From contig NZ_CP113910.1 in assembly GCF_024701375.2 (NCBI RefSeq), positions 4,402,001-4,466,000 of the forward strand: a stretch of DNA of 64,000 bases, read 5' to 3'. The notes under the pieces are model-generated. The model did not search any database and had not been told where the DNA came from. It saw only the letters and a list, made by a program, of their open reading frames with translations. The stretch comes from Streptomyces sp. KMM 9044 (GTDB lineage Bacteria > Actinomycetota > Actinomycetes > Streptomycetales > Streptomycetaceae). The position numbers and the translations under genes were made by a program. Below are positions 1-64,000 of this stretch, in pieces. How positions within the stretch are numbered: the stretch's first letter is position 1; each line of letters starts with the position of its first letter.

Positions 1-1
1 G

Positions 2-61
2 GGGGTGCCCAAGCGGGAGGTCTTCGACGCGGTGGTGGCGGCGAAGCGCTCCGCGGGGTGA
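2..61 (+). CDS. rsmI: RsmI (16S rRNA 2'-O-ribose C1402 methyltransferase), C-terminal end only
   Basis: Only the last 19 codons are in the window, ending at TGA 59-61. They read GVPKREVFDAVVAAKRSAG, which matches the usual C-terminal signature of RsmI proteins (GVPKxEVFDAVV). RsmI methylates the ribose of C1402 in the decoding centre of 16S rRNA. The gene commonly lies just upstream of tatD and rsmA in Streptomyces, which supports the call. The identification rests on this short tail and on context. Confidence 0.6.
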   Translation, partial: GVPKREVFDAVVAAKRSAG

Positions 62-321
62 GCCGGGGCGGTCGGCACCGCCGGAGGCCTGCTTCCTCGT
101 CGCGGGGCGGCGGTGGCGCACGGCGGGGTGACGGTGGAGCGGTGGCGCGCGGCGGGGCGGCCTCGGCTCGCGGCCGGGCGGTGGAGCCGCAGGCCGATAC
201 GGTCCCGTGCTCCCTCGGGCGGGGACGGTGTGCCTGGCGGCGACCGCCTCCCGAGCCGGACCGCCGCCCGCGTCGCCTCGGGTCCGGACGGTGCGTCCGC
301 GGCCTTCCGTAGGATCGGGGC

Positions 322-1221
322 ATGCCTTCGAAGACTTCCGGCGCCTCCGACCGGAACGCCGCCCCGCCGCTTCCGGAGCCGCTGCGGGTACCGGTCGCAG
401 ACTCGCACACCCACCTCGACATGCAGTCCGGCACGGTGGAGGAAGGGCTCGCCAAGGCCGCGGCGGTGGGTGTGACGACGGTGGTCCAGGTCGGCTGCGA
501 CCTCGCGGGCTCGCGCTGGGCCGCGGACACGGCCGCCGCGTACGAGAGCGTGCACGCGACCGTCGCCCTGCACCCGAACGAGGCTCCCCGCATCGTGCAC
601 GGAGACCCCGATGGCTGGTCCCGGCAGGGCGCGCGGGAGCCGGGCGGGGACGCGGCCCTGGACGAGGCACTCGCCGAGATCGACCGGCTGGCCGCGCTGC
701 CCCGGGTCAAGGGCGTCGGCGAGACCGGACTCGACTACTTCCGCACCGGACCCGAAGGCAAGGAGGCGCAGGAGCGGTCCTTCCGGGCCCACATCGAGAT
801 CGCCAAGCGGCACGGCAAGGCCCTGGTCATCCACGACCGCGACGCCCACGCCGACGTACTACGCGTGCTCAAGGAGGAGGGCGCGCCGGAGCGCACCGTC
901 TTCCACTGCTACTCGGGGGACGCGGAGATGGCGGAGATCTGCGCCCGCGCCGGGTACTTCATGTCGTTCGCCGGCAACGTCACCTTCAAGAACGCCCAGA
1001 ACCTGCGCGACGCCCTCGCCGTCGCCCCGCCGGAGCTCCTCCTGGTGGAGACGGACGCCCCGTTCCTGACACCGGTGCCCTACCGCGGCCGGCCCCATGC
1101 CCCGTACCTGGTGCCCGTCACCGTGCGCGCCATGGCGGCCGTACGCGGCACGGACGAGGACACCCTCGCCACGGCCCTCGCGGCGAACACGGCACGGGCC
1201 TTCGGTTATCCACAGGCGTGA
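322..1221 (+). CDS. TatD-family metal-dependent deoxyribonuclease/hydrolase
   Basis: A 299-residue protein of the TatD/YcfH family (amidohydrolase-like TIM barrel), which cleaves DNA 3'-5' or removes damaged nucleotides using two metal ions. Metal-binding motifs are visible: DSHTHLD at residues 27-33, GETGLDYFR, HDRDAH, FHCYSG and ETDAPFL near the C-terminus. The ATG at 322 precedes a non-conserved tail of about 20 residues before the first strand, so the true start could be slightly different. It is followed after 33 bp by rsmA; this tatD-rsmA-ispE order is conserved in actinobacteria and suggests one transcription unit. Its physiological substrate cannot be told from sequence. Confidence 0.9.
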   Translation: MPSKTSGASDRNAAPPLPEPLRVPVADSHTHLDMQSGTVEEGLAKAAAVGVTTVVQVGCDLAGSRWAADTAAAYESVHATVALHPNEAPRIVHGDPDGWSRQGAREPGGDAALDEALAEIDRLAALPRVKGVGETGLDYFRTGPEGKEAQERSFRAHIEIAKRHGKALVIHDRDAHADVLRVLKEEGAPERTVFHCYSGDAEMAEICARAGYFMSFAGNVTFKNAQNLRDALAVAPPELLLVETDAPFLTPVPYRGRPHAPYLVPVTVRAMAAVRGTDEDTLATALAANTARAFGYPQA

Positions 1222-1254
1222 CCTGCGGGGTCCCGCGCCCCGTACCCTTGTCCC

Positions 1255-2151
1255 GTGACGAGCCCCACCCCCGACGCCCTCCTGGGCCCCGCCGACGTCC
1301 GCGAACTCGCGGCCGCGCTCGGCGTACGGCCCACCAAGCAGCGCGGCCAGAACTTCGTGATCGACGCGAACACGGTCCGCCGTATCGTGCGTACCGCCGA
1401 GGTCCGCCCCGACGACGTGGTCGTCGAGGTCGGCCCGGGGCTCGGCTCGCTCACCCTGGCGCTGCTGGAGGCCGCCGACCGGGTCACCGCCGTCGAGATC
1501 GACGACGTCCTGGCCGCCGCGCTGCCCGCGACCGTCGCGGTCCGGGTGCCGCAGCGCGCCGACCGGTTCGCGCTGGTCCACTGCGACGCGATGCGGGTCA
1601 CCGAGCTGCCGGGCCCCGCCCCGACCGCGCTGGTCGCCAACCTGCCCTACAACGTGGCCGTCCCGGTACTGCTGCACATGCTCGAGACCTTCCCGAGCAT
1701 CGAGCGCACCCTCGTCATGGTCCAGGCCGAGGTCGCCGACCGGCTCGCCGCCCCGCCCGGCTCGAAGGTGTACGGCGTGCCCTCGGTCAAGGCCAACTGG
1801 TACGCCGAGGTCAAGCGGTCCGGTGCCATCGGGCGGAGCGTGTTCTGGCCGGCGCCCAACGTCGACAGCGGCCTGGTCTCCCTCGTCCGCCGCGACGAGC
1901 CGCCGAGGACCACCGCCACCCGGCGCGAGGTCTTCGCCGTCGTCGACGCGGCCTTCGCCCAGCGCCGCAAGACCCTGCGGGCGGCCCTCGCCGGATGGGC
2001 GGGCTCGGCCGCGGCGGCGGAGACCGTGCTGGTCGCCGCCGGGGTGTCGCCGCAGGCTCGCGGCGAGTCCCTGACCGTCGAGGAGTTCGCGCGCATCGCC
2101 GAGCACAAGCAGTCCAAGGAGCCCGAGCCGTCCAAGGAGCCCGTCGCGTGA
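1255..2151 (+). CDS. rsmA: 16S rRNA (adenine1518/1519-N6)-dimethyltransferase RsmA (KsgA)
   Basis: A 298-residue SAM-dependent methyltransferase that dimethylates the two adjacent adenines in helix 45 of 16S rRNA late in 30S assembly. Visible motifs are NFVID (substrate-side N-terminus), the SAM loop [11 protein letters not shown], and NLPYNV (motif IV, the NLPY active-site signature of adenine-N6 methylases). The length is normal. It starts at a GTG. Its TGA overlaps the GTG of ispE by 4 bp (2148-2151), implying translational coupling. The C-terminal tail carries a short repeat (KEPEPSKEP) of no known role. Confidence 0.95.
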
Positions 2152-3044
2152 GCGTCACCGTCCGCGTGCCCGCCAAGGTCAACGTCCAGCTCGCGGTCGG
2201 CGCGGCCCGCCCCGACGGCTTCCACGACCTGGCCAACGTGTTCCTCGCGGTCGGCCTCCACGACGAGGTCACCGTCACGCCGTCCGCCGACGGCCTGCGC
2301 GTCACCTGCGAGGGGCCGGACGCCGCCGAGGTGCCCCTGGACCGTACGAACCTCGCCGCCCGCGCGGCCCTCGCGCTCGCCGGGCGCTACGGCCGGGACG
2401 CCGACGTGCGCCTCCACATCACCAAGGACATCCCCGTCGCCGGCGGCATGGCGGGCGGCAGCGCGGACGGCGCCGGCGCCCTGCTGGCCTGCGACGCGCT
2501 GTGGGGAACCGGCGCCTCACGGCGGGAACTGCTCGACATCTGCGTCGAGCTGGGCAGCGACGTGCCGTTCGCGCTGGTCGGCGGGGCGGCGCTGGGCACC
2601 GGGCGGGGCGAGAAGCTGACGGAGCTGGAGGTCGGCGGCACCTTCCACTGGGTCTTCGCGATGGCCCGGCGTGGGCTGTCCACCCCGGCGGTCTTCCGGG
2701 AGTTCGACCGGCTCTCCGAGGGCCGGGACGTCCCCGAGCCCGTGGCCTCGCAGGACCTGCTCGACGCCCTCGCCAAGGGCGATCCCGAGGCGCTCGCCGC
2801 CGCGGTCTCCAACGATCTCCAGCCCGCGGCGCTGTCGCTGTTCCCCGAGCTGGCCGACACCCTGGCGGCGGGACGTGCGGCAGGTGCGCTGGCCACGCTG
2901 GTCTCGGGCTCGGGGCCGACCACGGCCTTCCTCGCCCGGGACGCGGAGTCGGCGGAGGCGATCTCGGACGCGCTGGGCGACTCCGGCACCTGCCGCACGG
3001 TGCGCACGGCGTCGGGGCCGGTGCCGGGGGCGACGGTGGTGTGA
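2148..3044 (+). CDS. ispE: 4-diphosphocytidyl-2-C-methyl-D-erythritol kinase IspE
   Basis: A 298-residue GHMP-family kinase of the MEP (non-mevalonate) isoprenoid pathway, phosphorylating CDP-methylerythritol at the 2-position. The N-terminus VRVPAKVN contains the substrate-binding Lys. The GHMP ATP-binding loop [16 protein letters not shown] is present, and a SGSGPT motif lies near the C-terminus. The start is the GTG overlapping the rsmA stop; the reading frame stays open far upstream, but homology begins here. The rsmA-ispE pairing is widespread in actinobacteria. Confidence 0.95.
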
Positions 3045-3053
3045 GGGCCCGGT

Positions 3054-3811
3054 TCAGAGCTCGGTGATGGCGGCCAGGTCGATGTCGATGGCGTACGGGT
3101 GGTCGACCTTGACCCGGTCGCGGTGCATGCCCATGTGCACGTAGGCCTTGGTGAGTGGGTCGAGTTCGTAGACATGGATGGCGGGGCTGCCGCTGATTCC
3201 GCCCTGCTCCACGCGCCAGAAGTTCGGGATTCCGGCGGCGGCGTACTTCTGCGGCTTCGTCGTGCGGTCACGGGACTCCGAGTCGGGGGAGACGACCTCG
3301 ACGGCGAGCAGGACGTCTGCGGTCGTGTACCTGGTCCGGTCAATGCCCGTGGCTTCCTTCCGGAGAACGACGACATCCGGCTCGGGGCCGTTGTGACGAT
3401 CGATGAGCATGGTCACTTCCCGGCGGACACTCAGCTCCGGCGGCGCGATGCTGCGCAGCCCGTACACCAGCACGTCCATCGCAAGGGGGCTCTTCGAAGT
3501 GGGTGGGGGGTGATCGTCGGCCGACGCGCCTCGGCCGCCCCACGGAGCGCCGCCCGACCAGGACGTTCGACGGGCAGTCGGCGCGTGCCGAGGTGCCGAC
3601 GGTCGGCGGTACCCCCATCAAGTTCGAAGACCCCGCAAGGGGGGGGGAACTCCCGTTGCGGACTCACAAAAACCAGACTCCCGTCGATCAGCTCGGTGTG
3701 CGGCGGGAGATCCGGCAGTGTGAACAGGTCGTCCACGGTGTATCCGCCCACGGGCGGCACCGGCCAGTGGTGGCGGTGCTCCACGGACTCGGCGGTCGTG
3801 GTTCCTCCCAT
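3054..3811 (-). pseudogene. Uma2-family (DUF820) nuclease-fold gene, disrupted
   Basis: Two pieces of one Uma2-family protein lie on this strand. The N-terminal piece (3811 down to 3647) reads GGYTVDDLFTLPDLPPHTELID then LVFVSPQREF. The C-terminal piece (3479 to 3054) has MDVLVYGLR, NGPEPDVVVL, LLAVEVVSPDSESRDR and KYAAAGIPNFW, holding the acidic and Lys residues of the PD-(D/E)XK-like core. About 167 bp of unrelated sequence (3480-3646) with poly-C tracts separates them, and the frames differ. The expected start codon seems to be ACG instead of ATG when compared with the paralogue at 17049, although an in-frame ATG lies four codons upstream. The function of Uma2 proteins is unknown; they are highly multiplied in Streptomyces. 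I consider this copy dead. Confidence 0.8.
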
Positions 3812-3853
3812 GGACGGGATCCTGCTGCCTGCCCCCACGGTAGCCGCCCGTTT

Positions 3854-3880
3854 CCGATCATGTCATCACAAAGAGTGACG
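3854..3880 (-). promoter_or_regulatory. Conserved upstream block shared by the two Uma2 loci
   Basis: Read on the minus strand, the block contains GTCACTCTTTGTGATGAC, followed by GGCGGCTACCGTGGG about 15 bp later. The same arrangement (GTCACCCTTTGTGATGAC then GGCGGCTACCGTGGG) precedes the second Uma2 gene at 16966-16992. TACCGT could be a -10 element, and the GTCA/TGAC ends are an inverted repeat that could bind a regulator. Conservation between two otherwise decayed loci is what is seen; a promoter role is inference. Confidence 0.4.
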
Positions 3881-3954
3881 ACTCTCTCGCGTCCCGCCCG
3901 CTGTCCGCCAGGGCCTACGCTGGACAGCTGATCGACCCCCCAGGCAGGAGCGTA

Positions 3955-5769
<1,815 letters not shown>

Positions 5770-6062
5770 CCTCCGGACCCACCCCACTCGCGCCCCCACA
5801 CCCGGTACAGGCGCCCGTACGCCCCCGCTCACCCCCGAGCGCGGGGCGTGCGGTGGGTGAAGGGGGAGTGGAGGCGCGTAACGAGGGCATCACAGGCCGG
5901 TTCTTCCTTGGGAACAGGGGTGGACGGGGCCCGGTGACCTGTCGGTCCCGGGTGATAGAAAGACCCCGTCCGAGAAGAGCAAGAACCGCGTGCATACGAC
6001 TCTGGGAACCTCACGTACCTCAGGGTGTGGCGAAAAGTCAGTGAGCAAGGGGGAACACGCTG

Positions 6063-7865
6063 ATGGCTCAGCCGCCCAGTCAGCCGCCGCAGGGTGGCTT
6101 CGGAGCACCGCAGGACCCGCCCGCGTCGGGTGGTGGTTTCGGGGCTCCGACTCCGCCGCCTCCGCAGGGCCCGCCCCAGACTCCGCCGCCCCCGCAGGGC
6201 GCACCGTCCGGTCAACCGCCGCAGCCGGGGTACGGCTACCCGCAGCAGGTCCCGCCTGCGCAGCAGCCGGGACCGTACGGGCAGCAGCCGGGGCCGTACG
6301 CCCCCGGACCGTACGCACCCGGCCCCTACGGTCCGCCGCAGCAGCCCGGACCGTACGGGCAGCAGCCGGGGTACGGCTATCCGCAGCCGCAGTTCCCGGG
6401 CGGGCCCGGCACCCCGCCGCCCGGCCCCGGTTCCGGCAATCCCTTCAAGGGCAAGCCCGTCATGATCATCGGTGCCGCGGTGGCGGCGCTGCTGGTCGTC
6501 GGCGGCACTGTCTGGGCGGTCTCCGGCGACGACGAGGAGAGCGGGAAGCCCGTCGCCCGGCAGACCGGCGACGACCCCAAGCCCCGGCCGTCCGGCGCCC
6601 CGGCCAATCCGGGCGACGGCGAGGGCGACGGCGGCTCGGACCCCGAGGACCTCAACGCGGGCCGCAAGTCCGGCGAGGCCAAGGTGCTCTGGTACAAGGA
6701 GGCGCCCGACGCGCCCGGTTCCGGAGCCGACGCCCCCGGCATGTGGATCACCGACAGGACGGCGGTGAAGGCGGCCTACAAGGAGCTCTCCGCCTACAAC
6801 GTCGCCGACGGCAAGCCGACCTGGGAACCCGTGGTCTTCCCGCAGAAGATCTGTGCGGTCACCTCGGAGAAGACGGCCGACGACAAGGTCGTCGTCGCGT
6901 ACATGAGCGGCGGCAGCGACCGCGCCCAGTGCAACCAGCTCCAGCTCGTCGACCTCGACACCGGTGAGAAGGGCTGGACGCAGAAGGTCGCCGACGGCGC
7001 GCTGTTCGACTCCGCGCTCTCCATCGAGATGACCCTCAGCGGCGACACGCTGATGGTGGGCCGCTCGCAGTCCGGCACCGCGTTCGACGTGACGTCCGGC
7101 GACAAGATGTACGACAAGAAGAAGTACGGCGAGGCCTGCTTCCCCGCCGGGTTCGCGGGCGGTGAGCGGCTGATCCAGGTCGCGTCCTGCGGCGTCGGCG
7201 GTGACAACGAGCACGACGAGGTCCGGGAGCTCGACCCGAAGACCGGCAAGGTCAAGTGGACCCAGGAGTTCGACAAGGGCTGGCGCGTCTCGCGCGCCTA
7301 CTCCGTCGACCCGGTGGTCATCTACAGCACCAACGAGGACAAGAAGGCGTGGAACATCTCCACGCTCGGCGCCGACGGCTCGATCCGTTCCCAGGTCGAC
7401 GTCGACGAGGACTTCTCCGCCGACTGCGGCTGGGCCATCCTCGCCCGTGACCTCCAGGGCTGCGAGGGCGTCGTCGTCGAGGGGGACACCCTCTACCTGC
7501 CCACCGAGGCGACCACCGGGGCCAACGAGATCGTCGCGATCAGCCTCGCCACCGGCAAGGAGAAGTGGCGGGTGAAGTCCCCCGCGGCGGACTCGATGGT
7601 GCCCATGAAGGCCGGGGGCGGCAACCTCGTCGCCTACGTGGAGCCGTCGTACGACGGGGGCGGCCGGGTCGTCTCCGTCCCGACCGCGGGCAGCAGCCAC
7701 GAACCGGTCACGCTGCTGCGGAACCCGCAGGGCACCGCGTCCATCGAGAACAGCTTCTTCAGCAAGTCGATCGACTGGGTCGACGGCCGCTTCTACATCT
7801 CGACGAACCGGCTGACCGGCAACGACGAGGCGAAGGAGAAGCTGATGCTCGCCTACGGCAAGTGA
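6063..7865 (+). CDS. Single-pass membrane protein with PQQ-like beta-propeller (paralogue A)
   Basis: A 600-residue protein. Residues 1-130 are a low-complexity Pro/Gln/Gly/Tyr tail (repeats such as GPYGQQPG and GYGYPQ). One membrane helix follows at about 134-155 (IGAAVAALLVVGGTVWAVS), then an acidic linker, then roughly 400 residues with repeated W-and-DxxTG blades (LDTGEKGWTQK, DPKTGKVKWTQ, LATGKEKWRVK) typical of PQQ-like/WD-type propellers. The N-in topology puts the propeller outside. Several Cys residues (GEACFP, VASCGVGG, ADCGWA, LQGCEG) may form disulphides. The ATG at 6063 follows AAGGGGG. It pairs with the similar gene at 7987. The ligand is unknown; such proteins often accompany Streptomyces kinases or envelope sensing. 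Confidence 0.75.
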   Translation: MAQPPSQPPQGGFGAPQDPPASGGGFGAPTPPPPQGPPQTPPPPQGAPSGQPPQPGYGYPQQVPPAQQPGPYGQQPGPYAPGPYAPGPYGPPQQPGPYGQQPGYGYPQPQFPGGPGTPPPGPGSGNPFKGKPVMIIGAAVAALLVVGGTVWAVSGDDEESGKPVARQTGDDPKPRPSGAPANPGDGEGDGGSDPEDLNAGRKSGEAKVLWYKEAPDAPGSGADAPGMWITDRTAVKAAYKELSAYNVADGKPTWEPVVFPQKICAVTSEKTADDKVVVAYMSGGSDRAQCNQLQLVDLDTGEKGWTQKVADGALFDSALSIEMTLSGDTLMVGRSQSGTAFDVTSGDKMYDKKKYGEACFPAGFAGGERLIQVASCGVGGDNEHDEVRELDPKTGKVKWTQEFDKGWRVSRAYSVDPVVIYSTNEDKKAWNISTLGADGSIRSQVDVDEDFSADCGWAILARDLQGCEGVVVEGDTLYLPTEATTGANEIVAISLATGKEKWRVKSPAADSMVPMKAGGGNLVAYVEPSYDGGGRVVSVPTAGSSHEPVTLLRNPQGTASIENSFFSKSIDWVDGRFYISTNRLTGNDEAKEKLMLAYGK

Positions 7866-7986
7866 GGCGCGCAGCAGCGGCGAGGCGCGCCGGCCCCGGC
7901 CGGCCGGCGCTCTCGCCCCTTCCGGTCCCTTTCCCGCCGCCGCCCGTCCCCTTCGTCCTCGCCGAGTCATTCGAGGTATCCACGTC

Positions 7987-10050
7987 ATGACGCAGCCGCC
8001 CCAGCCGCCCAACCAGCCGGGCTTCGGCCCGCCGCCCGAGCCGTCCCGGCCCGAGCAGCCCGAGCAGCCGGAGCAGGGGCAGCAGTCCGGGCCGTCGGCT
8101 TCGCAGGCTTCCGCGGTCCCGCAGGCCCAGCCGGGCTTCGGCCCGCCGCCCGAGCCGTCCCAGGCGCCCCACCCGCAGACGCCGCCGGAGCAGCAGCCGT
8201 CGGCCGCACCGGGCGGGCCCGACCTCACCAAGACCCCGGAGCCGGGCTACGGCTACCCGCAGGCGCCCCAGCCCTCGCAGACGCCGCCGCCGGCCGCTCC
8301 GGCGCCGGGCGGTCCGCAGCCGCCGCCCGGGTACGGCTACCCGCAGCAGCCCCCGGCCGGTTACGGGTACCCGGGTCAGCCGCAGCCCGGTCAGCCCGGA
8401 GCGTACGGCCATCCCCAGCCGCTGCCCGGGTACGGCTACCCGCAGCAGCCCCCGGCCGGTTACGGGTACCCGGGTCAGCCGCAGCCCGGTCAGCCCGGAG
8501 CCTACGGCCATCCCCAGCAGCCCTACGGTCAGCACGGCCACGGCGGCTCTCAGCAGCCGACCATGCCGATGCAGCCGCAGCCCGGCCGGCCCGGCGGCGG
8601 GCGGAAGATCAACGCGCAGCTGGCGATCATCGTGGCGGCGGTCGTGGCCATCGCCCTGATCGTCGGCGGCGGTGTCTGGTACGCCTCGTCCAGCGACGAC
8701 GACAGGAAGAACACGGCGAACTCGGGCGACGGCGGCGACACGAAGGGCGCCGAGGGCGGCGGCTCCGGCAGTGACACCACTACCGGCGGCGACGAGAAGG
8801 CCCCGGCAGACCCCTCCGCCAAGGTCCTCTTCCAGGTGCCGGCGCCGAAGGTCCCGAAGGACACCACGACCATCGTCACCTCCGGCTCCTGGCTGACCGA
8901 CCAGGTGTACGCCAAGAGCGGCGTCGCCGAGGTCGTCGGGTACGACGCAGCCAAGGGCAGCGAGCTGTGGACGCTCGACCTGCCCGGACCGGTGTGCGAG
9001 GCCAGCGACCACGCCACCGAGGACGGCACGACGGCGATCATCTACAAGCCGAAGATGCCGACCAAGACCGATCCGCAGAGATGCACGCAGGTCGCGGCCT
9101 TCGACCTCGCCACCGGCGAGAAGCTGTGGTCCGGGACGGCCAAGTCCGGCACCCAGGAGATCAGCTTCAACAACGTCACCGTCAGCGGGAACACCGTCGC
9201 GGCGGGCAGCACCAGCGGCGGTGCCGCCTGGGACATCACCTCCGGCAAGTCCCTGTGGACACCCAAGACGTCCGACGCCTGCTACGACTCCGGCTACGGC
9301 GGCGGCCCGAAGATGGTCGCGGTGCGCAAGTGCGGTTCGTACGACCAGCGGCAGCTGCACATCCAGACCATCGACCGGAAGGACGGGAAGGTGATCTCGG
9401 AGTACAAGATGTCCGAGGGCATCGAGTACGCGGCCGTGGTGTCCACCGACCCGCTGGTCGTGGCCGCCGACGTCGGCGACTCCGCCGGTGACGGCAGCGG
9501 CATCTCGGACTTCTTCTCCATCGACAACAAGAGCGGCGAACTGCGGACCCGTATCTCCGCGCCCGGTGAGGAGTACGCGGCCCGCTGCGACGGCATCACC
9601 AAGATCGAGCACTGCACCGGCCTGACCGTCGGCAACGACCGCCTGTACATCGCGACCGAGGAGCACGACGGCACGGGCGAGTACAGCCAGACCAACGAGG
9701 TGGTGGTCTTCGACCTGTCCACCGGCAAGCAGACCGGCCAGCGCGCCGACGCGGGCGACGGCTACACGATCGTCCCGCTGCGCATGGACGGCGGCAGCGT
9801 CATCGCGTACAAGCGTCCCCCCTACGACAGGGGCGGGCAGATCGTCGGCATCGACGGCGGTTCCTTCAAGGAGACCAAGCTGCTGGAGAACCCGGCGACG
9901 GAGTCCGTACGGGACGTGGAGACGCGGATGTCGCCCGAGTACTCGGAGATCCTGTACTCGCGGGGCCGCCTGTACATGTCGGACGTGTACGCCAGTGAGT
10001 CGTCCTCGGGCGACAAGAAGTACCTGGCGGTCGCTTTCGGCACCGGCTGA
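7987..10050 (+). CDS. Single-pass membrane protein with PQQ-like beta-propeller (paralogue B)
   Basis: A 687-residue tandem paralogue of the preceding gene, 121 bp downstream, with the same architecture: an N-terminal Pro/Gln/Gly/Tyr-rich tail (about 1-205), one membrane helix (about 213-235, LAIIVAAVVAIALIVGGG), a Gly/Asp-rich linker, and an extracytoplasmic propeller with DLATGEKLW, DITSGKSLW and DLSTGKQTG repeats. The tail is longer because a 33-codon unit (GYGYPQQPPAGYGYPGQPQP and on) is duplicated in tandem. Paired Cys residues recur at equivalent sites. A strong terminator follows at 10096. No enzymatic motif is visible; function is not assigned. Confidence 0.75.
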   Translation: MTQPPQPPNQPGFGPPPEPSRPEQPEQPEQGQQSGPSASQASAVPQAQPGFGPPPEPSQAPHPQTPPEQQPSAAPGGPDLTKTPEPGYGYPQAPQPSQTPPPAAPAPGGPQPPPGYGYPQQPPAGYGYPGQPQPGQPGAYGHPQPLPGYGYPQQPPAGYGYPGQPQPGQPGAYGHPQQPYGQHGHGGSQQPTMPMQPQPGRPGGGRKINAQLAIIVAAVVAIALIVGGGVWYASSSDDDRKNTANSGDGGDTKGAEGGGSGSDTTTGGDEKAPADPSAKVLFQVPAPKVPKDTTTIVTSGSWLTDQVYAKSGVAEVVGYDAAKGSELWTLDLPGPVCEASDHATEDGTTAIIYKPKMPTKTDPQRCTQVAAFDLATGEKLWSGTAKSGTQEISFNNVTVSGNTVAAGSTSGGAAWDITSGKSLWTPKTSDACYDSGYGGGPKMVAVRKCGSYDQRQLHIQTIDRKDGKVISEYKMSEGIEYAAVVSTDPLVVAADVGDSAGDGSGISDFFSIDNKSGELRTRISAPGEEYAARCDGITKIEHCTGLTVGNDRLYIATEEHDGTGEYSQTNEVVVFDLSTGKQTGQRADAGDGYTIVPLRMDGGSVIAYKRPPYDRGGQIVGIDGGSFKETKLLENPATESVRDVETRMSPEYSEILYSRGRLYMSDVYASESSSGDKKYLAVAFGTG
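8326..8520 (+). repeat. Tandem 99-bp in-frame duplication in the proline-rich tail
   Basis: The block beginning at about 8326 is repeated with a 99-bp offset from about 8425, nearly without change (GCGTACGGCCATCCCCAG versus GCCTACGGCCATCCCCAG at the ends). It encodes two 33-residue units of the cytoplasmic tail. The near identity points to a recent duplication. Confidence 0.85.
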
Positions 10051-10095
10051 CCGTTCTCCGGCCCGGTCCGCGCCGGTCCGCTCGTGAGGCCTGCC

Positions 10096-10134
10096 CGTAC
10101 GGCCCCGCCCATGACACAGGGGCGGGGCCGTACG
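10096..10134 (+). terminator. Hairpin terminator after the propeller gene pair
   Basis: A perfect 15-bp stem (CGTACGGCCCCGCCC at 10096-10110 pairing with 10120-10134) around a 9-nt loop lies 46 bp after the stop codon. There is no U-tract, as usual in Streptomyces. Confidence 0.8.
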
Positions 10135-10294
10135 CGTAGCGCTCAACAGGTGCTCACCGCCGTCGAATACGAGAATTTCGGCGATCCGGGGCGATTCTCG
10201 CCGGTAGGGGGAGCGCAACGTCGAACAAGCGTGTAGCTTCCGGGACCGGGGAGGCGGCGCACGGGGGTGCGCTCGCGGTTTGGGGGGATGATCG

Positions 10295-10987
10295 ATGGGC
10301 GTGCGGTTGATGGTGGTCGACGACCACCGGCTGCTCGCGGAGGCGTTGGCCTCGGCGCTGAAGCTGCGGGGGCACCGGGTACTGGCCGCGGCGGCACCCG
10401 TGGCGGGAGCGGCGGATCTGGTGATCAGCAGAGCGCCGGAGGTGTGCCTGCTGGGGACGGCGGCTCCGGCGGAGCCCGGGATCTTCGACCCGGTGGTGAA
10501 GGTCAAACGGGAGCGGCCGCAGGTGGCGGTGCTGGTGCTGGGCCCGGTGCCCAGTCCTCGCGGGATCGCGGCGGCGTTCGCGGCGGGCGCGTCCGGCTAT
10601 GTCCGGCACGACGAGCGCATCGAAGGCGTCGAACGGGCGATCATGAAGGCGCGGGCGGGGGAGGCCGCAGTGGCGCCGCAACTGCTGCAGGGCGCGTTCG
10701 GCGAGCTGCTGAACCCGGCGGTCCAGCCGGACGACGAGGGCCAGCGGCTGCTGAGGATGCTCACCCCGCGGGAGGTGGAGGTCCTGCTCCGGGTCGCCGA
10801 AGGCGAGGACACCCGGCTGATCGCGGCGGGCATGGGTATAGCCCCGTCCACGGCGCGTACGCATGTGCAGCGCGTCCTGATGAAACTCGACGTGGGCTCC
10901 AGGCTGGAGGCGGCGGCGCTGGCCGCCCGGACGGGTCTGCTGGACCGGGCGGGCCCGGTGCGTCAGGCGTCGTCCTCCGCGGAGTGA
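10295..10987 (+). CDS. Atypical response regulator, LuxR/NarL-type HTH, aspartate-less receiver
   Basis: A 230-residue protein with an N-terminal receiver fold (VVDDH at residues 7-11 keeps the acidic pair) and a C-terminal LuxR HTH (LTPREVEVLLRVAEGEDTRL, then ARTHVQRVLMKL). The phosphoacceptor position reads PEVCLLGTAAP, so Gly54 stands where Asp is expected, and the conserved Lys region reads SGYVRHD. Phosphorylation by a kinase is therefore unlikely; DNA binding may be controlled by a ligand or constitutively, as for other aspartate-less receivers in Streptomyces. There is no kinase gene beside it. ATG 10295 is chosen because the receiver begins directly. Confidence 0.85.
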   Translation: MGVRLMVVDDHRLLAEALASALKLRGHRVLAAAAPVAGAADLVISRAPEVCLLGTAAPAEPGIFDPVVKVKRERPQVAVLVLGPVPSPRGIAAAFAAGASGYVRHDERIEGVERAIMKARAGEAAVAPQLLQGAFGELLNPAVQPDDEGQRLLRMLTPREVEVLLRVAEGEDTRLIAAGMGIAPSTARTHVQRVLMKLDVGSRLEAAALAARTGLLDRAGPVRQASSSAE

Positions 10988-11086
10988 ACGCGCTCGCGGG
11001 GCCGGGGGCCGCGGTACCGGCGCCTGTGTGCTGCCGGTACCACGGTCACCCCGCCCCGCGAGCGCCCCGCCGCGTGCTGCGGGTGC

Positions 11087-11488
11087 TCAGTCGCCCCGCT
11101 GTTTCTCTTGCACGGCGTCCGTGACGTCCGGCGTCGGCGGAGCGATGGGCCGCAGTTTCAGCCAGACGAGGAAGAACAGGCCCAGGGCCAGCATGCCCAG
11201 ACCGGTCCACAGGTTGATGTTGACGCCCGCGGCCTTGTCGATGTCCGCGTCGGACGCGGTGATGCCCGCGATCGTGACGATGACGCCGTACACCACGAAC
11301 AGGGCGCCGATCAGGCGGCGGATGTCGAAGAGGCGGGCCGCGGTCGCGGACTTGGTCCGCAGTTCGGAGACCTCCTCCTGGAGGTCCTTGTCCGAATAGT
11401 GCGCCGCGTGCGCGGACGACGAGGATTCGGGGTGGGGCCCGGACCGGGAGGACCGGGGACGGTGCTGCTCGGAATGGTGTTCGGACAT
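11087..11488 (-). CDS. Small membrane protein, partner of the SSS symporter
   Basis: A 133-residue protein with a Ser/His-rich N-terminus, a short predicted coiled coil (YSDKDLQEEVSELRTKSATA), and two membrane helices (LIGALFVVYGVIVTIAGI and LWTGLGMLALGLFFLVWL), ending in a hydrophilic tail. It starts 21 bp after the symporter stop, with GGGAGG upstream, so it is almost surely cotranscribed. Small two-helix proteins often accompany SSS-family transporters, but a role as accessory subunit here is inference. Confidence 0.7.
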   Translation of the reverse strand: MSEHHSEQHRPRSSRSGPHPESSSSAHAAHYSDKDLQEEVSELRTKSATAARLFDIRRLIGALFVVYGVIVTIAGITASDADIDKAAGVNINLWTGLGMLALGLFFLVWLKLRPIAPPTPDVTDAVQEKQRGD

Positions 11489-11509
11489 GGTCTCTCAATC
11501 CTCCCGCGA

Positions 11510-13246
11510 TCAGAACGAGAACGGGATGTAGCAGGCTGCCGCCAGGATCACCGCGCTCCAGCCGAGCAGCGCCGGCTTGCGGTACCAGGCGTCGTCGCCC
11601 TCGGCGGGCGGCTCGGCCATGCCGGGCGAGGTGGTGCCGTAGACCAGGCCCTGGAGGTCCTCGGCCGGCTTGGGCGCGGTGAACAGTGACACCGCGACCA
11701 TCACCACCGCGCCGGCGACGAAGCCGGCGATCGCGGAGACGAAGTTGGCGCCCTGGTCGGTGGGGATGCCGACGATGCCCTGCTCGTAGAGGACGAAGTA
11801 GTTGACCATCGCGGCGGTGGTGCCGGCGAGCAGGCCCCAGAAGCCGGACCTCATCGACGCACGCTTCCAGAACATGCCGATGATGAAGACCACGAACATC
11901 GGCACGTTGAAGAAGGAGAACAGGGTCTGGAGGTAGCTCATGATGTTCGAGAACGACGAGGCGAGGAAGGCCGTGCCGATCGATGCCAGGACCCCGACCA
12001 CGGTGATCAGCCGGCCGAAGCGGACGTAGTACGCGTCCTCGCGGTCCTTCACCACGTACCGTGCCCAGATGTCGGTGGTGAAGACCGTGTTGAAGGCCGA
12101 GATGTTGGCCGCCATGCCCGCCATGAACGCCGCCAGCAGACCGGTCACCGCGATGCCCAGGACACCGTTGGGCAGCAGCTGTTCCATGAGGTACGGGATG
12201 GCGTCGTTGTACTGGAGATCGGAGTCGGGGGTGCCGATCTGCGGTACCAGGACGGCCGCGACCAGGCCGGGGATCATCACCAGGAAGACGATGAAGATCT
12301 TCGGGAACGCGGCGATGAGCGGGGTGCGCCGGGCCGCGGAGAGGTTCTTCGCGGACAGGGCGCGCTGCACCTCGGCGAAGTTGGTCGTCCAGTAGCCGAA
12401 GGACAGGACGAAGCCGAGGCCGAGGACGATGGTCAGCCAGTTGGCCCCGAGCGGGTTGTCGCTGCCGATGCCGGTGCCGCCCCAGGAAGTCATGAAGTCG
12501 GCGCCGCGGGACTCGGTGAGGGAGGCGGACAGACCGTCCCAGCCGCCCACGCTCTTCAGCCCGAGCACGGTGATCGGGATGAGCGCGGCGAGGATGACGA
12601 AGAACTGCAGCACCTCGTTGTAGATGGCCGAGGACAGGCCGCCGAGGGTGATGTACGCGAGCACGAAGAAGCCCGCGACCACGATGGCCACCCACTGCGG
12701 CCAGCCCAGCAGCGCCTCGACCACGATCGCCAGCGCGTAGAGGTTGACGCCGGCGATGAGGATGGACGCGCAGGCGAACAGCAGCGAGCTGAGCAGGTGG
12801 GCCGCCTTGTCGAAGCGCAGCAGCAGGAACTCGGGGACCGAGCGGACCTTGGAGCCGTAGTAGAACGGCATCATCACCAGGCCGAGGAAGACCATCGCCG
12901 GGATGGCGCCGATCCAGTACCAGTGCGTGGTGTAGACGCCGTACTGCGCGCTGTTGGCGGCCATGCCCAGGATCTCGGTGGCGCCCAGGTTGGCGGCGAC
13001 GAACGCCAGGCCGGTGACCCAGGCGGGCAGGGACCGGCCGGACAGGAAGAAGTCGAGGCTGGTCTTCACGGACCTGCGGGCCGCGAAGCCGATGCCGAGG
13101 ACGACGACGAAGTAGATCCCGAGGATCGTGTAGTCGAGCCAGTTGGTGGGCAGCCGCAGCTCGGCGGCGAGGTGGAACGTGCCGACGGTGTCGGCGGGTC
13201 CGGCGGAAATATTCAGGTGTGCAGTCAGATCTGTGGGGGTCTGCAT
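11510..13246 (-). CDS. Sodium:solute symporter (SSS family), probable sugar transporter
   Basis: A 578-residue membrane protein of the SSS family with about 14 predicted helices. The family-typical N-terminal region is visible: LDYTILGIYFVVVLGIGF, the DFFLSGRSLPAWVTGLAFVA segment, and GATEILGMAANSAQYG. Further helices include MPFYYGSKVRSVPEFLLLRFD and YITLGGLSSAIYNEVLQF. It is divergent from galT across a 218-bp region and lies next to the Leloir genes, so galactose (or glucose) with Na+ is the likely substrate; this is context, not a binding-site match. ATG 13246 is the first in-frame start. Confidence 0.88.
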   Translation of the reverse strand: MQTPTDLTAHLNISAGPADTVGTFHLAAELRLPTNWLDYTILGIYFVVVLGIGFAARRSVKTSLDFFLSGRSLPAWVTGLAFVAANLGATEILGMAANSAQYGVYTTHWYWIGAIPAMVFLGLVMMPFYYGSKVRSVPEFLLLRFDKAAHLLSSLLFACASILIAGVNLYALAIVVEALLGWPQWVAIVVAGFFVLAYITLGGLSSAIYNEVLQFFVILAALIPITVLGLKSVGGWDGLSASLTESRGADFMTSWGGTGIGSDNPLGANWLTIVLGLGFVLSFGYWTTNFAEVQRALSAKNLSAARRTPLIAAFPKIFIVFLVMIPGLVAAVLVPQIGTPDSDLQYNDAIPYLMEQLLPNGVLGIAVTGLLAAFMAGMAANISAFNTVFTTDIWARYVVKDREDAYYVRFGRLITVVGVLASIGTAFLASSFSNIMSYLQTLFSFFNVPMFVVFIIGMFWKRASMRSGFWGLLAGTTAAMVNYFVLYEQGIVGIPTDQGANFVSAIAGFVAGAVVMVAVSLFTAPKPAEDLQGLVYGTTSPGMAEPPAEGDDAWYRKPALLGWSAVILAAACYIPFSF

Positions 13247-13296
13247 GAGTACTCGCTTCGTTGCGCGAACCGATACGTCGCGGAACCTAATGCCTC

Positions 13297-13317
13297 CGTG
13301 TTCAGTGATTGAACACG
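13297..13317. promoter_or_regulatory. Palindromic putative operator between symporter and galT
   Basis: A perfect inverted repeat, CGTGTTCA-GTGAT-TGAACACG, sits 50 bp upstream of the symporter start and about 150 bp upstream of galT. The surrounding 120 bp is unusually AT-rich for this genome (TGTTTGATTGTGATG, TGTTTTGGTATGTTGATT), as expected for a divergent promoter. The likely ligand would be a DeoR-, GntR- or LacI-type galactose regulator; none is encoded nearby. Confidence 0.5.
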
Positions 13318-13464
13318 CCCACTGATGCTCTTTGTTTGATTGTGATGCGGACCGCCCAGGTGAGTCATGTTTTGGTATGTTGATTTCTGTTGGAAGTGTG
13401 CGAAGATATGTGATGACGGCGCGGCGAAGACGGCGCGGCGAACAGCTCGAATGGAGCGTCCGGC

Positions 13465-14526
13465 GTGAAGAAGACCTCGACCCGGCTGGCCGACGGTCGC
13501 GAACTCATCTACTACGACCTCAGCGACGACGCCGTGCGCGACGCGGCCGACCGCCGCCCGCTGGACGCCACCGTCACGACGTCCGAGATCCGCCGCGACC
13601 CGCTGCTCGGCGACTCCGTGGCCGTCGCTTCCCACCGCCAGGGCCGTATCTACCACCCGCCGGCCGACGAATGCCCCCTGTGCCCCTCCGAGGGTGACCG
13701 GCTCAGCGAGATCCCCGACTCCTCGTACGACGTCGTGGTCTTCGAGAACCGCTTCCCCTCCCTGGCCGGCGACTCCGGCCGCTGTGAGGTCGTCTGCTTC
13801 ACCTCCGACCACAACGCCTCCTTCGGCTCCCTGGACGAGGAGCAGGTACGCCTGGTCCTGGACGCGTGGACGGACAGGACGTCGGAGCTGTCCCATCTGC
13901 CCTCCGTCGACCAGGTGTTCTGCTTCGAGAACCGGGGGGCCGAGATCGGCGTCACTCTCCAGCACCCGCACGGGCAGATCTACGCCTACCCCTTCACCAC
14001 CCCCCGTACCGCCCTGATGCTCCGCCAAGTGGCCGCACACAAGGAGGCATCCGGCGGGGCGAACCTGTTCGACACCGTCCTGGCGGAGGAACTGGCGGGG
14101 GAGCGGGTCGTCCTGGAGGGCGACCACTGGGCCGCCTACGTGCCGTACGCCGCGCACTGGCCCTACGAGGTCCACCTGTATCCCAAGCGCCGGGTCCCCG
14201 ACCTGCTGGGGCTCGACGAGGCGGCACGCACAGAGTTTCCCCGGGTCTATCTGGAACTGTTGCGACGGTTCGACCGGATCTTCGGCGAGGGCGAGCCTGT
14301 GACCCCGTACATCGCGGCCTGGCACCAGGCCCCGTTCGGCGCGCTGGAGGAGTTCGACGGGGTCACGCGCGACGACTTCGCGCTCCACCTCGAGCTTTTC
14401 ACCATTCGCCGCACATCCGGCAAGCTGAAGTTCCTCGCGGGCTCCGAATCCGGCATGAACGTGTTCATCAACGACGTGCCGCCGGAGCGCGCGGCCGAGC
14501 GACTGCGAGAGGTAGCGAGTTCATGA
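13465..14526 (+). CDS. galT: Galactose-1-phosphate uridylyltransferase GalT
   Basis: A 353-residue Leloir-pathway enzyme (UDP-glucose + Gal-1-P to UDP-galactose + Glc-1-P). The active-site HPHGQIY with the nucleophilic His is visible ([13 protein letters not shown]), along with the zinc-binding CPLCPSE region near residue 75 and FENRFPSL. The length is normal. ATGA overlaps the galE start (14523-14526), so translation is coupled in a galT-galE-galK operon. Confidence 0.95.
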
Positions 14527-15494
14527 GCGGGAAGTACCTGGTCACCGGTGGCGCGGGTTACGTCGGAAGTGTCGTCGCCCAGCACCTGCTGGAGGCGGGC
14601 CACGAGGTCGTCGTCCTGGACAACCTCTCCACCGGCGTACGCGAGGCCGTCCCGGCCGGTGCTTCCCTCGTCGAGGGCGACATCCGTGACGCGGCGGCGT
14701 GGCTGGACCCCTCCTTCGACGGCGTGCTGCACTTCGCCGCGTACTCCCAGGTCGGCGAGTCCGTCGTGAAGCCCGAGAAGTACTGGGAGAACAACGTCGG
14801 CGGCACCATGGCCCTGCTCGGCGCCATGCGCGGGGCGGGGGTGCGCCGGCTGGTGTTCTCCTCCACGGCGGCCACCTACGGCGAGCCCGAGCAGGTCCCG
14901 ATCGTCGAGTCCGCCCCGACCAGCCCCACCAACCCCTACGGTGCCACCAAGCTCGCCGTCGACCACATGATCACCGGCGAGGCGGCGGCCCACGGCCTGG
15001 GCGCGGTCTCGCTGCGCTACTTCAACGTGGCCGGCGCGTACGGACAGTACGGGGAGCGGCACGATCCCGAGTCCCACCTGATCCCGCTCGTCCTCCAGGT
15101 CGCCCGGGGCCGCCGCGAGGCGATCAGCGTCTACGGCGACGACTACCCGACGCCGGACGGCACCTGCGTACGCGACTACATCCACGTCGCCGACCTGGCC
15201 GAGGCCCACCTGCTGGCCCTGACCGCGGCGGCCCCCGGCGAACACCTCGTCTGCAACCTCGGCAACGGCAGCGGCTTCTCCGTCCGCGAGGTGATCGAGA
15301 CGGTCCGCCGGGTCACCGGCCACCCGGTCCCCGAGATCGTGGCCCCCCGCCGGGGCGGCGACCCGGCGGTCCTGGTGGCGTCGGCCGCCGCGGCCCACGA
15401 GAAGCTGGGCTGGAAGCCCACCCGCCCGGACCTCGCCGGAATCGTCGCGGACGCGTGGGAGTTCGCGCAGCGGCGGCAGCAGAGCAAGCAGTAA
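14523..15494 (+). CDS. galE: UDP-glucose 4-epimerase GalE
   Basis: A 323-residue extended SDR enzyme that interconverts UDP-galactose and UDP-glucose. The NAD-binding TGGAGYVGS is at the N-terminus, and [11 protein letters not shown] and the catalytic NPYGATK (YxxxK) follow, then LRYFNVAGA and [12 protein letters not shown]. The start overlaps the galT stop; the open frame upstream is fortuitous. galK follows 54 bp later. Confidence 0.95.
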
Positions 15495-15548
15495 CAGGAC
15501 GTTCGGGATGTTCAGGACGTTCGGTACGACGAAGGGTCAGGTCAGGGC

Positions 15549-16730
<1,182 letters not shown>

Positions 16731-16965
16731 AGCGGGCCGGTGGTGCCGGTCGGGCCCCGGCGTCACCGGCCGCGAAGCACATGGGCGACACGAGAGCGAC
16801 GCGGACCGGGCCGGGTTCGGGCGTCGGGACGTCCGGGCAGCCCTGCGGGCCGTTTGCCTCTCGGCGACGGTTGCGGCCCTCTTTCGCGATGCCTGTTTCA
16901 CGGTACTCGTAGGCGCGAGGCCATCAGGGCGCGTTTCCGTCCGGGGACCGCCCCGCGGCCCCTGT
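16731..16965. other. Non-coding stretch between galK and the Uma2 locus
   Basis: GC-rich spacer with no convincing gene or strong hairpin. The conserved Uma2 upstream block starts at its right end. Confidence 0.5.
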
Positions 16966-16992
16966 CGTCACCCTTTGTGATGACGATCAACG
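16966..16992 (+). promoter_or_regulatory. Conserved upstream block of Uma2 gene, second copy
   Basis: Contains GTCACCCTTTGTGATGAC and is followed by GGCGGCTACCGTGGG, matching the block at 3854-3880 on the other strand. This is the likely promoter/operator of the 17049 gene. Confidence 0.4.
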
Positions 16993-17048
16993 AAACCGGC
17001 GGCTACCGTGGGCGGGCAGGCCGAGAGTCCCTCCCCGTGGGAGGAACC

Positions 17049-17641
17049 ATGACCGCCGAGCCCCTCGCCGAGCCGACCGCAGAGCCCGGCTGCCGCCGGC
17101 CGGTGCCGCCCCGGGACGGATACACCGTGGACGCCCTCCCGCCGCACACCGGGCTGATCGACGAGAGCCTGGTTTTCGTGAGTCCGCAGTGGTATTCCCA
17201 CAGCACCGTGTCGGCCTTTTGGTGGCGGTCTGCGCCGCACGGTTCCCAGGGACAGGAAGGTCGTCCGGGGGGACCATCGTCCTAGACCGCCGCGACGGAC
17301 CGGAACCCGACATCTCCGTAGTGCGCGCCGGGGCCGTCACCGGCAGGGAACAGACCCGTTTCCAGGCCACGGACGTCCTGCTCGCCGTCGAAGTGATCTC
17401 CCCGGATTCAGAGGCTCGTGACCGCGACACCAAGCCGCGCAAGTACGCCGCCGCGGGCATCCCGCACTTCCGGCTGGCCGACACGGGCGGTGCGGACCGG
17501 CACCCGGTCGTCCGGGTCCACGAACTCGACCCGGTGACCAAGGCCTACGACCTGACAGGCACCCGGCGTGAACTGCTCGAACTCGGTGCGCCGTACGACA
17601 GCGACATCGACGTCACCTCGGAAGCGCTCGACGGTCTCTGA
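17049..17641 (+). pseudogene. Uma2-family (DUF820) gene, frameshifted
   Basis: ATG 17049 follows GGGAGGAACC. The first frame encodes RDGYTVDALPPHTGLIDESLVFVSPQ, in which the usual linker (DLFALPDLPPHT) has lost a few codons. The rest of the protein continues in another frame that ends at 17641 (GGTIVLDRRDGPEPDISVVR, LLAVEVISPDSEARDRDT, KYAAAGIPHFRL). The shift lies about 17200-17270, in sequence without Uma2 similarity. It is a paralogue of the dead copy at 3054-3811. Both the linker deletion and the frameshift argue that it is non-functional, although the C-terminal half alone retains the catalytic-type residues. Confidence 0.75.
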
Positions 17642-17694
17642 CCGGTCCCGCCCCAGCGGTTCGGAGCCCGGACGGTCCGACGAGCCCCGACGTC

Positions 17695-18135
17695 TCACCC
17701 CAGCCGCTTGACCAGGGTGTACTCCGTGATGCCCGGCGGGTAGTCCGGGATCACGCAGACCACCTTGTAGCCGTGGCGTCGGTAGAACTCCGGGGCCTGG
17801 AAGTCCCAGGTCTCCACGCGGGAGGAGCGGCAGCCGCGGGCCGTGGCGAGGCGTTCCGCCTCGGTGAGCAGGAGGGTGCCGAGGCCCGCTCCGCGGTGGC
17901 GTTCGTCGACCCACAGGTACGTCACGTGCAGCCAGGCCGCCCAGGTGTGGCCGACCAGGCCGCCCGCGAGACCACCGTCCGGGTCCGATGCCCACACGTG
18001 CAAAGGGGAGTCGCGTTCCTGTGAGGTGCCGCGCAGCGCCCGCAGGACCGAGGACGCCGCCGTGTTGGTGTCCCGCAGTCGACTGCGGAGCAGATCACGT
18101 CGGGCCTTGTCGACTTCTGTCTCCAGACGAAACAT
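17695..18135 (-). CDS. GNAT-family N-acetyltransferase
   Basis: A protein of about 146 residues with the GNAT acetyl-CoA loop: VDERHRGAGLGTLLLTEAE followed by a RVETWDFQAPEFYRRHGY segment. The substrate is unknown. I prefer the ATG at 18135, preceded by GGTGAG; an ATG at 18147 and one further upstream are possible and would add 4-13 residues. Confidence 0.85.
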   Translation of the reverse strand: MFRLETEVDKARRDLLRSRLRDTNTAASSVLRALRGTSQERDSPLHVWASDPDGGLAGGLVGHTWAAWLHVTYLWVDERHRGAGLGTLLLTEAERLATARGCRSSRVETWDFQAPEFYRRHGYKVVCVIPDYPPGITEYTLVKRLG

Positions 18136-18395
18136 GCGGCTCACCATAAACGCGCAGGGGCGCAAGTTCTGCAAAGAGCCTTCCGCTCCCGGCCCCCGTC
18201 CGTACTCTGATGGGCAACGCCGGTGGGGTCGGCGCCGTTCAGGGGCGGGACACCCGGGTACGCGATCCGGGGCGGGGCGGTGGGGACGTGCGGCGGCGGC
18301 CGGGCGGTTCCCGGCGGCCCGCCCCGGTGCTGGTGTCGTCCTCCGACGCCAGAGGTAGTCCCCTGCTCTGCGGAGAGCACGGGGGAGGGGGTTTC

Positions 18396-19163
18396 ATGCA
18401 ACGTGTCCGAGTCCTGGTCGTCGACGACCACCGCATCTTCGCCGAGTCGCTCGCCGCGGCCCTGGCCGCCGAGCCGGACGTCGAGGTGTCCGCGGCGGGC
18501 AGCGGCCCGGCCGCACTGCGCTGCCTGGAACGGGCCGCCGGCGAGGGGCGGCGGTTCGACGTCCTGCTCGTCGACGCCGACCTGGGGGGCAGGGTACCGG
18601 CCGGCCGGTCCGCCGTACCCGTCCAGGCGGGCGACGAGGACGGCCTGGTCGACGGGATGTCCCTGGTCACCGGGGTGCGTTCGGTCCACCCGCAGGTACG
18701 GATCGTCGTGCTCGCCGAGAAGGACGATCCGCGCCGCGCGGCGCTCGCCCTCCAGGCCGGCGCCGGCGGCTGGGTCGCCAAGGACTGCTCGCTGAGCCGG
18801 CTGCTCACCGTCGTCCGGGGCGTGCTGCGCGACGAGACGCATCTGCCGCCCGCCCTGCTCACCGGTGTGCTGCGTGAACTCACCGCAGCCCGCAAGCACC
18901 GCACCGAGAGCGAGCGGCTTGTGGAGTCCCTGACCCCGCGCGAGCGGGAGGTGCTGCGGTGCATGGTCGCGGGCCTGGGGCGCAAGGCCGTCGCCGAGCG
19001 CCTGTACCTGTCCCCGCACACCGTCCGGACGCACATGCAGAACGTGCTCGGCAAACTGGGCGTGCACTCCACCCTGGCCGCCGTCGCCCTCGCCCGGCGG
19101 GCGGGTGTCGGGCCCGCCGACCTAACCGGGGATGTTGTCGAACGGGGCGGTCAGCTGGCGTAG
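18396..19163 (+). CDS. LuxR/NarL-family response regulator
   Basis: A 255-residue protein: receiver domain with VVDDHR (residues 8-13), the phosphoacceptor in FDVLLVDADL (Asp60) and GGWVAKD (conserved Lys), then a LuxR HTH (LTPREREVLRCMVAGLGRKA, then SPHTVRTHMQNVLGKLGV). A loop of about 25 residues after the phosphoacceptor is longer than usual. The ATG follows GGGGGAGGGGG. It has no adjacent kinase. Its last 42 bp overlap the convergent MarR gene. Confidence 0.88.
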   Translation: MQRVRVLVVDDHRIFAESLAAALAAEPDVEVSAAGSGPAALRCLERAAGEGRRFDVLLVDADLGGRVPAGRSAVPVQAGDEDGLVDGMSLVTGVRSVHPQVRIVVLAEKDDPRRAALALQAGAGGWVAKDCSLSRLLTVVRGVLRDETHLPPALLTGVLRELTAARKHRTESERLVESLTPREREVLRCMVAGLGRKAVAERLYLSPHTVRTHMQNVLGKLGVHSTLAAVALARRAGVGPADLTGDVVERGGQLA

Positions 19164-19619
19164 CAGGCCCGCCAGTTCGGCGCGTTGGGCGCTGGGGAGT
19201 TCGGCGAGGATCGCCCGCTCCTGCGCCAGCAGTCCGGCCAGTGCCTGGTCGCCGCGGTCGCGGCCCTCGTCCGTGAGGCGGACCAGGACCCCGCGCCGGT
19301 CGCTGGGGTCGGGCAGGCGCTCCACCAGACCCTTCGTGGTCAGGCGGTCGATACGGTTGGTCATCGTGCCCGAGGTGACCAGCGTCTGCGTGAGGAGCTG
19401 CCCCGGCGAGAGCTGGTAGGGGGCGCCCGCGCGGCGCAGCGCGGTCAGGACGTCGAACTCCCAGGGCTCCAGACCGTGCTCGGCGAAGGCCAGTCTGCGA
19501 GCCCGGTCCAGGTGCCGGGCGAGCCTGCTCACCCGGCTGAGCACCTCGAGCGGTTCCACGTCGAGGTCCGGGCGCTCCCGGCGCCATGCTGCGACCAGCC
19601 GATCGACCTCGTCCTCCAT
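19122..19619 (-). CDS. MarR-family transcriptional regulator
   Basis: A 165-residue winged-helix protein: RHLDRARRLAFAEHGLEPWEFDVLTALRRAG, then the recognition helix region LLTQTLVTSGTMTNRIDRL and the wing KGLVERLPDPSDRRGVLVRLT. It is divergent from a broken methyltransferase, with three repeated half-sites in between, so it probably autoregulates. The C-terminus overlaps the convergent response-regulator gene by 42 bp. Confidence 0.88.
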   Translation of the reverse strand: MEDEVDRLVAAWRRERPDLDVEPLEVLSRVSRLARHLDRARRLAFAEHGLEPWEFDVLTALRRAGAPYQLSPGQLLTQTLVTSGTMTNRIDRLTTKGLVERLPDPSDRRGVLVRLTDEGRDRGDQALAGLLAQERAILAELPSAQRAELAGLLRQLTAPFDNIPG

Positions 19620-19640
19620 GGCGATCAGTGTAATGGTTGT

Positions 19641-19681
19641 GTCGATGTGAAGTCTCTTGATGTCAAACTTCTTGATGTCGA
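19641..19681. promoter_or_regulatory. Triple 15-bp-spaced repeats, putative MarR operator
   Basis: Three similar 11-mers follow each other with a 15-bp period: GTCGATGTGAA (19641), CTTGATGTCAA (19656) and CTTGATGTCGA (19671). On the opposite strand they read TTGACATCAAG, a motif type found at MarR/OhrR operators in Streptomyces. They lie 22 bp upstream of the marR start. Confidence 0.5.
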
Positions 19682-19749
19682 GTTAGGGTGTGGAGGGTGT
19701 GGGTACCTGTCCGCAGGCTGCCCCGAGTGCGAGGAGGCGCTCCGCGCCC

Positions 19750-20215
19750 GTGGCCACCGGCCCCCTCTGGGACCCCGCCCCGTACCTGCGGCGTACCGGT
19801 CACCGTGCCCGCCCCTTCCTCGACCTCCTCGACCTCCTCGCCCGTGTCCCCGCACTCCCCGGCGATCCGCCCCGCACCGCCGACCTCGGCTGCGGCACCG
19901 GCCACGTCACCGCGCTGCTCGCCGAGCGCCGGCCGCTCGCCCGCGTCGCCGGCTACGACCACTCGCCCGAGATGCTCGGTACGGCGGATGCCGGCCACGC
20001 GGGCCCCACCCCCGGCGGCGGCCGGATCGGCTTCGCCCGCGCCGACGTCCGCACCTGGGCGCCCGGGCCGGGCCGTACGACCTGATCGTCAGCAACGCAG
20101 CCCTGCACCGGATCCCCGGACACGCGGACCGGTTCGCGGACTGGATGGCGGGTCTCGCGCCCGGCGGCACCCTCGCCTTCCGTGATTCCCCGGAGCGGCT
20201 GCATGAATGTCCTAG
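19750..20215 (+). pseudogene. Class I SAM methyltransferase (trans-aconitate methyltransferase-like), broken
   Basis: GTG 19750 opens a frame with LWDPAPYLRRTGHRARPF, the SAM loop TADLGCGTGHVTALLAER and GYDHSPEMLGTADA. The frame ends at 20085, while homology resumes in another frame (PYDLIVSNAALHRIPGHADRFADWM, then LAPGGTLAF), indicating a frameshift near 20063-20075 in a CGGGCCGGG stretch. The C-terminal half expected of the family (about 260 residues) is missing: homology stops near 20190, just before the end of the convergent TetR gene. It is therefore both frameshifted and truncated. Confidence 0.8.
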
Positions 20216-20889
20216 TTCTTCCGGTGCCCGATCAGCCGGGGCTTCTGCTTCAGGCCGTCCAGGCCGTGCCAGGCCAGGTTGACCAGGTGCGCGGCCACCT
20301 CCGCCTTCTTCGGCTTGCGGACGTCCAGCCACCACTGGCCGGTCAGCGCCACCATCCCGACCAGCGCCTGTGCGTACAGCGGAGCCAGCTTCGAATCGAA
20401 GCCGCGGTTCTTGAACTCGCGGCCCAGGATGTCCTCCACCTGCGTGGCGATGTCCGAGATGAGGGAGGCGAAGGTGCCGGTCGACTGCGGGATCGGGGAG
20501 TCACGGACCAGGATGCGGAACCCGTCCGTGTACTCCTCGATGTAGTCCAGCAGGGCGAACGCCGCCTGCTCGCACAGCTCCCGCGGATGACCCGCGGTCA
20601 GCGAACCCGTCACCATGTCCAGCAGACGCCGCATCTCGCGGTCCACCACCACCGCGTACAGGCCCTCCTTGCCGCCGAAGTGCTCGTACACCACGGGCTT
20701 GGAGACCCCGGCCTTCGCCGCGATCTCCTCCACCGACGTGCCCTCGAAGCCCTTCTCGGCGAACAGGGTGCGGCCGATCTCCAGCAGTTGCTGACGGCGC
20801 TCCGCGCCGGTCATCCGGGTGCGGCGGGCACGCCGCGGCCTGTCATTGCTCGGGGTGCTGCTGGAGTCGGTCGCCACGGCGACCATCAT
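20212..20889 (-). CDS. TetR-family regulator, coupled to the fatty-acid desaturase gene
   Basis: A 225-residue protein: a basic N-terminus, then the TetR HTH (RRQQLLEIGRTLFAEKGFEG, VEEIAAKAGVSKPVVYEHFG) and an all-helical ligand domain. Its ATG overlaps the desaturase stop by 4 bp (20886-20889), so both are made from one message. This arrangement suggests it controls unsaturated fatty-acid synthesis, probably through the paired inverted repeats upstream of the desaturase. The ligand is unknown. Confidence 0.88.
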   Translation of the reverse strand: MMVAVATDSSSTPSNDRPRRARRTRMTGAERRQQLLEIGRTLFAEKGFEGTSVEEIAAKAGVSKPVVYEHFGGKEGLYAVVVDREMRRLLDMVTGSLTAGHPRELCEQAAFALLDYIEEYTDGFRILVRDSPIPQSTGTFASLISDIATQVEDILGREFKNRGFDSKLAPLYAQALVGMVALTGQWWLDVRKPKKAEVAAHLVNLAWHGLDGLKQKPRLIGHRKN

Positions 20890-21923
20890 GCCGCCTCGGC
20901 CGACTCCCGCCCGCGCCGGGAGCCGTCTTCCCCGGTGTCACGACGCGAATCGATACGCGAGCGTGACGGCCAGCGCACGTCGTACGCCCAGCCCAGCTTC
21001 TCGGACCAGCGGATCAGCCGGGCACTCGAATCGATCTGTCCCCGCTCCACACCGTGCCGCGCGGACGTCGGATCGGCGTGGTGCAGGTTGTGCCACGACT
21101 CGCCGCAGGACAGTACCGCCAGCCACCACACGTTGCCCGAACGGTCCCGCGACCTGAACGGCCGCTTGCCCACCGCATGGCAGATCGAGTTGATCGACCA
21201 CGTCACATGGTGCAACAACGCCACCCGGACGAGTGACCCCCAGAAGAAGCCCGTGAACGCACCCCACCAGGACATCGTCACCAGACCGCCGATCAGCGCC
21301 GGCAGCGCCAGCGACACCCCCGCCCACAGCAGGAACTGGCGGGAGATCGCGCGCAGCGTCCGGTCCCTGATCAGATCCGGCGCGTACTTGTCCTGCGGAG
21401 TCTGCTCCTCGTCGAACATCCAGCCGAGATGAGCCCACCACAGGCCCTTCATCAGCGCCGGCAGCGACTCCCCGTACCGCCACGGCGAGTGCGGGTCGCC
21501 CTCCGCGTCCGAGAACTTGTGGTGCTTGCGGTGGTCCGCCACCCACCGCACCAGCGGTCCCTCCACCGCCATCGAACCCGCCACCGCCAGCGCGATCTTC
21601 AGCGGCCGCTTCGCCTTGAACGAACCATGCGTGAAATGACGGTGGAAACCGACGGTGATGCCGTGGCAGCCGAGGAAGTAGAAGAACACCAGCAGCCCGA
21701 GATCCAGCCAGCTCACCCCCCAGCCCCAGGCCAGCGGTACCGCCGCCAGCACCGCCAGGAACGGAACGATGATGAAGGCCAGCAGCGTGATCTGCTCGAT
21801 CGAACGCTTGCGCTCCCCGCCCAGTGTGGCGGAAGGGACGGCTGCGGAACCGGCGCCGGCTCCGGGGCCGGAGGCGAGCGGCTCCTTCGAGGCTTCGTCA
21901 ATGACGTCAGGACGTGAGGTCAT
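20886..21923 (-). CDS. Acyl-CoA/acyl-lipid desaturase (stearoyl-CoA-9-desaturase type)
   Basis: A 345-residue membrane di-iron desaturase. The three His boxes are HRHFTH (residues 94-99), HRKHH, and HNLHH near the C-terminus. Hydrophobic stretches (LLAFIIVPFLAVLAAVPLAW, LGLLVFFYFLGCHG and two more) give the usual four-helix topology. I set the start at ATG 21923, preceded by AGGGGAC; the frame is open further upstream but that part overlaps the promoter repeats. It probably introduces the Delta-9 double bond into membrane fatty acids. Confidence 0.92.
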   Translation of the reverse strand: MTSRPDVIDEASKEPLASGPGAGAGSAAVPSATLGGERKRSIEQITLLAFIIVPFLAVLAAVPLAWGWGVSWLDLGLLVFFYFLGCHGITVGFHRHFTHGSFKAKRPLKIALAVAGSMAVEGPLVRWVADHRKHHKFSDAEGDPHSPWRYGESLPALMKGLWWAHLGWMFDEEQTPQDKYAPDLIRDRTLRAISRQFLLWAGVSLALPALIGGLVTMSWWGAFTGFFWGSLVRVALLHHVTWSINSICHAVGKRPFRSRDRSGNVWWLAVLSCGESWHNLHHADPTSARHGVERGQIDSSARLIRWSEKLGWAYDVRWPSRSRIDSRRDTGEDGSRRGRESAEAA

Positions 21924-21989
21924 ACGTGTCCCCTGTGGGATATGAGGGCTGAGGGTGGTGCCGGGCCCCTGGAACCGAGCGGCACTTCC

Positions 21990-22016
21990 TACGGGACCGT
22001 AACCTACGGCATCGTA
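21990..22016. promoter_or_regulatory. Two TACG-N4-CGTA inverted repeats upstream of the desaturase-TetR operon
   Basis: TACGGGACCGTA (21990-22001) and TACGGCATCGTA (22005-22016) are each perfect in the arms, with centres 15 bp apart. They lie 67-93 bp upstream of the desaturase ATG. Tandem short palindromes are typical for TetR dimer pairs, so autoregulation by the operon's own TetR protein is likely. Confidence 0.6.
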
Positions 22017-22216
22017 AGTATGGCAGTGCGCGGCCCGGCGGCAAGAGCCCACGAGCCTGCGCGTTCCGGCCGCCGCCTATCCTGGAAACCGGTCGGACAG
22101 CGCGGTCCGCTCTGAGTACCTACTTCCCGGATGTCCGGCCCGTATGCGGCGCCAGCCGCCCGGAGACGCCGTCCGGGCCCTCCAGACCAGCTTCAACACT
22201 GCAAGGAGCCGCACCT

Positions 22217-24958
22217 GTGAGCAGTGCCGACGACCAGGCCGTGTCCACGGCGACCACGAGCAGCGAACTGCGGGCCGACATCCGCCGACTGGGTGACCTC
22301 CTCGGAGAGACCCTCGTCCGCCAGGACGGCCCCGAACTCCTCGACCTCGTCGAGAAGGTCCGCCGACTGACCCGCGAGGACGGCGAGGCCGCAGCCGAAC
22401 TGCTGCGCGGCACCGAACTCGACACCGCCGCCAAGCTGGTCCGCGCCTTCTCCACCTACTTCCACCTGGCGAACGTCACCGAGCAGGTGCACCGCGGCCG
22501 CGAACTGCGCGCCCGCCGCGCCACCGAAGGCGGACTGCTCGCCCGCACCGCCGACCGCCTCAAGGACGCCGATCCCGAGCATCTGAGCGAAACCGCGCGG
22601 CACCTCAACGTCCGCCCGGTCTTCACCGCCCACCCCACCGAGGCCGCACGCCGCTCCGTCCTCAACAAGCTGCGCCGCATCGCCGCCCTCCTCGACACCC
22701 CCGTCATCGAGAGCGACCGGCGCCGCCTCGACACCCGCCTGGCCGAGAACATCGACCTCGTCTGGCAGACCGACGAACTGCGCGTCGTCCGTCCCGAACC
22801 CGCCGACGAGGCCCGCAACGCCGTCTACTACCTCGACGAACTCCACGCCGGCGCCGTCGGCGACGTCCTCGAGGACCTCACCGCCGAACTCGCACGCGTC
22901 GGCGTCACCCTCCCCGACGACACCCGCCCCCTCACCTTCGGCACCTGGATCGGTGGCGACCGCGACGGCAACCCCAACGTCACCCCCCAGGTCACCTGGG
23001 ACGTCCTCATCCTCCAGCACGAACACGGCATCAACGACGCCCTGGAGATGATCGACGAACTCCGCGGATTCCTCTCCAGCTCCATCCGCTACGCCGGTGC
23101 CACCGAGGAACTGCTGACCTCCCTGCAGGCCGACCTCGACAACCTCCCCGAGATCAGCCCCCGCTACAAGCGCCTCAACGCCGAGGAGCCCTACCGGCTC
23201 AAGGCCACCTGCATCCGCCAGAAGCTCGAGAACACCAAGCAGCGCCTCGCGCAGGACACCCCCCACCAGCCCGGCCGTGACTACCTCGGCACCGGCCAGC
23301 TCCTCGCCGACCTGCGGATCATCCAGGCCTCCCTGCGCGAACACCGCGGCGGCCTCTTCGCCGACGGCCGCCTCGCCCGCACCATCCGTACCCTCGCCGC
23401 CTTCGGCCTCCAGCTCGCCACCCTCGACCTGCGCGAACACGCCGACGCCCACCACCACGCCCTCGGCCAGCTGTTCGACCGGCTCGGCGAGGAATCCTGG
23501 CGCTACACCGACATGCCCCGCGAGTACCGCACCAAGCTCCTCGCCAGGGAACTCCGCTCGCGCAGGCCCCTCGCCCCCACCCCCGCACCCGTCGACGCGG
23601 CCGGCGAGAAGACCCTCGGTGTCTTCCAGACCGCCAAGCGCGCCCTCGAGATCTTCGGTCCCGAAGTCATCGAGTCCTACATCATCTCCATGTGCCAGGG
23701 CGCCGACGACGTCTTCGCCGCCGCCCTCCTCGCACGGGAGGCCGGACTGATCGACCTCCACGCCGGCTGGGCGAAGGTCGGCATCGTCCCCCTCCTGGAG
23801 ACGACGGACGAACTCAAGGCCGCCGACACCATCCTCGAGGACATGCTCTCCGACCCGTCCTACCGGCGCCTCGTCGCGCTGCGGGACGACGTCCAGGAAG
23901 TGATGCTCGGCTACTCCGACTCCTCCAAGTTCGGCGGTATCACCACCAGCCAGTGGGAGATCCACCGCGCCCAGCGCCGGCTGCGCGACGTCGCCCACCG
24001 CTACGGCGTACGCCTGCGCCTCTTCCACGGCCGCGGCGGCACCGTCGGCCGCGGCGGCGGCCCCACCCACGACGCCATCCTCGCCCAGCCCTGGGGCACC
24101 CTCGAAGGCGAGATCAAGGTCACCGAACAGGGCGAGGTCATCTCCGACAAGTACCTCATCCCGGCACTCGCCCGGGAGAACCTGGAGCTGTCCGTCGCCG
24201 CCACCCTCCAGGCGTCCGCCCTGCACACCGCACCCCGCCAGTCCGACGAGGCACTCGCCCGCTGGGACGCCGCCATGGACGTCGTCTCCGACGCCGCCCA
24301 CGACGCCTACCGCAAGCTCGTCGAGGACCCCGACCTGCCGACGTACTTCCTGGCCTCCACGCCGGTCGACCAGCTCGCCGACCTGCACCTGGGCTCACGG
24401 CCCTCCCGCCGCCCCGGCTCCGGCGTCTCGCTCGACGGACTGCGCGCCATCCCCTGGGTGTTCGGCTGGACCCAGTCCCGCCAGATCGTCCCCGGCTGGT
24501 ACGGCGTCGGCTCCGGCCTCAAGGCCCTGCGCGAGGCCGGCCTCGACACCGTGCTCGACGAGATGCACGAGCAGTGGCACTTCTTCCGCAACTTCATCTC
24601 CAACGTCGAGATGACCCTCGCCAAGACCGACCTCAGGATCGCCCAGCACTACGTCGACACCCTCGTCCCCGACGAGCTGGGCCACGTCTTCGACGCGATC
24701 AGGGCCGAGCACGAGCTCACCGTCGCCGAAGTCCTCCGCGTCACCGGCGAGCCCGGACTCCTGGACGGCACACCGGCCCTCAAGCAGACCCTCACCATCC
24801 GCGACGCCTACCTCGACCCCATCTCCTACCTCCAGGTCGCCCTCCTCAAGCGCCAGCGCGACGCGGCCGCCGCCGGTGACCCGGCCGACCCGCTGCTCGC
24901 CCGCGCCCTGCTGCTGACCGTCAACGGTGTGGCGGCGGGCCTGCGCAACACCGGCTGA
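22217..24958 (+). CDS. ppc: Phosphoenolpyruvate carboxylase
   Basis: A 913-residue anaplerotic enzyme (PEP + bicarbonate to oxaloacetate), full length for bacterial PEPC. The catalytic [12 protein letters not shown] with the essential His, [24 protein letters not shown] and the glycine-rich [17 protein letters not shown] are all present, and it ends with the conserved C-terminal RNTG. GTG 22217 follows AAGGAG. A strong palindromic terminator lies 36 bp after the stop. Confidence 0.97.
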
Positions 24959-24993
24959 CCCCGGCGACACGACACAGCCGACAAGGCGGCACG

Positions 24994-25035
24994 ACGGAGG
25001 TGCCCCCGGGCCGTACGGCCCGGGGGCACCTCCGT
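24994..25035. terminator. 42-bp perfect palindrome, bidirectional terminator
   Basis: Both 21-nt halves are exact complements (ACGGAGGTGCCCCC at the start, GGGGGCACCTCCGT at the end). It lies between convergent ppc and the 25041 gene and should terminate both. Confidence 0.9.
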
Positions 25036-25040
25036 GTTCC

Positions 25041-25529
25041 TCACACCACCAGGAACGCCGCCGTCACCAGTGACACCCCCGACAACCCCATCACCCACGC
25101 CACCCGCGTCCGCAGCAACCCGCCCGCCACCACCACCGACGCCAGCATCAGCGCCCCGCCCAGCGGCACCCACGCGTGGAGAACCCCCGCGGAACCGGAA
25201 CGGACCACCTCGTTGCCGTCCGGCTTCACGACGACGGTGTACGTCCGCCCCTCCGCCACGGCCGCGTTGTTCTCCAGAACGACCTCGGCCCGCGGCTGCG
25301 ACCCCGGCGACGACGGCGTGTACGCCCCCGTACAGGTCCGCCCACCGCAGGACGTCACCGCGACCGTGCCCTGCTCGCGCCCCTTCGTCAGCATCGCGTA
25401 CTGCGCCGTACCCCACGACCCCCACACACCCGCGACCAGGATCAGCACGGCGACCGTGCCCATCACCGCGAACCGGCCGAAGCGCAGCGCGGCGGACGGA
25501 CCCCGGGAGGACGAGACGGCAGAAGGCAT
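25041..25529 (-). CDS. Small integral membrane protein, unknown function
   Basis: A 162-residue protein. A membrane helix (FAVMGTVAVLILVAGVWGSW) is followed by an extracytoplasmic domain of about 75 residues with two Cys (VTSCGG, RTCTGAY) and a YTVVVKP strand, then two further helices (WVPLGGALMLASVVVAGG and VMGLSGVSLVTAAFLVV). I do not recognise the family; the layout resembles DUF3592-type proteins. It lies convergent to ppc and marks the left edge of conserved chromosome before the defence island. Confidence 0.65.
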   Translation of the reverse strand: MPSAVSSSRGPSAALRFGRFAVMGTVAVLILVAGVWGSWGTAQYAMLTKGREQGTVAVTSCGGRTCTGAYTPSSPGSQPRAEVVLENNAAVAEGRTYTVVVKPDGNEVVRSGSAGVLHAWVPLGGALMLASVVVAGGLLRTRVAWVMGLSGVSLVTAAFLVV

Positions 25530-25594
25530 GGCCGAGATCCTTGGCCATGCCCTTGCGGTCGGTCAACTCCGTGCGGGGTCCGCACACGCGCACA

Positions 25595-26260
25595 TCAGCG
25601 CGGCGTGAGGGCCAGCAACTTCGCGATCCACTCGTCGAAATGGGGACAGGCGGCTCGCAGAGCGGCCAGACCCAGGTCCATCACCGCCACCGGGCCGTCC
25701 TGTGTTTTCACATACCTCGGGTACAGCTTGAGGATCCGCTTGGAGGGAGCTGTCTCGGGCTTGTCGTTCACCTTCTCGGGTCCCCCGGCCTTGTCGGCCT
25801 GGCGCTTGAGCTCATGGGCCAGAGCCGGGTCGTCGGCCCAGTCCCCGAGCTGTTCCGCCGCCGCGAAGACCCAGGTCTCCGTCTCGTGCAGGACGACATG
25901 GGGAAGAAAACGAGGATGGCCGACGTGTTCCGCGAGGCGCCGCTCGACATGCGTCACCTTGCCCACGGGCGAGCCGCCCGGCCGGTCCGACATCCCCGGA
26001 CTGTCCTGAGGGAGGCCGTAGTAATCAAGAAGCGTGGTGACCGCTGCCCAATGAGTGCCGGCCAGTAACTTGCGCAGGTCTCTCTCGATCTTCGCCCACT
26101 TGCTGACCCCGCCCTTGCCCGCTGCACCGCCCGCCGGCATCCGGGTCATCAGGATGGTCGGCACCAGGCAGATGCCGTACTCCGCCAGTTCGGGCGCGAG
26201 GAAGTCGTTGACCATGTTCTCCTCGGTCTGACCCTCGCACAGCACCCCCACCATGATCAT
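25595..26260 (-). CDS. DUF4276-family protein (probable TOPRIM-like effector partner of the AAA ATPase)
   Basis: A 221-residue protein starting MIMVGVLCEGQTEENMV; the xxCEGxTE motif is the hallmark of DUF4276 proteins, which resemble TOPRIM nucleases in their acidic N-terminal strand. HETETWVFA and GPEKVNDKPETAPSKRIL are further family-like features. It starts at an ATG overlapping the stop of the AAA gene by 4 bp (26257-26260), so the two form a two-gene unit. AAA + DUF4276 pairs recur in defence islands; the nuclease role is inferred from such families, not shown here. Confidence 0.75.
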   Translation of the reverse strand: MIMVGVLCEGQTEENMVNDFLAPELAEYGICLVPTILMTRMPAGGAAGKGGVSKWAKIERDLRKLLAGTHWAAVTTLLDYYGLPQDSPGMSDRPGGSPVGKVTHVERRLAEHVGHPRFLPHVVLHETETWVFAAAEQLGDWADDPALAHELKRQADKAGGPEKVNDKPETAPSKRILKLYPRYVKTQDGPVAVMDLGLAALRAACPHFDEWIAKLLALTPR

Positions 26261-27381
26261 TCCGGGCGGCCCCGCAACGGCAGTTCCGGCGAGGGCCTGC
26301 CACCGAGTACGTTCTTCTCCCACAGCTCCCCGAGGGAGTAGTCCTCCAGCCATCCCTGGAGTTCCTCGGGATCCGGACGCCGTAGCTCCGTCGCTCCGTC
26401 CTCGCGCTCCACCACCACGATGTCGTCGAGTGAGAACTGGTTCAGCAGGGTCACGGACTGTGTGGCGATCACAATCTGACTGCGTACGGCGGCCGACCGG
26501 AGCATGTCCGCCAGCTGGACGATTGCGTAGGGGTGCAGCCCGAGTTCCGGCTCGTCGAGTGTGAAGAGGGCCGGCGGGTCGGGCTGGAGGAGCAGGACGC
26601 ACAGGCAGATGTAGCGCAAGGTGCCGTCCGAGAGCGCCTCCGCGGGAAACACTGCGTCGACCCCCTCCTGCATCCAGCGCAGGCGGATCCTCCCGCCCGG
26701 CTCCTCCTTCAGCAGGAAGTCCCGGAAGAACGGCGCCACGGACTTGATGGCCCGCACAATGCGCCGATAGGACTTGGGTTCACCCTCGCGCAGCCGCAAC
26801 AGGAAGGCCGCAAGGTTCGCCGCGTCCGGGCGCAGCGCCTCGTTGTCCGCCTCGTACCCGAACTGCTTGACCGGCGCCTCACGACTGGTGTCCTGGAAGT
26901 GGAAGACACGGCAGCCGGCGAGGATGTGCCGCACCGGGCCCGCCAGGCGGGAGAGCTGCTCCTCCTCCTTCTGCCGCAGCAGTGATTCGCGGTGTCCACG
27001 GCCGAAGCTCTCCTCCATCGGGAGACCGGGACCCGGCTCGTGGAAGTGCCCCTTCTCCTCGGCGAAGACGAAGTTGTCGTTCGCCGCAGGGACGAGGTGC
27101 GCCTCATACCGATACGGGGGAGCACAGACCTTGAGCCGGATGCCTTTCCCGGTGCCGCGTCCCGCGAACTGCAGGGCCTGGGCGCCACCGTGGATGCCCG
27201 CCTGGAGCGCCAGGTCGCCGTCCGCCATCCACCCCAGCAGTTCGAGTGCGCCGACGACGTTGCTCTTGCCCGCACCGTTGGCACCGACCAGTACGGTCAC
27301 GCCCTCGCCCAGCTTCAGCGTGCTGGATCGGATGGAGGCGTATCCCTCTACGGTCACCTCTGAGAGCTTGTACGACGGCAT
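26257..27381 (-). CDS. AAA ATPase of the OLD/RecF-like (AAA_15/AAA_21) class
   Basis: A 374-residue ABC-type ATPase: VEGYASIRSSTLKLGEGVTV, Walker A VGANGAGKS (residues 32-40), signature LSDGTLRY, and Walker B LFTLDEPELGLHP followed by the H-loop region IVIATQSVTLL. There is no TOPRIM domain in this chain; the partner DUF4276 gene probably supplies it, giving a two-component OLD-like or PARIS-like arrangement. It is divergent from pglW across about 200 bp and forms the left end of the defence island. Confidence 0.85.
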   Translation of the reverse strand: MPSYKLSEVTVEGYASIRSSTLKLGEGVTVLVGANGAGKSNVVGALELLGWMADGDLALQAGIHGGAQALQFAGRGTGKGIRLKVCAPPYRYEAHLVPAANDNFVFAEEKGHFHEPGPGLPMEESFGRGHRESLLRQKEEEQLSRLAGPVRHILAGCRVFHFQDTSREAPVKQFGYEADNEALRPDAANLAAFLLRLREGEPKSYRRIVRAIKSVAPFFRDFLLKEEPGGRIRLRWMQEGVDAVFPAEALSDGTLRYICLCVLLLQPDPPALFTLDEPELGLHPYAIVQLADMLRSAAVRSQIVIATQSVTLLNQFSLDDIVVVEREDGATELRRPDPEELQGWLEDYSLGELWEKNVLGGRPSPELPLRGRPE

Positions 27382-29844
27382 GGCCCCAACCCTAGGTCAG
27401 GGCCCCGGGCGGATGAGGGGCAGAGCGCCAACAGATGATCTGTTGCGGTCGTTCGTCCACAGCCGACCGGGGCATACTTCTGGCCCGTCGGGCATGGTCG
27501 ATAGGCTGGACCACCTGCTGTGATCCGGCCACCGGCAGGGAAACAGACGAGACAGCGAGATACGGAAAGGGGCGTCGCGGTCATGCGAGACGGCAGGTGG
27601 ACCACTGTCACCGAGTCGCAGTTCCAGCACGAGCGCAGCGGACTGCTGTATCTCAAGGAGAGGCTCCCGGACACCGAGCCCTACCGCGCCTGGTCGAACT
27701 TCACCTTCACCGCCCACAGCGGCCACGTCCGCGAGGTCGACCTGCTGGTCGCCGCTCCGGCCGGTCTCTTCCTGGTGGAACTGAAGAACTGGCAGGGCAC
27801 GGTCACCTCCTCGGGAGCGAGCTGGGTGCAGACCCTCCCCGGCGACCGCACCCGCCTCCACCGCAACCCCCGCCACCTCGCCAACCAGAAGGCGAAGGAG
27901 CTCAAGGGCCTGCTCAGGGACGCCCTGCGGAAGACCGACCCCCGGCGTCACGTCCCCTACATCCAGGAACTGATCTTCTTCACCGACCCCGGTCTGCGCA
28001 TCCGGCTCGCGCCCAGCGACCTGGCGGGCGTCTTCGGCAAAGCCGGGCACAGCGGGCTGGGCGACGTCCTCGCCGAACTCCAGCGTCCCGCGCGTGACGT
28101 CAAGTCGGGCGTCGACCGCGAGTTCTCCCGCGGGCTGGGCAAGCTCCTGGCCGAGGTCGGCATCGGCCGTTCCGATGCCGAGTTCCACGTCGGCACCTAC
28201 CGCCTGGACCGCACCCCTTTCGACACCGGGCCGAACTGGGCCGACTACCTCGGCCGTCACGACTCCCTGAGCAAGACCCGCCGCGTACGCATCTACCTGC
28301 GCGAACGCGGAGCGGACCGGCAGGCCCGCGAGTCCATCAGCCACACCGCCGAGCGCGAGGCACGCGCACTGGAAGGCCTCAGACACCCGGGCCTGGTCGC
28401 CCTGGAGAACTTCGACGAGAACGGCCACAGCGCCGGCCCCGCCCTGCTGTACGCCTACGACCCGCGCACGCTCCGCCTGGACGACTACCTCCTCCAGTAC
28501 GGCGCGAAGCTGGACGCCCAGGCACGGGCCGCCCTCCTGCGCCGCCTGGCCGAGACCGTCCACTACGCGCACCGCCACCTCCTCTTCCACCGCGCCCTGC
28601 ACGCCCGCGCCGTCCACGTGCTGCCCGGCCCGCGCACCGGAACCGGCAGCGACGAGGACCGCTGGCTCAACCCGGTTCTCCAGATCGCCGAATGGCAGAC
28701 GGCGGTCCGCCATCCCCGCCCCCAGGGTGTCGCGGGAGGCTCCGGCTCCTCCCTGAGCAGCGGACACGAGATCATCCCGTCGAACAACCTCGCCGCGTAC
28801 GTCTCCGAGGCCGCCGACCCCTATCTCGCCCCCGAGGTGACCGCGAAGTCCCCGGACCCCACCGCCCTCGACGTCTTCGGGCTGGGCGTACTCGGCTATC
28901 TGATCTTCACCGGCAAACCCTCCGCGAGCAGCCAGGCGGAACTGGGCGCCAGGCTCGAACAGGGACGCGGGCTCGTGCCCTCCGCCGTGGCCGACGGCCT
29001 GACCAAGGACGTCGACCAGATCATCCTGGACGCCACGGCCTTCGACCCGCACCGCCGCGGAGTTCCTGGAGTGGCTCGACGTCGTCGAACAGGGACTCAG
29101 GCCCGCGAGGCCCGAGCCGCAACCGACCCCGGAAACCCCGGGCGAGGAGGGCGACCCGCTGGAGGCCGCCCCGGGCGACGTCGTCGGCCGCCGCTTCCGC
29201 ATCAAGCGCAGCCTGGGCCAGGGCTCCACCTCCCGCGCCCTGCTCGCCGAGGACCTCGAACGCGACAAGGCGCCGGTCGTCCTCAAGATCGCCCGCAAGG
29301 ACAAGTACGCCGAGGCGCTGCGCCGCGAGGCCGACGTCCTGTCCAAGCTGCGCAACGACTCCAAGGTCATCCACCCGGCCCTGTCCGAGCCGATCCGCAT
29401 CGGCCCGCGCACCGTCCTCGTCCTCGACCACGCCGGCGACCGCACCGTCGCCCGCCAGCTGCGCGAGCGGGGCCCGCTCCTCACCGACCAGCTGGAGACC
29501 TACTCCACCTACCTCTTCGCCGCCGTCGACTTCCTCGACGGCGAAGGCGTGTGGCACCGCGACCTCAAGCCCGACAACATCGCCATCCGGGTCCGCCCCA
29601 ACGGCACCCGGCAACTGGTCCTCTTCGACTTCTCCCTCGCCGGCCTCGACGTGGACGCCGTCCGGGCCGGCACCGAGGGCTACCTCGACCCGTTCGTCGA
29701 GAACATCACCCGGGGCCGATACGACGCCCATGCCGAGTGGTACGCCCTGGCCGTCACCCTCCACGAGATGGCCTCCGGGGAACTGCCCCAGTGGGGCGAC
29801 GGCTCCGTCCTCGCGCGCCAGACCGACCCCAAGAAGTGGCCCCA

Positions 29845-29853
29845 CCCCAGGAT
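29845..29853 (+). repeat. 9-bp target-site duplication, left copy (CCCCAGGAT)
   Basis: Identical to 32150-32158 and directly abuts the left inverted repeat of the IS. Confidence 0.9.
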
Positions 29854-29884
29854 GGGTGTGGCTCTGTCTGAGTGAGATCCCGAG

Positions 29885-31420
29885 TCAGGCTTGAAGTGCG
29901 TATATGTGCTGGTCGGGTAAGGGATGGAGTCGTTCGTGCTCCTTCCGCGTGTGGAAGATCCAGTAGTCGGGGAAGTCGCCGTTGCTGATGACGGCGCGGA
30001 GGGTGAGGACGGCTTCGGCGCCGGGGACGGTCCACCTGCTGCCGGTGATGTCGAGTCTGTCGGCGACCAGATGGCGGGCTGCTCCTTCGACGGCGCCGCT
30101 GGCGATCGGCCAGCCGGCGGCCAGGGCCTGGTCGTAGTGGACGAAGTCGGCGTTGTTGTCCAGGTATCGGCAGGCTTTGTCCGCGGCGGCGCGCTGGTCG
30201 TCGCTGAGGTGGTGGCGGTCGGCTTCGGCGCGGATGTCGTGGGCGGCGCCGGGGGCGTCGCCGGCCAGGATCCGGGCGGCCTTGCTGCCGACCCAGTCCT
30301 CGGTGGCGGGATCGGTGGCGGTGTGGAAACAGCGAGCGGCTGCCCACAGCTTCTCGATCACGTGGACGATGTCGAGGACGATGTGGATCGTGACATTGCG
30401 GCGGGCGGCCTCGGCCTGGATCAGCTCCCGCTGGTGGGTGGCGCCGTCGATCAGTACGACCCAGGTCCGCCTGTGCTCGGGGTCGCGGGCTTCGGCCTGG
30501 TCGAACGCGGCGGCGATGACGGTTTCGGCGTCCTCGCGGACGGAGGCGGTGAGCCATTTCGCCCGCGCGGTGGGTCCTTTGCGGACGGTGCGGTGGCCGG
30601 TGCGGCCGCCGGGCGGGGCGATGACGTCGTGCGGGCGGCGGACGGCAGGCTCGGCGTCGTGGACGACGGCGAGGGTGGCCATCCTTTTGCGGCAGGACTT
30701 CTCCCCGGCCGCGAGCCGGGTGCGGAAGGTGCGCCGGGCCCTGGCGGCGGCCTTCGCGGTGGCCTCGCGCAGGTGGCCCGGGCGCATCACGATTCCCTTC
30801 TGGTCGACACTGAGCACCAGCAGCGTCCCGGCCGGGGCCGGCGCGGGGGTGCGGGCCGTATAGAACGCGGCGACGTCCACGGCCGCGGCCCGCACCAGAT
30901 CCTCCACCTGGCGTTTGCCCACCACCCGGCCCCCGCAGCCGCGGTCGATCGCTTCCAGCGCGGTGTCGTAGGAACTACGGACCGCTTCGAGGACCGCGAG
31001 GCGGCGCAGTCCCAGACTGTGCCGGCCGTGGGGCAGGCCCAGCATGGCGTCGGCGGGGTAGAGGTTGGTCATGCCCGCGCCGCGCAGGGCGCACCGGGTC
31101 ACGGTCACCGGCCCCAGCACGGTGGCCAGTTGCCGCCGGTGGCCCTTCTCCAGCCGGCTCCGGCCGCCGGCGAGCGCAGCCCGCTCCCGCGGACCGAGGG
31201 CGGACAGGTGGTCCTCTTCGTGGCGGGCCCGCCACTGGAGATGGGCCTGCAGGAGCAGTCGCCCCAGCTCCCGGGAGCCCGCTTCGACGTCGGCCTCCAC
31301 CTGTTCATGCGTCGCGGTGAGTGCTTCAGGGCCGGAGAGGCGGGTGGTCAGCAAAGTGAGGGAAGAAAACACGCGGGCAAAGGGGTCAGCCGCCGCGGCC
31401 GTTTCATACGCTGCGTTCAT
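29885..31420 (-). CDS. ISKra4-family transposase
   Basis: A 511-residue transposase. The DDE core is recognisable: LLVLSVDQKGIVM (first Asp), RTWVVLIDGATHQ with NVTIHIVLDIVHVIEKLWAAA (second Asp), and GWPIASGAVEGAARHLVADRLDITGSRW (third acidic residue). Long helical inserts follow the family pattern. It ends 31 bp from the left IS end, is intact, and is preceded by the accessory gene in the same orientation. Confidence 0.85.
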   Translation of the reverse strand: MNAAYETAAAADPFARVFSSLTLLTTRLSGPEALTATHEQVEADVEAGSRELGRLLLQAHLQWRARHEEDHLSALGPRERAALAGGRSRLEKGHRRQLATVLGPVTVTRCALRGAGMTNLYPADAMLGLPHGRHSLGLRRLAVLEAVRSSYDTALEAIDRGCGGRVVGKRQVEDLVRAAAVDVAAFYTARTPAPAPAGTLLVLSVDQKGIVMRPGHLREATAKAAARARRTFRTRLAAGEKSCRKRMATLAVVHDAEPAVRRPHDVIAPPGGRTGHRTVRKGPTARAKWLTASVREDAETVIAAAFDQAEARDPEHRRTWVVLIDGATHQRELIQAEAARRNVTIHIVLDIVHVIEKLWAAARCFHTATDPATEDWVGSKAARILAGDAPGAAHDIRAEADRHHLSDDQRAAADKACRYLDNNADFVHYDQALAAGWPIASGAVEGAARHLVADRLDITGSRWTVPGAEAVLTLRAVISNGDFPDYWIFHTRKEHERLHPLPDQHIYALQA

Positions 31421-31468
31421 CGGGCTCTCGTCCTCGGACAGTGGCGAATTCGGTTGGCACCATCGACG

Positions 31469-32047
31469 CTAGGGACGAGAGCCCGGCCCCACACCGGCGC
31501 GACGCCGCCCGTCGGCCGCGGCTTCCCGCTCCGGCGCACCCGCTCCCGCCCTCCGCGCGCCGCCCCACGCGAACAGGCCCGGCTCGTCCTCGGCCAGCCA
31601 GCCCCGCTCCACCAGCCGTTTCAGCTTCGAACGGAACCCCTCCACCTTGTTCTTGTCCGTCGACAACCCCAGCGCGGCGCACAGATGATGCGCCCGCATC
31701 GGATGCACCGCGTCCTGCAACACCTCGACGACGTCCCGGTACGAGCGCGGCAGCACATCCGCCTCAAGCCCCGGCTCCCACTGCGGCACCAGCCGCACCC
31801 CGACCGGCGATCCCGCCCCGCTCCCCTCCACCGGCACTTCCCCCGCGGCCTCGTCCACGGACACCCTCACCGCCCCGTCGCCGGACAGGATCTCCGTCAT
31901 CGTCTCCCGGGTGATCTCCAGCCGGGACAGCCTCTCCTCCCGGTCAGCAACTCGCCTGGTCAACTCTGCGATCTGGGAGCGCAGTTCGGCGATTTCCTCC
32001 CGCGCGGCAGCCTCCCGCCGATCGAGCTCCTCCAGCCACGACACCAT
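31469..32047 (-). CDS. IS accessory protein: coiled coil plus winged-helix-like domain, unknown function
   Basis: A protein of about 192 residues inside the IS. Residues 1-50 form a charged coiled coil (EELDRREAAAREEIAELRSQ). The middle is acidic, and the C-terminal part (LPRSYRDVVEVLQDAVHPMR, then LKRLVERGWL) looks like a winged helix. ATG 32047 is chosen because GGAGG lies 5 bp upstream; a GTG at 32065 is the alternative. Similar proteins occur next to such transposases in Streptomyces as far as I recall; a DNA-binding helper role is inference. Confidence 0.6.
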   Translation of the reverse strand: MVSWLEELDRREAAAREEIAELRSQIAELTRRVADREERLSRLEITRETMTEILSGDGAVRVSVDEAAGEVPVEGSGAGSPVGVRLVPQWEPGLEADVLPRSYRDVVEVLQDAVHPMRAHHLCAALGLSTDKNKVEGFRSKLKRLVERGWLAEDEPGLFAWGGARRAGAGAPEREAAADGRRRAGVGPGSRP

Positions 32048-32149
32048 CGCCGCCTCCAAGACCACGTCTCAGGACACGACGATCCGCCGTCCGCGCACGA
32101 ACGGCAACGGCGCACGGCATCACCAGCTCACTGAAGAAGAGCCGCACCC

Positions 32150-32158
32150 CCCCAGGAT
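32150..32158 (+). repeat. 9-bp target-site duplication, right copy (CCCCAGGAT)
   Basis: Directly abuts the right inverted repeat of the IS. pglW coding resumes here with CC-AGG-ATC-GCC. Confidence 0.9.
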
Positions 32159-32449
32159 CGCCTCCGAGGCCTTCGACTCGGCCCTCCGGGACGGCCTCAC
32201 CGAGTTCTTCGAGTGTGCCCTGCACCGCGACCACCGCAAGCGGTTCCCCGACCTGAAGGAGATGCAGCGCGCCTGGCAGCGCGTCTTCGCCGGGCCGCGG
32301 CTGGACGACGTGACCGTGTCGATCGAGGACCGCGAGGAGTGGATCACCCTCAATCACGCGTGGGTCGTCAACGACCCGGGGGAGGAGCAGGCGGCCTGAC
32401 GCGTGGCCGGCCGCCTGCTCGTCCTCTCCCGCTTCTCCGCTTTCCCCGC

Positions 32450-32734
32450 TCAGATTCGCCCCGCCGGGTCCGGCGGGAGGGCCCGGCTCTGGGCATTGGC
32501 GGCGGCCACGGAGGCGTGCAGCCGCTCGGCGGGGGAGGCGGGTCGGACCTGTGCCGGGTCCGCGTCCCACTCCCGGCCGCCGCCGACCGGCCGTAGCTGG
32601 AGGTAGGGGCCGACGTGGTCCATGACGATCCCGGCCCGGCCTGTGTACTCCTCGATGACGATCGTTCCGGCGGGTGGTGAGGGCGGGGTGGTTGTGTGCG
32701 GGTTCGGGAGGGGGCCGGGTGGGGGTGCGGTCAC
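32450..32734 (-). CDS. Small conserved Streptomyces protein, unknown function
   Basis: A 94-residue protein with a Pro-rich start, then TGRAGIVMDHVGPYLQLRPV and GGREWDADPAQVRPASPAERL. This pattern (VxMDHVGPYxQLRPxGGGxEWD) is familiar from short Streptomyces proteins beside XRE/DUF397 genes. Its start overlaps the stop of the next upstream gene by 4 bp (32731-32734). The function is unknown. Confidence 0.65.
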   Translation of the reverse strand: MTAPPPGPLPNPHTTTPPSPPAGTIVIEEYTGRAGIVMDHVGPYLQLRPVGGGREWDADPAQVRPASPAERLHASVAAANAQSRALPPDPAGRI

Positions 32735-33078
32735 CGGTTCGTGCCGCTGTCGGTTCGGTTGTCGTCAGCGCTGCTCGGGCGAGCCGTTGCCTTGAGCACG
32801 TCTGCCGCGTTGGTGAGCACGGCGGTCAGGCGATGGGCCGTGGACAGATTCACCCGGCCCAGCTCCAGGAGCGGACGGTGCACGGTGGACGTCGTGCAGG
32901 ACGCCAACTCCGGCCCGAGAGACGGCAGGATGATGCCATGCAGGGCGAGGGCGGCGCTGAGCTCGTCGGAGACGGCGAGCGCGGAGGCGAGGGGGTTGTC
33001 CGGGAACGGATAGGCGAACGGGACGGTCGGGTTCGTGCGTTCGGTTCGGGTGGGGGAGGGGTGATTGCTGCTGTTCAT
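32731..33078 (-). CDS. Small conserved Streptomyces protein, unknown function
   Basis: A 115-residue protein with LSAALALHGIILPSLGPELAS and LLELGRVNLSTAHRLTAVLT, a helical pattern seen in short proteins that neighbour XRE/DUF397 regulators. It is divergent from the XRE gene across 134 bp and translationally coupled to the 32450 gene. No enzymatic motif is visible. Confidence 0.65.
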   Translation of the reverse strand: MNSSNHPSPTRTERTNPTVPFAYPFPDNPLASALAVSDELSAALALHGIILPSLGPELASCTTSTVHRPLLELGRVNLSTAHRLTAVLTNAADVLKATARPSSADDNRTDSGTNR

Positions 33079-33212
33079 GCTCACAGCATGCTCTTGTGGG
33101 ACTACGCTCGGTAGAGGTCGCGTGCCAGCAACGCGGTTGCGGGCAGTGAGCGGCACTTGGCCCCGCGGAACCGGCGGGCGCGCACAGAGAACATCGCAAG
33201 GGGGCACCGCCG

Positions 33213-34055
33213 ATGGCAGGCCGACAGAACCGCAACCAGGACCTGGACCCGTACGCTTCGCCGCGAACCTTCTTCGGCAGCGAACTCCGGCGGGTCCGAG
33301 AGGCCGCCGGCCTCTCGCAGGACCAGCTCGGTGAGCGGGTGTTCTGCTCGGGTACGTACATCGGCCAGTTCGAGTCTGCGACGAGGCGTCCGCAGCCGGA
33401 CCTGTCCCGGCTCCTCGACGACGTCCTGGGCACCGGCGAGCACTTCCAGCGACTGTGCGAACTGGCCCGCAAGTCCAAGCACGCCGACTACTTCGCGGAC
33501 GCGGCGGAGCTGGAGACACGGGCCAAGACGATCAGCGAGTACGCGCCGATGCTGGTGCCGGGGTTGTTGCAGACGGAGGGGTACGCGCGGGCGTTGACGC
33601 GGGCCACGCTGCCTTACGCGTCAGAGGATGAGGTGGAGGGGTACGTACGCGCCCGAGTCGAGCGTCAACGGATTTTGGACGATTCCGCAGGACCTCTGCT
33701 GTGGGAGATCGTTCACGAGGCAGCCCTGCGTGTGCCAGTTGGAGGAACGGACGTCATGGCTGAGCAGTTGGCCTGGCTTGCGAAGCTCGCTGGTACCCGT
33801 GGCGTGTTGATCCAGGTCCATCCATACGAGGCGGGGCCTCACACCTTCATGATGGGGGTGGTGTCTCTCATGACCTTCAGGGGCGCACCACCCGTTGCCT
33901 ACGTAGAGGGCCCACACAGTGGCCAACTCATTGACGACCTGGCACTGGTTGAGCGATACCAAACGTCATACGATCTGGCCAGGGCCGCCGCATTGCCGCC
34001 GGGGGCGTCTCTCACTTTGATCGAATCGGTGGCGGAGGACTTGTCGAAACCATGA
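33213..34055 (+). CDS. XRE-family regulator with DUF5753 domain
   Basis: A 280-residue protein. It has an N-terminal HTH (FFGSELRRVREAAGLSQDQLGERVFCSGTYIGQFE), and a C-terminal DUF5753 domain follows (ISEYAPMLVPGLLQTEGYAR, VERQRILDD, GVLIQVHPYEAGPHTFMMG). This is one of the very common Streptomyces XRE/DUF397 pairs, of the type that includes WhiJ-like developmental regulators. Its stop overlaps the DUF397 start (34052-34055). From about 33650 the GC content is lower than in the surrounding genes. Confidence 0.88.
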   Translation: MAGRQNRNQDLDPYASPRTFFGSELRRVREAAGLSQDQLGERVFCSGTYIGQFESATRRPQPDLSRLLDDVLGTGEHFQRLCELARKSKHADYFADAAELETRAKTISEYAPMLVPGLLQTEGYARALTRATLPYASEDEVEGYVRARVERQRILDDSAGPLLWEIVHEAALRVPVGGTDVMAEQLAWLAKLAGTRGVLIQVHPYEAGPHTFMMGVVSLMTFRGAPPVAYVEGPHSGQLIDDLALVERYQTSYDLARAAALPPGASLTLIESVAEDLSKP

Positions 34056-34267
34056 CCACCCCGCTCGACCTGAGTAACGCGGTATGGCGCAAGTCGTCAT
34101 ACACCAACGGTGAAGGGGGCAACTGCGTCGAGATCGCAGAAGGCTTCCCTGGCTTGATGCCTGTCCGTGACAGCAAGCGCCCTCAAGGGCCAGCCATCCT
34201 CTTCGAGGTCGAGGGCTGGGCGTCCTTCGTGTCAGCTGTCAAGAAGGGGATGGTCGGTCCTCACTGA
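34052..34267 (+). CDS. DUF397 protein, partner of the XRE regulator
   Basis: A 71-residue protein with the family signature WRKSSYTNGEGGNCVEIAEG and VRDSKRPQGPAILFE, then a FVSAVKKG tail. DUF397 proteins are thought to act with, or antagonise, the upstream XRE protein. Coupled by a 4-bp overlap. Confidence 0.88.
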   Translation: MTTPLDLSNAVWRKSSYTNGEGGNCVEIAEGFPGLMPVRDSKRPQGPAILFEVEGWASFVSAVKKGMVGPH

Positions 34268-37200
34268 CTCATGCCTCACAGTCCGCGCCAGCCCCGTCAC
34301 TCACCTGATTGGCCGTCACGTTGCTGGAAGGGACCTATGCGGCAGCTGCCGCCCCCTCGCAAGCCTCTGACGCGCCGCAGCAGAAGGCGGCAGCCACGCA
34401 AGCCGCCGACATCCCGTCCGCCCGGGTGGCCGCCCGACTGTCCGGGAAGCGGGTCGAGGCGCTGTCCGAGCGCACCGAGACCTCCACGACGTGGGTGAAC
34501 AAGAACGGCTCGCTCACCACCGAACTCACCGCCGGACCCATCCGGTTCGAGGACGGCGCCACCGGAAAGTGGCGCGAAGTCGACCTCGACCTGGAGCGGA
34601 GCACGGACGGCACGGTCGAACCCAAGGCTCACCCGCGCGGCCTGCAGATGGCGGGCAAGTCCGGCACGCCGGCGGCCTCGCTGAAGGCCGCGCGCGAGGC
34701 CAAGGCCACCGACCTGGTCACCCTCGGCGAGGGCGACCGGCAGATCACCCTGCAGTGGAAGGGCGGGCTGCCCAAGCCCGAACTTGACGGAACCCGGGCG
34801 GTCTACCCCGAGGCCCTGCCCGACGCGGACGTCGTCATCGAGGCCACCCGCACCGGCTTCGAGCAGTTCGTCGAGATCAAGAAGCGCCCCGCTTCCAATG
34901 ACTACTCCTACACACTGCCGCTGAAGGCCAAGGGCCTGAAGGCCAAGCAACTTGGCGACGGCAGCGTCCAGTTCACCGACAAAAAGGGCAAGAAGCAGGC
35001 AGTGATGCCCGCGCCGGTGATGTGGGACTCCACCGTCGACAAGAGATCCGGTGAACACACCCACCAGGCCCGGGTCGGCATGAAGGTGGTACAGAAAGGT
35101 TCCTCCGTCGACCTGGTGATCACCCCGGACGCGGAGTTCCTCGCCGACCCGGAGACGAAGTACCCGGTGACGGTCGACCCCTCGACCTCCTCGCTGGGCA
35201 ACGTCTTCGACACCTACGTCCAGCAGGGCACGACCGTCGACTGGTCCACCGACGTCGAACTGGACTTCGGCAACCCGGGGACCACGAACGCCGACGGCAC
35301 CCCCCCGCACTGCGCAGTCCTTCATCACCTGGAACACCACCCCCGTCCAGGACGCCCTCGTCCTGGACGCCAAGCTGAGCCTGTGGAACTTCCACTCCGG
35401 CAACAACGCCGACTGCAAGGCGTACCCGTGGGAGGTGTGGTCCTCGCCCGCGGCATCCACCTCCAGCCGGTGGACCAACCGGCCGGTCATGACGGCGAAG
35501 AAGGCCACCTCCACCGAGACCCGCGGCAACACCTCGTGCACCAGCCAGCCCGACGGCTGGATCAACGCCGACGTGACCACGCTGGCGCAGGAGTGGGCCT
35601 CGGCCAAGGCCACCCGCGGCCATATGGGCATCCGCGCCACCGACGAGTCGGTTGCGGCGCAGTGGAAGCGCGTCAACTCCGCCAACGCTGCCACGAACCC
35701 ACCGAAGCTGGTGGTCACCTACAACTACCGGCCGCGTACCGGCACCAAGCAGGAGGCCGGCCCGCCGTACTTCTCCTACAGCGGCGAGTACGTGGTCAAC
35801 ACCACTACGCCGATGCTGCGGGACACGTTCATCGACGCCGACGGTGACAAGGTCAACGGCACCTTCCAGATCTTCGACAACGCCACCAACACCCAGGTCG
35901 GCGACGTCATCGTCTCCAAGTACGTGCCCTCCGGGCAGGTCGCCTCGGTGACCGTCCCAACCGGGGTCCTGACCGACGGCAAGACGTACAAGTTCCGCAC
36001 CAGCCCGTACGACGGCACGCACTACAACGCCGGCTGGTCAGCGTGGAAGACGTTTGCCGTTGACACCAAGGCGCCCTCCGCGCCCTCGAAGGTCACCTCG
36101 ACGGACTACCCGTCGAACGCCTGGGTCAAGGGCGCCGGCCAGGCGGGCACCTTCACCGCCACCCCGCCCTCCGGCAGCGACCACCACTGGCTGGAGTGGT
36201 CGCTGGACGGCGTCGCCTGGACCAAGGTCACCACCAGCGGCTCCAGTGCCGCCAAGGCCATCTCCATCACTCCGCCGAAGGACGGCACCCACACCCTGCA
36301 GGTGCGCGCTGCGGACAAGGCGGACAACAAGTCTGAAGCGATCGAGTACACCTTCCACGCCGGTCCCGGCGGCTTCCTCCAGCCCTCCGGCGGCGAGCGC
36401 ACTACCCGCCGCCTGCCGCTGGTCGCCGAAGCCGACGCGAGCAAGTACGACAAGGTCTCCTTCTCCTGGCGCCGCTCCGAGGCCGACGGCTGGGTGAAGA
36501 TCCCCGTCGGGGACGTCACCGCCAACGGCAACGCCCTCACCGCCTGGCCCGTGGCGCTGACCAACGGTAAGAACGCACAGCTGGTGTGGAACGCCACCAG
36601 CACCGTCGACCCCGACGGCTCGGTGCAGATCAAGGCCGACTTCACCGGCCCCAACAGTGCCTCGGGCAGCACTGAGCCGCTGACCGTCGTCGTCGACCGC
36701 AGCGCCGATGGCGCCGCCACGCAGGAGATCGGTCCCGGCTCCGTGAACCTGCTCACGGGCACCTATTCGATCGATGAGGCGGACACCTCCTACTACGGCA
36801 TAGGAGTGAACCGCACCGCCTCCTCCCGCACGCCCGACGCAGGGGCAAAGCAGGAGGGCCAAGCGGCGATCTTCGGCAAGGAGTGGGTAGCCGGCACGAC
36901 AGCGGAACTGACCGACTCTGACTACTCCCATCTGAAGCAGATCTCCGCCACCGCCGTAGCCGTCGTCACTGCCGACGACAGCGAAATCCACTTCACCGCC
37001 AACGCGGCCAAGACCGGCTGGGTTCCCGAGCCCGGCGCGGAGCACCTCACCCTCAAGGGCAGCACCACTGGGTCCTTCACACTCACCGACAATCAAGGCG
37101 TGGTGACGGAGTTCGCCAAGCCCGACACCGACGCCACCACCTGGCAGGTCTCCAGCACTCTGCTGGACGGGCTGTCCAACTCCACGACCACAGTGGTCTC

Positions 37201-40168
37201 CGAGGCGGTGACGGTGAGCGGGGCGAAGCTGGCTCGTCCCAAGCGGATCATCGCCCCAACCTCGGCGGTGTCCGCGGCGACCTATAACACGACTCCGACC
37301 ACCAAGGGCTGCCGGGTGCTGGAGTTTGTCTACGCCACCTCCACCACGGCCACGCTCGACTCCTTTGGCGACTACGCGGGACAGGTCAAGGAGGTCCTGC
37401 TCTATGCCACTGGCAAGGGAGGTTCCTCTGCGACCGCGAGGGCCGTGGCCACCTACCGCTATGACGCCGAAGGCCGTCTGCGCCAGGCGTGGAACCCCCG
37501 CCTGGCGCAGTCGACGCAAACTCAGTACGCGTACGACGCAGCGGGCCGTGTCACGTCCTACAGAATGTCCACCGACCAGCCGTGGACCTTCACCTATGGC
37601 AAAGCTGGTTCGGCCGCGGCCGCCGGTGAGGGCATGCTGCTCAAGGCGAACCGTCCGGCACTGAAGCAGGGCACCACGAACACGGTCGAGGGGACCGCGG
37701 CCACCACCGTCGTCTACGACGTCCCGCTCACCGGCACCGCGGCCCCCTACAAGATGGGTGCCTCGGACGTGAAGGCGTGGAGCCAGACCGACGCACCGAC
37801 CGATGCCACCGCCGTGTTCCCGGCCGACGCCACGCCGACCTCGCATTCGGGCAGTGACCTCACCAGCGGCTCCTACGCACGCGCCAAGATCCATTACCTG
37901 GGCGTCTCCGGCCGCGAGGTCAACTCCGCGTCTCCAGGTGGACACATCACGACCACGGAGTACGACCGGGCGGGTAACACGGTGCGCGAACTGACCGCGG
38001 CCAACCGGGCCGTCGCCCTGGGGCTTGCCACTGCCGACAAGGCGGCCCAGGCGGACCTCGGCATCGCCCAGCTCACCAGCGCTGAACGCGCGGACCTGCT
38101 CGCCACGCGGACCGTCTATAACGACACCGGCACGCGCGAGCTGGAGAGGTTCGGATCGCTGCACCGGATCAACCTCACCACAGACCTGAAGTCTGGTACG
38201 ACTACCCTCGTTTCGGCCGACTCCTCGGTCACCGCCCGCACCTGAACGGTCAACGAGTACGACGAAGACCGTCCCACAGACGGCACCGCCAAGATCAAGG
38301 ATCAGATCACCGAGACGACGGTCGGCGCCCAGGTCCGGGAGCACCCCACCGTCCACGGCGAGACCCGGGTCACGCGGACCGTTCACGACTGGGCCAAGGG
38401 ACAGCCGGTCAAGACGATCCAGGACCCGAACGGGCTGGCTCTGACCACGGTGAGGGGATATGACACCCAGGGACGGATTACCAAAGAACAGCTGCCTGGG
38501 GCCAGCGGCACCGATGCCGCGACCCAGGTGACCACCTACTGGTCCGCCGCCGGCAGCGGCACCTGCGCCGGCCGCCCGGAGTGGGCCGACCTGCTCTGCT
38601 CCACCGGCCCGGCCGGGGCCATCACCGGCGGCGGCAGCAATCCCACCCAACTGCCCACTAACACCTATGAGTACGACTCGTGGGGCAACACCACGGTGGA
38701 GATCGCCACCGCCAACGGCGTCACCCGGACCAGCAGCACCACATACGACGGTGCCGGCCGCCCGACCACCGCAATCGTGACCGGCGGCACGGGGCAGGCT
38801 GTCCCGACCACCACCATCGACTACGACAGCACCACCGGCCGCGCGCTGACGAGCAGCTCGACCACAGCCGGCACCATCACCAAGACGTACGACACCCTCG
38901 GCCGCCAGATCTCCTACACGGATGCCGACGGCGGGACCACCAGGGCCGAGTACGACCTGCTCGACCGCCCCGTCAAGACTACGGACAATTCACCGTCGAC
39001 CGTCACATACGCGTACGACACGGCGGTTGAGCCGCGGGGCCTGGCGACCAAAGCCACGGACTCGGTCGCGGGCGCCTTCCAGGCCACGTACGACGCGGAT
39101 GGAATCCCGAGCACCGAGAAACTGCCCGGCGGATACAGCCTGAACGTGGGGAGGAACCCCGCGGGCGAGATCACCGAACGCGCCTACACGCGTGACTCAG
39201 ACGGCACGCTGGTGTACTCCGACACGGTCACCTCGTCGGTGCACGGCCAGGCCACCTCGCACGCCGGGTGGTCGGACCAGACGCACCGCTACGACGCAGT
39301 CGGCCGACTGGCCGAGGTCCAGGACACGTCGGCGACGATCTGCACCCGGCGGTCCTACACCTTCGACGCACGCGCAAACCGCAAGTCGCTGACCACGGCC
39401 ACCAGCGCGCCGGGCATGGACTGCCCGACCAGCGGCGGCACAACCGTGGCCAGCACCTACGACAGCGGCGACCGCCTCGTAGACAGCGGCTACACCTACG
39501 ACGCCTTCGGCCGCACCACGGCCCTGCCCGGAGAGGGCACAATCGGCTATTACGCTAACGACCTCGTCTACCAGCAGACCGCCGACGGCAGGCGGCAGAC
39601 GTGGCAGCTGGACGCGAACCTGCGTCTGCGGTCGTGGACGACGGAGTCGGGCAGCGGCAGCACCTGGACCCAGACCGGGTCCAAGGTGAACCACTACGGC
39701 GGTGACGACGACGCACCACGCTGGATCGTCGAGAACACGACCACCGGAGAGATCAGCCGCAACGTCGACTCGCTCTCCGGCGACCTCGGCGCCATCACTG
39801 GCCAGACCGGCGGGACTGTGCTGCAACTCAGCACCATCCACGGCGATGTCGCCCTCCAGCTCCCGCTGGACACGTCCCAGGCTCCGATGGCACTGGACAG
39901 CGACGAGTACGGCAAACCCAGGACCGGCCAGTCCCCCACCCGCTACAACTGGCTCGGCACCAAGCAGCGCTCCAGCGAGACGGTCACCGGCCTCAGCCTC
40001 ATGGGCGTCCGGCTCTACAACCCCGCGACCGGACGCTTTCTGTCGACCGACCCGGTCTTTGGAGGCAACGCCAACGCGTACGAATACTGCGTGGGCGACC
40101 CCGTCAACTGCTACGACCTCAACGGAACCTTCCGCTACAGCTACTGGAAGAACCCGTGGTGGTCGCCC

Positions 40169-40177
40169 ATCCAGTAT
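40169..40177 (+). repeat. 9-bp target-site duplication of the MITE, left (ATCCAGTAT)
   Basis: Identical to 40414-40422. Removing the MITE and one copy restores the RHS reading frame (SPIQY-YWVQV). Confidence 0.88.
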
Positions 40178-40413
40178 GGGTGTGGCTCCTTTGGAGGGAC
40201 GGCCCTAGCTGCGTGAACTGCGGCTTGAGGCACGCCCGAGTGATCGACTCGACCACGACAGCGGGTCACGCGGTGACCGGCACCCTCCGCGCTGTCGATC
40301 TTGATGCGACGCGCGGGCGTGACCTGCTGGTTCCGAAAGGATCTCCACGACCGGCAGTCGAGCCCAACCGGCAAATGCCCAGCTCAGCCTGTCCCTCCAA
40401 AGGAGCCACACCC
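40178..40413. mobile_element. 236-bp MITE with 23-bp perfect inverted repeats
   Basis: The left end GGGTGTGGCTCCTTTGGAGG (40178 onward, 23 bp in all) is exactly complementary to the right end (40391-40413). The 9-bp target ATCCAGTAT is duplicated at 40169-40177 and 40414-40422. No gene is inside. The outer GGGTGTGGCTC matches the ISKra4-like IS at 29854, and the duplication length is the same, so this is probably a non-autonomous relative moved by that kind of transposase. Confidence 0.9.
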
Positions 40414-40422
40414 ATCCAGTAT
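40414..40422 (+). repeat. 9-bp target-site duplication of the MITE, right (ATCCAGTAT)
   Basis: Second copy, directly abutting the right inverted repeat. Confidence 0.88.
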
Positions 40423-40730
40423 TACTGGGTGCAAGTCAAGTTCACACGCAGAGAGACGGGGCGGCTGGCCGCGGGAGCGGCAGCAGCTGCCGGTTTGCTC
40501 GGTATCGTGAAGGACTATGTCCCCGGCAACTGGAAGCATGCCGTCAACGCCGCGCGCTACTACTCTTGGTACGTTGCCACTTCGGCTGGCTACATCTACA
40601 GCTTCACCAAGAGCTGCGCCGTCCTGCGGGGAGGCTGGGCCAGGAGCAGATGGGGAGGAAGGCCCTATCCTATACCCCCCACGGTCTGGAGGACTTAGGT
40701 GCTGACTCCGTGAACCCTGAAGAGCAACCG

Positions 40731-40937
40731 ATGATGACGACCTCTGGTCGTCTGATGGCCGCGGCTGAAGCACTCGCATGTGTGACCCTGGCCGGGATGT
40801 GCATCGCCATGGCCCTGACAGGGGACCACCTCGCCTGGCTATTCGGCTTCGGAAGCCTGAGCTTTGCATGGGACCTGTGGCGCAGGCTCGGTAAGGCGAA
40901 GGCCAACTCGAACCCGATGGGTCAGCACGACCGCTGA
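40731..40937 (+). CDS. Small membrane protein downstream of the RHS toxin tip (possible immunity protein)
   Basis: A 68-residue protein with two hydrophobic helices (AEALACVTLAGMCIAMALTG and LAWLFGFGSLSFAWDLW) and a basic tail. ATG 40731 has GAAGAG 6 bp upstream; a GTG at 40710 is an alternative start. It lies 32 bp after the RHS C-terminal tip, where immunity genes sit in polymorphic toxin loci, and is followed by a strong terminator. I do not recognise the family; the immunity role is positional inference. Confidence 0.5.
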   Translation: MMTTSGRLMAAAEALACVTLAGMCIAMALTGDHLAWLFGFGSLSFAWDLWRRLGKAKANSNPMGQHDR

Positions 40938-40952
40938 CGCGTCCCTATCAGG

Positions 40953-40991
40953 ACAGAGGGTCTGCCGTGGGCACCACGGCAGACCCTCTGT
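40953..40991 (+). terminator. Hairpin terminator after the RHS/immunity locus
   Basis: An 18-bp perfect stem (ACAGAGGGTCTGCCGTGG) with a 3-nt GCA loop, 15 bp after the stop of the small membrane protein. Confidence 0.85.
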
Positions 40992-41534
40992 GTGAGGGCA
41001 ACCGTCGACGCTCGGAGGGATGGTGACTGGGTCGACGCCGGCAAGGACGGCTGCAGCACCCGCAACGAAGTCCTCCTCGAAGAGGCCGTCAACGCGCCCG
41101 AACAGTCCGGGCGCTGCACGCTGACCGGCGGCACCTGGTACAGCCCCTACGACGACACCTACGTCAACGGCGCCCGCGGCCTCGACATCGACCACCTCGT
41201 CCCCTTGGCCGAAGCCTGGGACTCCGGCGCCGGCACCTGGACGGCAGCCGAGCGCGAGGCCTACGCCAACGACCTCGACGACCAGCGGGCCCTCATCGCC
41301 GTCACCGCCCGCTCCAACCGGTCCAAGGCCGATCAGGATCCCGCCACCTGGCAGCCCCCGGCCGAGACCTACCGCTGCCAGTACTACACCGACTGGGTCA
41401 CCATCAAGACCCGGTGGCAACTCGCCATCGACCCCGCCGAACAGACCGCCCTCGAGGAGCTCGCCGACGCCTGCCCGAACACACCCGTCACCGTAGAAAC
41501 CGCACGCTCACAGCACAGCGCCGCCGGTACGTGA
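40992..41534 (+). pseudogene. HNH-family endonuclease (DUF1524-type), 5'-truncated
   Basis: Residues read WVDAGKDGCSTRNEVLLEEAV, then GLDIDHLVPLAEAWDSGA (the DxDHxxPL catalytic His), AYANDLDDQRALIAVTARSN-RSKADQDPATWQPP, and YTDWVTIKTRW. This is the secreted HNH nuclease family common in Streptomyces. The usual signal peptide and about 60 leading residues are missing: the homologous part starts at about 41023, right after the RHS terminator. Without an export signal or natural start it is probably a fragment left by rearrangement. Confidence 0.75.
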
Positions 41535-41544
41535 CTTCGCGGGC

Positions 41545-41661
41545 ATGATCGCCATTTACTTTCTCGGTCGTGCGCTCTGGGCCACCGACGACCACCCTGT
41601 GCCCGACACCGGCGAGGGAACCGGGTGGTCGGAGTTCCATGAGCCCGAGGCCAGCGCCTGA
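41545..41661 (+). other. Short open frame, probably a gene fragment
   Basis: 38 codons with Streptomyces-like codon use (LGRALWATDDHP, then WSEFHEPEASA) and no ribosome-binding site. It does not match a family I know. It lies among truncated genes and is best taken as a remnant. Confidence 0.25.
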
Positions 41662-41674
41662 CCCCGCGCTCCCC

Positions 41675-41836
41675 TCAGTCCGGGGTGCGGTGTTCGTCGT
41701 TCAGGTGGACCATGGCGAAGCCGCTTTCTTCGGGGTGGCGGGCCAGCCGCGCCATCACCCACGCGGTCCGGGCGTCCATCCCCTCACCGAAGTCGGCGGC
41801 CAGACGCCGCGCCTGCCACGTCGTGCGCGGGGCGAG
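41675..41836 (-). pseudogene. C-terminal fragment of an unidentified protein
   Basis: Minus-strand frame ending at TGA 41675 reads WQARRLAADFGEGMDARTA then WVMARLARHPEESGFAMVHL. It looks like a genuine helical coding sequence, but no start can be placed and the upstream part is not coherent. I do not recognise the family. Confidence 0.3.
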
Positions 41837-42060
41837 CACCCATCGGCGAGCGGGAACCGGCCCCGGCCGGTGCCGACAATCGTCTGGCCAGCTCCGTCGG
41901 GGGAGTCCTCACTAGCTGTTTCTCAACCGTCGGGTGTTCGATGGCGTCCCGTACGGTGTCCTGGATCAGGTGACGGAGTCCGGGAGTGGGCATGAGGACG
42001 GGGCCCTGTTCATAGCGTGTCGGTTGTCTAAGCCAGCCACGCGAGGAACAAAGCCCCGTC

Positions 42061-42332
42061 ATGCAGAACGCTACCGTCGTCCTGTCCGATCGTCCGTTGC
42101 CCGACCTGCGGTTCGCCGCGGAGTGTGACTGCCTCGCTCACTTGTACGGCAATGCCGGGGACCGGCCGCTGCGGGCCCGCGTCTACGCGACCGATCTGAC
42201 GGACGAGGAATGGCAGATCGTCCGGCGGGTGATGCCTGTGCCGGGCTGGCTATGTGGCCGCGGGGGCAACCCGGAGGGTTTCTGCCACCGCGAAATGATC
42301 GATGCGGTGCGGTACTTCGTCGACAACGGCAT
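42061..42332 (+). pseudogene. IS5-family transposase, N-terminal fragment
   Basis: About 90 codons: DLRFAAECDCLAHLYGNAG, RVYATDLTDEEWQIVRRVMP, WLCGRGGNPEGFCHREMIDA and VRYFVDNGI. This is the start of the common Streptomyces IS5-type transposase, whose next residues should be KWRxMPxDFP. It is cut by the left end of the IS3 element at 42333. The rest is not found on the other side of the IS3 element, so a deletion accompanied or followed that insertion. Confidence 0.8.
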
Positions 42333-42387
42333 TGAGGTGCCCCGGAGTTTCCGGACAGGGACCCAATAGGGTTGTTCTGTCAAGGAA

Positions 42388-42693
42388 ATGAGGAAGTTCG
42401 AAGTGGCGCCACCCAGCAAGTACACCCCGGAGTTTCGTGAGGAAGCCGTCCAGATGGCACTCCGGTCCAGCAAGACCATCTCGGAGACGGCCCGCGAGCT
42501 CGAATTGAACTCGGAGACACTCCGGGGCTGGGTGAAGAAACACCAGAAACGGAACGAGCCAGCTGCCGGTGCACCGTTGACGCTCGATGAGCGGGCGCGC
42601 TTGAAGGAACAGGACCGGCGCATCCGTGAACTGGAGGCGGAAGTCTCCTTCTTGAAAAAAGCCGCAGCGTACTTCGCGAAGGATCCCCGGTAG
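42388..42693 (+). CDS. IS3 OrfA (HTH protein)
   Basis: A 101-residue protein with an HTH (YTPEFREEAVQMALRSSKTI, then SETARELELNSETLRGWVKK) and a C-terminal leucine-zipper-like stretch (RRIRELEAEVSFLKKAAAYF). The A-run in TTGAAAAAAGCC (about 42652-42662) is the likely -1 programmed frameshift site that makes the OrfAB transposase. Confidence 0.88.
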   Translation: MRKFEVAPPSKYTPEFREEAVQMALRSSKTISETARELELNSETLRGWVKKHQKRNEPAAGAPLTLDERARLKEQDRRIRELEAEVSFLKKAAAYFAKDPR

Positions 42694-43583
42694 CGAGCAA
42701 GTACGAGTTCATCGAAACGATGCGGCTCGGCACAGCGGAGTGCGCGTATTCCGTCGAGTTCATGTGTGAACGGCTCGGCGTGTCCAAGTCTGGCTATTAC
42801 GAATGGCGGAACCGTCCCAATTCTGCGACGGTCCAGCGGCGCGAGGAACTGAAACTGCTCATCAAGAAGGCATTCGACATGTCCGACAGCACCTACGGCT
42901 ACCGGCGCATCCACGCCCAGCTCGCCCGCTGGGGCCACACCGCCGGCCTGGAGCTGATCCGTATGCTGATGCGTGAACTGGGCCTGGTGCCCTGCCAGCC
43001 GAAGCCGAAGCGGTGGTCGCTCACCAAGGCCGCCGCGGGCGCCGTGCCGGATCTCGTCGGCCGCAACTTCACCGCCGACGCCCCCGGCGAGAAACTCGTC
43101 GGCGACATCACTTACATCAAGACCGGAGAAGGGTGGCTGTATCTCGCGACCGTCATCGACTGCTGCACGAAGGAAGTCATCGGCTACGCGATGGACGACC
43201 ACTATCAAACTCCCCTCATATCCCAGGCAATTCGCAACGCGGCACGGAACAGGAAACTCGCCGACGGCGCGATATTTCACTCCGATCGCGGGTCGAACTA
43301 CATGTCAGCAGAGTTCGCGGCGACGCTGAAGCGGTTCAGGCTCCGCAGATCTTCCGGGCGTACCGGGGTCTGCTTCGACAACGCCATGGCAGAATCGTTC
43401 TTCGGGGCCTTGAAGAACGAGCGGGTTTCCCGCGTGACTTACCTGCCCCGAGAGGCCGCCCGACAGGACATCACTCGATACATCGAACTCTGGTACAATC
43501 ACAAGCGCCTCCACTCGGCTGTTGGTTACCGCCCGCCGCGAGAAGTCCACGCCGAATACACGGAGTTGCACATAGCCGCGTGA
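42690..43583 (+). CDS. IS3 OrfB (DDE transposase)
   Basis: It continues orfA in the -1 frame; an internal ATG is at 42720. It carries YGYRRIHAQLAR and the integrase core: WGDITYIKT-type region (KLVGDITYIKTGEGWLYLAT, first Asp), AIFHSDRGSNYMS (second Asp) and DNAMAESFFGALKNE (Glu), ending YNHKRLHSAVGYRPP. All catalytic residues are present, so the element may be active. Confidence 0.88.
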   Translation, partial: VASKYEFIETMRLGTAECAYSVEFMCERLGVSKSGYYEWRNRPNSATVQRREELKLLIKKAFDMSDSTYGYRRIHAQLARWGHTAGLELIRMLMRELGLVPCQPKPKRWSLTKAAAGAVPDLVGRNFTADAPGEKLVGDITYIKTGEGWLYLATVIDCCTKEVIGYAMDDHYQTPLISQAIRNAARNRKLADGAIFHSDRGSNYMSAEFAATLKRFRLRRSSGRTGVCFDNAMAESFFGALKNERVSRVTYLPREAARQDITRYIELWYNHKRLHSAVGYRPPREVHAEYTELHIAA

Positions 43584-43662
43584 AATAGACGGTCAGCTCA
43601 CTGTCCGGAAAACGCGAGGCCCCTCAGCTTTCGGTGAGATTGGATCATCGCAAGTCGGATGA

Positions 43663-43826
43663 ATGCTTTTCGATGTCAATCATAACCCTCTGTATCAAAT
43701 CCCGCTTTCTAACGAGGGCGCCAAGAGGCTGATTGACTTTTGGCGCCTCCACGAAGAGCTGGGAGATGGTGGAACTGGTATTGTTCATGACTTCAGGGAT
43801 CCTGATTGGGGCACACGTTTCCTGGT
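43663..43826 (+). pseudogene. pglX: pglX remnant (BREX type 2 DNA methyltransferase)
   Basis: About 55 codons reading PLYQIPLSNEGAKRLIDFWR, HEELGDGG and VHDFRDPDWGTRFL. In BREX type 2 PglX proteins I recall a segment of the form LSxEAxRLxxFWxxxD...VHDFTDPxWDTRFLGDLYQDLS, so this looks like an internal piece of pglX just before that conserved motif. It lies between the IS3 end and another transposase fragment, exactly where pglX belongs (between pglW and pglY). It is AT-richer than its neighbours. The rest of the methyltransferase (about 1,200 residues) is gone. Confidence 0.6.
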
Positions 43827-43843
43827 ACGGCAGCCGCACTTCG

Positions 43844-44171
43844 TTACTTGACCTGCGGGTATGGGTTCTCGATGGGGCGTCGGAGGCGGGTTCTGCGGTG
43901 ATGCCGGCGAGCTCTGGCGCGGTGCCGGTCGCGCCAGTTCTGCCAGCGGATCCGGTGCTCGAGCGTGGCCTGACGGGGATTCAGGGCGCCGAGCAGGTTC
44001 TTGATCGCGGCGACGGTCAGCGGGACGTGTCCGGGGTCGACGGGTGGGATGTCGTCGGGGTGGGTCGGCGGCCTGGCCTGGGTGTCGGTCCGGGGCCGGG
44101 CCCCGGCGGCGGTGACCGAGCACACCGCAAGGGCGATCATGACCAAAACGGTGTGGCGGCGGATCGCCCCG
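43844..44171 (-). pseudogene. Transposase C-terminal fragment (IS4/IS701-like)
   Basis: Minus-strand frame with IRRHTVLVMIALAVCSVTAA, then VPLTVAAIKNLLGALNP, then HRIRWQNWRDRHRARARRHH, ending near 43844. The motif resembles the C-terminal end of transposases common in Streptomyces, in which a VPLTVxEIxxLL segment is followed by a basic WRxxHQARAR tail. The N-terminal bulk with the DDE residues is absent; coding breaks at about 44171, where pglY sequence begins. The exact IS family is uncertain. Confidence 0.6.
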
Positions 44172-44174
44172 TAG

Positions 44175-45326
44175 AGTCAGAAGGGCCTGAAGCTGGGCAC
44201 CATGTTCGAGGCCCGCTTCCAGCTCGGCCGGCACTGGGAGGAACACTTCGGGCAGAAGGCAGGCACCGCCTACGACGACCAGGACATCCCCGTCCCCACC
44301 CTCCTCGACTGGATCGACAAGCCGCTCCCGTACGGTCTCGAGCCCACTCTCGCCAACCTGGTGCTGTGCGCCTACGCCGAGCGCACCGACCGGGTGTGGA
44401 CCTACCACGACAGGCCCGTCGAGGTCGCCGACCCCACCGCCCTCAAAACCGTCTACCGCCTGCGGGCCCAGGAACGCCCCACCGAGGAGGCGTGGAACGA
44501 GGCAGTCGAACGCGCGGCACTCGTCTTCGGCGAAGCCCCGCTGTCGCCGATGCGCCGGGCCCGCATCATCGCCGAGTTCAGCGACCGCGTCCGGGCGCGC
44601 GCCGCACAGCTGCGCACCGCGGCCCGGAAACTCGTCGACGAGCTGGAGACGCACGCCGGTTACCTCGGCCTGGACACCGACGACGACGAGGGCCGCCTCG
44701 GCACCGCGCGCCGGGCGGCCGTCCTCGTGGACGACCTCGCCGAGGCCGACCGGCACGACCCGCTCTCCGTCGTCACCCTCCTCGCCGGTGCCGACACCGG
44801 CGACCGGGCCGGACAGGAGCGGATCGGCACGTCCCTGTCCAGTGCGCCCGCCGTCATCAGCGCGCTGGCAGGGGTCCCCTGGTCCAGCGTCTACGACATG
44901 GCCCGTGACGTGCGCGAACCGTACGCCACCGAGACCCGTGCCGTACTCGACTCCCTGCACGGCACCGCACGGGCGGACGAGAACACGGCCGTCCTCGGCA
45001 CCGCCCTGGAGAAGGCGACCAGGGAGCTCACCGCGATCCTGCGCCGCGCCAACGCCGCACAGACCCCGCCGCCCGCACCCCCCGCCACCCCGCAGCCCGG
45101 CCCCGCGCCGGTGCCCGCCCCCAAGCGGTTCCCCCTGGACGACCACGGCACCCCGGGCCGCAACGGCAACGGTGCGTCCGCCACCGTCCCCGAGCAGCCG
45201 TACGGACAGTACGAAGCGGAAGCCGTGGACGCCGTCGACCGGCTGCAGGCGGAACTCGCAGACGTGGCCGAGACCCACCCGCATGTCCGTATCCAGGTCA
45301 CGTGGCAGGTGATCGACCAGCCGTGA
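44175..45326 (+). pseudogene. pglY: pglY (BREX type 2 large ATPase), C-terminal part only
   Basis: About 380 codons, beginning [21 protein letters not shown] and [20 protein letters not shown] and running to TWQVIDQP. The C-terminal linker is Pro-rich. No Walker A is present, because the N-terminal P-loop domain (PglY is about 1,200-1,300 residues) is missing; coding starts abruptly after a TAG at 44172, where the transposase fragment ends. An in-frame ATG at 44202 could permit translation of a fragment. Its stop overlaps the pglZ GTG by 4 bp. The assignment rests on position directly before pglZ and on family-like residues. Confidence 0.72.
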
Positions 45327-48295
45327 GCACGAACAGCACCACCGCCCCGCCGCCCGGTCCCAGCACCGGGCGGTCCCGGCCCAGGCCCGCCCACCCCGCC
45401 GCGGTCGTCCAGGTCCTGGAAGCCCGTTCCTTCACGGAGGGCGAGCCCCGCATCGTCCTCATCCGTGCCGAACCGCACTGGAACGGGCCCCGCCTGCTGC
45501 CGCTCGGCGGCGGCCGGACCGCACACATCGCCACCGCCGTCTCACCGCTGGCCGTGCTGGACACGCTCGCCGCATGGGACCGGAGCGACACCGGTGAGCG
45601 GGACGTACTCGCCGTCCTCACCGACGTGGAAGAAGCCGGCCTCGGCCCCGGTCTCCTCGCCCGGGTCTACCGCAACCGCGTCTACCCCATAGAGTCCTGG
45701 GCCGTCGTCCGCCGCCTCTTCTGCGCCGTGGACCTCGACCCCCGCCTGACTGCCGAGAACTGGGCCGCCGAAGCCCTCATCGATGCCGCAGGGCAGGAGA
45801 GCTGGCCCAAGACCCCGGGCACGATCCTCTCCCGCGACACCGCCCTGTCCAGGCTCGCCGCCGGGCGGCTCTCCACCGCCGCCCATCGCCTCGACCCCGA
45901 CCGGCTCGACCTGCACGCCCTATTGGCCTGGTCTCTCGCCCCCGGCGCGGTCGAACGCGTCGCCTCGCTGCGCGACCAGGAACGACGCGGACTCGCATCC
46001 TGGCTCGCCGACCCCGACCGGGTGGGCCTTCGGTCACACCAGGCGCTCACCGCCCTGTTCGCGCTCTTCGAGGCGGGCAACGGTGCGGACGCGGTGCCCA
46101 TGGGATTGGTGTGCGCCGCTCTCTGGGGCGAGAAGGCGCCCAGAGGCGTGGACCGTGCCCGTGGCCGCGCGGAACTGAAGTTCGACGGCCGGCGACTCGA
46201 CGACGACAGCTTCGCCGCCTTCGGCGCCGAGACCGAGGACTACGTCCGGGTCCTGCTGACCGCCCGCTCCGCGGACGTGACCGAGGACGAACCGGTGCTT
46301 CCGGGGCCCGACCCCCGCGCCCTCATGGCCCGCGCCGACGCCCTCATCCGCGACATGGGAGCAGAAGACGCGGCCGCCGCCAGCGACCTGCTCGAAACCG
46401 GGCAGCGGGCGCGCTACGGAGCCGTCGCCCGTGCCCTCACCGCCTGCGTCCCCTCCAGTCCGGGCAAGGGGCCGGCCGAGCGGCGCATCCGCGACCTGAA
46501 ACACACCGTCGAGCACCTGACCGGCCACGAGCTGTCCCGGCTCGCGAGCCACCGCGCGACGATGACCCGGATCCGCATGGCGCAGCGGCTCGTCCACTGG
46601 CTCGCCCAGCCCTCGGCCACCGCGTTCACCACCGCGGCCGGGGCGGTGCAGCAGCACATCACCACGTACGGATGGGTCGACCTCGCCCACGGCTGGATCA
46701 CCGACGGCGACCACACCCACCCGGAACTGCCCGGCGCCCTCGCCGCACTGAGCACCGCCGTACAGGCCCGACGGCACACCCTCGACGAGGCGTTCGCCAC
46801 CCGCCTCGCCGAGGAGACCCGCAGCGGCGCCGCACCGCGCGACGCCCTCGTCGTGGAGGACTTCGCCCGCCGCGTCCTCGCCCCGGTCGTCAAACCCGCC
46901 CGCCCGTCGAGCGCCGGAAACCCGCCACTCCTCCTCGTCGTCCTCGACGGGGCGAGCGCCGCCGTGGCCGCCGCCCTCGCCGAACAACTGCGCACCCGGT
47001 CCTGGGCGGAGTACGACCCCGTGGCCGACACCGCGGGAGACCGGCGACGGCGCGGCATGCTCGCCGCACTGCCCACGATCACCCGCGCCTCCCGCGGCTC
47101 CCTCTTCGCCGGCGAACTCACCGAGATCGACCAGCAGGAGGAACGCAGACGCTTCGCGGCACACCGTTTCTGGGGCGGAGCCGACGTCCGGCTCTTCCAC
47201 AAGGCCGGCCTTCGGGGAGACGCGGGACACGCCCTCGGCAGTGAACTCGCCGAGGCACTCGCCGACCCCGACACCCACGTCGCCGTCGTCGTCAACACCA
47301 TCGACGACCGCCTCGGCGAGGACCGGGCGACGTCCCACTGGCAGCTGAACGAACTTCTCGGCATGGAGCAACTGCTGGCCCAGGCCCGCACCACCGGCCG
47401 CGCCCTGGTCGTCACCGCCGATCACGGACACGTCATCGACCACGGCACCGACAAGGAGAACGTCCCCGACGCCCTCTCCGCACGGCACCGCAGAGGCACC
47501 ACACCCGCGGGCCGCGGCGAAACCGTCCTCACCGGACGGCGCGTCGTCGCCGAAGGACAACGCATCACCGCCCTGTGGGACACCGGGCTGCGCTACGGAA
47601 ACCGGCAGGCCGGCTACCACGGCGGTGTCGCCCTTGCCGAAGCCGCCATCCCGGTGCTGGCCTTCGTCCCCCACGGCGCATCCGTGCCCAAGGGGTGGAG
47701 GGAACTCGGCCCCCAGCGGCCCTCCTGGTGGTCCCTGAAAGAGGACACCGTTCCCGGCGTACCGGCCCCGTCCCCGCAGACACCGGCCGTCACACCGTCG
47801 GCCAGGCGCACCCCCACGGCCGCCGATCTGCGGAAGAAAGCGGAAGAGCAGCAGGTCGCCGAGCACGAAACCGGTCAGGGAGCGCTGCTGTCCTTCGACG
47901 AGATCAGCACGGCCGAGCCGACCGGGACGGCCGCACCGCCTCCCCCACCCGCCCCCGCCTCGGCCGCCGAACAGCTCACCGCGGCACTGCACGCATCCGA
48001 CATCATGAGCGCCCAACTCGGCTCACTGCCGCGTCCCGAGGAATTCGACACCGTCGCACAGGCCGTCCAGGCCCTCGTCGACGCCCACGGAATCCTGCCG
48101 ATCACCGTGGTCGCGGAACGGGCCGGGAAACGCGCCACGCGCGCCGCGGGCTTCGCCGCCACACTGCAACGCGTACTCAACTACGACCAGGCGGAGGTCC
48201 TCACCCTCACCGACAACGGACGCTCCCTCCGGCTCGACGTACCGTTGCTGCGACGGCAGTTCCGCCTCGACACGACGGGCGGAGCACGGACGTGA
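45323..48295 (+). CDS. pglZ: PglZ, BREX alkaline-phosphatase-superfamily protein
   Basis: A 990-residue protein; the GTG start overlaps the pglY stop. The first 600 residues are helical and lack known motifs. The PglZ domain follows with [64 protein letters not shown] (metal-binding Asp-His) and [20 protein letters not shown], the alkaline-phosphatase-type metal sites. PglZ is the hallmark core protein of BREX. It is full length with no lesion, and its stop overlaps brxD (48292-48295). Confidence 0.9.
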
Positions 48296-49611
48296 CACCC
48301 CAGGGCATCAGCCCCGAACGCCGCATGCGACTGATCGACGCCCTGCGCCGGGGCGCCGTACCCGAGACCGGGCTCGGGGTCCTCGCGGTCGGCCTCGGCC
48401 GGTTCGAGACCGCCGTCGACGCGGAACTCGACGCGGTCGCCACCGGGTCGGCCGTCTTCAAGGCCGTACGGGGTGAATACGGCTCGGGCAAGACCTTCTT
48501 CACCCGCTGGCTCGCCGAACGCGCCAAGCAACGTAACTTCGCCGTCGCCGAAGTACAGGTCTCCGAGAACGAGACCCCCCTGCACAAACTGGAGACGGTG
48601 TACCGGCGGCTCACCGAACGCCTCGCCACCAGCACCTTCCCGCCCAGCGCCTTCCGACTGGTCGTCGATGCCTGGTTCTACGCCCTGGAGGAGGACGCAC
48701 TCGCCGCCGGCGCCACCGACGACGAACTGCCACAGGCCGTGGACGGCCTTCTCACCGCCCGCCTCGCCGAGGTATCCCGCGTCGCACCGGCCTTCGCCAC
48801 CGCCCTGCGCGGCTACCGGCGCGCCCAGGACGCGGGCGACGACGCCACCGCCGACTCCGTCCTCGCCTGGCTCGGCGGGCAGCCCCACGTCGCCGCGGCG
48901 GCCCGCAGAAGTGCGGGCGTCCGAGGCGACCTGGACCACTTTGGAGCACTCGGCTTCCTCCAGGGCCTGCTGACCGTCCTCAAGGACTCCGGCCACCCCG
49001 GGCTGCTCCTGGTCCTCGACGAGGTCGAGACCCTGCAGCGAGTCCGCTCGGACGCCCGGGACAAGGCACTCAACGCACTGCGCCAGCTCATCGACGAGGT
49101 GCACTCCGGACGGTTCCCCGGTCTTTACCTCTTCATCACCGGCACCCCCGCCTTCTTCGAGGGACCGCAGGGCGTCCAGCGACTGGCGCCGCTCGCGCAG
49201 CGCCTGGCCACCGACTTCACCACCGACGCCCGGTTCGACAACCCGCGCGCCGTGCAGCTCAGGCTCCCCGGCTTCACCGTGGAATCCCTGACCGAACTCG
49301 GCGGCAGGGTCCGGGACATCCATGCCTCGGGAACCGAAGGAAAAACAGCCGAACGGGTACGGAGCGTCGTTGACGACTCCTACGTGACCGACCTCGCGCG
49401 CGCCGTGGCAGGAAGCCTCGGCGGCAGAGTCGGCATCGCACCGAGGCTCTTCCTCAAGAAGCTCGTGGGCGACGTCCTCGACCGCGTGGAACAGTTCGAG
49501 GACTTCGATCCGCGCAAACACTACGCGCTCACGGTCACGGGCACCGAGCTCACCGGCACCGAGAGGAACGCCGCGGCAGGCTCGGCCGACGACATCGAAC
49601 TCCCTCTGTGA
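48292..49611 (+). CDS. brxD: BrxD, BREX type 2 ATP-binding protein
   Basis: A 439-residue P-loop ATPase: RRMRLIDALRRGAVPETG, Walker A GEYGSGKTFF (residues 61-70), Walker B LLLVLDEVETL, and LYLFITGTPAFFEG. This is the BrxD/DUF2791 type that marks BREX type 2 loci together with brxHI. GTG 48292 overlaps the pglZ stop. The gene is intact. The role in BREX is unknown beyond association. Confidence 0.88.
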   Translation: MTPQGISPERRMRLIDALRRGAVPETGLGVLAVGLGRFETAVDAELDAVATGSAVFKAVRGEYGSGKTFFTRWLAERAKQRNFAVAEVQVSENETPLHKLETVYRRLTERLATSTFPPSAFRLVVDAWFYALEEDALAAGATDDELPQAVDGLLTARLAEVSRVAPAFATALRGYRRAQDAGDDATADSVLAWLGGQPHVAAAARRSAGVRGDLDHFGALGFLQGLLTVLKDSGHPGLLLVLDEVETLQRVRSDARDKALNALRQLIDEVHSGRFPGLYLFITGTPAFFEGPQGVQRLAPLAQRLATDFTTDARFDNPRAVQLRLPGFTVESLTELGGRVRDIHASGTEGKTAERVRSVVDDSYVTDLARAVAGSLGGRVGIAPRLFLKKLVGDVLDRVEQFEDFDPRKHYALTVTGTELTGTERNAAAGSADDIELPL

Positions 49612-49618
49612 GGTGCCC

Positions 49619-51760
49619 GTGAACGCCGGCGACACCCCGGACGCGGTCGACCGGCTTCACCCCGTCGTCCTGCACCACATCGCCAACACCCTCGGCTGGC
49701 CCGATCTGCGGCCCCTCCAGAAGGCCGCCGTCCATCCGCTCATGGACGGCACGGACACGCTGCTCCTCGCCCCCACCGCCGGCGGCAAGACCGAAGCCGC
49801 AGCCTTCCCACTGCTGTCGAAAATGGCCCGGGCACGGTGGACGGGGACCTCGATCCTCTACGTGTGTCCGCTCAAGGCACTGCTCAACAACCTGCTGCCG
49901 CGCCTGGAGAGCTACACCTCCTGGCTCGGACGCTCCGCGGCTCTCTGGCACGGCGACGTCTCACAGACCCGACGCAAACGCATTCTGTGGGAGCGGCCCG
50001 ACATCCTGCTGACCACGCCGGAATCGCTGGAAGCGATGCTGGTCAGCGCACACGTCGATCACCGTGTCTTCTTCTCGGGACTGCGGGCGGTCGTCGTGGA
50101 CGAGGTCCATGCCTTCGCGGGCGACGACCGGGGCTGGCACCTCCTCGCCGTGCTGGAGCGCCTGGAGCGGGTCGCCGGCTGCCCGGTGCAGCGGATCGGC
50201 CTCTCCGCGACTGTGGGCAACCCCCCGCAGCTCCTGGCCTGGCTGCAGGGTTCCGGTGCCGGGAAACGGCCCTCACAGGTGGTCGACGTCAGCCGCTCCG
50301 CCCCGGCGGCCGCTCTCCCGCCGCCCGGAGACATCCAGCTCGACTACGTGGGCTCCCTGGAGAACGCCGCCGCCGTCATCGCCGCACTCCATCGAGGAGA
50401 GAAACGCCTGGTCTTCTGCGAGACTCGACGGCACGTCGAGAAGCTCGGCGAATGCCTGCGCGCCAAGGGCGTGACCACGTTCCTCTCGCACGCCTCCCTC
50501 GCGGCCGACGAGCGCCGACGCGCCGAGGAAGCGTTCGGTGAGGCGCGCGACTGCGTCATCGTCTCCACCAGCACCCTCGAACTCGGCATCGACGTGGGCG
50601 ACCTCGACCGCGTCGTCCAGATCGACGCCCCGTCCACCGTGGCGTCCTTCCTCCAACGCCTGGGCCGGACCGGCAGACGGCCGGGATCCACCCGCAACTG
50701 CCTCTTCCTCACCCTCGACGAGGACGGCCTGCTCACCGCCGCGGCCTTGCTCCTGCAGTGGTCACGGGGCTGGGTCGAACCAGTGGTGGCCCCACCCGAA
50801 CCCCGGCACATCGTCGCCCAGCAGGTACTCGCCCTCTGTCTGCAGGAGAAGACCGTCGGGGAACACCTCTGGCAGGAATGGTGGGGCGGACTGGGCCCCT
50901 TCGGGCCCCCGGCCGAACCGATCGTGAAACATCTGATCGGCGAGGGCTACTTGGAACGAGACGGCGGCATGCTGTTCATCGGTCCCGAAGCGGAGCAGCG
51001 CTTCGGCTACCGCCACTTCATGGACCTGACGGCGGTGTTCACCGCGGCACCGGAGTTCACCGTGCTCTTCGGCCGTAAGGAGATCGGATCGACCGACCCG
51101 GCCCTGCTGACCGAGAAAGTGGCCGGACCACGACGCCTCCTGCTGGCGGGACGCAGCTGGCAGGTCACCTACATCGACTGGTCCAGGCGCCGGTGCTTCG
51201 TCGAGCCCGTGGAGAGCGGAGGCAAGGCGCGGTGGGCCGGAGCGGGCTTCGCCCGGGGAGCCTCGTACGCACTCACACGCGGCGTTCGCGAAGTCCTGCT
51301 CGGCACCGATCCGCCCGTGACCCTGACACGCCGCGCGCACGACGCCCTGGCCGCAGCCCGCGAAAACGCCGTGGAACGCGTGCACCCGGGCGGAACCGTC
51401 GTCGTCCGTGGCGGTCGCGACACCGGCGTGCGCTGGTGGACCTGGGCCGGACAACGGGCGAACGCCACGCTCGCGGCCACTCTCAGCGAGATCGCCGACC
51501 CCCTCCAATACCCCACGGACGCCTGCATCCGCCTCCGGGAAGACCTGACAGCCACCGAATGGAAGCAGGCCAAGGCCCGGGCGGCGCAGCAGCTCAGCCT
51601 GCCCTCCGTGGATCCGCGTGCAGTGCGGGGGCTGAAGTTCGGCGCCGCCCTGCCGGAACGCCTCGCCACCGCCACGCTGGCCGTCCGCCTGGCGGATGCG
51701 GACAGGGCCGCCTCGGTCCTCGGGGAACCGGCCCGGTTCCCGGCGGCCCCGCCCTCCTGA
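49619..51760 (+). CDS. brxHI: BrxHI, Lhr-like DEAD/DEAH helicase of BREX type 2
   Basis: A 713-residue superfamily 2 helicase: Q-like LRPLQKAAV, Walker A LLAPTAGGKTEA, VCPLKALLNN (Ia), TTPESLEAML (Ib), VVVDEVHAF (II), IGLSATVG (III), LVFCETRRHVE, VSTSTLELGIDVGDLDRVVQ (V) and LQRLGRTGRRPG (VI). GTG 49619 is preferred because TGAGG lies 5 bp upstream; GTG 49613 is possible. It is the last BREX gene. Its final 109 bp, including the stop, are part of a tandem duplication whose second copy lies at 51854-51962. Confidence 0.88.
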   Translation: MNAGDTPDAVDRLHPVVLHHIANTLGWPDLRPLQKAAVHPLMDGTDTLLLAPTAGGKTEAAAFPLLSKMARARWTGTSILYVCPLKALLNNLLPRLESYTSWLGRSAALWHGDVSQTRRKRILWERPDILLTTPESLEAMLVSAHVDHRVFFSGLRAVVVDEVHAFAGDDRGWHLLAVLERLERVAGCPVQRIGLSATVGNPPQLLAWLQGSGAGKRPSQVVDVSRSAPAAALPPPGDIQLDYVGSLENAAAVIAALHRGEKRLVFCETRRHVEKLGECLRAKGVTTFLSHASLAADERRRAEEAFGEARDCVIVSTSTLELGIDVGDLDRVVQIDAPSTVASFLQRLGRTGRRPGSTRNCLFLTLDEDGLLTAAALLLQWSRGWVEPVVAPPEPRHIVAQQVLALCLQEKTVGEHLWQEWWGGLGPFGPPAEPIVKHLIGEGYLERDGGMLFIGPEAEQRFGYRHFMDLTAVFTAAPEFTVLFGRKEIGSTDPALLTEKVAGPRRLLLAGRSWQVTYIDWSRRRCFVEPVESGGKARWAGAGFARGASYALTRGVREVLLGTDPPVTLTRRAHDALAAARENAVERVHPGGTVVVRGGRDTGVRWWTWAGQRANATLAATLSEIADPLQYPTDACIRLREDLTATEWKQAKARAAQQLSLPSVDPRAVRGLKFGAALPERLATATLAVRLADADRAASVLGEPARFPAAPPS

Positions 51761-51853
51761 TCCACGGGCCTGCGCAGGCGGCAGGTCTCAGGAGTTGTAC
51801 GTACCCTGCGCCCGCTCCAGACCGTCGATCACCAGACACTCCACCGCGTCCGC
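51652..51853. repeat. 202-bp tandem direct repeat, copy 1
   Basis: Base-for-base equal to 51854-52055. It holds the real 3' end of brxHI (to 51760) and an orphan copy of the pth 3' end (51788-51853). The join between copies falls in GCGCCGG-like sequence shared by both ends, consistent with microhomology-mediated duplication. Confidence 0.9.
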
Positions 51854-52055
51854 GCCGGAACGCCTCGCCACCGCCACGCTGGCCGTCCGCCTGGCGGATG
51901 CGGACAGGGCCGCCTCGGTCCTCGGGGAACCGGCCCGGTTCCCGGCGGCCCCGCCCTCCTGATCCACGGGCCTGCGCAGGCGGCAGGTCTCAGGAGTTGT
52001 ACGTACCCTGCGCCCGCTCCAGACCGTCGATCACCAGACACTCCACCGCGTCCGC
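51854..52055. repeat. 202-bp tandem direct repeat, copy 2
   Basis: Holds an orphan copy of the last 35 codons of brxHI with its stop (51854-51962) and the real 3' end of pth (from 51990). Both genes therefore stay intact. Confidence 0.9.
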
Positions 52056-52586
52056 CGCCCGGTCCACGAAGTAGTCCAGCTCCTTGCGCTCCGCCGACGA
52101 GAAGTCCCGCAGCACGTAGTCCGCCACCGGCATCCGCCCCGGCGGACGCCCGATCCCGAACCGCACCCGGTGGTAGTCCGCACCGAACGCCTTCGTCATC
52201 GACTTCAGCCCGTTGTGGCCGTTGTCGCCGCCCCCCAGCTTCAGCCGCAGCGTCCCGTACTCGATGTCCAGCTCGTCGTGGACCGCCACCACCTGCGCCA
52301 CCGGCACCTTGTAGAACTCCCGCAGCGCGTTCACCGGCCCGCCCGACAGATTCATGAACGACGTCGGCTTCGCCAGGATCACCCGCCGGTTCGCCGGCCC
52401 CGGCGGCCCGATCCGGCCCTCCACGACCTGCGCCTGCGCCTTTCCGGCCCGCTTGAAGCGGCCCGAGATCCGCTCCGCCAGCAGGTCCGCCACCATGAAC
52501 CCCACGTTGTGCCGGTTCCCGGCGTACTCCGGCCCCGGATTGCCCAGCCCCGCAACCAGCCAGACAGCCGCCGCATCGGTCGTCAC
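51990..52586 (-). CDS. pth: Peptidyl-tRNA hydrolase Pth
   Basis: A 198-residue essential enzyme that frees tRNA from peptidyl-t[21 protein letters not shown] with the catalytic His, [20 protein letters not shown] and [12 protein letters not shown] are present. It lies downstream of rplY in the usual actinobacterial order. It marks the right border of the defence island; its last 66 bp are in the tandem duplication but the gene is complete. Confidence 0.96.
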
Positions 52587-52726
52587 GTCGATGTCTCCTT
52601 CGTCCCGCGTCCGCGTCCGCGTCTCGTCCTCGGTCCCGTCCCCGTGCGCGCGTCGGCCGCTGCCCCCGGCACGGGGACAGCGGCCGACGCGCAGTGGAGA
52701 CCGCGTAGCGAAGACTACGAGGAGGA

Positions 52727-53314
52727 TCAGGCCTCGGCGGCCTCGTCCCCGTCACCCTCCGCGGACTCCTCGGCCTGCGCGGACAGGACCTGCAGCACCA
52801 CGGTGTCCTCGTCCACCGCCAGCGTCGTACCGGCCGGCAGCTTCACGTCCTTGGCGAGCACCGCGTCACCGGCCGTCAGGCCCTCGATCGAGATGGTCAC
52901 GCCCTCCGGGATGTGCGTCGCCTCGGTCTCGACCGGCAGCGCGGACAGGACGTGCTCCAGCAGGTTGCCGCCCGGTGCCAGCTCACCCTCGGTGTTCACG
53001 AAGATCTCGACGGTGACCTTCTCGCCGCTCTTCACCTTCAGCAGGTCGACGTGCTCCAGGAAACCCTTGATCGCGTCACGCTGCACGGCCTTCGGGATCG
53101 CCAGCTGGCTGCCCTCACCGTCGACGGCCAGATTGATCAGCACGTTCGGCGTACGCAGCGCCAGCAGCAGCTCGTGGCCCGGCAGCGTCACGTGCAGCGG
53201 CTCGAGGCCACGCTCGTACACCACGCCCGGAACCTTGCCCTCACGACGGATACGACGCGCCGCACCCTTGCCGAACTCGCGCCGCGTCTCCGCGTGCAGC
53301 TTCACCTCGGACAT
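52727..53314 (-). CDS. rplY: 50S ribosomal protein L25/general stress protein Ctc
   Basis: A 195-residue long form of bL25 (Ctc): N-terminal L25 domain ([20 protein letters not shown], then [11 protein letters not shown]) binding 5S rRNA, plus the C-terminal TL5-like beta domain ([19 protein letters not shown]) and an acidic Ala/Glu tail. ATG 53314 is chosen because GAGGAG lies 8 bp upstream; GTGs just upstream are possible. Located between prs and pth as in other actinobacteria. Confidence 0.94.
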
Positions 53315-53344
53315 GCTCACCACTCCTCGAAGTCAGAAACCGTT

Positions 53345-53378
53345 GGGGATACCCCCGCTCCGTGGAGCTTGGGGAAGG
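53345..53378. repeat. Intergenic short-repeat-like element
   Basis: GGGGATACCCCCGCTCCGTG then GAGCTTGGGGAAGG. It resembles the intergenic repeats of Streptomyces that pair GGGGTACCCCC with AGCTTGGGGGA. One copy only, so tentative. Confidence 0.3.
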
Positions 53379-53553
53379 TCACCCGGCCACGAACGGCCTG
53401 CTACGAAGAGCGCGTCGATAACGGACCGCCGTACTCCGCCCCTCACGAAGCGGTACGGCCTCCCTCGCCGAGCAACTGGAGCAGTCTACTCGGAGAGGGG
53501 GGCCCTACCCAAAACGATCAGCCGGGGCGCCGGCGGAACCCGGAGCGGAACCC

Positions 53554-54534
53554 TTACCGCTCGTCGAACAGGCTCGTCACCGAACCGTCCTCGAACACCT
53601 CGCGCACCGCACTCGCGATCGTCGGCGCGATCGACAGCACCGTGATCTTGTCCAGGTCGCCGCTCAGCTCACCCGGCGTCGGCAGCGTGTCCGTGAACAC
53701 GAACTCGCTCACCCGCGAGTTCTTCAGCCGGTCCGCCGCCGGACCCGACAGCACGCCGTGCGTCGCCGTCACGATCACGTCCTCCGCACCGTGCGCGAAC
53801 AACGCGTCCGCCGCGGCGCAGATCGTGCCACCCGTGTCGATCATGTCGTCCACCAGGACGCACACGCGGCCCTTCACCTCGCCGACCACCTCGTGGACCG
53901 TGACCTGATTCGCCACGTCCTTGTCCCGCCGCTTGTGCACGATCGCCAGCGGCGCACCCAGACGGTCGCACCAGCGGTCCGCCACCCGCACGCGCCCCGC
54001 GTCCGGCGACACCACCGTCAGCTTCTCCCGGTCCACCTTCGTGCCCACGTAGTCCGCCAGCAGCGGCAGCGCGAACAGGTGATCCACCGGACCGTCGAAG
54101 AAGCCCTGGATCTGGTCCGTGTGCAGATCCACCGTCAGTACCCGGGTCGCCCCCGCGGTCTTCATCAGGTCCGCGATCAGGCGCGCCGAGATCGGTTCAC
54201 GCCCACGGTGCTTCTTGTCCTGCCGCGCGTAACCGTAGAACGGCACGATGACGGTGATCGACCTTGCCGACGCACGCTTCAACGCGTCGATCATGATCAA
54301 CTGCTCCATGATCCACTTGTTGATCGGCGCCGTGTGGCTCTGGATCAGGAAACAGTCCGCCCCACGGGCCGACTCCTCGTACCGCACATAGATCTCGCCG
54401 TTGGCGAAGTCGAAGGCCCTCGTCGGCACCACCCCGACACCCAGTACGCGGGCGACCTCCTCGGCAAGCTCGGGGTGGGCGCGGCCGGAGAAGAACATCA
54501 TCTTCTTCTGGCCGGTCGTCTTGATCCCGGTCAC
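53554..54534 (-). CDS. prs: Ribose-phosphate pyrophosphokinase (PRPP synthetase)
   Basis: A 326-residue class I PRPP synthase: MMFFSGRAHPELAEEVA, FANGEIYVR, VPFYGYARQDKKHRGREPIS (ATP loop), VDLHTDQIQGFF, SPDAGRVRVAD, and the PRPP-binding VLVDDMIDTGGTI. It supplies PRPP for nucleotides, His and Trp. It lies 153 bp downstream of glmU, the classic glmU-prs order. Confidence 0.97.
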   Translation of the reverse strand: MTGIKTTGQKKMMFFSGRAHPELAEEVARVLGVGVVPTRAFDFANGEIYVRYEESARGADCFLIQSHTAPINKWIMEQLIMIDALKRASARSITVIVPFYGYARQDKKHRGREPISARLIADLMKTAGATRVLTVDLHTDQIQGFFDGPVDHLFALPLLADYVGTKVDREKLTVVSPDAGRVRVADRWCDRLGAPLAIVHKRRDKDVANQVTVHEVVGEVKGRVCVLVDDMIDTGGTICAAADALFAHGAEDVIVTATHGVLSGPAADRLKNSRVSEFVFTDTLPTPGELSGDLDKITVLSIAPTIASAVREVFEDGSVTSLFDER

Positions 54535-54687
54535 AGCACTATCTCCTCAGAGGTGTCGCAGAAACTCGCGGCTCGACGGCGAGAGATCCCCCGGACCGCT
54601 CAGGCGGCACACGAAAGGTCATCTCACCTGATGGGGTGCGGATGTGCACTTATCACGATACGACGACTCTGGCGCACCGCTTTCCGG

Positions 54688-56136
54688 TCAATCCTGCCCG
54701 GCCGACTCCCGGGCAGCCTCCTCCGCGGCCCTCGCGGCAGCGCTCCCCGGACGCTTGCGAGCCACCCAGCCCTCGATGTTCCGCTGTTGGCCCCGGGCCA
54801 CAGCCAGCGAGCCGGGCGGTACGTCCTTCGTGATCGCAGAGCCGGCGGCAGTGTAAGCACCGTCCCCGACGGTGACAGGTGCCACGAACATGTTGTCCGC
54901 CCCGGTCCGGCAGTGCGACCCGACCGTCGTGTGATATTTGTCCTGCCCGTCGTAGTTCACGAACACGCTCGCCGCACCGATGTTCGAGAAATCGCCGATC
55001 GTCGCGTCCCCCACGTACGACAGATGCGGAATCTTCGTCCCCTCGCCGATCGACGCGTTCTTCGTCTCCACGTACGTGCCGATCTTTCCCTTGCGGCCCA
55101 GCCGCGTCCCCGGACGCAGGTACGCGAACGGACCCACCGAAGCCTCCGGGCCGACCTCCGCACCCGACGCCACCGTGTTGTCCACCCTCGCGCCGGCCCC
55201 CACCCGGGTGTCCGTCAGCCGTGCGTTCGGCCCCACCTCGCACCCCTCGGCGAGATGCGTCGCGCCGTGCAGCTGCGTCCCCGGGTGCACCACCACGTCC
55301 CGCCCGAACGTCACCGTGACGTCCACCCACGTCGTGGCGGGGTCGACGACCGTGACCCCGGAGAGCATGGCAGCGGTCAGCAGCCGGTCGTTGAGGATCC
55401 GCCGCGCCTGGGACAACTGCACCCGGTTGTTGATTCCCGCGATCTCCCGGTGGTCGCCCGCCACCGACGCACCCACCCGGTGCCCCGCCCCACGCAGAAT
55501 CCCCAGCACGTCCGTCAGGTACTCCTCACCCTGACTGTTGTCCGTCCGCACCCTCTTCAACGCATCCGCCAACAACACGCCGTCGAACGCGAACACACCC
55601 GAATTGATCTCCCGGATCGCCCGCTGCTCCTCGGACGCGTCCTTGTGCTCCACGATCGCCGTCACCGCACCCGAGGCCGCGTCCCGCACGATCCGCCCGT
55701 ACCCCGTCGCGTCGGGCACCTCGGCCGTCAGCACCGTCACCGCGTTCCCGTCCGCGGAATGCGTGGCCGACAGCCGCCGCAACGTCTCACCGGTCAGCAG
55801 CGGAGTGTCACCGCAGACCACCACCACGGTCCCGTCCACGGAGCCGCCCAGCTCCTCCAGCCCCCTCCGCACCGCGTGCCCGGTGCCGTTCTGCTCCGCC
55901 TGGACGGCGGCACGTACGTCGGGGGCGACCTCGGCGAGGTGCGCGATCACCTGCTCGCGTGCGTGCCCCACGACGACGACCAGGTTCTCCGGCTCCAGCT
56001 CACCGGAGGCGGCCAGCACGTGACCCACCAGGGAACGGCCGCAGATGTCGTGCAGGACCTTCGGAGTGGCCGACTTCATACGGGTGCCCTCGCCCGCTGC
56101 GAGAACGACGACGGCTGCCGGGCGATTGGCGCTCAC
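54688..56136 (-). CDS. glmU: Bifunctional GlmU (GlcN-1-P acetyltransferase / GlcNAc-1-P uridylyltransferase)
   Basis: A 482-residue protein making UDP-GlcNAc for peptidoglycan. N-terminal uridylyltransferase: [14 protein letters not shown] and GHVLAASG, then [17 protein letters not shown]-terminal left-handed beta-helix acetyltransferase: [66 protein letters not shown] 56136 with GAAGGG upstream is the likely start; the frame is open further but without homology. A Ser/Glu-rich C-terminal tail follows. Confidence 0.96.
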
Positions 56137-56208
56137 AAGGATGCCCTTCGGCTGTAAGGGGGAGGGGGGACATCCGCAGGATACCGGGGTGGGTGTGGGG
56201 GGACATGG

Positions 56209-56242
56209 GTGCGGGCCCCGACCTGGAGGTCGGGGCCCGCAC
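56209..56242 (-). terminator. Hairpin between tRNA-Gln and glmU
   Basis: A 16-bp perfect stem (GTGCGGGCCCCGACCT with its complement) with a 2-nt centre, 10 bp downstream of the tRNA on the minus strand. Likely the tRNA terminator. Confidence 0.8.
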
Positions 56243-56251
56243 GCGAGGAGC

Positions 56252-56323
56252 TCCCCCATCAGGATTTGAACCTGAACTTAAGGGACCAAAACCCTCAGTG
56301 CTGCCTGGTTACACCATGGGGGA
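56252..56323 (-). tRNA. tRNA-Gln (UUG)
   Basis: 72 nt on the minus strand. The acceptor stem TCCCCCA pairs with TGGGGGA; the T-loop region is CAGGTTCAAATCCTG; the anticodon loop TTTTGGT in the GAGGG/CCCTT stem gives anticodon TTG. CCA is not encoded, as usual in Streptomyces. Confidence 0.93.
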
Positions 56324-56717
56324 CGGAGCTCGAGCCGACCGGACATCCGGTGGGGCTGTCGAGTCGGCACCCAACACTATGCCGTACCAAGAGCCTTCGA
56401 TGCGACGGTACGGGTCGGCACCCTTGAGGACTTCGGTCACGAGGCGCCCCTGACGGGGCCGCCCGCGTTCTCGCGTGCCGCCTCGGAACGGGGCCGCCCA
56501 AGTGCCGTCGGGGCCTTCGGGGCGGGTGCGCCCGCCCGGTGCGTGTGCCGCAGGCGTACCATTCGGGCGGAATGTGGGCTTCCGGGTCGAACGGCGTACG
56601 GTTCGGTAGTTCGGGGGATTTCGGGGTGTATCGCATCTGAACGGTCACGGGATGTGGCGGGGGCCAGTCGGGGAAAGTCCCCGGAAATCCGGCACCGGGC
56701 GCCTTTAGGGTGGAGGC
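56324..56717. other. Intergenic region between tRNA-Gln and the histidine kinase gene
   Basis: About 394 bp with divergent promoters expected for the tRNA (minus) and the kinase (plus). No gene with plausible coding features and no clear consensus promoter can be named. Confidence 0.4.
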
Positions 56718-58037
56718 ATGACCACGACGGGGGAAGACCATGTGACGGCCCGTGGAGGGCCGTGGTGGTGGGGCAGACGGCGTAGTGCCGTGCTGGATGT
56801 GAGCCTTGCGGTGGTGTCCGCGCTGGAGTGCGGGCTGGAGGGGATTCCGTTCGCGCGGGACGCGGGGATTCCGGTGGCCGTGGGGGTGCTGTTCGGGTTG
56901 CTGGCGGGGTCGGTGCTGGTGGTGCGGCGGCACTGGCCGATCGCCGTGGTGCTGGTGGTGATCGCCATCACGCCGGCACAGATGGGCTTTCTGATGGGCC
57001 TGGTGGGTCTGTACACGCTGGCGGCGTCGGAGTTGCCGCGCCGGATCACCGTGTCGCTGGCGGGGATGTCGCTGGTGGGGACGTTCATCGCGACGTTGGT
57101 GCGGGTGCGCCAGGACATGGCGCGGGGGGAGTTGGAGCTGGGGGACTGGTTCGTTCCGTTCGCGTCGATCACGACGTCGGTGGGGCTGACCGCGCCGCCG
57201 GTGCTGCTGGGGCTGTACGTGGGGGCGCGGCGGCGGTTGATGGAGAGTCTGCGGGAGCGGGCGGACAGTCTGGAGCGGGAGCTTCAGTTGCTGGCGGAGC
57301 GGGCCGAGGAGCGGGCCGAGTGGGCGCGCAACGAGGAGCGGACGCGGATCGCGCGGGAGATGCATGACGTGGTCGCGCATCGGGTGAGTCTGATGGTGGT
57401 GCATGCGGCGGCGTTGCAGGCGGTGGCGCGGAAGGATCCGGAGAAGGCGGTGAAGAACGCCGCGTTGGTGGGGGACATGGGCCGGCAGGCGTTGACGGAG
57501 CTGCGGGAGATGCTCGGGGTGCTGCGCTCCGGCGGGGACGGTGCGCAGCGGGGCGCGGGGGTCTCGGTGCCGTTGGCGGCGGTGGGCGTGGCGGCGGCCG
57601 CGGCGGCGTCGCGGGCGGTGAGTGAGGAGCGGCCCGGTGGGGGTGAGGGGCCGAGTCTCTCGGAGATAGACGAGCTGGTGGGGCAGTCGGCGGCTGCGGG
57701 GATGGTGGTGGCCCTGCGGGTGGAGGGGGAGGGCCGGTCGTACGCGGGGGAGGTGGAGTCGACGGCGTACCGGGTGGTGCAGGAGGCGCTGACGAATGTG
57801 CACAAGCACGCGCCGGGGGCGAAGACGTATGTGCGGCTGGCGCATCGGGTGTCGGAGATCGCGATGCAGGTGGAGAACGGGCCGCCGCCGCAGGCGGGGT
57901 CGTCGGCGCGGTTGCCGTCGGGTGGGAACGGTCTGGTGGGGATGAAGGAGCGGGTGTCGGCGCTGGGTGGGGTGTTCGTCTCGGGGCCGACGGAGGCGGG
58001 GGGTTTCCGGGTGTCGGCGGTGATTCCGGCGTCGTAG
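56718..58037 (+). CDS. Sensor histidine kinase (HisKA_3/NarX type)
   Basis: A 439-residue membrane kinase. There are about five N-terminal helices (LDVSLAVVSALECGLE, VAVGVLFGLLAGSVLVV, IAVVLVVIAITPAQMGF and others), then a coiled coil (LRERADSLERELQLLAERAE). The phosphoacceptor segment EERTRIAREMHDVVAHRVSL has His near residue 216. The ATPase domain shows VQEALTNVHKHAPGA (N box) and GNGLVGMKERVSALGG (G box). Such kinases normally pair with a LuxR-type regulator, but none is adjacent here. Confidence 0.9.
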   Translation: MTTTGEDHVTARGGPWWWGRRRSAVLDVSLAVVSALECGLEGIPFARDAGIPVAVGVLFGLLAGSVLVVRRHWPIAVVLVVIAITPAQMGFLMGLVGLYTLAASELPRRITVSLAGMSLVGTFIATLVRVRQDMARGELELGDWFVPFASITTSVGLTAPPVLLGLYVGARRRLMESLRERADSLERELQLLAERAEERAEWARNEERTRIAREMHDVVAHRVSLMVVHAAALQAVARKDPEKAVKNAALVGDMGRQALTELREMLGVLRSGGDGAQRGAGVSVPLAAVGVAAAAAASRAVSEERPGGGEGPSLSEIDELVGQSAAAGMVVALRVEGEGRSYAGEVESTAYRVVQEALTNVHKHAPGAKTYVRLAHRVSEIAMQVENGPPPQAGSSARLPSGGNGLVGMKERVSALGGVFVSGPTEAGGFRVSAVIPAS

Positions 58038-58131
58038 GGCGGGCGACGTCCGGGACCGGCGTCCGGCAACGGCGACTGGTGCCCGGCAGCCGGCGAACGG
58101 CGGCCGGGTGTCCGGCGGGCGGGGTGGCCGG

Positions 58132-58773
58132 TCAGCCTGTGGTGAGGCGGGTGGGTTCGGTGCCGGAGACGAGGGTGGTGAGGCCCTGGTCGATGTGGTG
58201 GCCGAGGTACCAGTCGCCGGTGTGGTCGAGGGCGTAGACGCGGCCTTCGGTGTCGATGGCGACGAGGGTGTGGGTGTCGGGGTCGGCGCCGACGGGGCAG
58301 ACGTCGGTGTCGAGTGCGCGGCCGAGGTCGCCGAGTGTGCGGGCCATGTGGAGGCCGTGGAGGGGATCGAGGTGGAGGGTGGAGGGGGCGAGTTGGCGGC
58401 CGGGGCCGGTGGGGGTGATGTGGAGTCCGCCGAATTCTGCCCAGGCCTCGACGGCGGCGGGGAAGACCGTGTGGCGGTGTCCTGCGGGCGAGGTGTGGTC
58501 GCGCAGGGTGTCGGCCCAGATTTCGGCTTGTCTGATGTCCCAGTGTCCTGGTTGCCAGCCGGCGGTGCGCAGGGCGGTGGCGACGGCGTCGGGGAAGCGG
58601 TGTGAGATTCCCCCCGGTTCGGGTGGGGCCGGGTGGTTGGGGGAGGGGGCGTGGTCGGTGCGCATCTGCCGTTCGTCCGTCGTGGTGGTGGTGCGGCCGG
58701 TGGGGCGTGGGGGCCGGCCGGGGTGGTGGGTGCGTGTGTCAGGGGTGGGTACGGATCGGGCGTGCGGAATCAC
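58132..58773 (-). CDS. SUKH-3 domain protein (immunity-type)
   Basis: A 213-residue protein; the first 55 residues are low complexity and the true start may lie further in. The SUKH-3 core shows HRFPDAVATALRTAGWQPGH, FPAAVEAWAEFGGLHI, LDTDVCPVGADPDTHTLVAI and GRVYALDHTGDWYLG. SUKH proteins are immunity factors against nuclease and deaminase toxins. Its start overlaps the stop of the deaminase gene upstream (58770-58773), so the two are translated together. Confidence 0.82.
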   Translation of the reverse strand: MIPHARSVPTPDTRTHHPGRPPRPTGRTTTTTDERQMRTDHAPSPNHPAPPEPGGISHRFPDAVATALRTAGWQPGHWDIRQAEIWADTLRDHTSPAGHRHTVFPAAVEAWAEFGGLHITPTGPGRQLAPSTLHLDPLHGLHMARTLGDLGRALDTDVCPVGADPDTHTLVAIDTEGRVYALDHTGDWYLGHHIDQGLTTLVSGTEPTRLTTG

Positions 58774-59306
58774 TCACCGGGTGGGTTCATCCGGGGGGCG
58801 ACGATGCGGACGCCGAAGTGGGCGGTGAGCGCGCTGCAGGCGCGGCAGGGGGCGGCGTAACTGCCGTGCAGGGGGTCGCCGTCCTCGCGGATGTGGCGGG
58901 CGGTGAGTTTGGCGTGTCTGAGTGCTTTGCGCGCTTCGCCGTTGGTCATGGGTTTGCGTGCGGCGCGCTTGCTGCGTGCGGTGTCGGCGGCGGTGAGGTG
59001 CCGGGAGAGGAGGATCGTCTCGGCGCAGCGGCCGGCGAAGCGGTCGCGTTGGCCGCTGGTGAGGGTGTCGAGGAAGTCTTGGACGAGGGGGTGCAGTTCG
59101 GGGGGTGTGTCGGCGCGGGCGGCGGTGCCGGTGAGGGTGGCGCCGCGGATGGAGAGGGCGGCGGCGATGGTGGGCAGGATGCCGTCGCGGCGGTGGAGGA
59201 GGAGGGGGGTGCGGGCGGCGTCGGTGCTGCTCCAGCCGATGCGGGGGTCGCCGCTGCGCGGGTCGGCGGAGTGTTCTGCCGGTGCCCCAGTTTGAGTCAT
59301 GTTCAT
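58770..59306 (-). CDS. YwqJ-like putative deaminase
   Basis: A 178-residue protein with the cytidine-deaminase-fold metal motifs CAE (Cys94-Ala-Glu96 in GRCAETILLSRHL) and PCRAC (Cys154, Cys157). Between them is a basic helical stretch. In polymorphic toxin systems YwqJ-type deaminases are toxin tips; here the domain is a free-standing small protein with no secretion signal, paired with SUKH-3. ATG 59306 is chosen for its AAGG upstream; ATG 59300 is possible. The substrate (nucleic acid or nucleotide) is unknown. Confidence 0.75.
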   Translation of the reverse strand: MNMTQTGAPAEHSADPRSGDPRIGWSSTDAARTPLLLHRRDGILPTIAAALSIRGATLTGTAARADTPPELHPLVQDFLDTLTSGQRDRFAGRCAETILLSRHLTAADTARSKRAARKPMTNGEARKALRHAKLTARHIREDGDPLHGSYAAPCRACSALTAHFGVRIVAPRMNPPGE

Positions 59307-59660
59307 GATCGCCTTCCCCTCCCGTACATCCCCCGGCAGCTCACAGCGTGCCAAATGGCGTGGCTGATGGGGAAGCTGGGGCGGGGCGACACGCCCAGGT
59401 TTGGGCGAGCTGTCACCGGAGGGTGACGTTTGGTCACGGAAGCGGACGGGTGGACGGCCGGTGCCCGGTGACCGGTGCCGTCGTACCGCATAGGCTGTTG
59501 GTGTCGCGATTCCTGCGGTGATCCGTGCGGACGGCGCGCGGGGCGCCGGTGGGAGTGGTGGCGGCAAGCAGTCGAGACAGACGTGACAGTCGAATACGTT
59601 CCGTGACGGCACGCTGGTGGTCGGTGCGGGTCGTACAGAGTGCCGCAGGGGGCAACCGCC
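59307..59660. other. Divergent promoter region of the SUKH/deaminase cluster
   Basis: 354 bp without a gene. It holds an inverted repeat GTCACC-GGAG-GGTGAC (59412-59427), followed by another GTCAC at 59433, and GCCCAGGTTTGGGC just upstream. These may be operator sites for the divergent transcripts. Confidence 0.4.
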
Positions 59661-60647
59661 ATGACGACAGGTCGGCTCGGACAGAGAGCCGTGCCGCCGA
59701 ATGCGGCCTACGCCGGACAGGTCGTGCACTTCCCGGATCCGGTGCGGGCGGCCCGTCACCCGAGAGGGGTACGGGTGGACGAGCGTGGGTACCCCGATTT
59801 CTCGCCGTACGCGCGTGCGATGGCGGAGATCGCGGAGCCTCCGGAGGGTTTCGGTGTCGACGAGCTGCGGCTGACGGACTACGTGTCGGCGAACGCGGCG
59901 CTGGCGGCGACCGGTCACGAGCTGTGGGGCACGGTGCCCGCGGTGGCGACGCCGCACGGCTGGACGTGGCATCACGCGGTGGCGTCACGGCGGCTGGAAC
60001 TGGTGCCGGTCGAGGTGAAGGCGCTGCTGCGGCACCACGGTGGTGTGGTGACGTCGGGCGTGGACCAGGAGAAGCGAGGCACGCGGCCGCTGCAGGAGAC
60101 GCGTCCGGCGCATTTCCGGCTGCCGAAGTCGGGGCTCGGGGTGACCGAGGCGCAGGTGCTGAACGTCGAGGAGGATCTCGGCTACCGGCTGCCCGGCGCG
60201 TACCGGTCGTTCCTGAAGGCGGCGGGCGGTTGCGCGCCGGTGGGCACGGCACTGGACGCCGAACTGGGCCTGCTGGTCGACCAGCCGTTCTTCACGGTGC
60301 GGGACGAGGCCGCGGTCAACGACCTGGTGTACATCAACAAGTGTCTGCGCGATCACCTGACCAAGGACTACCTGGCCGTCGGGTTCGTCCAGGGAGGTCT
60401 GCTGGCGGTGAAGGTGCGGGGCGACCGGGTCGGTTCGGTGTGGTTCTGCGCCTACGACGACGCGCGGGACGTGGATCCGTCGTGGCCGCCGGCGGAGCGG
60501 GTGGAGCGGCTGCTGCTGCCGTGCGGGGACGACTTCGACGCGTTCCTGGCCCGTCTGGCGGGATCGCCGCCGGAGCTGGAGACGGTGGCGAATCTGATGG
60601 TGGACGGCGGCTTCGCGCAGGTCGTTCCGGTTGCTGCGGGGGAGTGA
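59661..60647 (+). CDS. SMI1/KNR4 (SUKH) protein with N-terminal WHH-nuclease-like domain
   Basis: A 328-residue protein. Residues about 35-140 resemble the HNH/Endo VII 'WHH' toxin family: RGVRVDERGYPDFSPYA, then GWTWHHAVASRRLELVPVEV (W103 H104 H105) and ALLRHHGG. Residues about 162-315 are a SUKH domain: VTEAQVLNVEEDLGYRLPGA, YRSFLKAAGG, then YLAVGFVQGGLLAVKV and VWFCAYDDARDV. A nuclease-like and an immunity domain are thus in one chain without a signal peptide. ATG 59661 follows AGGGGG at good spacing. It is followed by the next gene after 9 bp. Confidence 0.78.
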   Translation: MTTGRLGQRAVPPNAAYAGQVVHFPDPVRAARHPRGVRVDERGYPDFSPYARAMAEIAEPPEGFGVDELRLTDYVSANAALAATGHELWGTVPAVATPHGWTWHHAVASRRLELVPVEVKALLRHHGGVVTSGVDQEKRGTRPLQETRPAHFRLPKSGLGVTEAQVLNVEEDLGYRLPGAYRSFLKAAGGCAPVGTALDAELGLLVDQPFFTVRDEAAVNDLVYINKCLRDHLTKDYLAVGFVQGGLLAVKVRGDRVGSVWFCAYDDARDVDPSWPPAERVERLLLPCGDDFDAFLARLAGSPPELETVANLMVDGGFAQVVPVAAGE

Positions 60648-60656
60648 GGTCCGGCG

Positions 60657-63179
60657 ATGGTGACGTTCGCGCAGGCGCAGGAGCGTGCGGAGGAGTGGGT
60701 CAACGGGGAGGTGCCGTCGTACCAGCACCGTGAGGTGCGGGTGCGGGAGTTCGGCCTCGGGTTCGTGGTGTGGGCGGAGGACCGCGAGGACGGGCCGCGT
60801 TCGGACGGTGGTGGTCAGCGGCTGGTGATCGCCCGGGACAGCGGTGAGGCGACGCTGTGGCCCGCGCTGGCGGTGGGCGAGGTGATCCGCCGGTACGAGG
60901 AGGAGTACGCCCGTACGGACGAGACGGACGGGCCGGCACCGGCGGCTCCGGCACGGGTGGACCTGAACCAGACGTCGTTCCTGCTGAGTCCGCCGGAGTG
61001 GCTGCAGGAGGCGGCGGACCGGCGGGGGGAGACGTCGGGCGGTTCGGCGGGTACGGCCGGGTCCGGGGCCGCCGCCGGTACTGCGGCGCCGGGTGCGCCG
61101 GTGGCGCCCGGGAGCGGTGCCGCAGCACCGGCGGCGGCGGACCGGCTGGGGATCCCGGACCGGCGGGGGGAGACGTCGGGCGGTTCGGCGGGTACGGCCG
61201 GGTCCGGGGCCGCCGCCGGTACTGCGGCGCCGGGTGCGCCGGGTGCGCCGGTGGCGCCCGGGAGCGGTGCCGCCTGGCCCGCTGCCGGTGGGGGCGACTC
61301 CCCGGCGGGGGCCGGTGCGGGCACTCCGGCCGGGGCGACGCCGTGGGCCGGTACGGACACGAACGCCGACGCCGGTGAGGACGGTTCGGTGCCGCTGCCG
61401 GTCACCGTGTTCGCGCCGCCGCTGAGCCAGTCCGACGACGGGACGCTGCCGCCCCCGGCGTCGGCGTCGGACGCTCCCACGGCGCTGATGTCGGGAGGCA
61501 GCCGGCTGCCGCCGACGGCGCTGACGCCGGCGTTGCAGGACGCGGACGCGCAGACTCCGCCGGACGCGGGGACAGCTGCACCGGGTGCGCCGGCGCAGAA
61601 CGCCGCGGACATAGCCGACGCCGCGACCCGTGGGGCGGCGCCCCCGCGCCGCCCCACGGGCCCGCCGCCGCCTCCGCCGGGCGCCCCGGGGATGCCGGGT
61701 GTGCGGCCGGGGGGTACGCCTCCGCCGTCGCCCCCCTCGGGTGCCGGCGCGCCGGGTGGTCCGGCGGGCGGGTACGTGCCGACGCAGATGGTGTCGTCCT
61801 CGGGGTCCCACGGCCTCGGCGGTTTCGACGGCCGGGGAGGGCCGGCGGGCCCGGGCGGTCCGCAGCCGTCCGGGGCCTCGACGCCTGCCCCGGGTGCCCC
61901 GGGCACGCCGCCCGGCGGTGTCCATCACGCCGCGACGATGTTCGCCGACCCCGGCCGGCCGGGTGCCGGTACCCCCCCGCCTCCCGGCCCGCCCGGCGCT
62001 CCGGGTGCTCCCGTGCATCACGCGGAGACGGTGCTGGCGGGGCCCCCGGTCGGTGGGCCCGGTACACCTCCTCCGCCGTCGGTCCCCGGCGGTCCGGGTG
62101 TGCCGCCGCCTCCCGCCCCGCCGGGGATGCCGGGTGCGGTGCCGCCGGGTGTGTCCGGGCCAGGCCGGCCGCCGGCGTACGGCTATCCGTCGCAGCCGGT
62201 CGGGCAGCCGACGGTCGGTCCCGGCTATCAGGCCGTGCTGCGCTACCGCGCGCAGGACGGTTCCGAGCAGCAGCTGATCCGGCGTTCGGCGCCGGGCACG
62301 CCGCATCCGGAGTGGCAGGTCTTCCACGAGCTGCGGGCGATGAACGTGCCTCCGGGCCAGGTGCTGGAGCTGCACACGGAGCTGGAGTCGTGCGAGCTGC
62401 CGGGCGCCTACTGTGCGCGGATGATCAGGGAGCAGTGGCCGCAGGCACGGATCACGAACATCGCGCCGTACGGCACGGATCATGCGAGCCGGCAGCAGGG
62501 AATGCAGCAACTGCTCGTCCATCAGGGTGAATTGCACCAGGTGGCGGACGGGCCCGCCCGGCCGGCTCCGGTGCGCGCGCCGCTGCCCCCGGTGCAGCCT
62601 GCGCCGCCGCTTCCGCCGGAGGCCATCGGGCAGGAGCTGGCGGGGGCGTTCGGGCCGGGGGTGTTCCGGTTCGAGCAGCAGGCGGTGTCCCGGCAGGGTG
62701 TGCCGCCGGTGGTGGCGCACACGCTGGTGGCGGCCGGGCTGCCGCTGGACATGGGCCCGTTCTTCTGGGCGCAGGCCCAGCCGGGCCGTCCGGTGCCGAC
62801 GCTGGCGGAGCTGGCCGCGGAGCGGGGGGTGCAGCCGGCGTCGGACGCGGGCTCGTACCTCGTCGTGGGCAGCGACTTCGGCAAGGCGATCTGTGTCCAG
62901 TACGGCACGGCGAACATCGTCGCGGTGCCGGTGGAGGCGGGCCCGGGGGGCGCGCCCGTGCCGCCGCAGTTCGTGAACACGGGGCTGCCGGAGTTCGCAC
63001 GCTGTCTGGCGTTGCTGGGGCGGATGTGGCGGCTGCGGTTCGGGCTGAACCAGGAGCAGGCGGGCCGCTGGACCGTCGACTTCCAGACGCAGCTGGCGGC
63101 GCTGGATCCCGCGGCGCTCGGTTCGCCGGAGAGCTGGTGGTCGGTGCTGCTGGAGCAGATGTGGGACGGGCTGCTCTGA
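60657..63179 (+). CDS. YrhB-like / deaminase-like / SUKH-4 multidomain protein
   Basis: An 840-residue protein. Residues 1-90 are YrhB-like (FAQAQERAEEWVNGEVPS, VREFGLGFVVWAEDR). About 91-515 is a Gly/Pro/Ala linker with an internal duplication. At about 520-640 is a deaminase-like domain (YRAQDGSEQQLIRRSAPGTP, then LELHTELESCELPGAYCARM, ITNIAPYGTDHASRQQG). At about 655-840 is SUKH-4 (VFRFEQQAVSRQGVPPVVAH, FFWAQAQPGRPVPTLAELAA, YLVVGSDFGKAICVQYGTAN, WWSVLLEQMWDGLL). It is probably cotranscribed with the preceding gene. The function is unproven; the combination suggests toxin-immunity ancestry. Confidence 0.8.
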   Translation: MVTFAQAQERAEEWVNGEVPSYQHREVRVREFGLGFVVWAEDREDGPRSDGGGQRLVIARDSGEATLWPALAVGEVIRRYEEEYARTDETDGPAPAAPARVDLNQTSFLLSPPEWLQEAADRRGETSGGSAGTAGSGAAAGTAAPGAPVAPGSGAAAPAAADRLGIPDRRGETSGGSAGTAGSGAAAGTAAPGAPGAPVAPGSGAAWPAAGGGDSPAGAGAGTPAGATPWAGTDTNADAGEDGSVPLPVTVFAPPLSQSDDGTLPPPASASDAPTALMSGGSRLPPTALTPALQDADAQTPPDAGTAAPGAPAQNAADIADAATRGAAPPRRPTGPPPPPPGAPGMPGVRPGGTPPPSPPSGAGAPGGPAGGYVPTQMVSSSGSHGLGGFDGRGGPAGPGGPQPSGASTPAPGAPGTPPGGVHHAATMFADPGRPGAGTPPPPGPPGAPGAPVHHAETVLAGPPVGGPGTPPPPSVPGGPGVPPPPAPPGMPGAVPPGVSGPGRPPAYGYPSQPVGQPTVGPGYQAVLRYRAQDGSEQQLIRRSAPGTPHPEWQVFHELRAMNVPPGQVLELHTELESCELPGAYCARMIREQWPQARITNIAPYGTDHASRQQGMQQLLVHQGELHQVADGPARPAPVRAPLPPVQPAPPLPPEAIGQELAGAFGPGVFRFEQQAVSRQGVPPVVAHTLVAAGLPLDMGPFFWAQAQPGRPVPTLAELAAERGVQPASDAGSYLVVGSDFGKAICVQYGTANIVAVPVEAGPGGAPVPPQFVNTGLPEFARCLALLGRMWRLRFGLNQEQAGRWTVDFQTQLAALDPAALGSPESWWSVLLEQMWDGLL
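61015..61270 (+). repeat. Tandem duplication (141-bp period) in the linker of the SUKH-4 gene
   Basis: The sequence from 61015 (CGGACCGGCGGGGGGAGACG) recurs from 61156 with only a 9-bp addition (one more GCPG-type triplet) in the second copy. It keeps frame, encoding a doubled RRGETSGGSAGTAGSGAAAG segment. Confidence 0.85.
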
Positions 63180-63222
63180 GCCGTCGTTCCCGTCCCCGCC
63201 GCTGAGGCGGAGGGCGAGGTGG

Positions 63223-63268
63223 GAGGCCGGGGCCGGCCGGATACGCGTATCCGGCCGGCCCCGGCCTC
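63223..63268. terminator. 46-bp perfect palindrome, terminator of the SUKH-4 gene
   Basis: Both 23-nt halves are exact complements (GAGGCCGGGGCCGGCC at the start). It lies 44 bp after the stop. Confidence 0.88.
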
Positions 63269-63702
63269 TGTCCGTGTGCCCCGGCTCCGTGGCCGCCTCC
63301 CTCATCCCCGTTCACCGGTCCGGTACTTGACCCTGACGTTGCGGGAGGGGGAAGGATGACCGGGACCTCAGGAGGAGGTACCCCGAGAAGTACTCCGCCT
63401 GCCGGTGGAGAGCCCCTAGGGGTACCTCCGTACTACGGCTCGGGGAGGGCTCGTACCGGCGGAGGACGAGACGGGGCGGGGTCGGTCCTTAACCTGGCTT
63501 TACGCCGCTGGGGGTGGCGGGGCACACCACCGGAGGGTGGGGTTTTCCCCAGAGGAAGACTGCGCCGGGCACCAGGGCGCTCAGGCTTCCCCGCCGCCAG
63601 ACTGCATCACGTCGAACGAACACGCACGGAGCGGCCGTCGGGCATGACGGCGGTCGCGCGGGCACCGTTTTCCCACTTGCTGAGCGATACAGGAGACTTA
63701 CC
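63269..63702. other. Upstream region of the ABC transporter gene
   Basis: About 430 bp. GGTACC-containing short repeats occur (GGAGGTACCCCGAGAAGTAC and GGGGTACCTCCGTAC). A frame from 63356 is open, but its codon use is unlike a gene. It probably contains the transporter promoter and leader. Confidence 0.4.
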
Positions 63703-64000
63703 GTGACATCGGCTGTGACCATTCCCAAGCCCGGAGGAACTGGTGGGCGTACGGCCGTTGCCGCGCGGGCGCGGCAGGTCGTGAAGGCGTACGGGTCCGG
63801 GGAAACCCGTGTCGTCGCCCTGGACCACGTGGACGTGGACATCGCCCGCGGCCGGTTCACCGCGATCATGGGTCCGTCGGGGTCCGGCAAGTCCACGCTG
63901 ATGCACTGTCTGGCCGGGCTCGACACGGTGACCAGCGGGCAGATCCACCTGGACGAGACGGAGATCACCGGGCTGAAGGACAAGAAGCTGACGCGGCTGC
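63703..64000 (+). CDS. ABC transporter ATPase, MacB/LolD type, 5' part
   Basis: The gene runs off the window. GTG 63703 follows AGGAGA. About 99 residues are seen: RQVVKAYGSGETRVVALDHV, Walker A IMGPSGSGKSTLMHCLAGLD, then TSGQIHLDETEI. The LDHVDVDIARGRFTAIMGPSGSGKST pattern is that of MacB-like exporters, which pair with an FtsX-type permease. Confidence 0.88.
   Translation, partial: MTSAVTIPKPGGTGGRTAVAARARQVVKAYGSGETRVVALDHVDVDIARGRFTAIMGPSGSGKSTLMHCLAGLDTVTSGQIHLDETEITGLKDKKLTRL

Follow-up and report, generated by a model that had tools for sequence, protein, structure and literature searches.

The window analysed here (64,000 nucleotides, C1:4402001-4466000, in a genome of 7.43 Mb in 3 contigs) contains a BREX type 2 (Pgl) locus at a ppc-pth insertion site; we judge, at about 85% probability, that it was formerly complete and is in recent decay. 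Through insertion sequences and deletions it has lost pglX, the greater part of pglY and the working frame of pglW, and the sister strain (G316) lost other genes of the same locus. Profile searches and alignments delimit the locus to positions 27583-51760; together with an AAA_21 gene, its remains lie between ppc (22217-24958) and pth (51990-52751, minus strand). PADLOC and NCBIfam profiles identify type 2 PglZ, BrxD and BrxHI genes that adjoin in this order, and pieces of pglW, pglX and pglY are located upstream of pglZ in the canonical order. The features are:

26257..27381, minus: AAA_21 ATPase gene, divergent from pglW (Pfam PF13304)
27583..29058, plus: pglW N-terminal piece, ATG at 27583; 76% identical to residues 28-526 of G088 PglW
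29036..29853, plus: pglW Ser/Thr kinase piece in another frame (PADLOC PglW 335 bits; Pkinase 74.8 bits)
29854..32133, minus: ISKra4-family insertion in pglW (transposase 29885-31420, minus; second frame 31469-32065)
32134..32396, plus: third piece of pglW, then its C-terminal end; at ~32291, between the two, ~2.1 kb of the C-terminal half has been lost
33213..34055, plus: HTH/DUF5753 regulator gene (Pfam PF19054, PF13560)
35171..40216, plus: RHS-repeat frames (cargo) interrupted by an in-frame stop at 38243-38245; PF05593 matches each frame when searched separately
42720..43583, plus: IS3-family transposase, adjoining the pglX remnant (NF033516 299.1 bits, cut-off 160)
43624..43824, plus: remnant of pglX (67 codons, one of them TGA), with 73% identity to a G088 PglX
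44187..45326, plus: pglY C-terminal remnant, last ~380 codons (NF047891 positions 927-1296 of 1296)
45323..48295, plus: pglZ, open (NF033446 778.6 bits, cut-off 200)
48292..49611, plus: brxD, open (NF033438 648.3 bits, cut-off 350)
49613..51760, plus: brxHI, open (PADLOC BrxHI 1052.3 bits)
51652..52055: perfect 202-bp tandem duplication covering the converging 3' ends of brxHI and pth

The initial annotation, which was made from the sequence alone, had proposed a decaying BREX type 2 locus, and both parts of this proposal are borne out: the profiles match, and complete loci with the same gene order exist, as in one G088 locus at the same site (ppc, AAA_21, pglW, pglX, pglY, pglZ, brxD, brxHI, pth). 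The AAA_21 neighbour and the gene order recur in G085, where one stop is flagged inside the pglX match. The window PglZ is 68.7% identical to that of G088 and 61.7% identical to that of G085, and a plasmid search for PglZ returned 7 records, all below 60% identity. The AAA_21 gene, which adjoins pglW also in G316, G085 and one G088 locus, scores 95 bits against the MAD3 model, under its cut-off of 420.

The three lesions originally read in pglW are a short deletion inside a direct repeat, which relative to G316 breaks the frame between the N-terminal and kinase pieces, the ISKra4 insertion (transposase NF033572 297.4 bits, cut-off 205), whose site is empty in the G316 pglW, and the ~2.1 kb loss. 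A tiny pglX survivor had also been described correctly, but at about 55 codons its length was put too low. The pglY gene is indeed reduced to its last third, the remnant scoring 276.5 bits against NF047891 (cut-off 1700), and the window locus is left with no whole PglX, PglW or PglY. Judging from what is known of the family, a locus that lacks PglX and the ATPase part of PglY and whose PglW is broken would carry out neither BREX methylation nor exclusion, and to judge from its sequence the window locus is most likely not working. The cargo that separates the pglW and pglX remnants (33213-41534) consists of the DUF5753 regulator, the RHS frames and a GmrSD_C (HNH-type) frame at 40938-41534.

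The back half differs in that pglZ, brxD and brxHI have, as first described, full open frames, and these cover nearly the whole of their profiles. The 4-bp coupling noted at both junctions can be read directly as GTGA overlaps at 45323-45326 (pglY-pglZ) and 48292-48295 (pglZ-brxD), and the brxD stop and brxHI start are 1 bp apart. We favour the view that these genes have probably stayed open because the decay is too young to have broken them. Full frames, GTGA coupling and conserved columns would, however, also be expected under retention, and brxHI is whole in both sister strains at 99.7% identity, closer than most flanking stretches; these observations count against decay. The initial annotation had offered recent decay of the back half or a separate use of its genes. 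Under the latter, selection might keep pglZ-brxD-brxHI as a PglX-free defence module, with BrxD loading the BrxHI helicase and PglZ acting as a nuclease or phosphatase. In addition to the open frames, coupling and conserved columns that the window has kept, published work lends this idea some substance. BrxD-BrxHI is termed a tightly linked dyad in the consulted part of a survey of 1309 type 2 taxa (PMC12839542), and Shango has related pairs, in which SngC groups with BrxHI, according to excerpts of a second report (PMC12278908). The survey gives BrxHI in 91%, BrxD in 88% and PglW in about 80% of the taxa.

Like Shango (SngABC), the window encodes a related ATPase and helicase, which match SngB and SngC at 130.1 and 379.3 bits, but the BREX models score far higher (BrxD 669.8 and BrxHI 1052.3 bits, PADLOC) and pglZ is present. 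Shango consists of a TerB-domain SngA beside SngB-SngC, and no TerB match was obtained in the 20 frames given to Pfam, a subset of the frames of the region.

Comparison with the sister genome argues for recent decay rather than separate use. The G316 locus lies at the same ppc-pth site but is damaged differently: its pglW (1540 aa, open) and brxHI are whole, and a piece of pglX, interrupted by one stop, continues into the final 90 codons of brxD, after which comes brxHI. No match to the RHS/IS3 cargo, pglY or pglZ was found at this site; the sister strain has lost pglZ and most of brxD here, which counts against a retained module. The empty insertion-sequence site and the single copy of the 202-bp segment in G316 further support recent decay. 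In 500-bp steps, the two genomes are 98.4-100% identical over 25.0-29.85 kb of the window and 96.2-97.8% over 32.0-33.5 kb, falling to 69% just after, and again 98.4-100% identical over brxHI; the rest of the flanks ranges from 82.6 to 99.8%. The two pglX scraps share 71% DNA identity over the 91 bases where they overlap; the two strains thus carry different alleles of the central segment, and the locus is a mosaic.

Had the back half been under selection during drift of the remainder, one would expect poorer preservation in the dead pieces than in the open genes, and this is not seen. Preservation was measured as departures at otherwise invariant columns, of which the pglY remnant has lost 1 of 56, PglZ 0 of 88 and BrxD 2 of 185; the numbers are small and the panels differ, with 14 loci for pglY and 23 each for PglZ and BrxD. 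The rows dropped were G057 (pglZ, short), G316 (brxD, 90 codons), G020 (brxHI, one stop) and G007 (pglY piece, short), and for brxHI the measure is uninformative because the nearly identical G316 copy sits in the panel. Compared with the whole pglW of G316, the pglW pieces differ in 27 of 836 codons (19 synonymous, 8 nonsynonymous), and ppc differs in 71 of 913 (53 synonymous, 18 nonsynonymous); brxHI has 2 synonymous and 3 nonsynonymous changes, too few to use. Since preservation of the dead pglY and pglW pieces is roughly on a par with that of the open genes, the open frames are no proof of retention and recent decay is again favoured. The damage looks young, and openness is therefore uninformative, although absence of function is not thereby proven. 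The case cautions against taking open frames in a ruined defence locus, on their own, as a sign of function.

A third line of evidence for recent decay is that in this genus PglZ is seldom seen without a full-length PglX. We compared 23 other loci from 21 genus genomes and found pglX in one frame in 21 of them, three of which (in G062, G020 and G008) were seen in part; the remaining two (G057, G040) have only pglZ fragments. One genome set for locus follow-up comprised 76 of 95, picked by stronger matches, the 19 left out being already in the locus comparison. Counted per genome rather than per locus, 88 of 392 genus genomes have a type 2 PglZ match (E<=1e-30), 82 have a full-length PglX, defined as a match of at least 1480 bits, and 81 have both; in four of the 82 (G280, G382, G212, G085) one stop is flagged inside the match, and G062 and G020 count as full-length. 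The seven genomes with PglZ but no full-length PglX are this genome (G000), G057, whose PglZ is itself partial, G279, in which both PglX and PglZ are split, G008, G261 and G276, which are cut at contig ends, and G106, with a full-length PglZ and PglX in two frames. Only this genome among the seven pairs a full-length pglZ with a scrap or insertion-carrying pglX. In the opposite direction, G028 (~1300 contigs) has a full-length PglX and no PglZ match, and six genomes (G178, G009, G248, G296, G243, G275) have PglX-like matches of 1118-1339 bits, below the 1480-bit rule, and no PglZ match. Retention of the back half as a separate module is thus unlikely, finding no support in the conserved-column test, the sister locus or the genus survey.

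Two side observations emerged from these loci. In G106, the pglX frame break (L125, G106:C7:224000-232000) lies near a run of seven C and may be a phase variant or a sequencing error. In several genus loci (L046-L090; e.g. G062, G020, G079), kilobases of additional sequence separate pglX from pglY or pglZ from brxD.

The closest known system is the BREX type 2/Pgl locus of S. coelicolor A3(2), with which the window shares the gene families, the order pglW-X-Y-Z-brxD-brxHI seen in related complete loci, and PglZ and BrxD proteins that pass the NCBIfam cut-offs; unlike it, pglW, pglX and pglY are broken. The sections consulted of a study in S. coelicolor (PMC4365076) report that resistance depends on the Pgl proteins tested, among them PglX, the PglW kinase and the PglY ATPase, that PglX is toxic without PglZ, and that phase variation occurs via a G tract in pglX. 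From this it would follow that loss of pglX is a tolerable first step. A more speculative reading makes the half-locus a landing pad rather than a ruin: pglZ-brxD-brxHI would remain either for PglX-free defence or as a permanent antitoxin to PglX alleles that enter by recombination, as the seemingly swapped segments described below might hint; we consider this quite unlikely. Naturally interrupted pglX is on record: part of one report (PMC9716671) describes a truncated pglX in a cyanobacterium and states that pglX interruption occurs in diverse microbes. In those loci, as in the window, pglX is broken and other brx genes remain, but the cyanobacterial system is BREX type 1, whereas the window locus has lost almost all of pglX and its pglW and pglY are broken as well. 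Among the matches listed in a search of the literature on pseudogene, truncated or lost pglX, no description of this locus was found. The locus is an ordinary, well-documented kind of decay.

The initial annotation had also considered that a complete second pglWXY set elsewhere in the genome might support the open genes. A second BREX type 2 locus does exist at C1:688-722 kb, and its pglW (C1:717006-721670, minus, PDLC02512 1542 bits), pglY (1297 aa, NF047891 2268.9 bits), pglZ (976 aa, NF033446 1002.8 bits), brxD (PADLOC 683.9 bits) and brxHI (67% identical to the window brxHI, no stop) are whole, but its pglX is broken too. The presence of both loci in one genome would allow the window half-locus to work in trans with the second; this is very unlikely, as neither locus has a whole pglX, and the second has its own pglZ, brxD and brxHI, the two PglZ proteins being only 44% identical. 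One genome-wide PglX search found no whole pglX in this genome, and because the second locus combines five whole genes with a broken pglX, the strain is predicted to be BREX-negative.

The second-locus pglX is in three pieces (profile positions 2-257, 256-1081 and 1081-1188), the first boundary falling at a shortened G tract immediately downstream of the SAM motif and the second at a 1.76-kb insertion with a transposase frame. The tract is shorter than in G316, G020 and G080, in a surrounding stretch 99.3-100% identical to G316, and it may represent a phase-off state, a mutation or a sequencing error. One-base changes in G tracts are common sequencing errors, and an equally short tract occurs in L175 (Streptomyces sp. 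I6) together with further frame breaks in pglX and pglW; these breaks led us to drop L175 as support for pglX phase variation. Sequencing error is still live for the second-locus tract, but that some lesions of the window locus are sequencing or assembly errors is extremely improbable, as these consist of an inserted IS element, deletions of kilobase size and a short deletion mediated by a repeat.

One genome therefore has BREX broken at both loci, and broken differently in its sister strain. G316 carries the second-locus pglX whole with a matching PglZ, and its PglX is 100% identical to that of NZ_BBNN01000065.1 (Streptomyces sp. NBRC 110035 strain TP-A0873); with a whole second-locus pglX in G316 versus none here, the sister pair forms a natural comparison for the role of BREX type 2 in vivo. 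Sharp differences between the sisters, as if segments had been swapped, occur in the central segment of the window locus and in the C-terminal region of the second-locus pglX. When the second locus (C1:709.7-722 kb of this genome) is compared in 300-bp steps with G316 (L123), identity is 99.3-100% over pglW and the N-terminal half of pglX, and falls to 65-92% over the C-terminal half of pglX and the stretch beyond, a pattern that reads as if a specificity region had been swapped.
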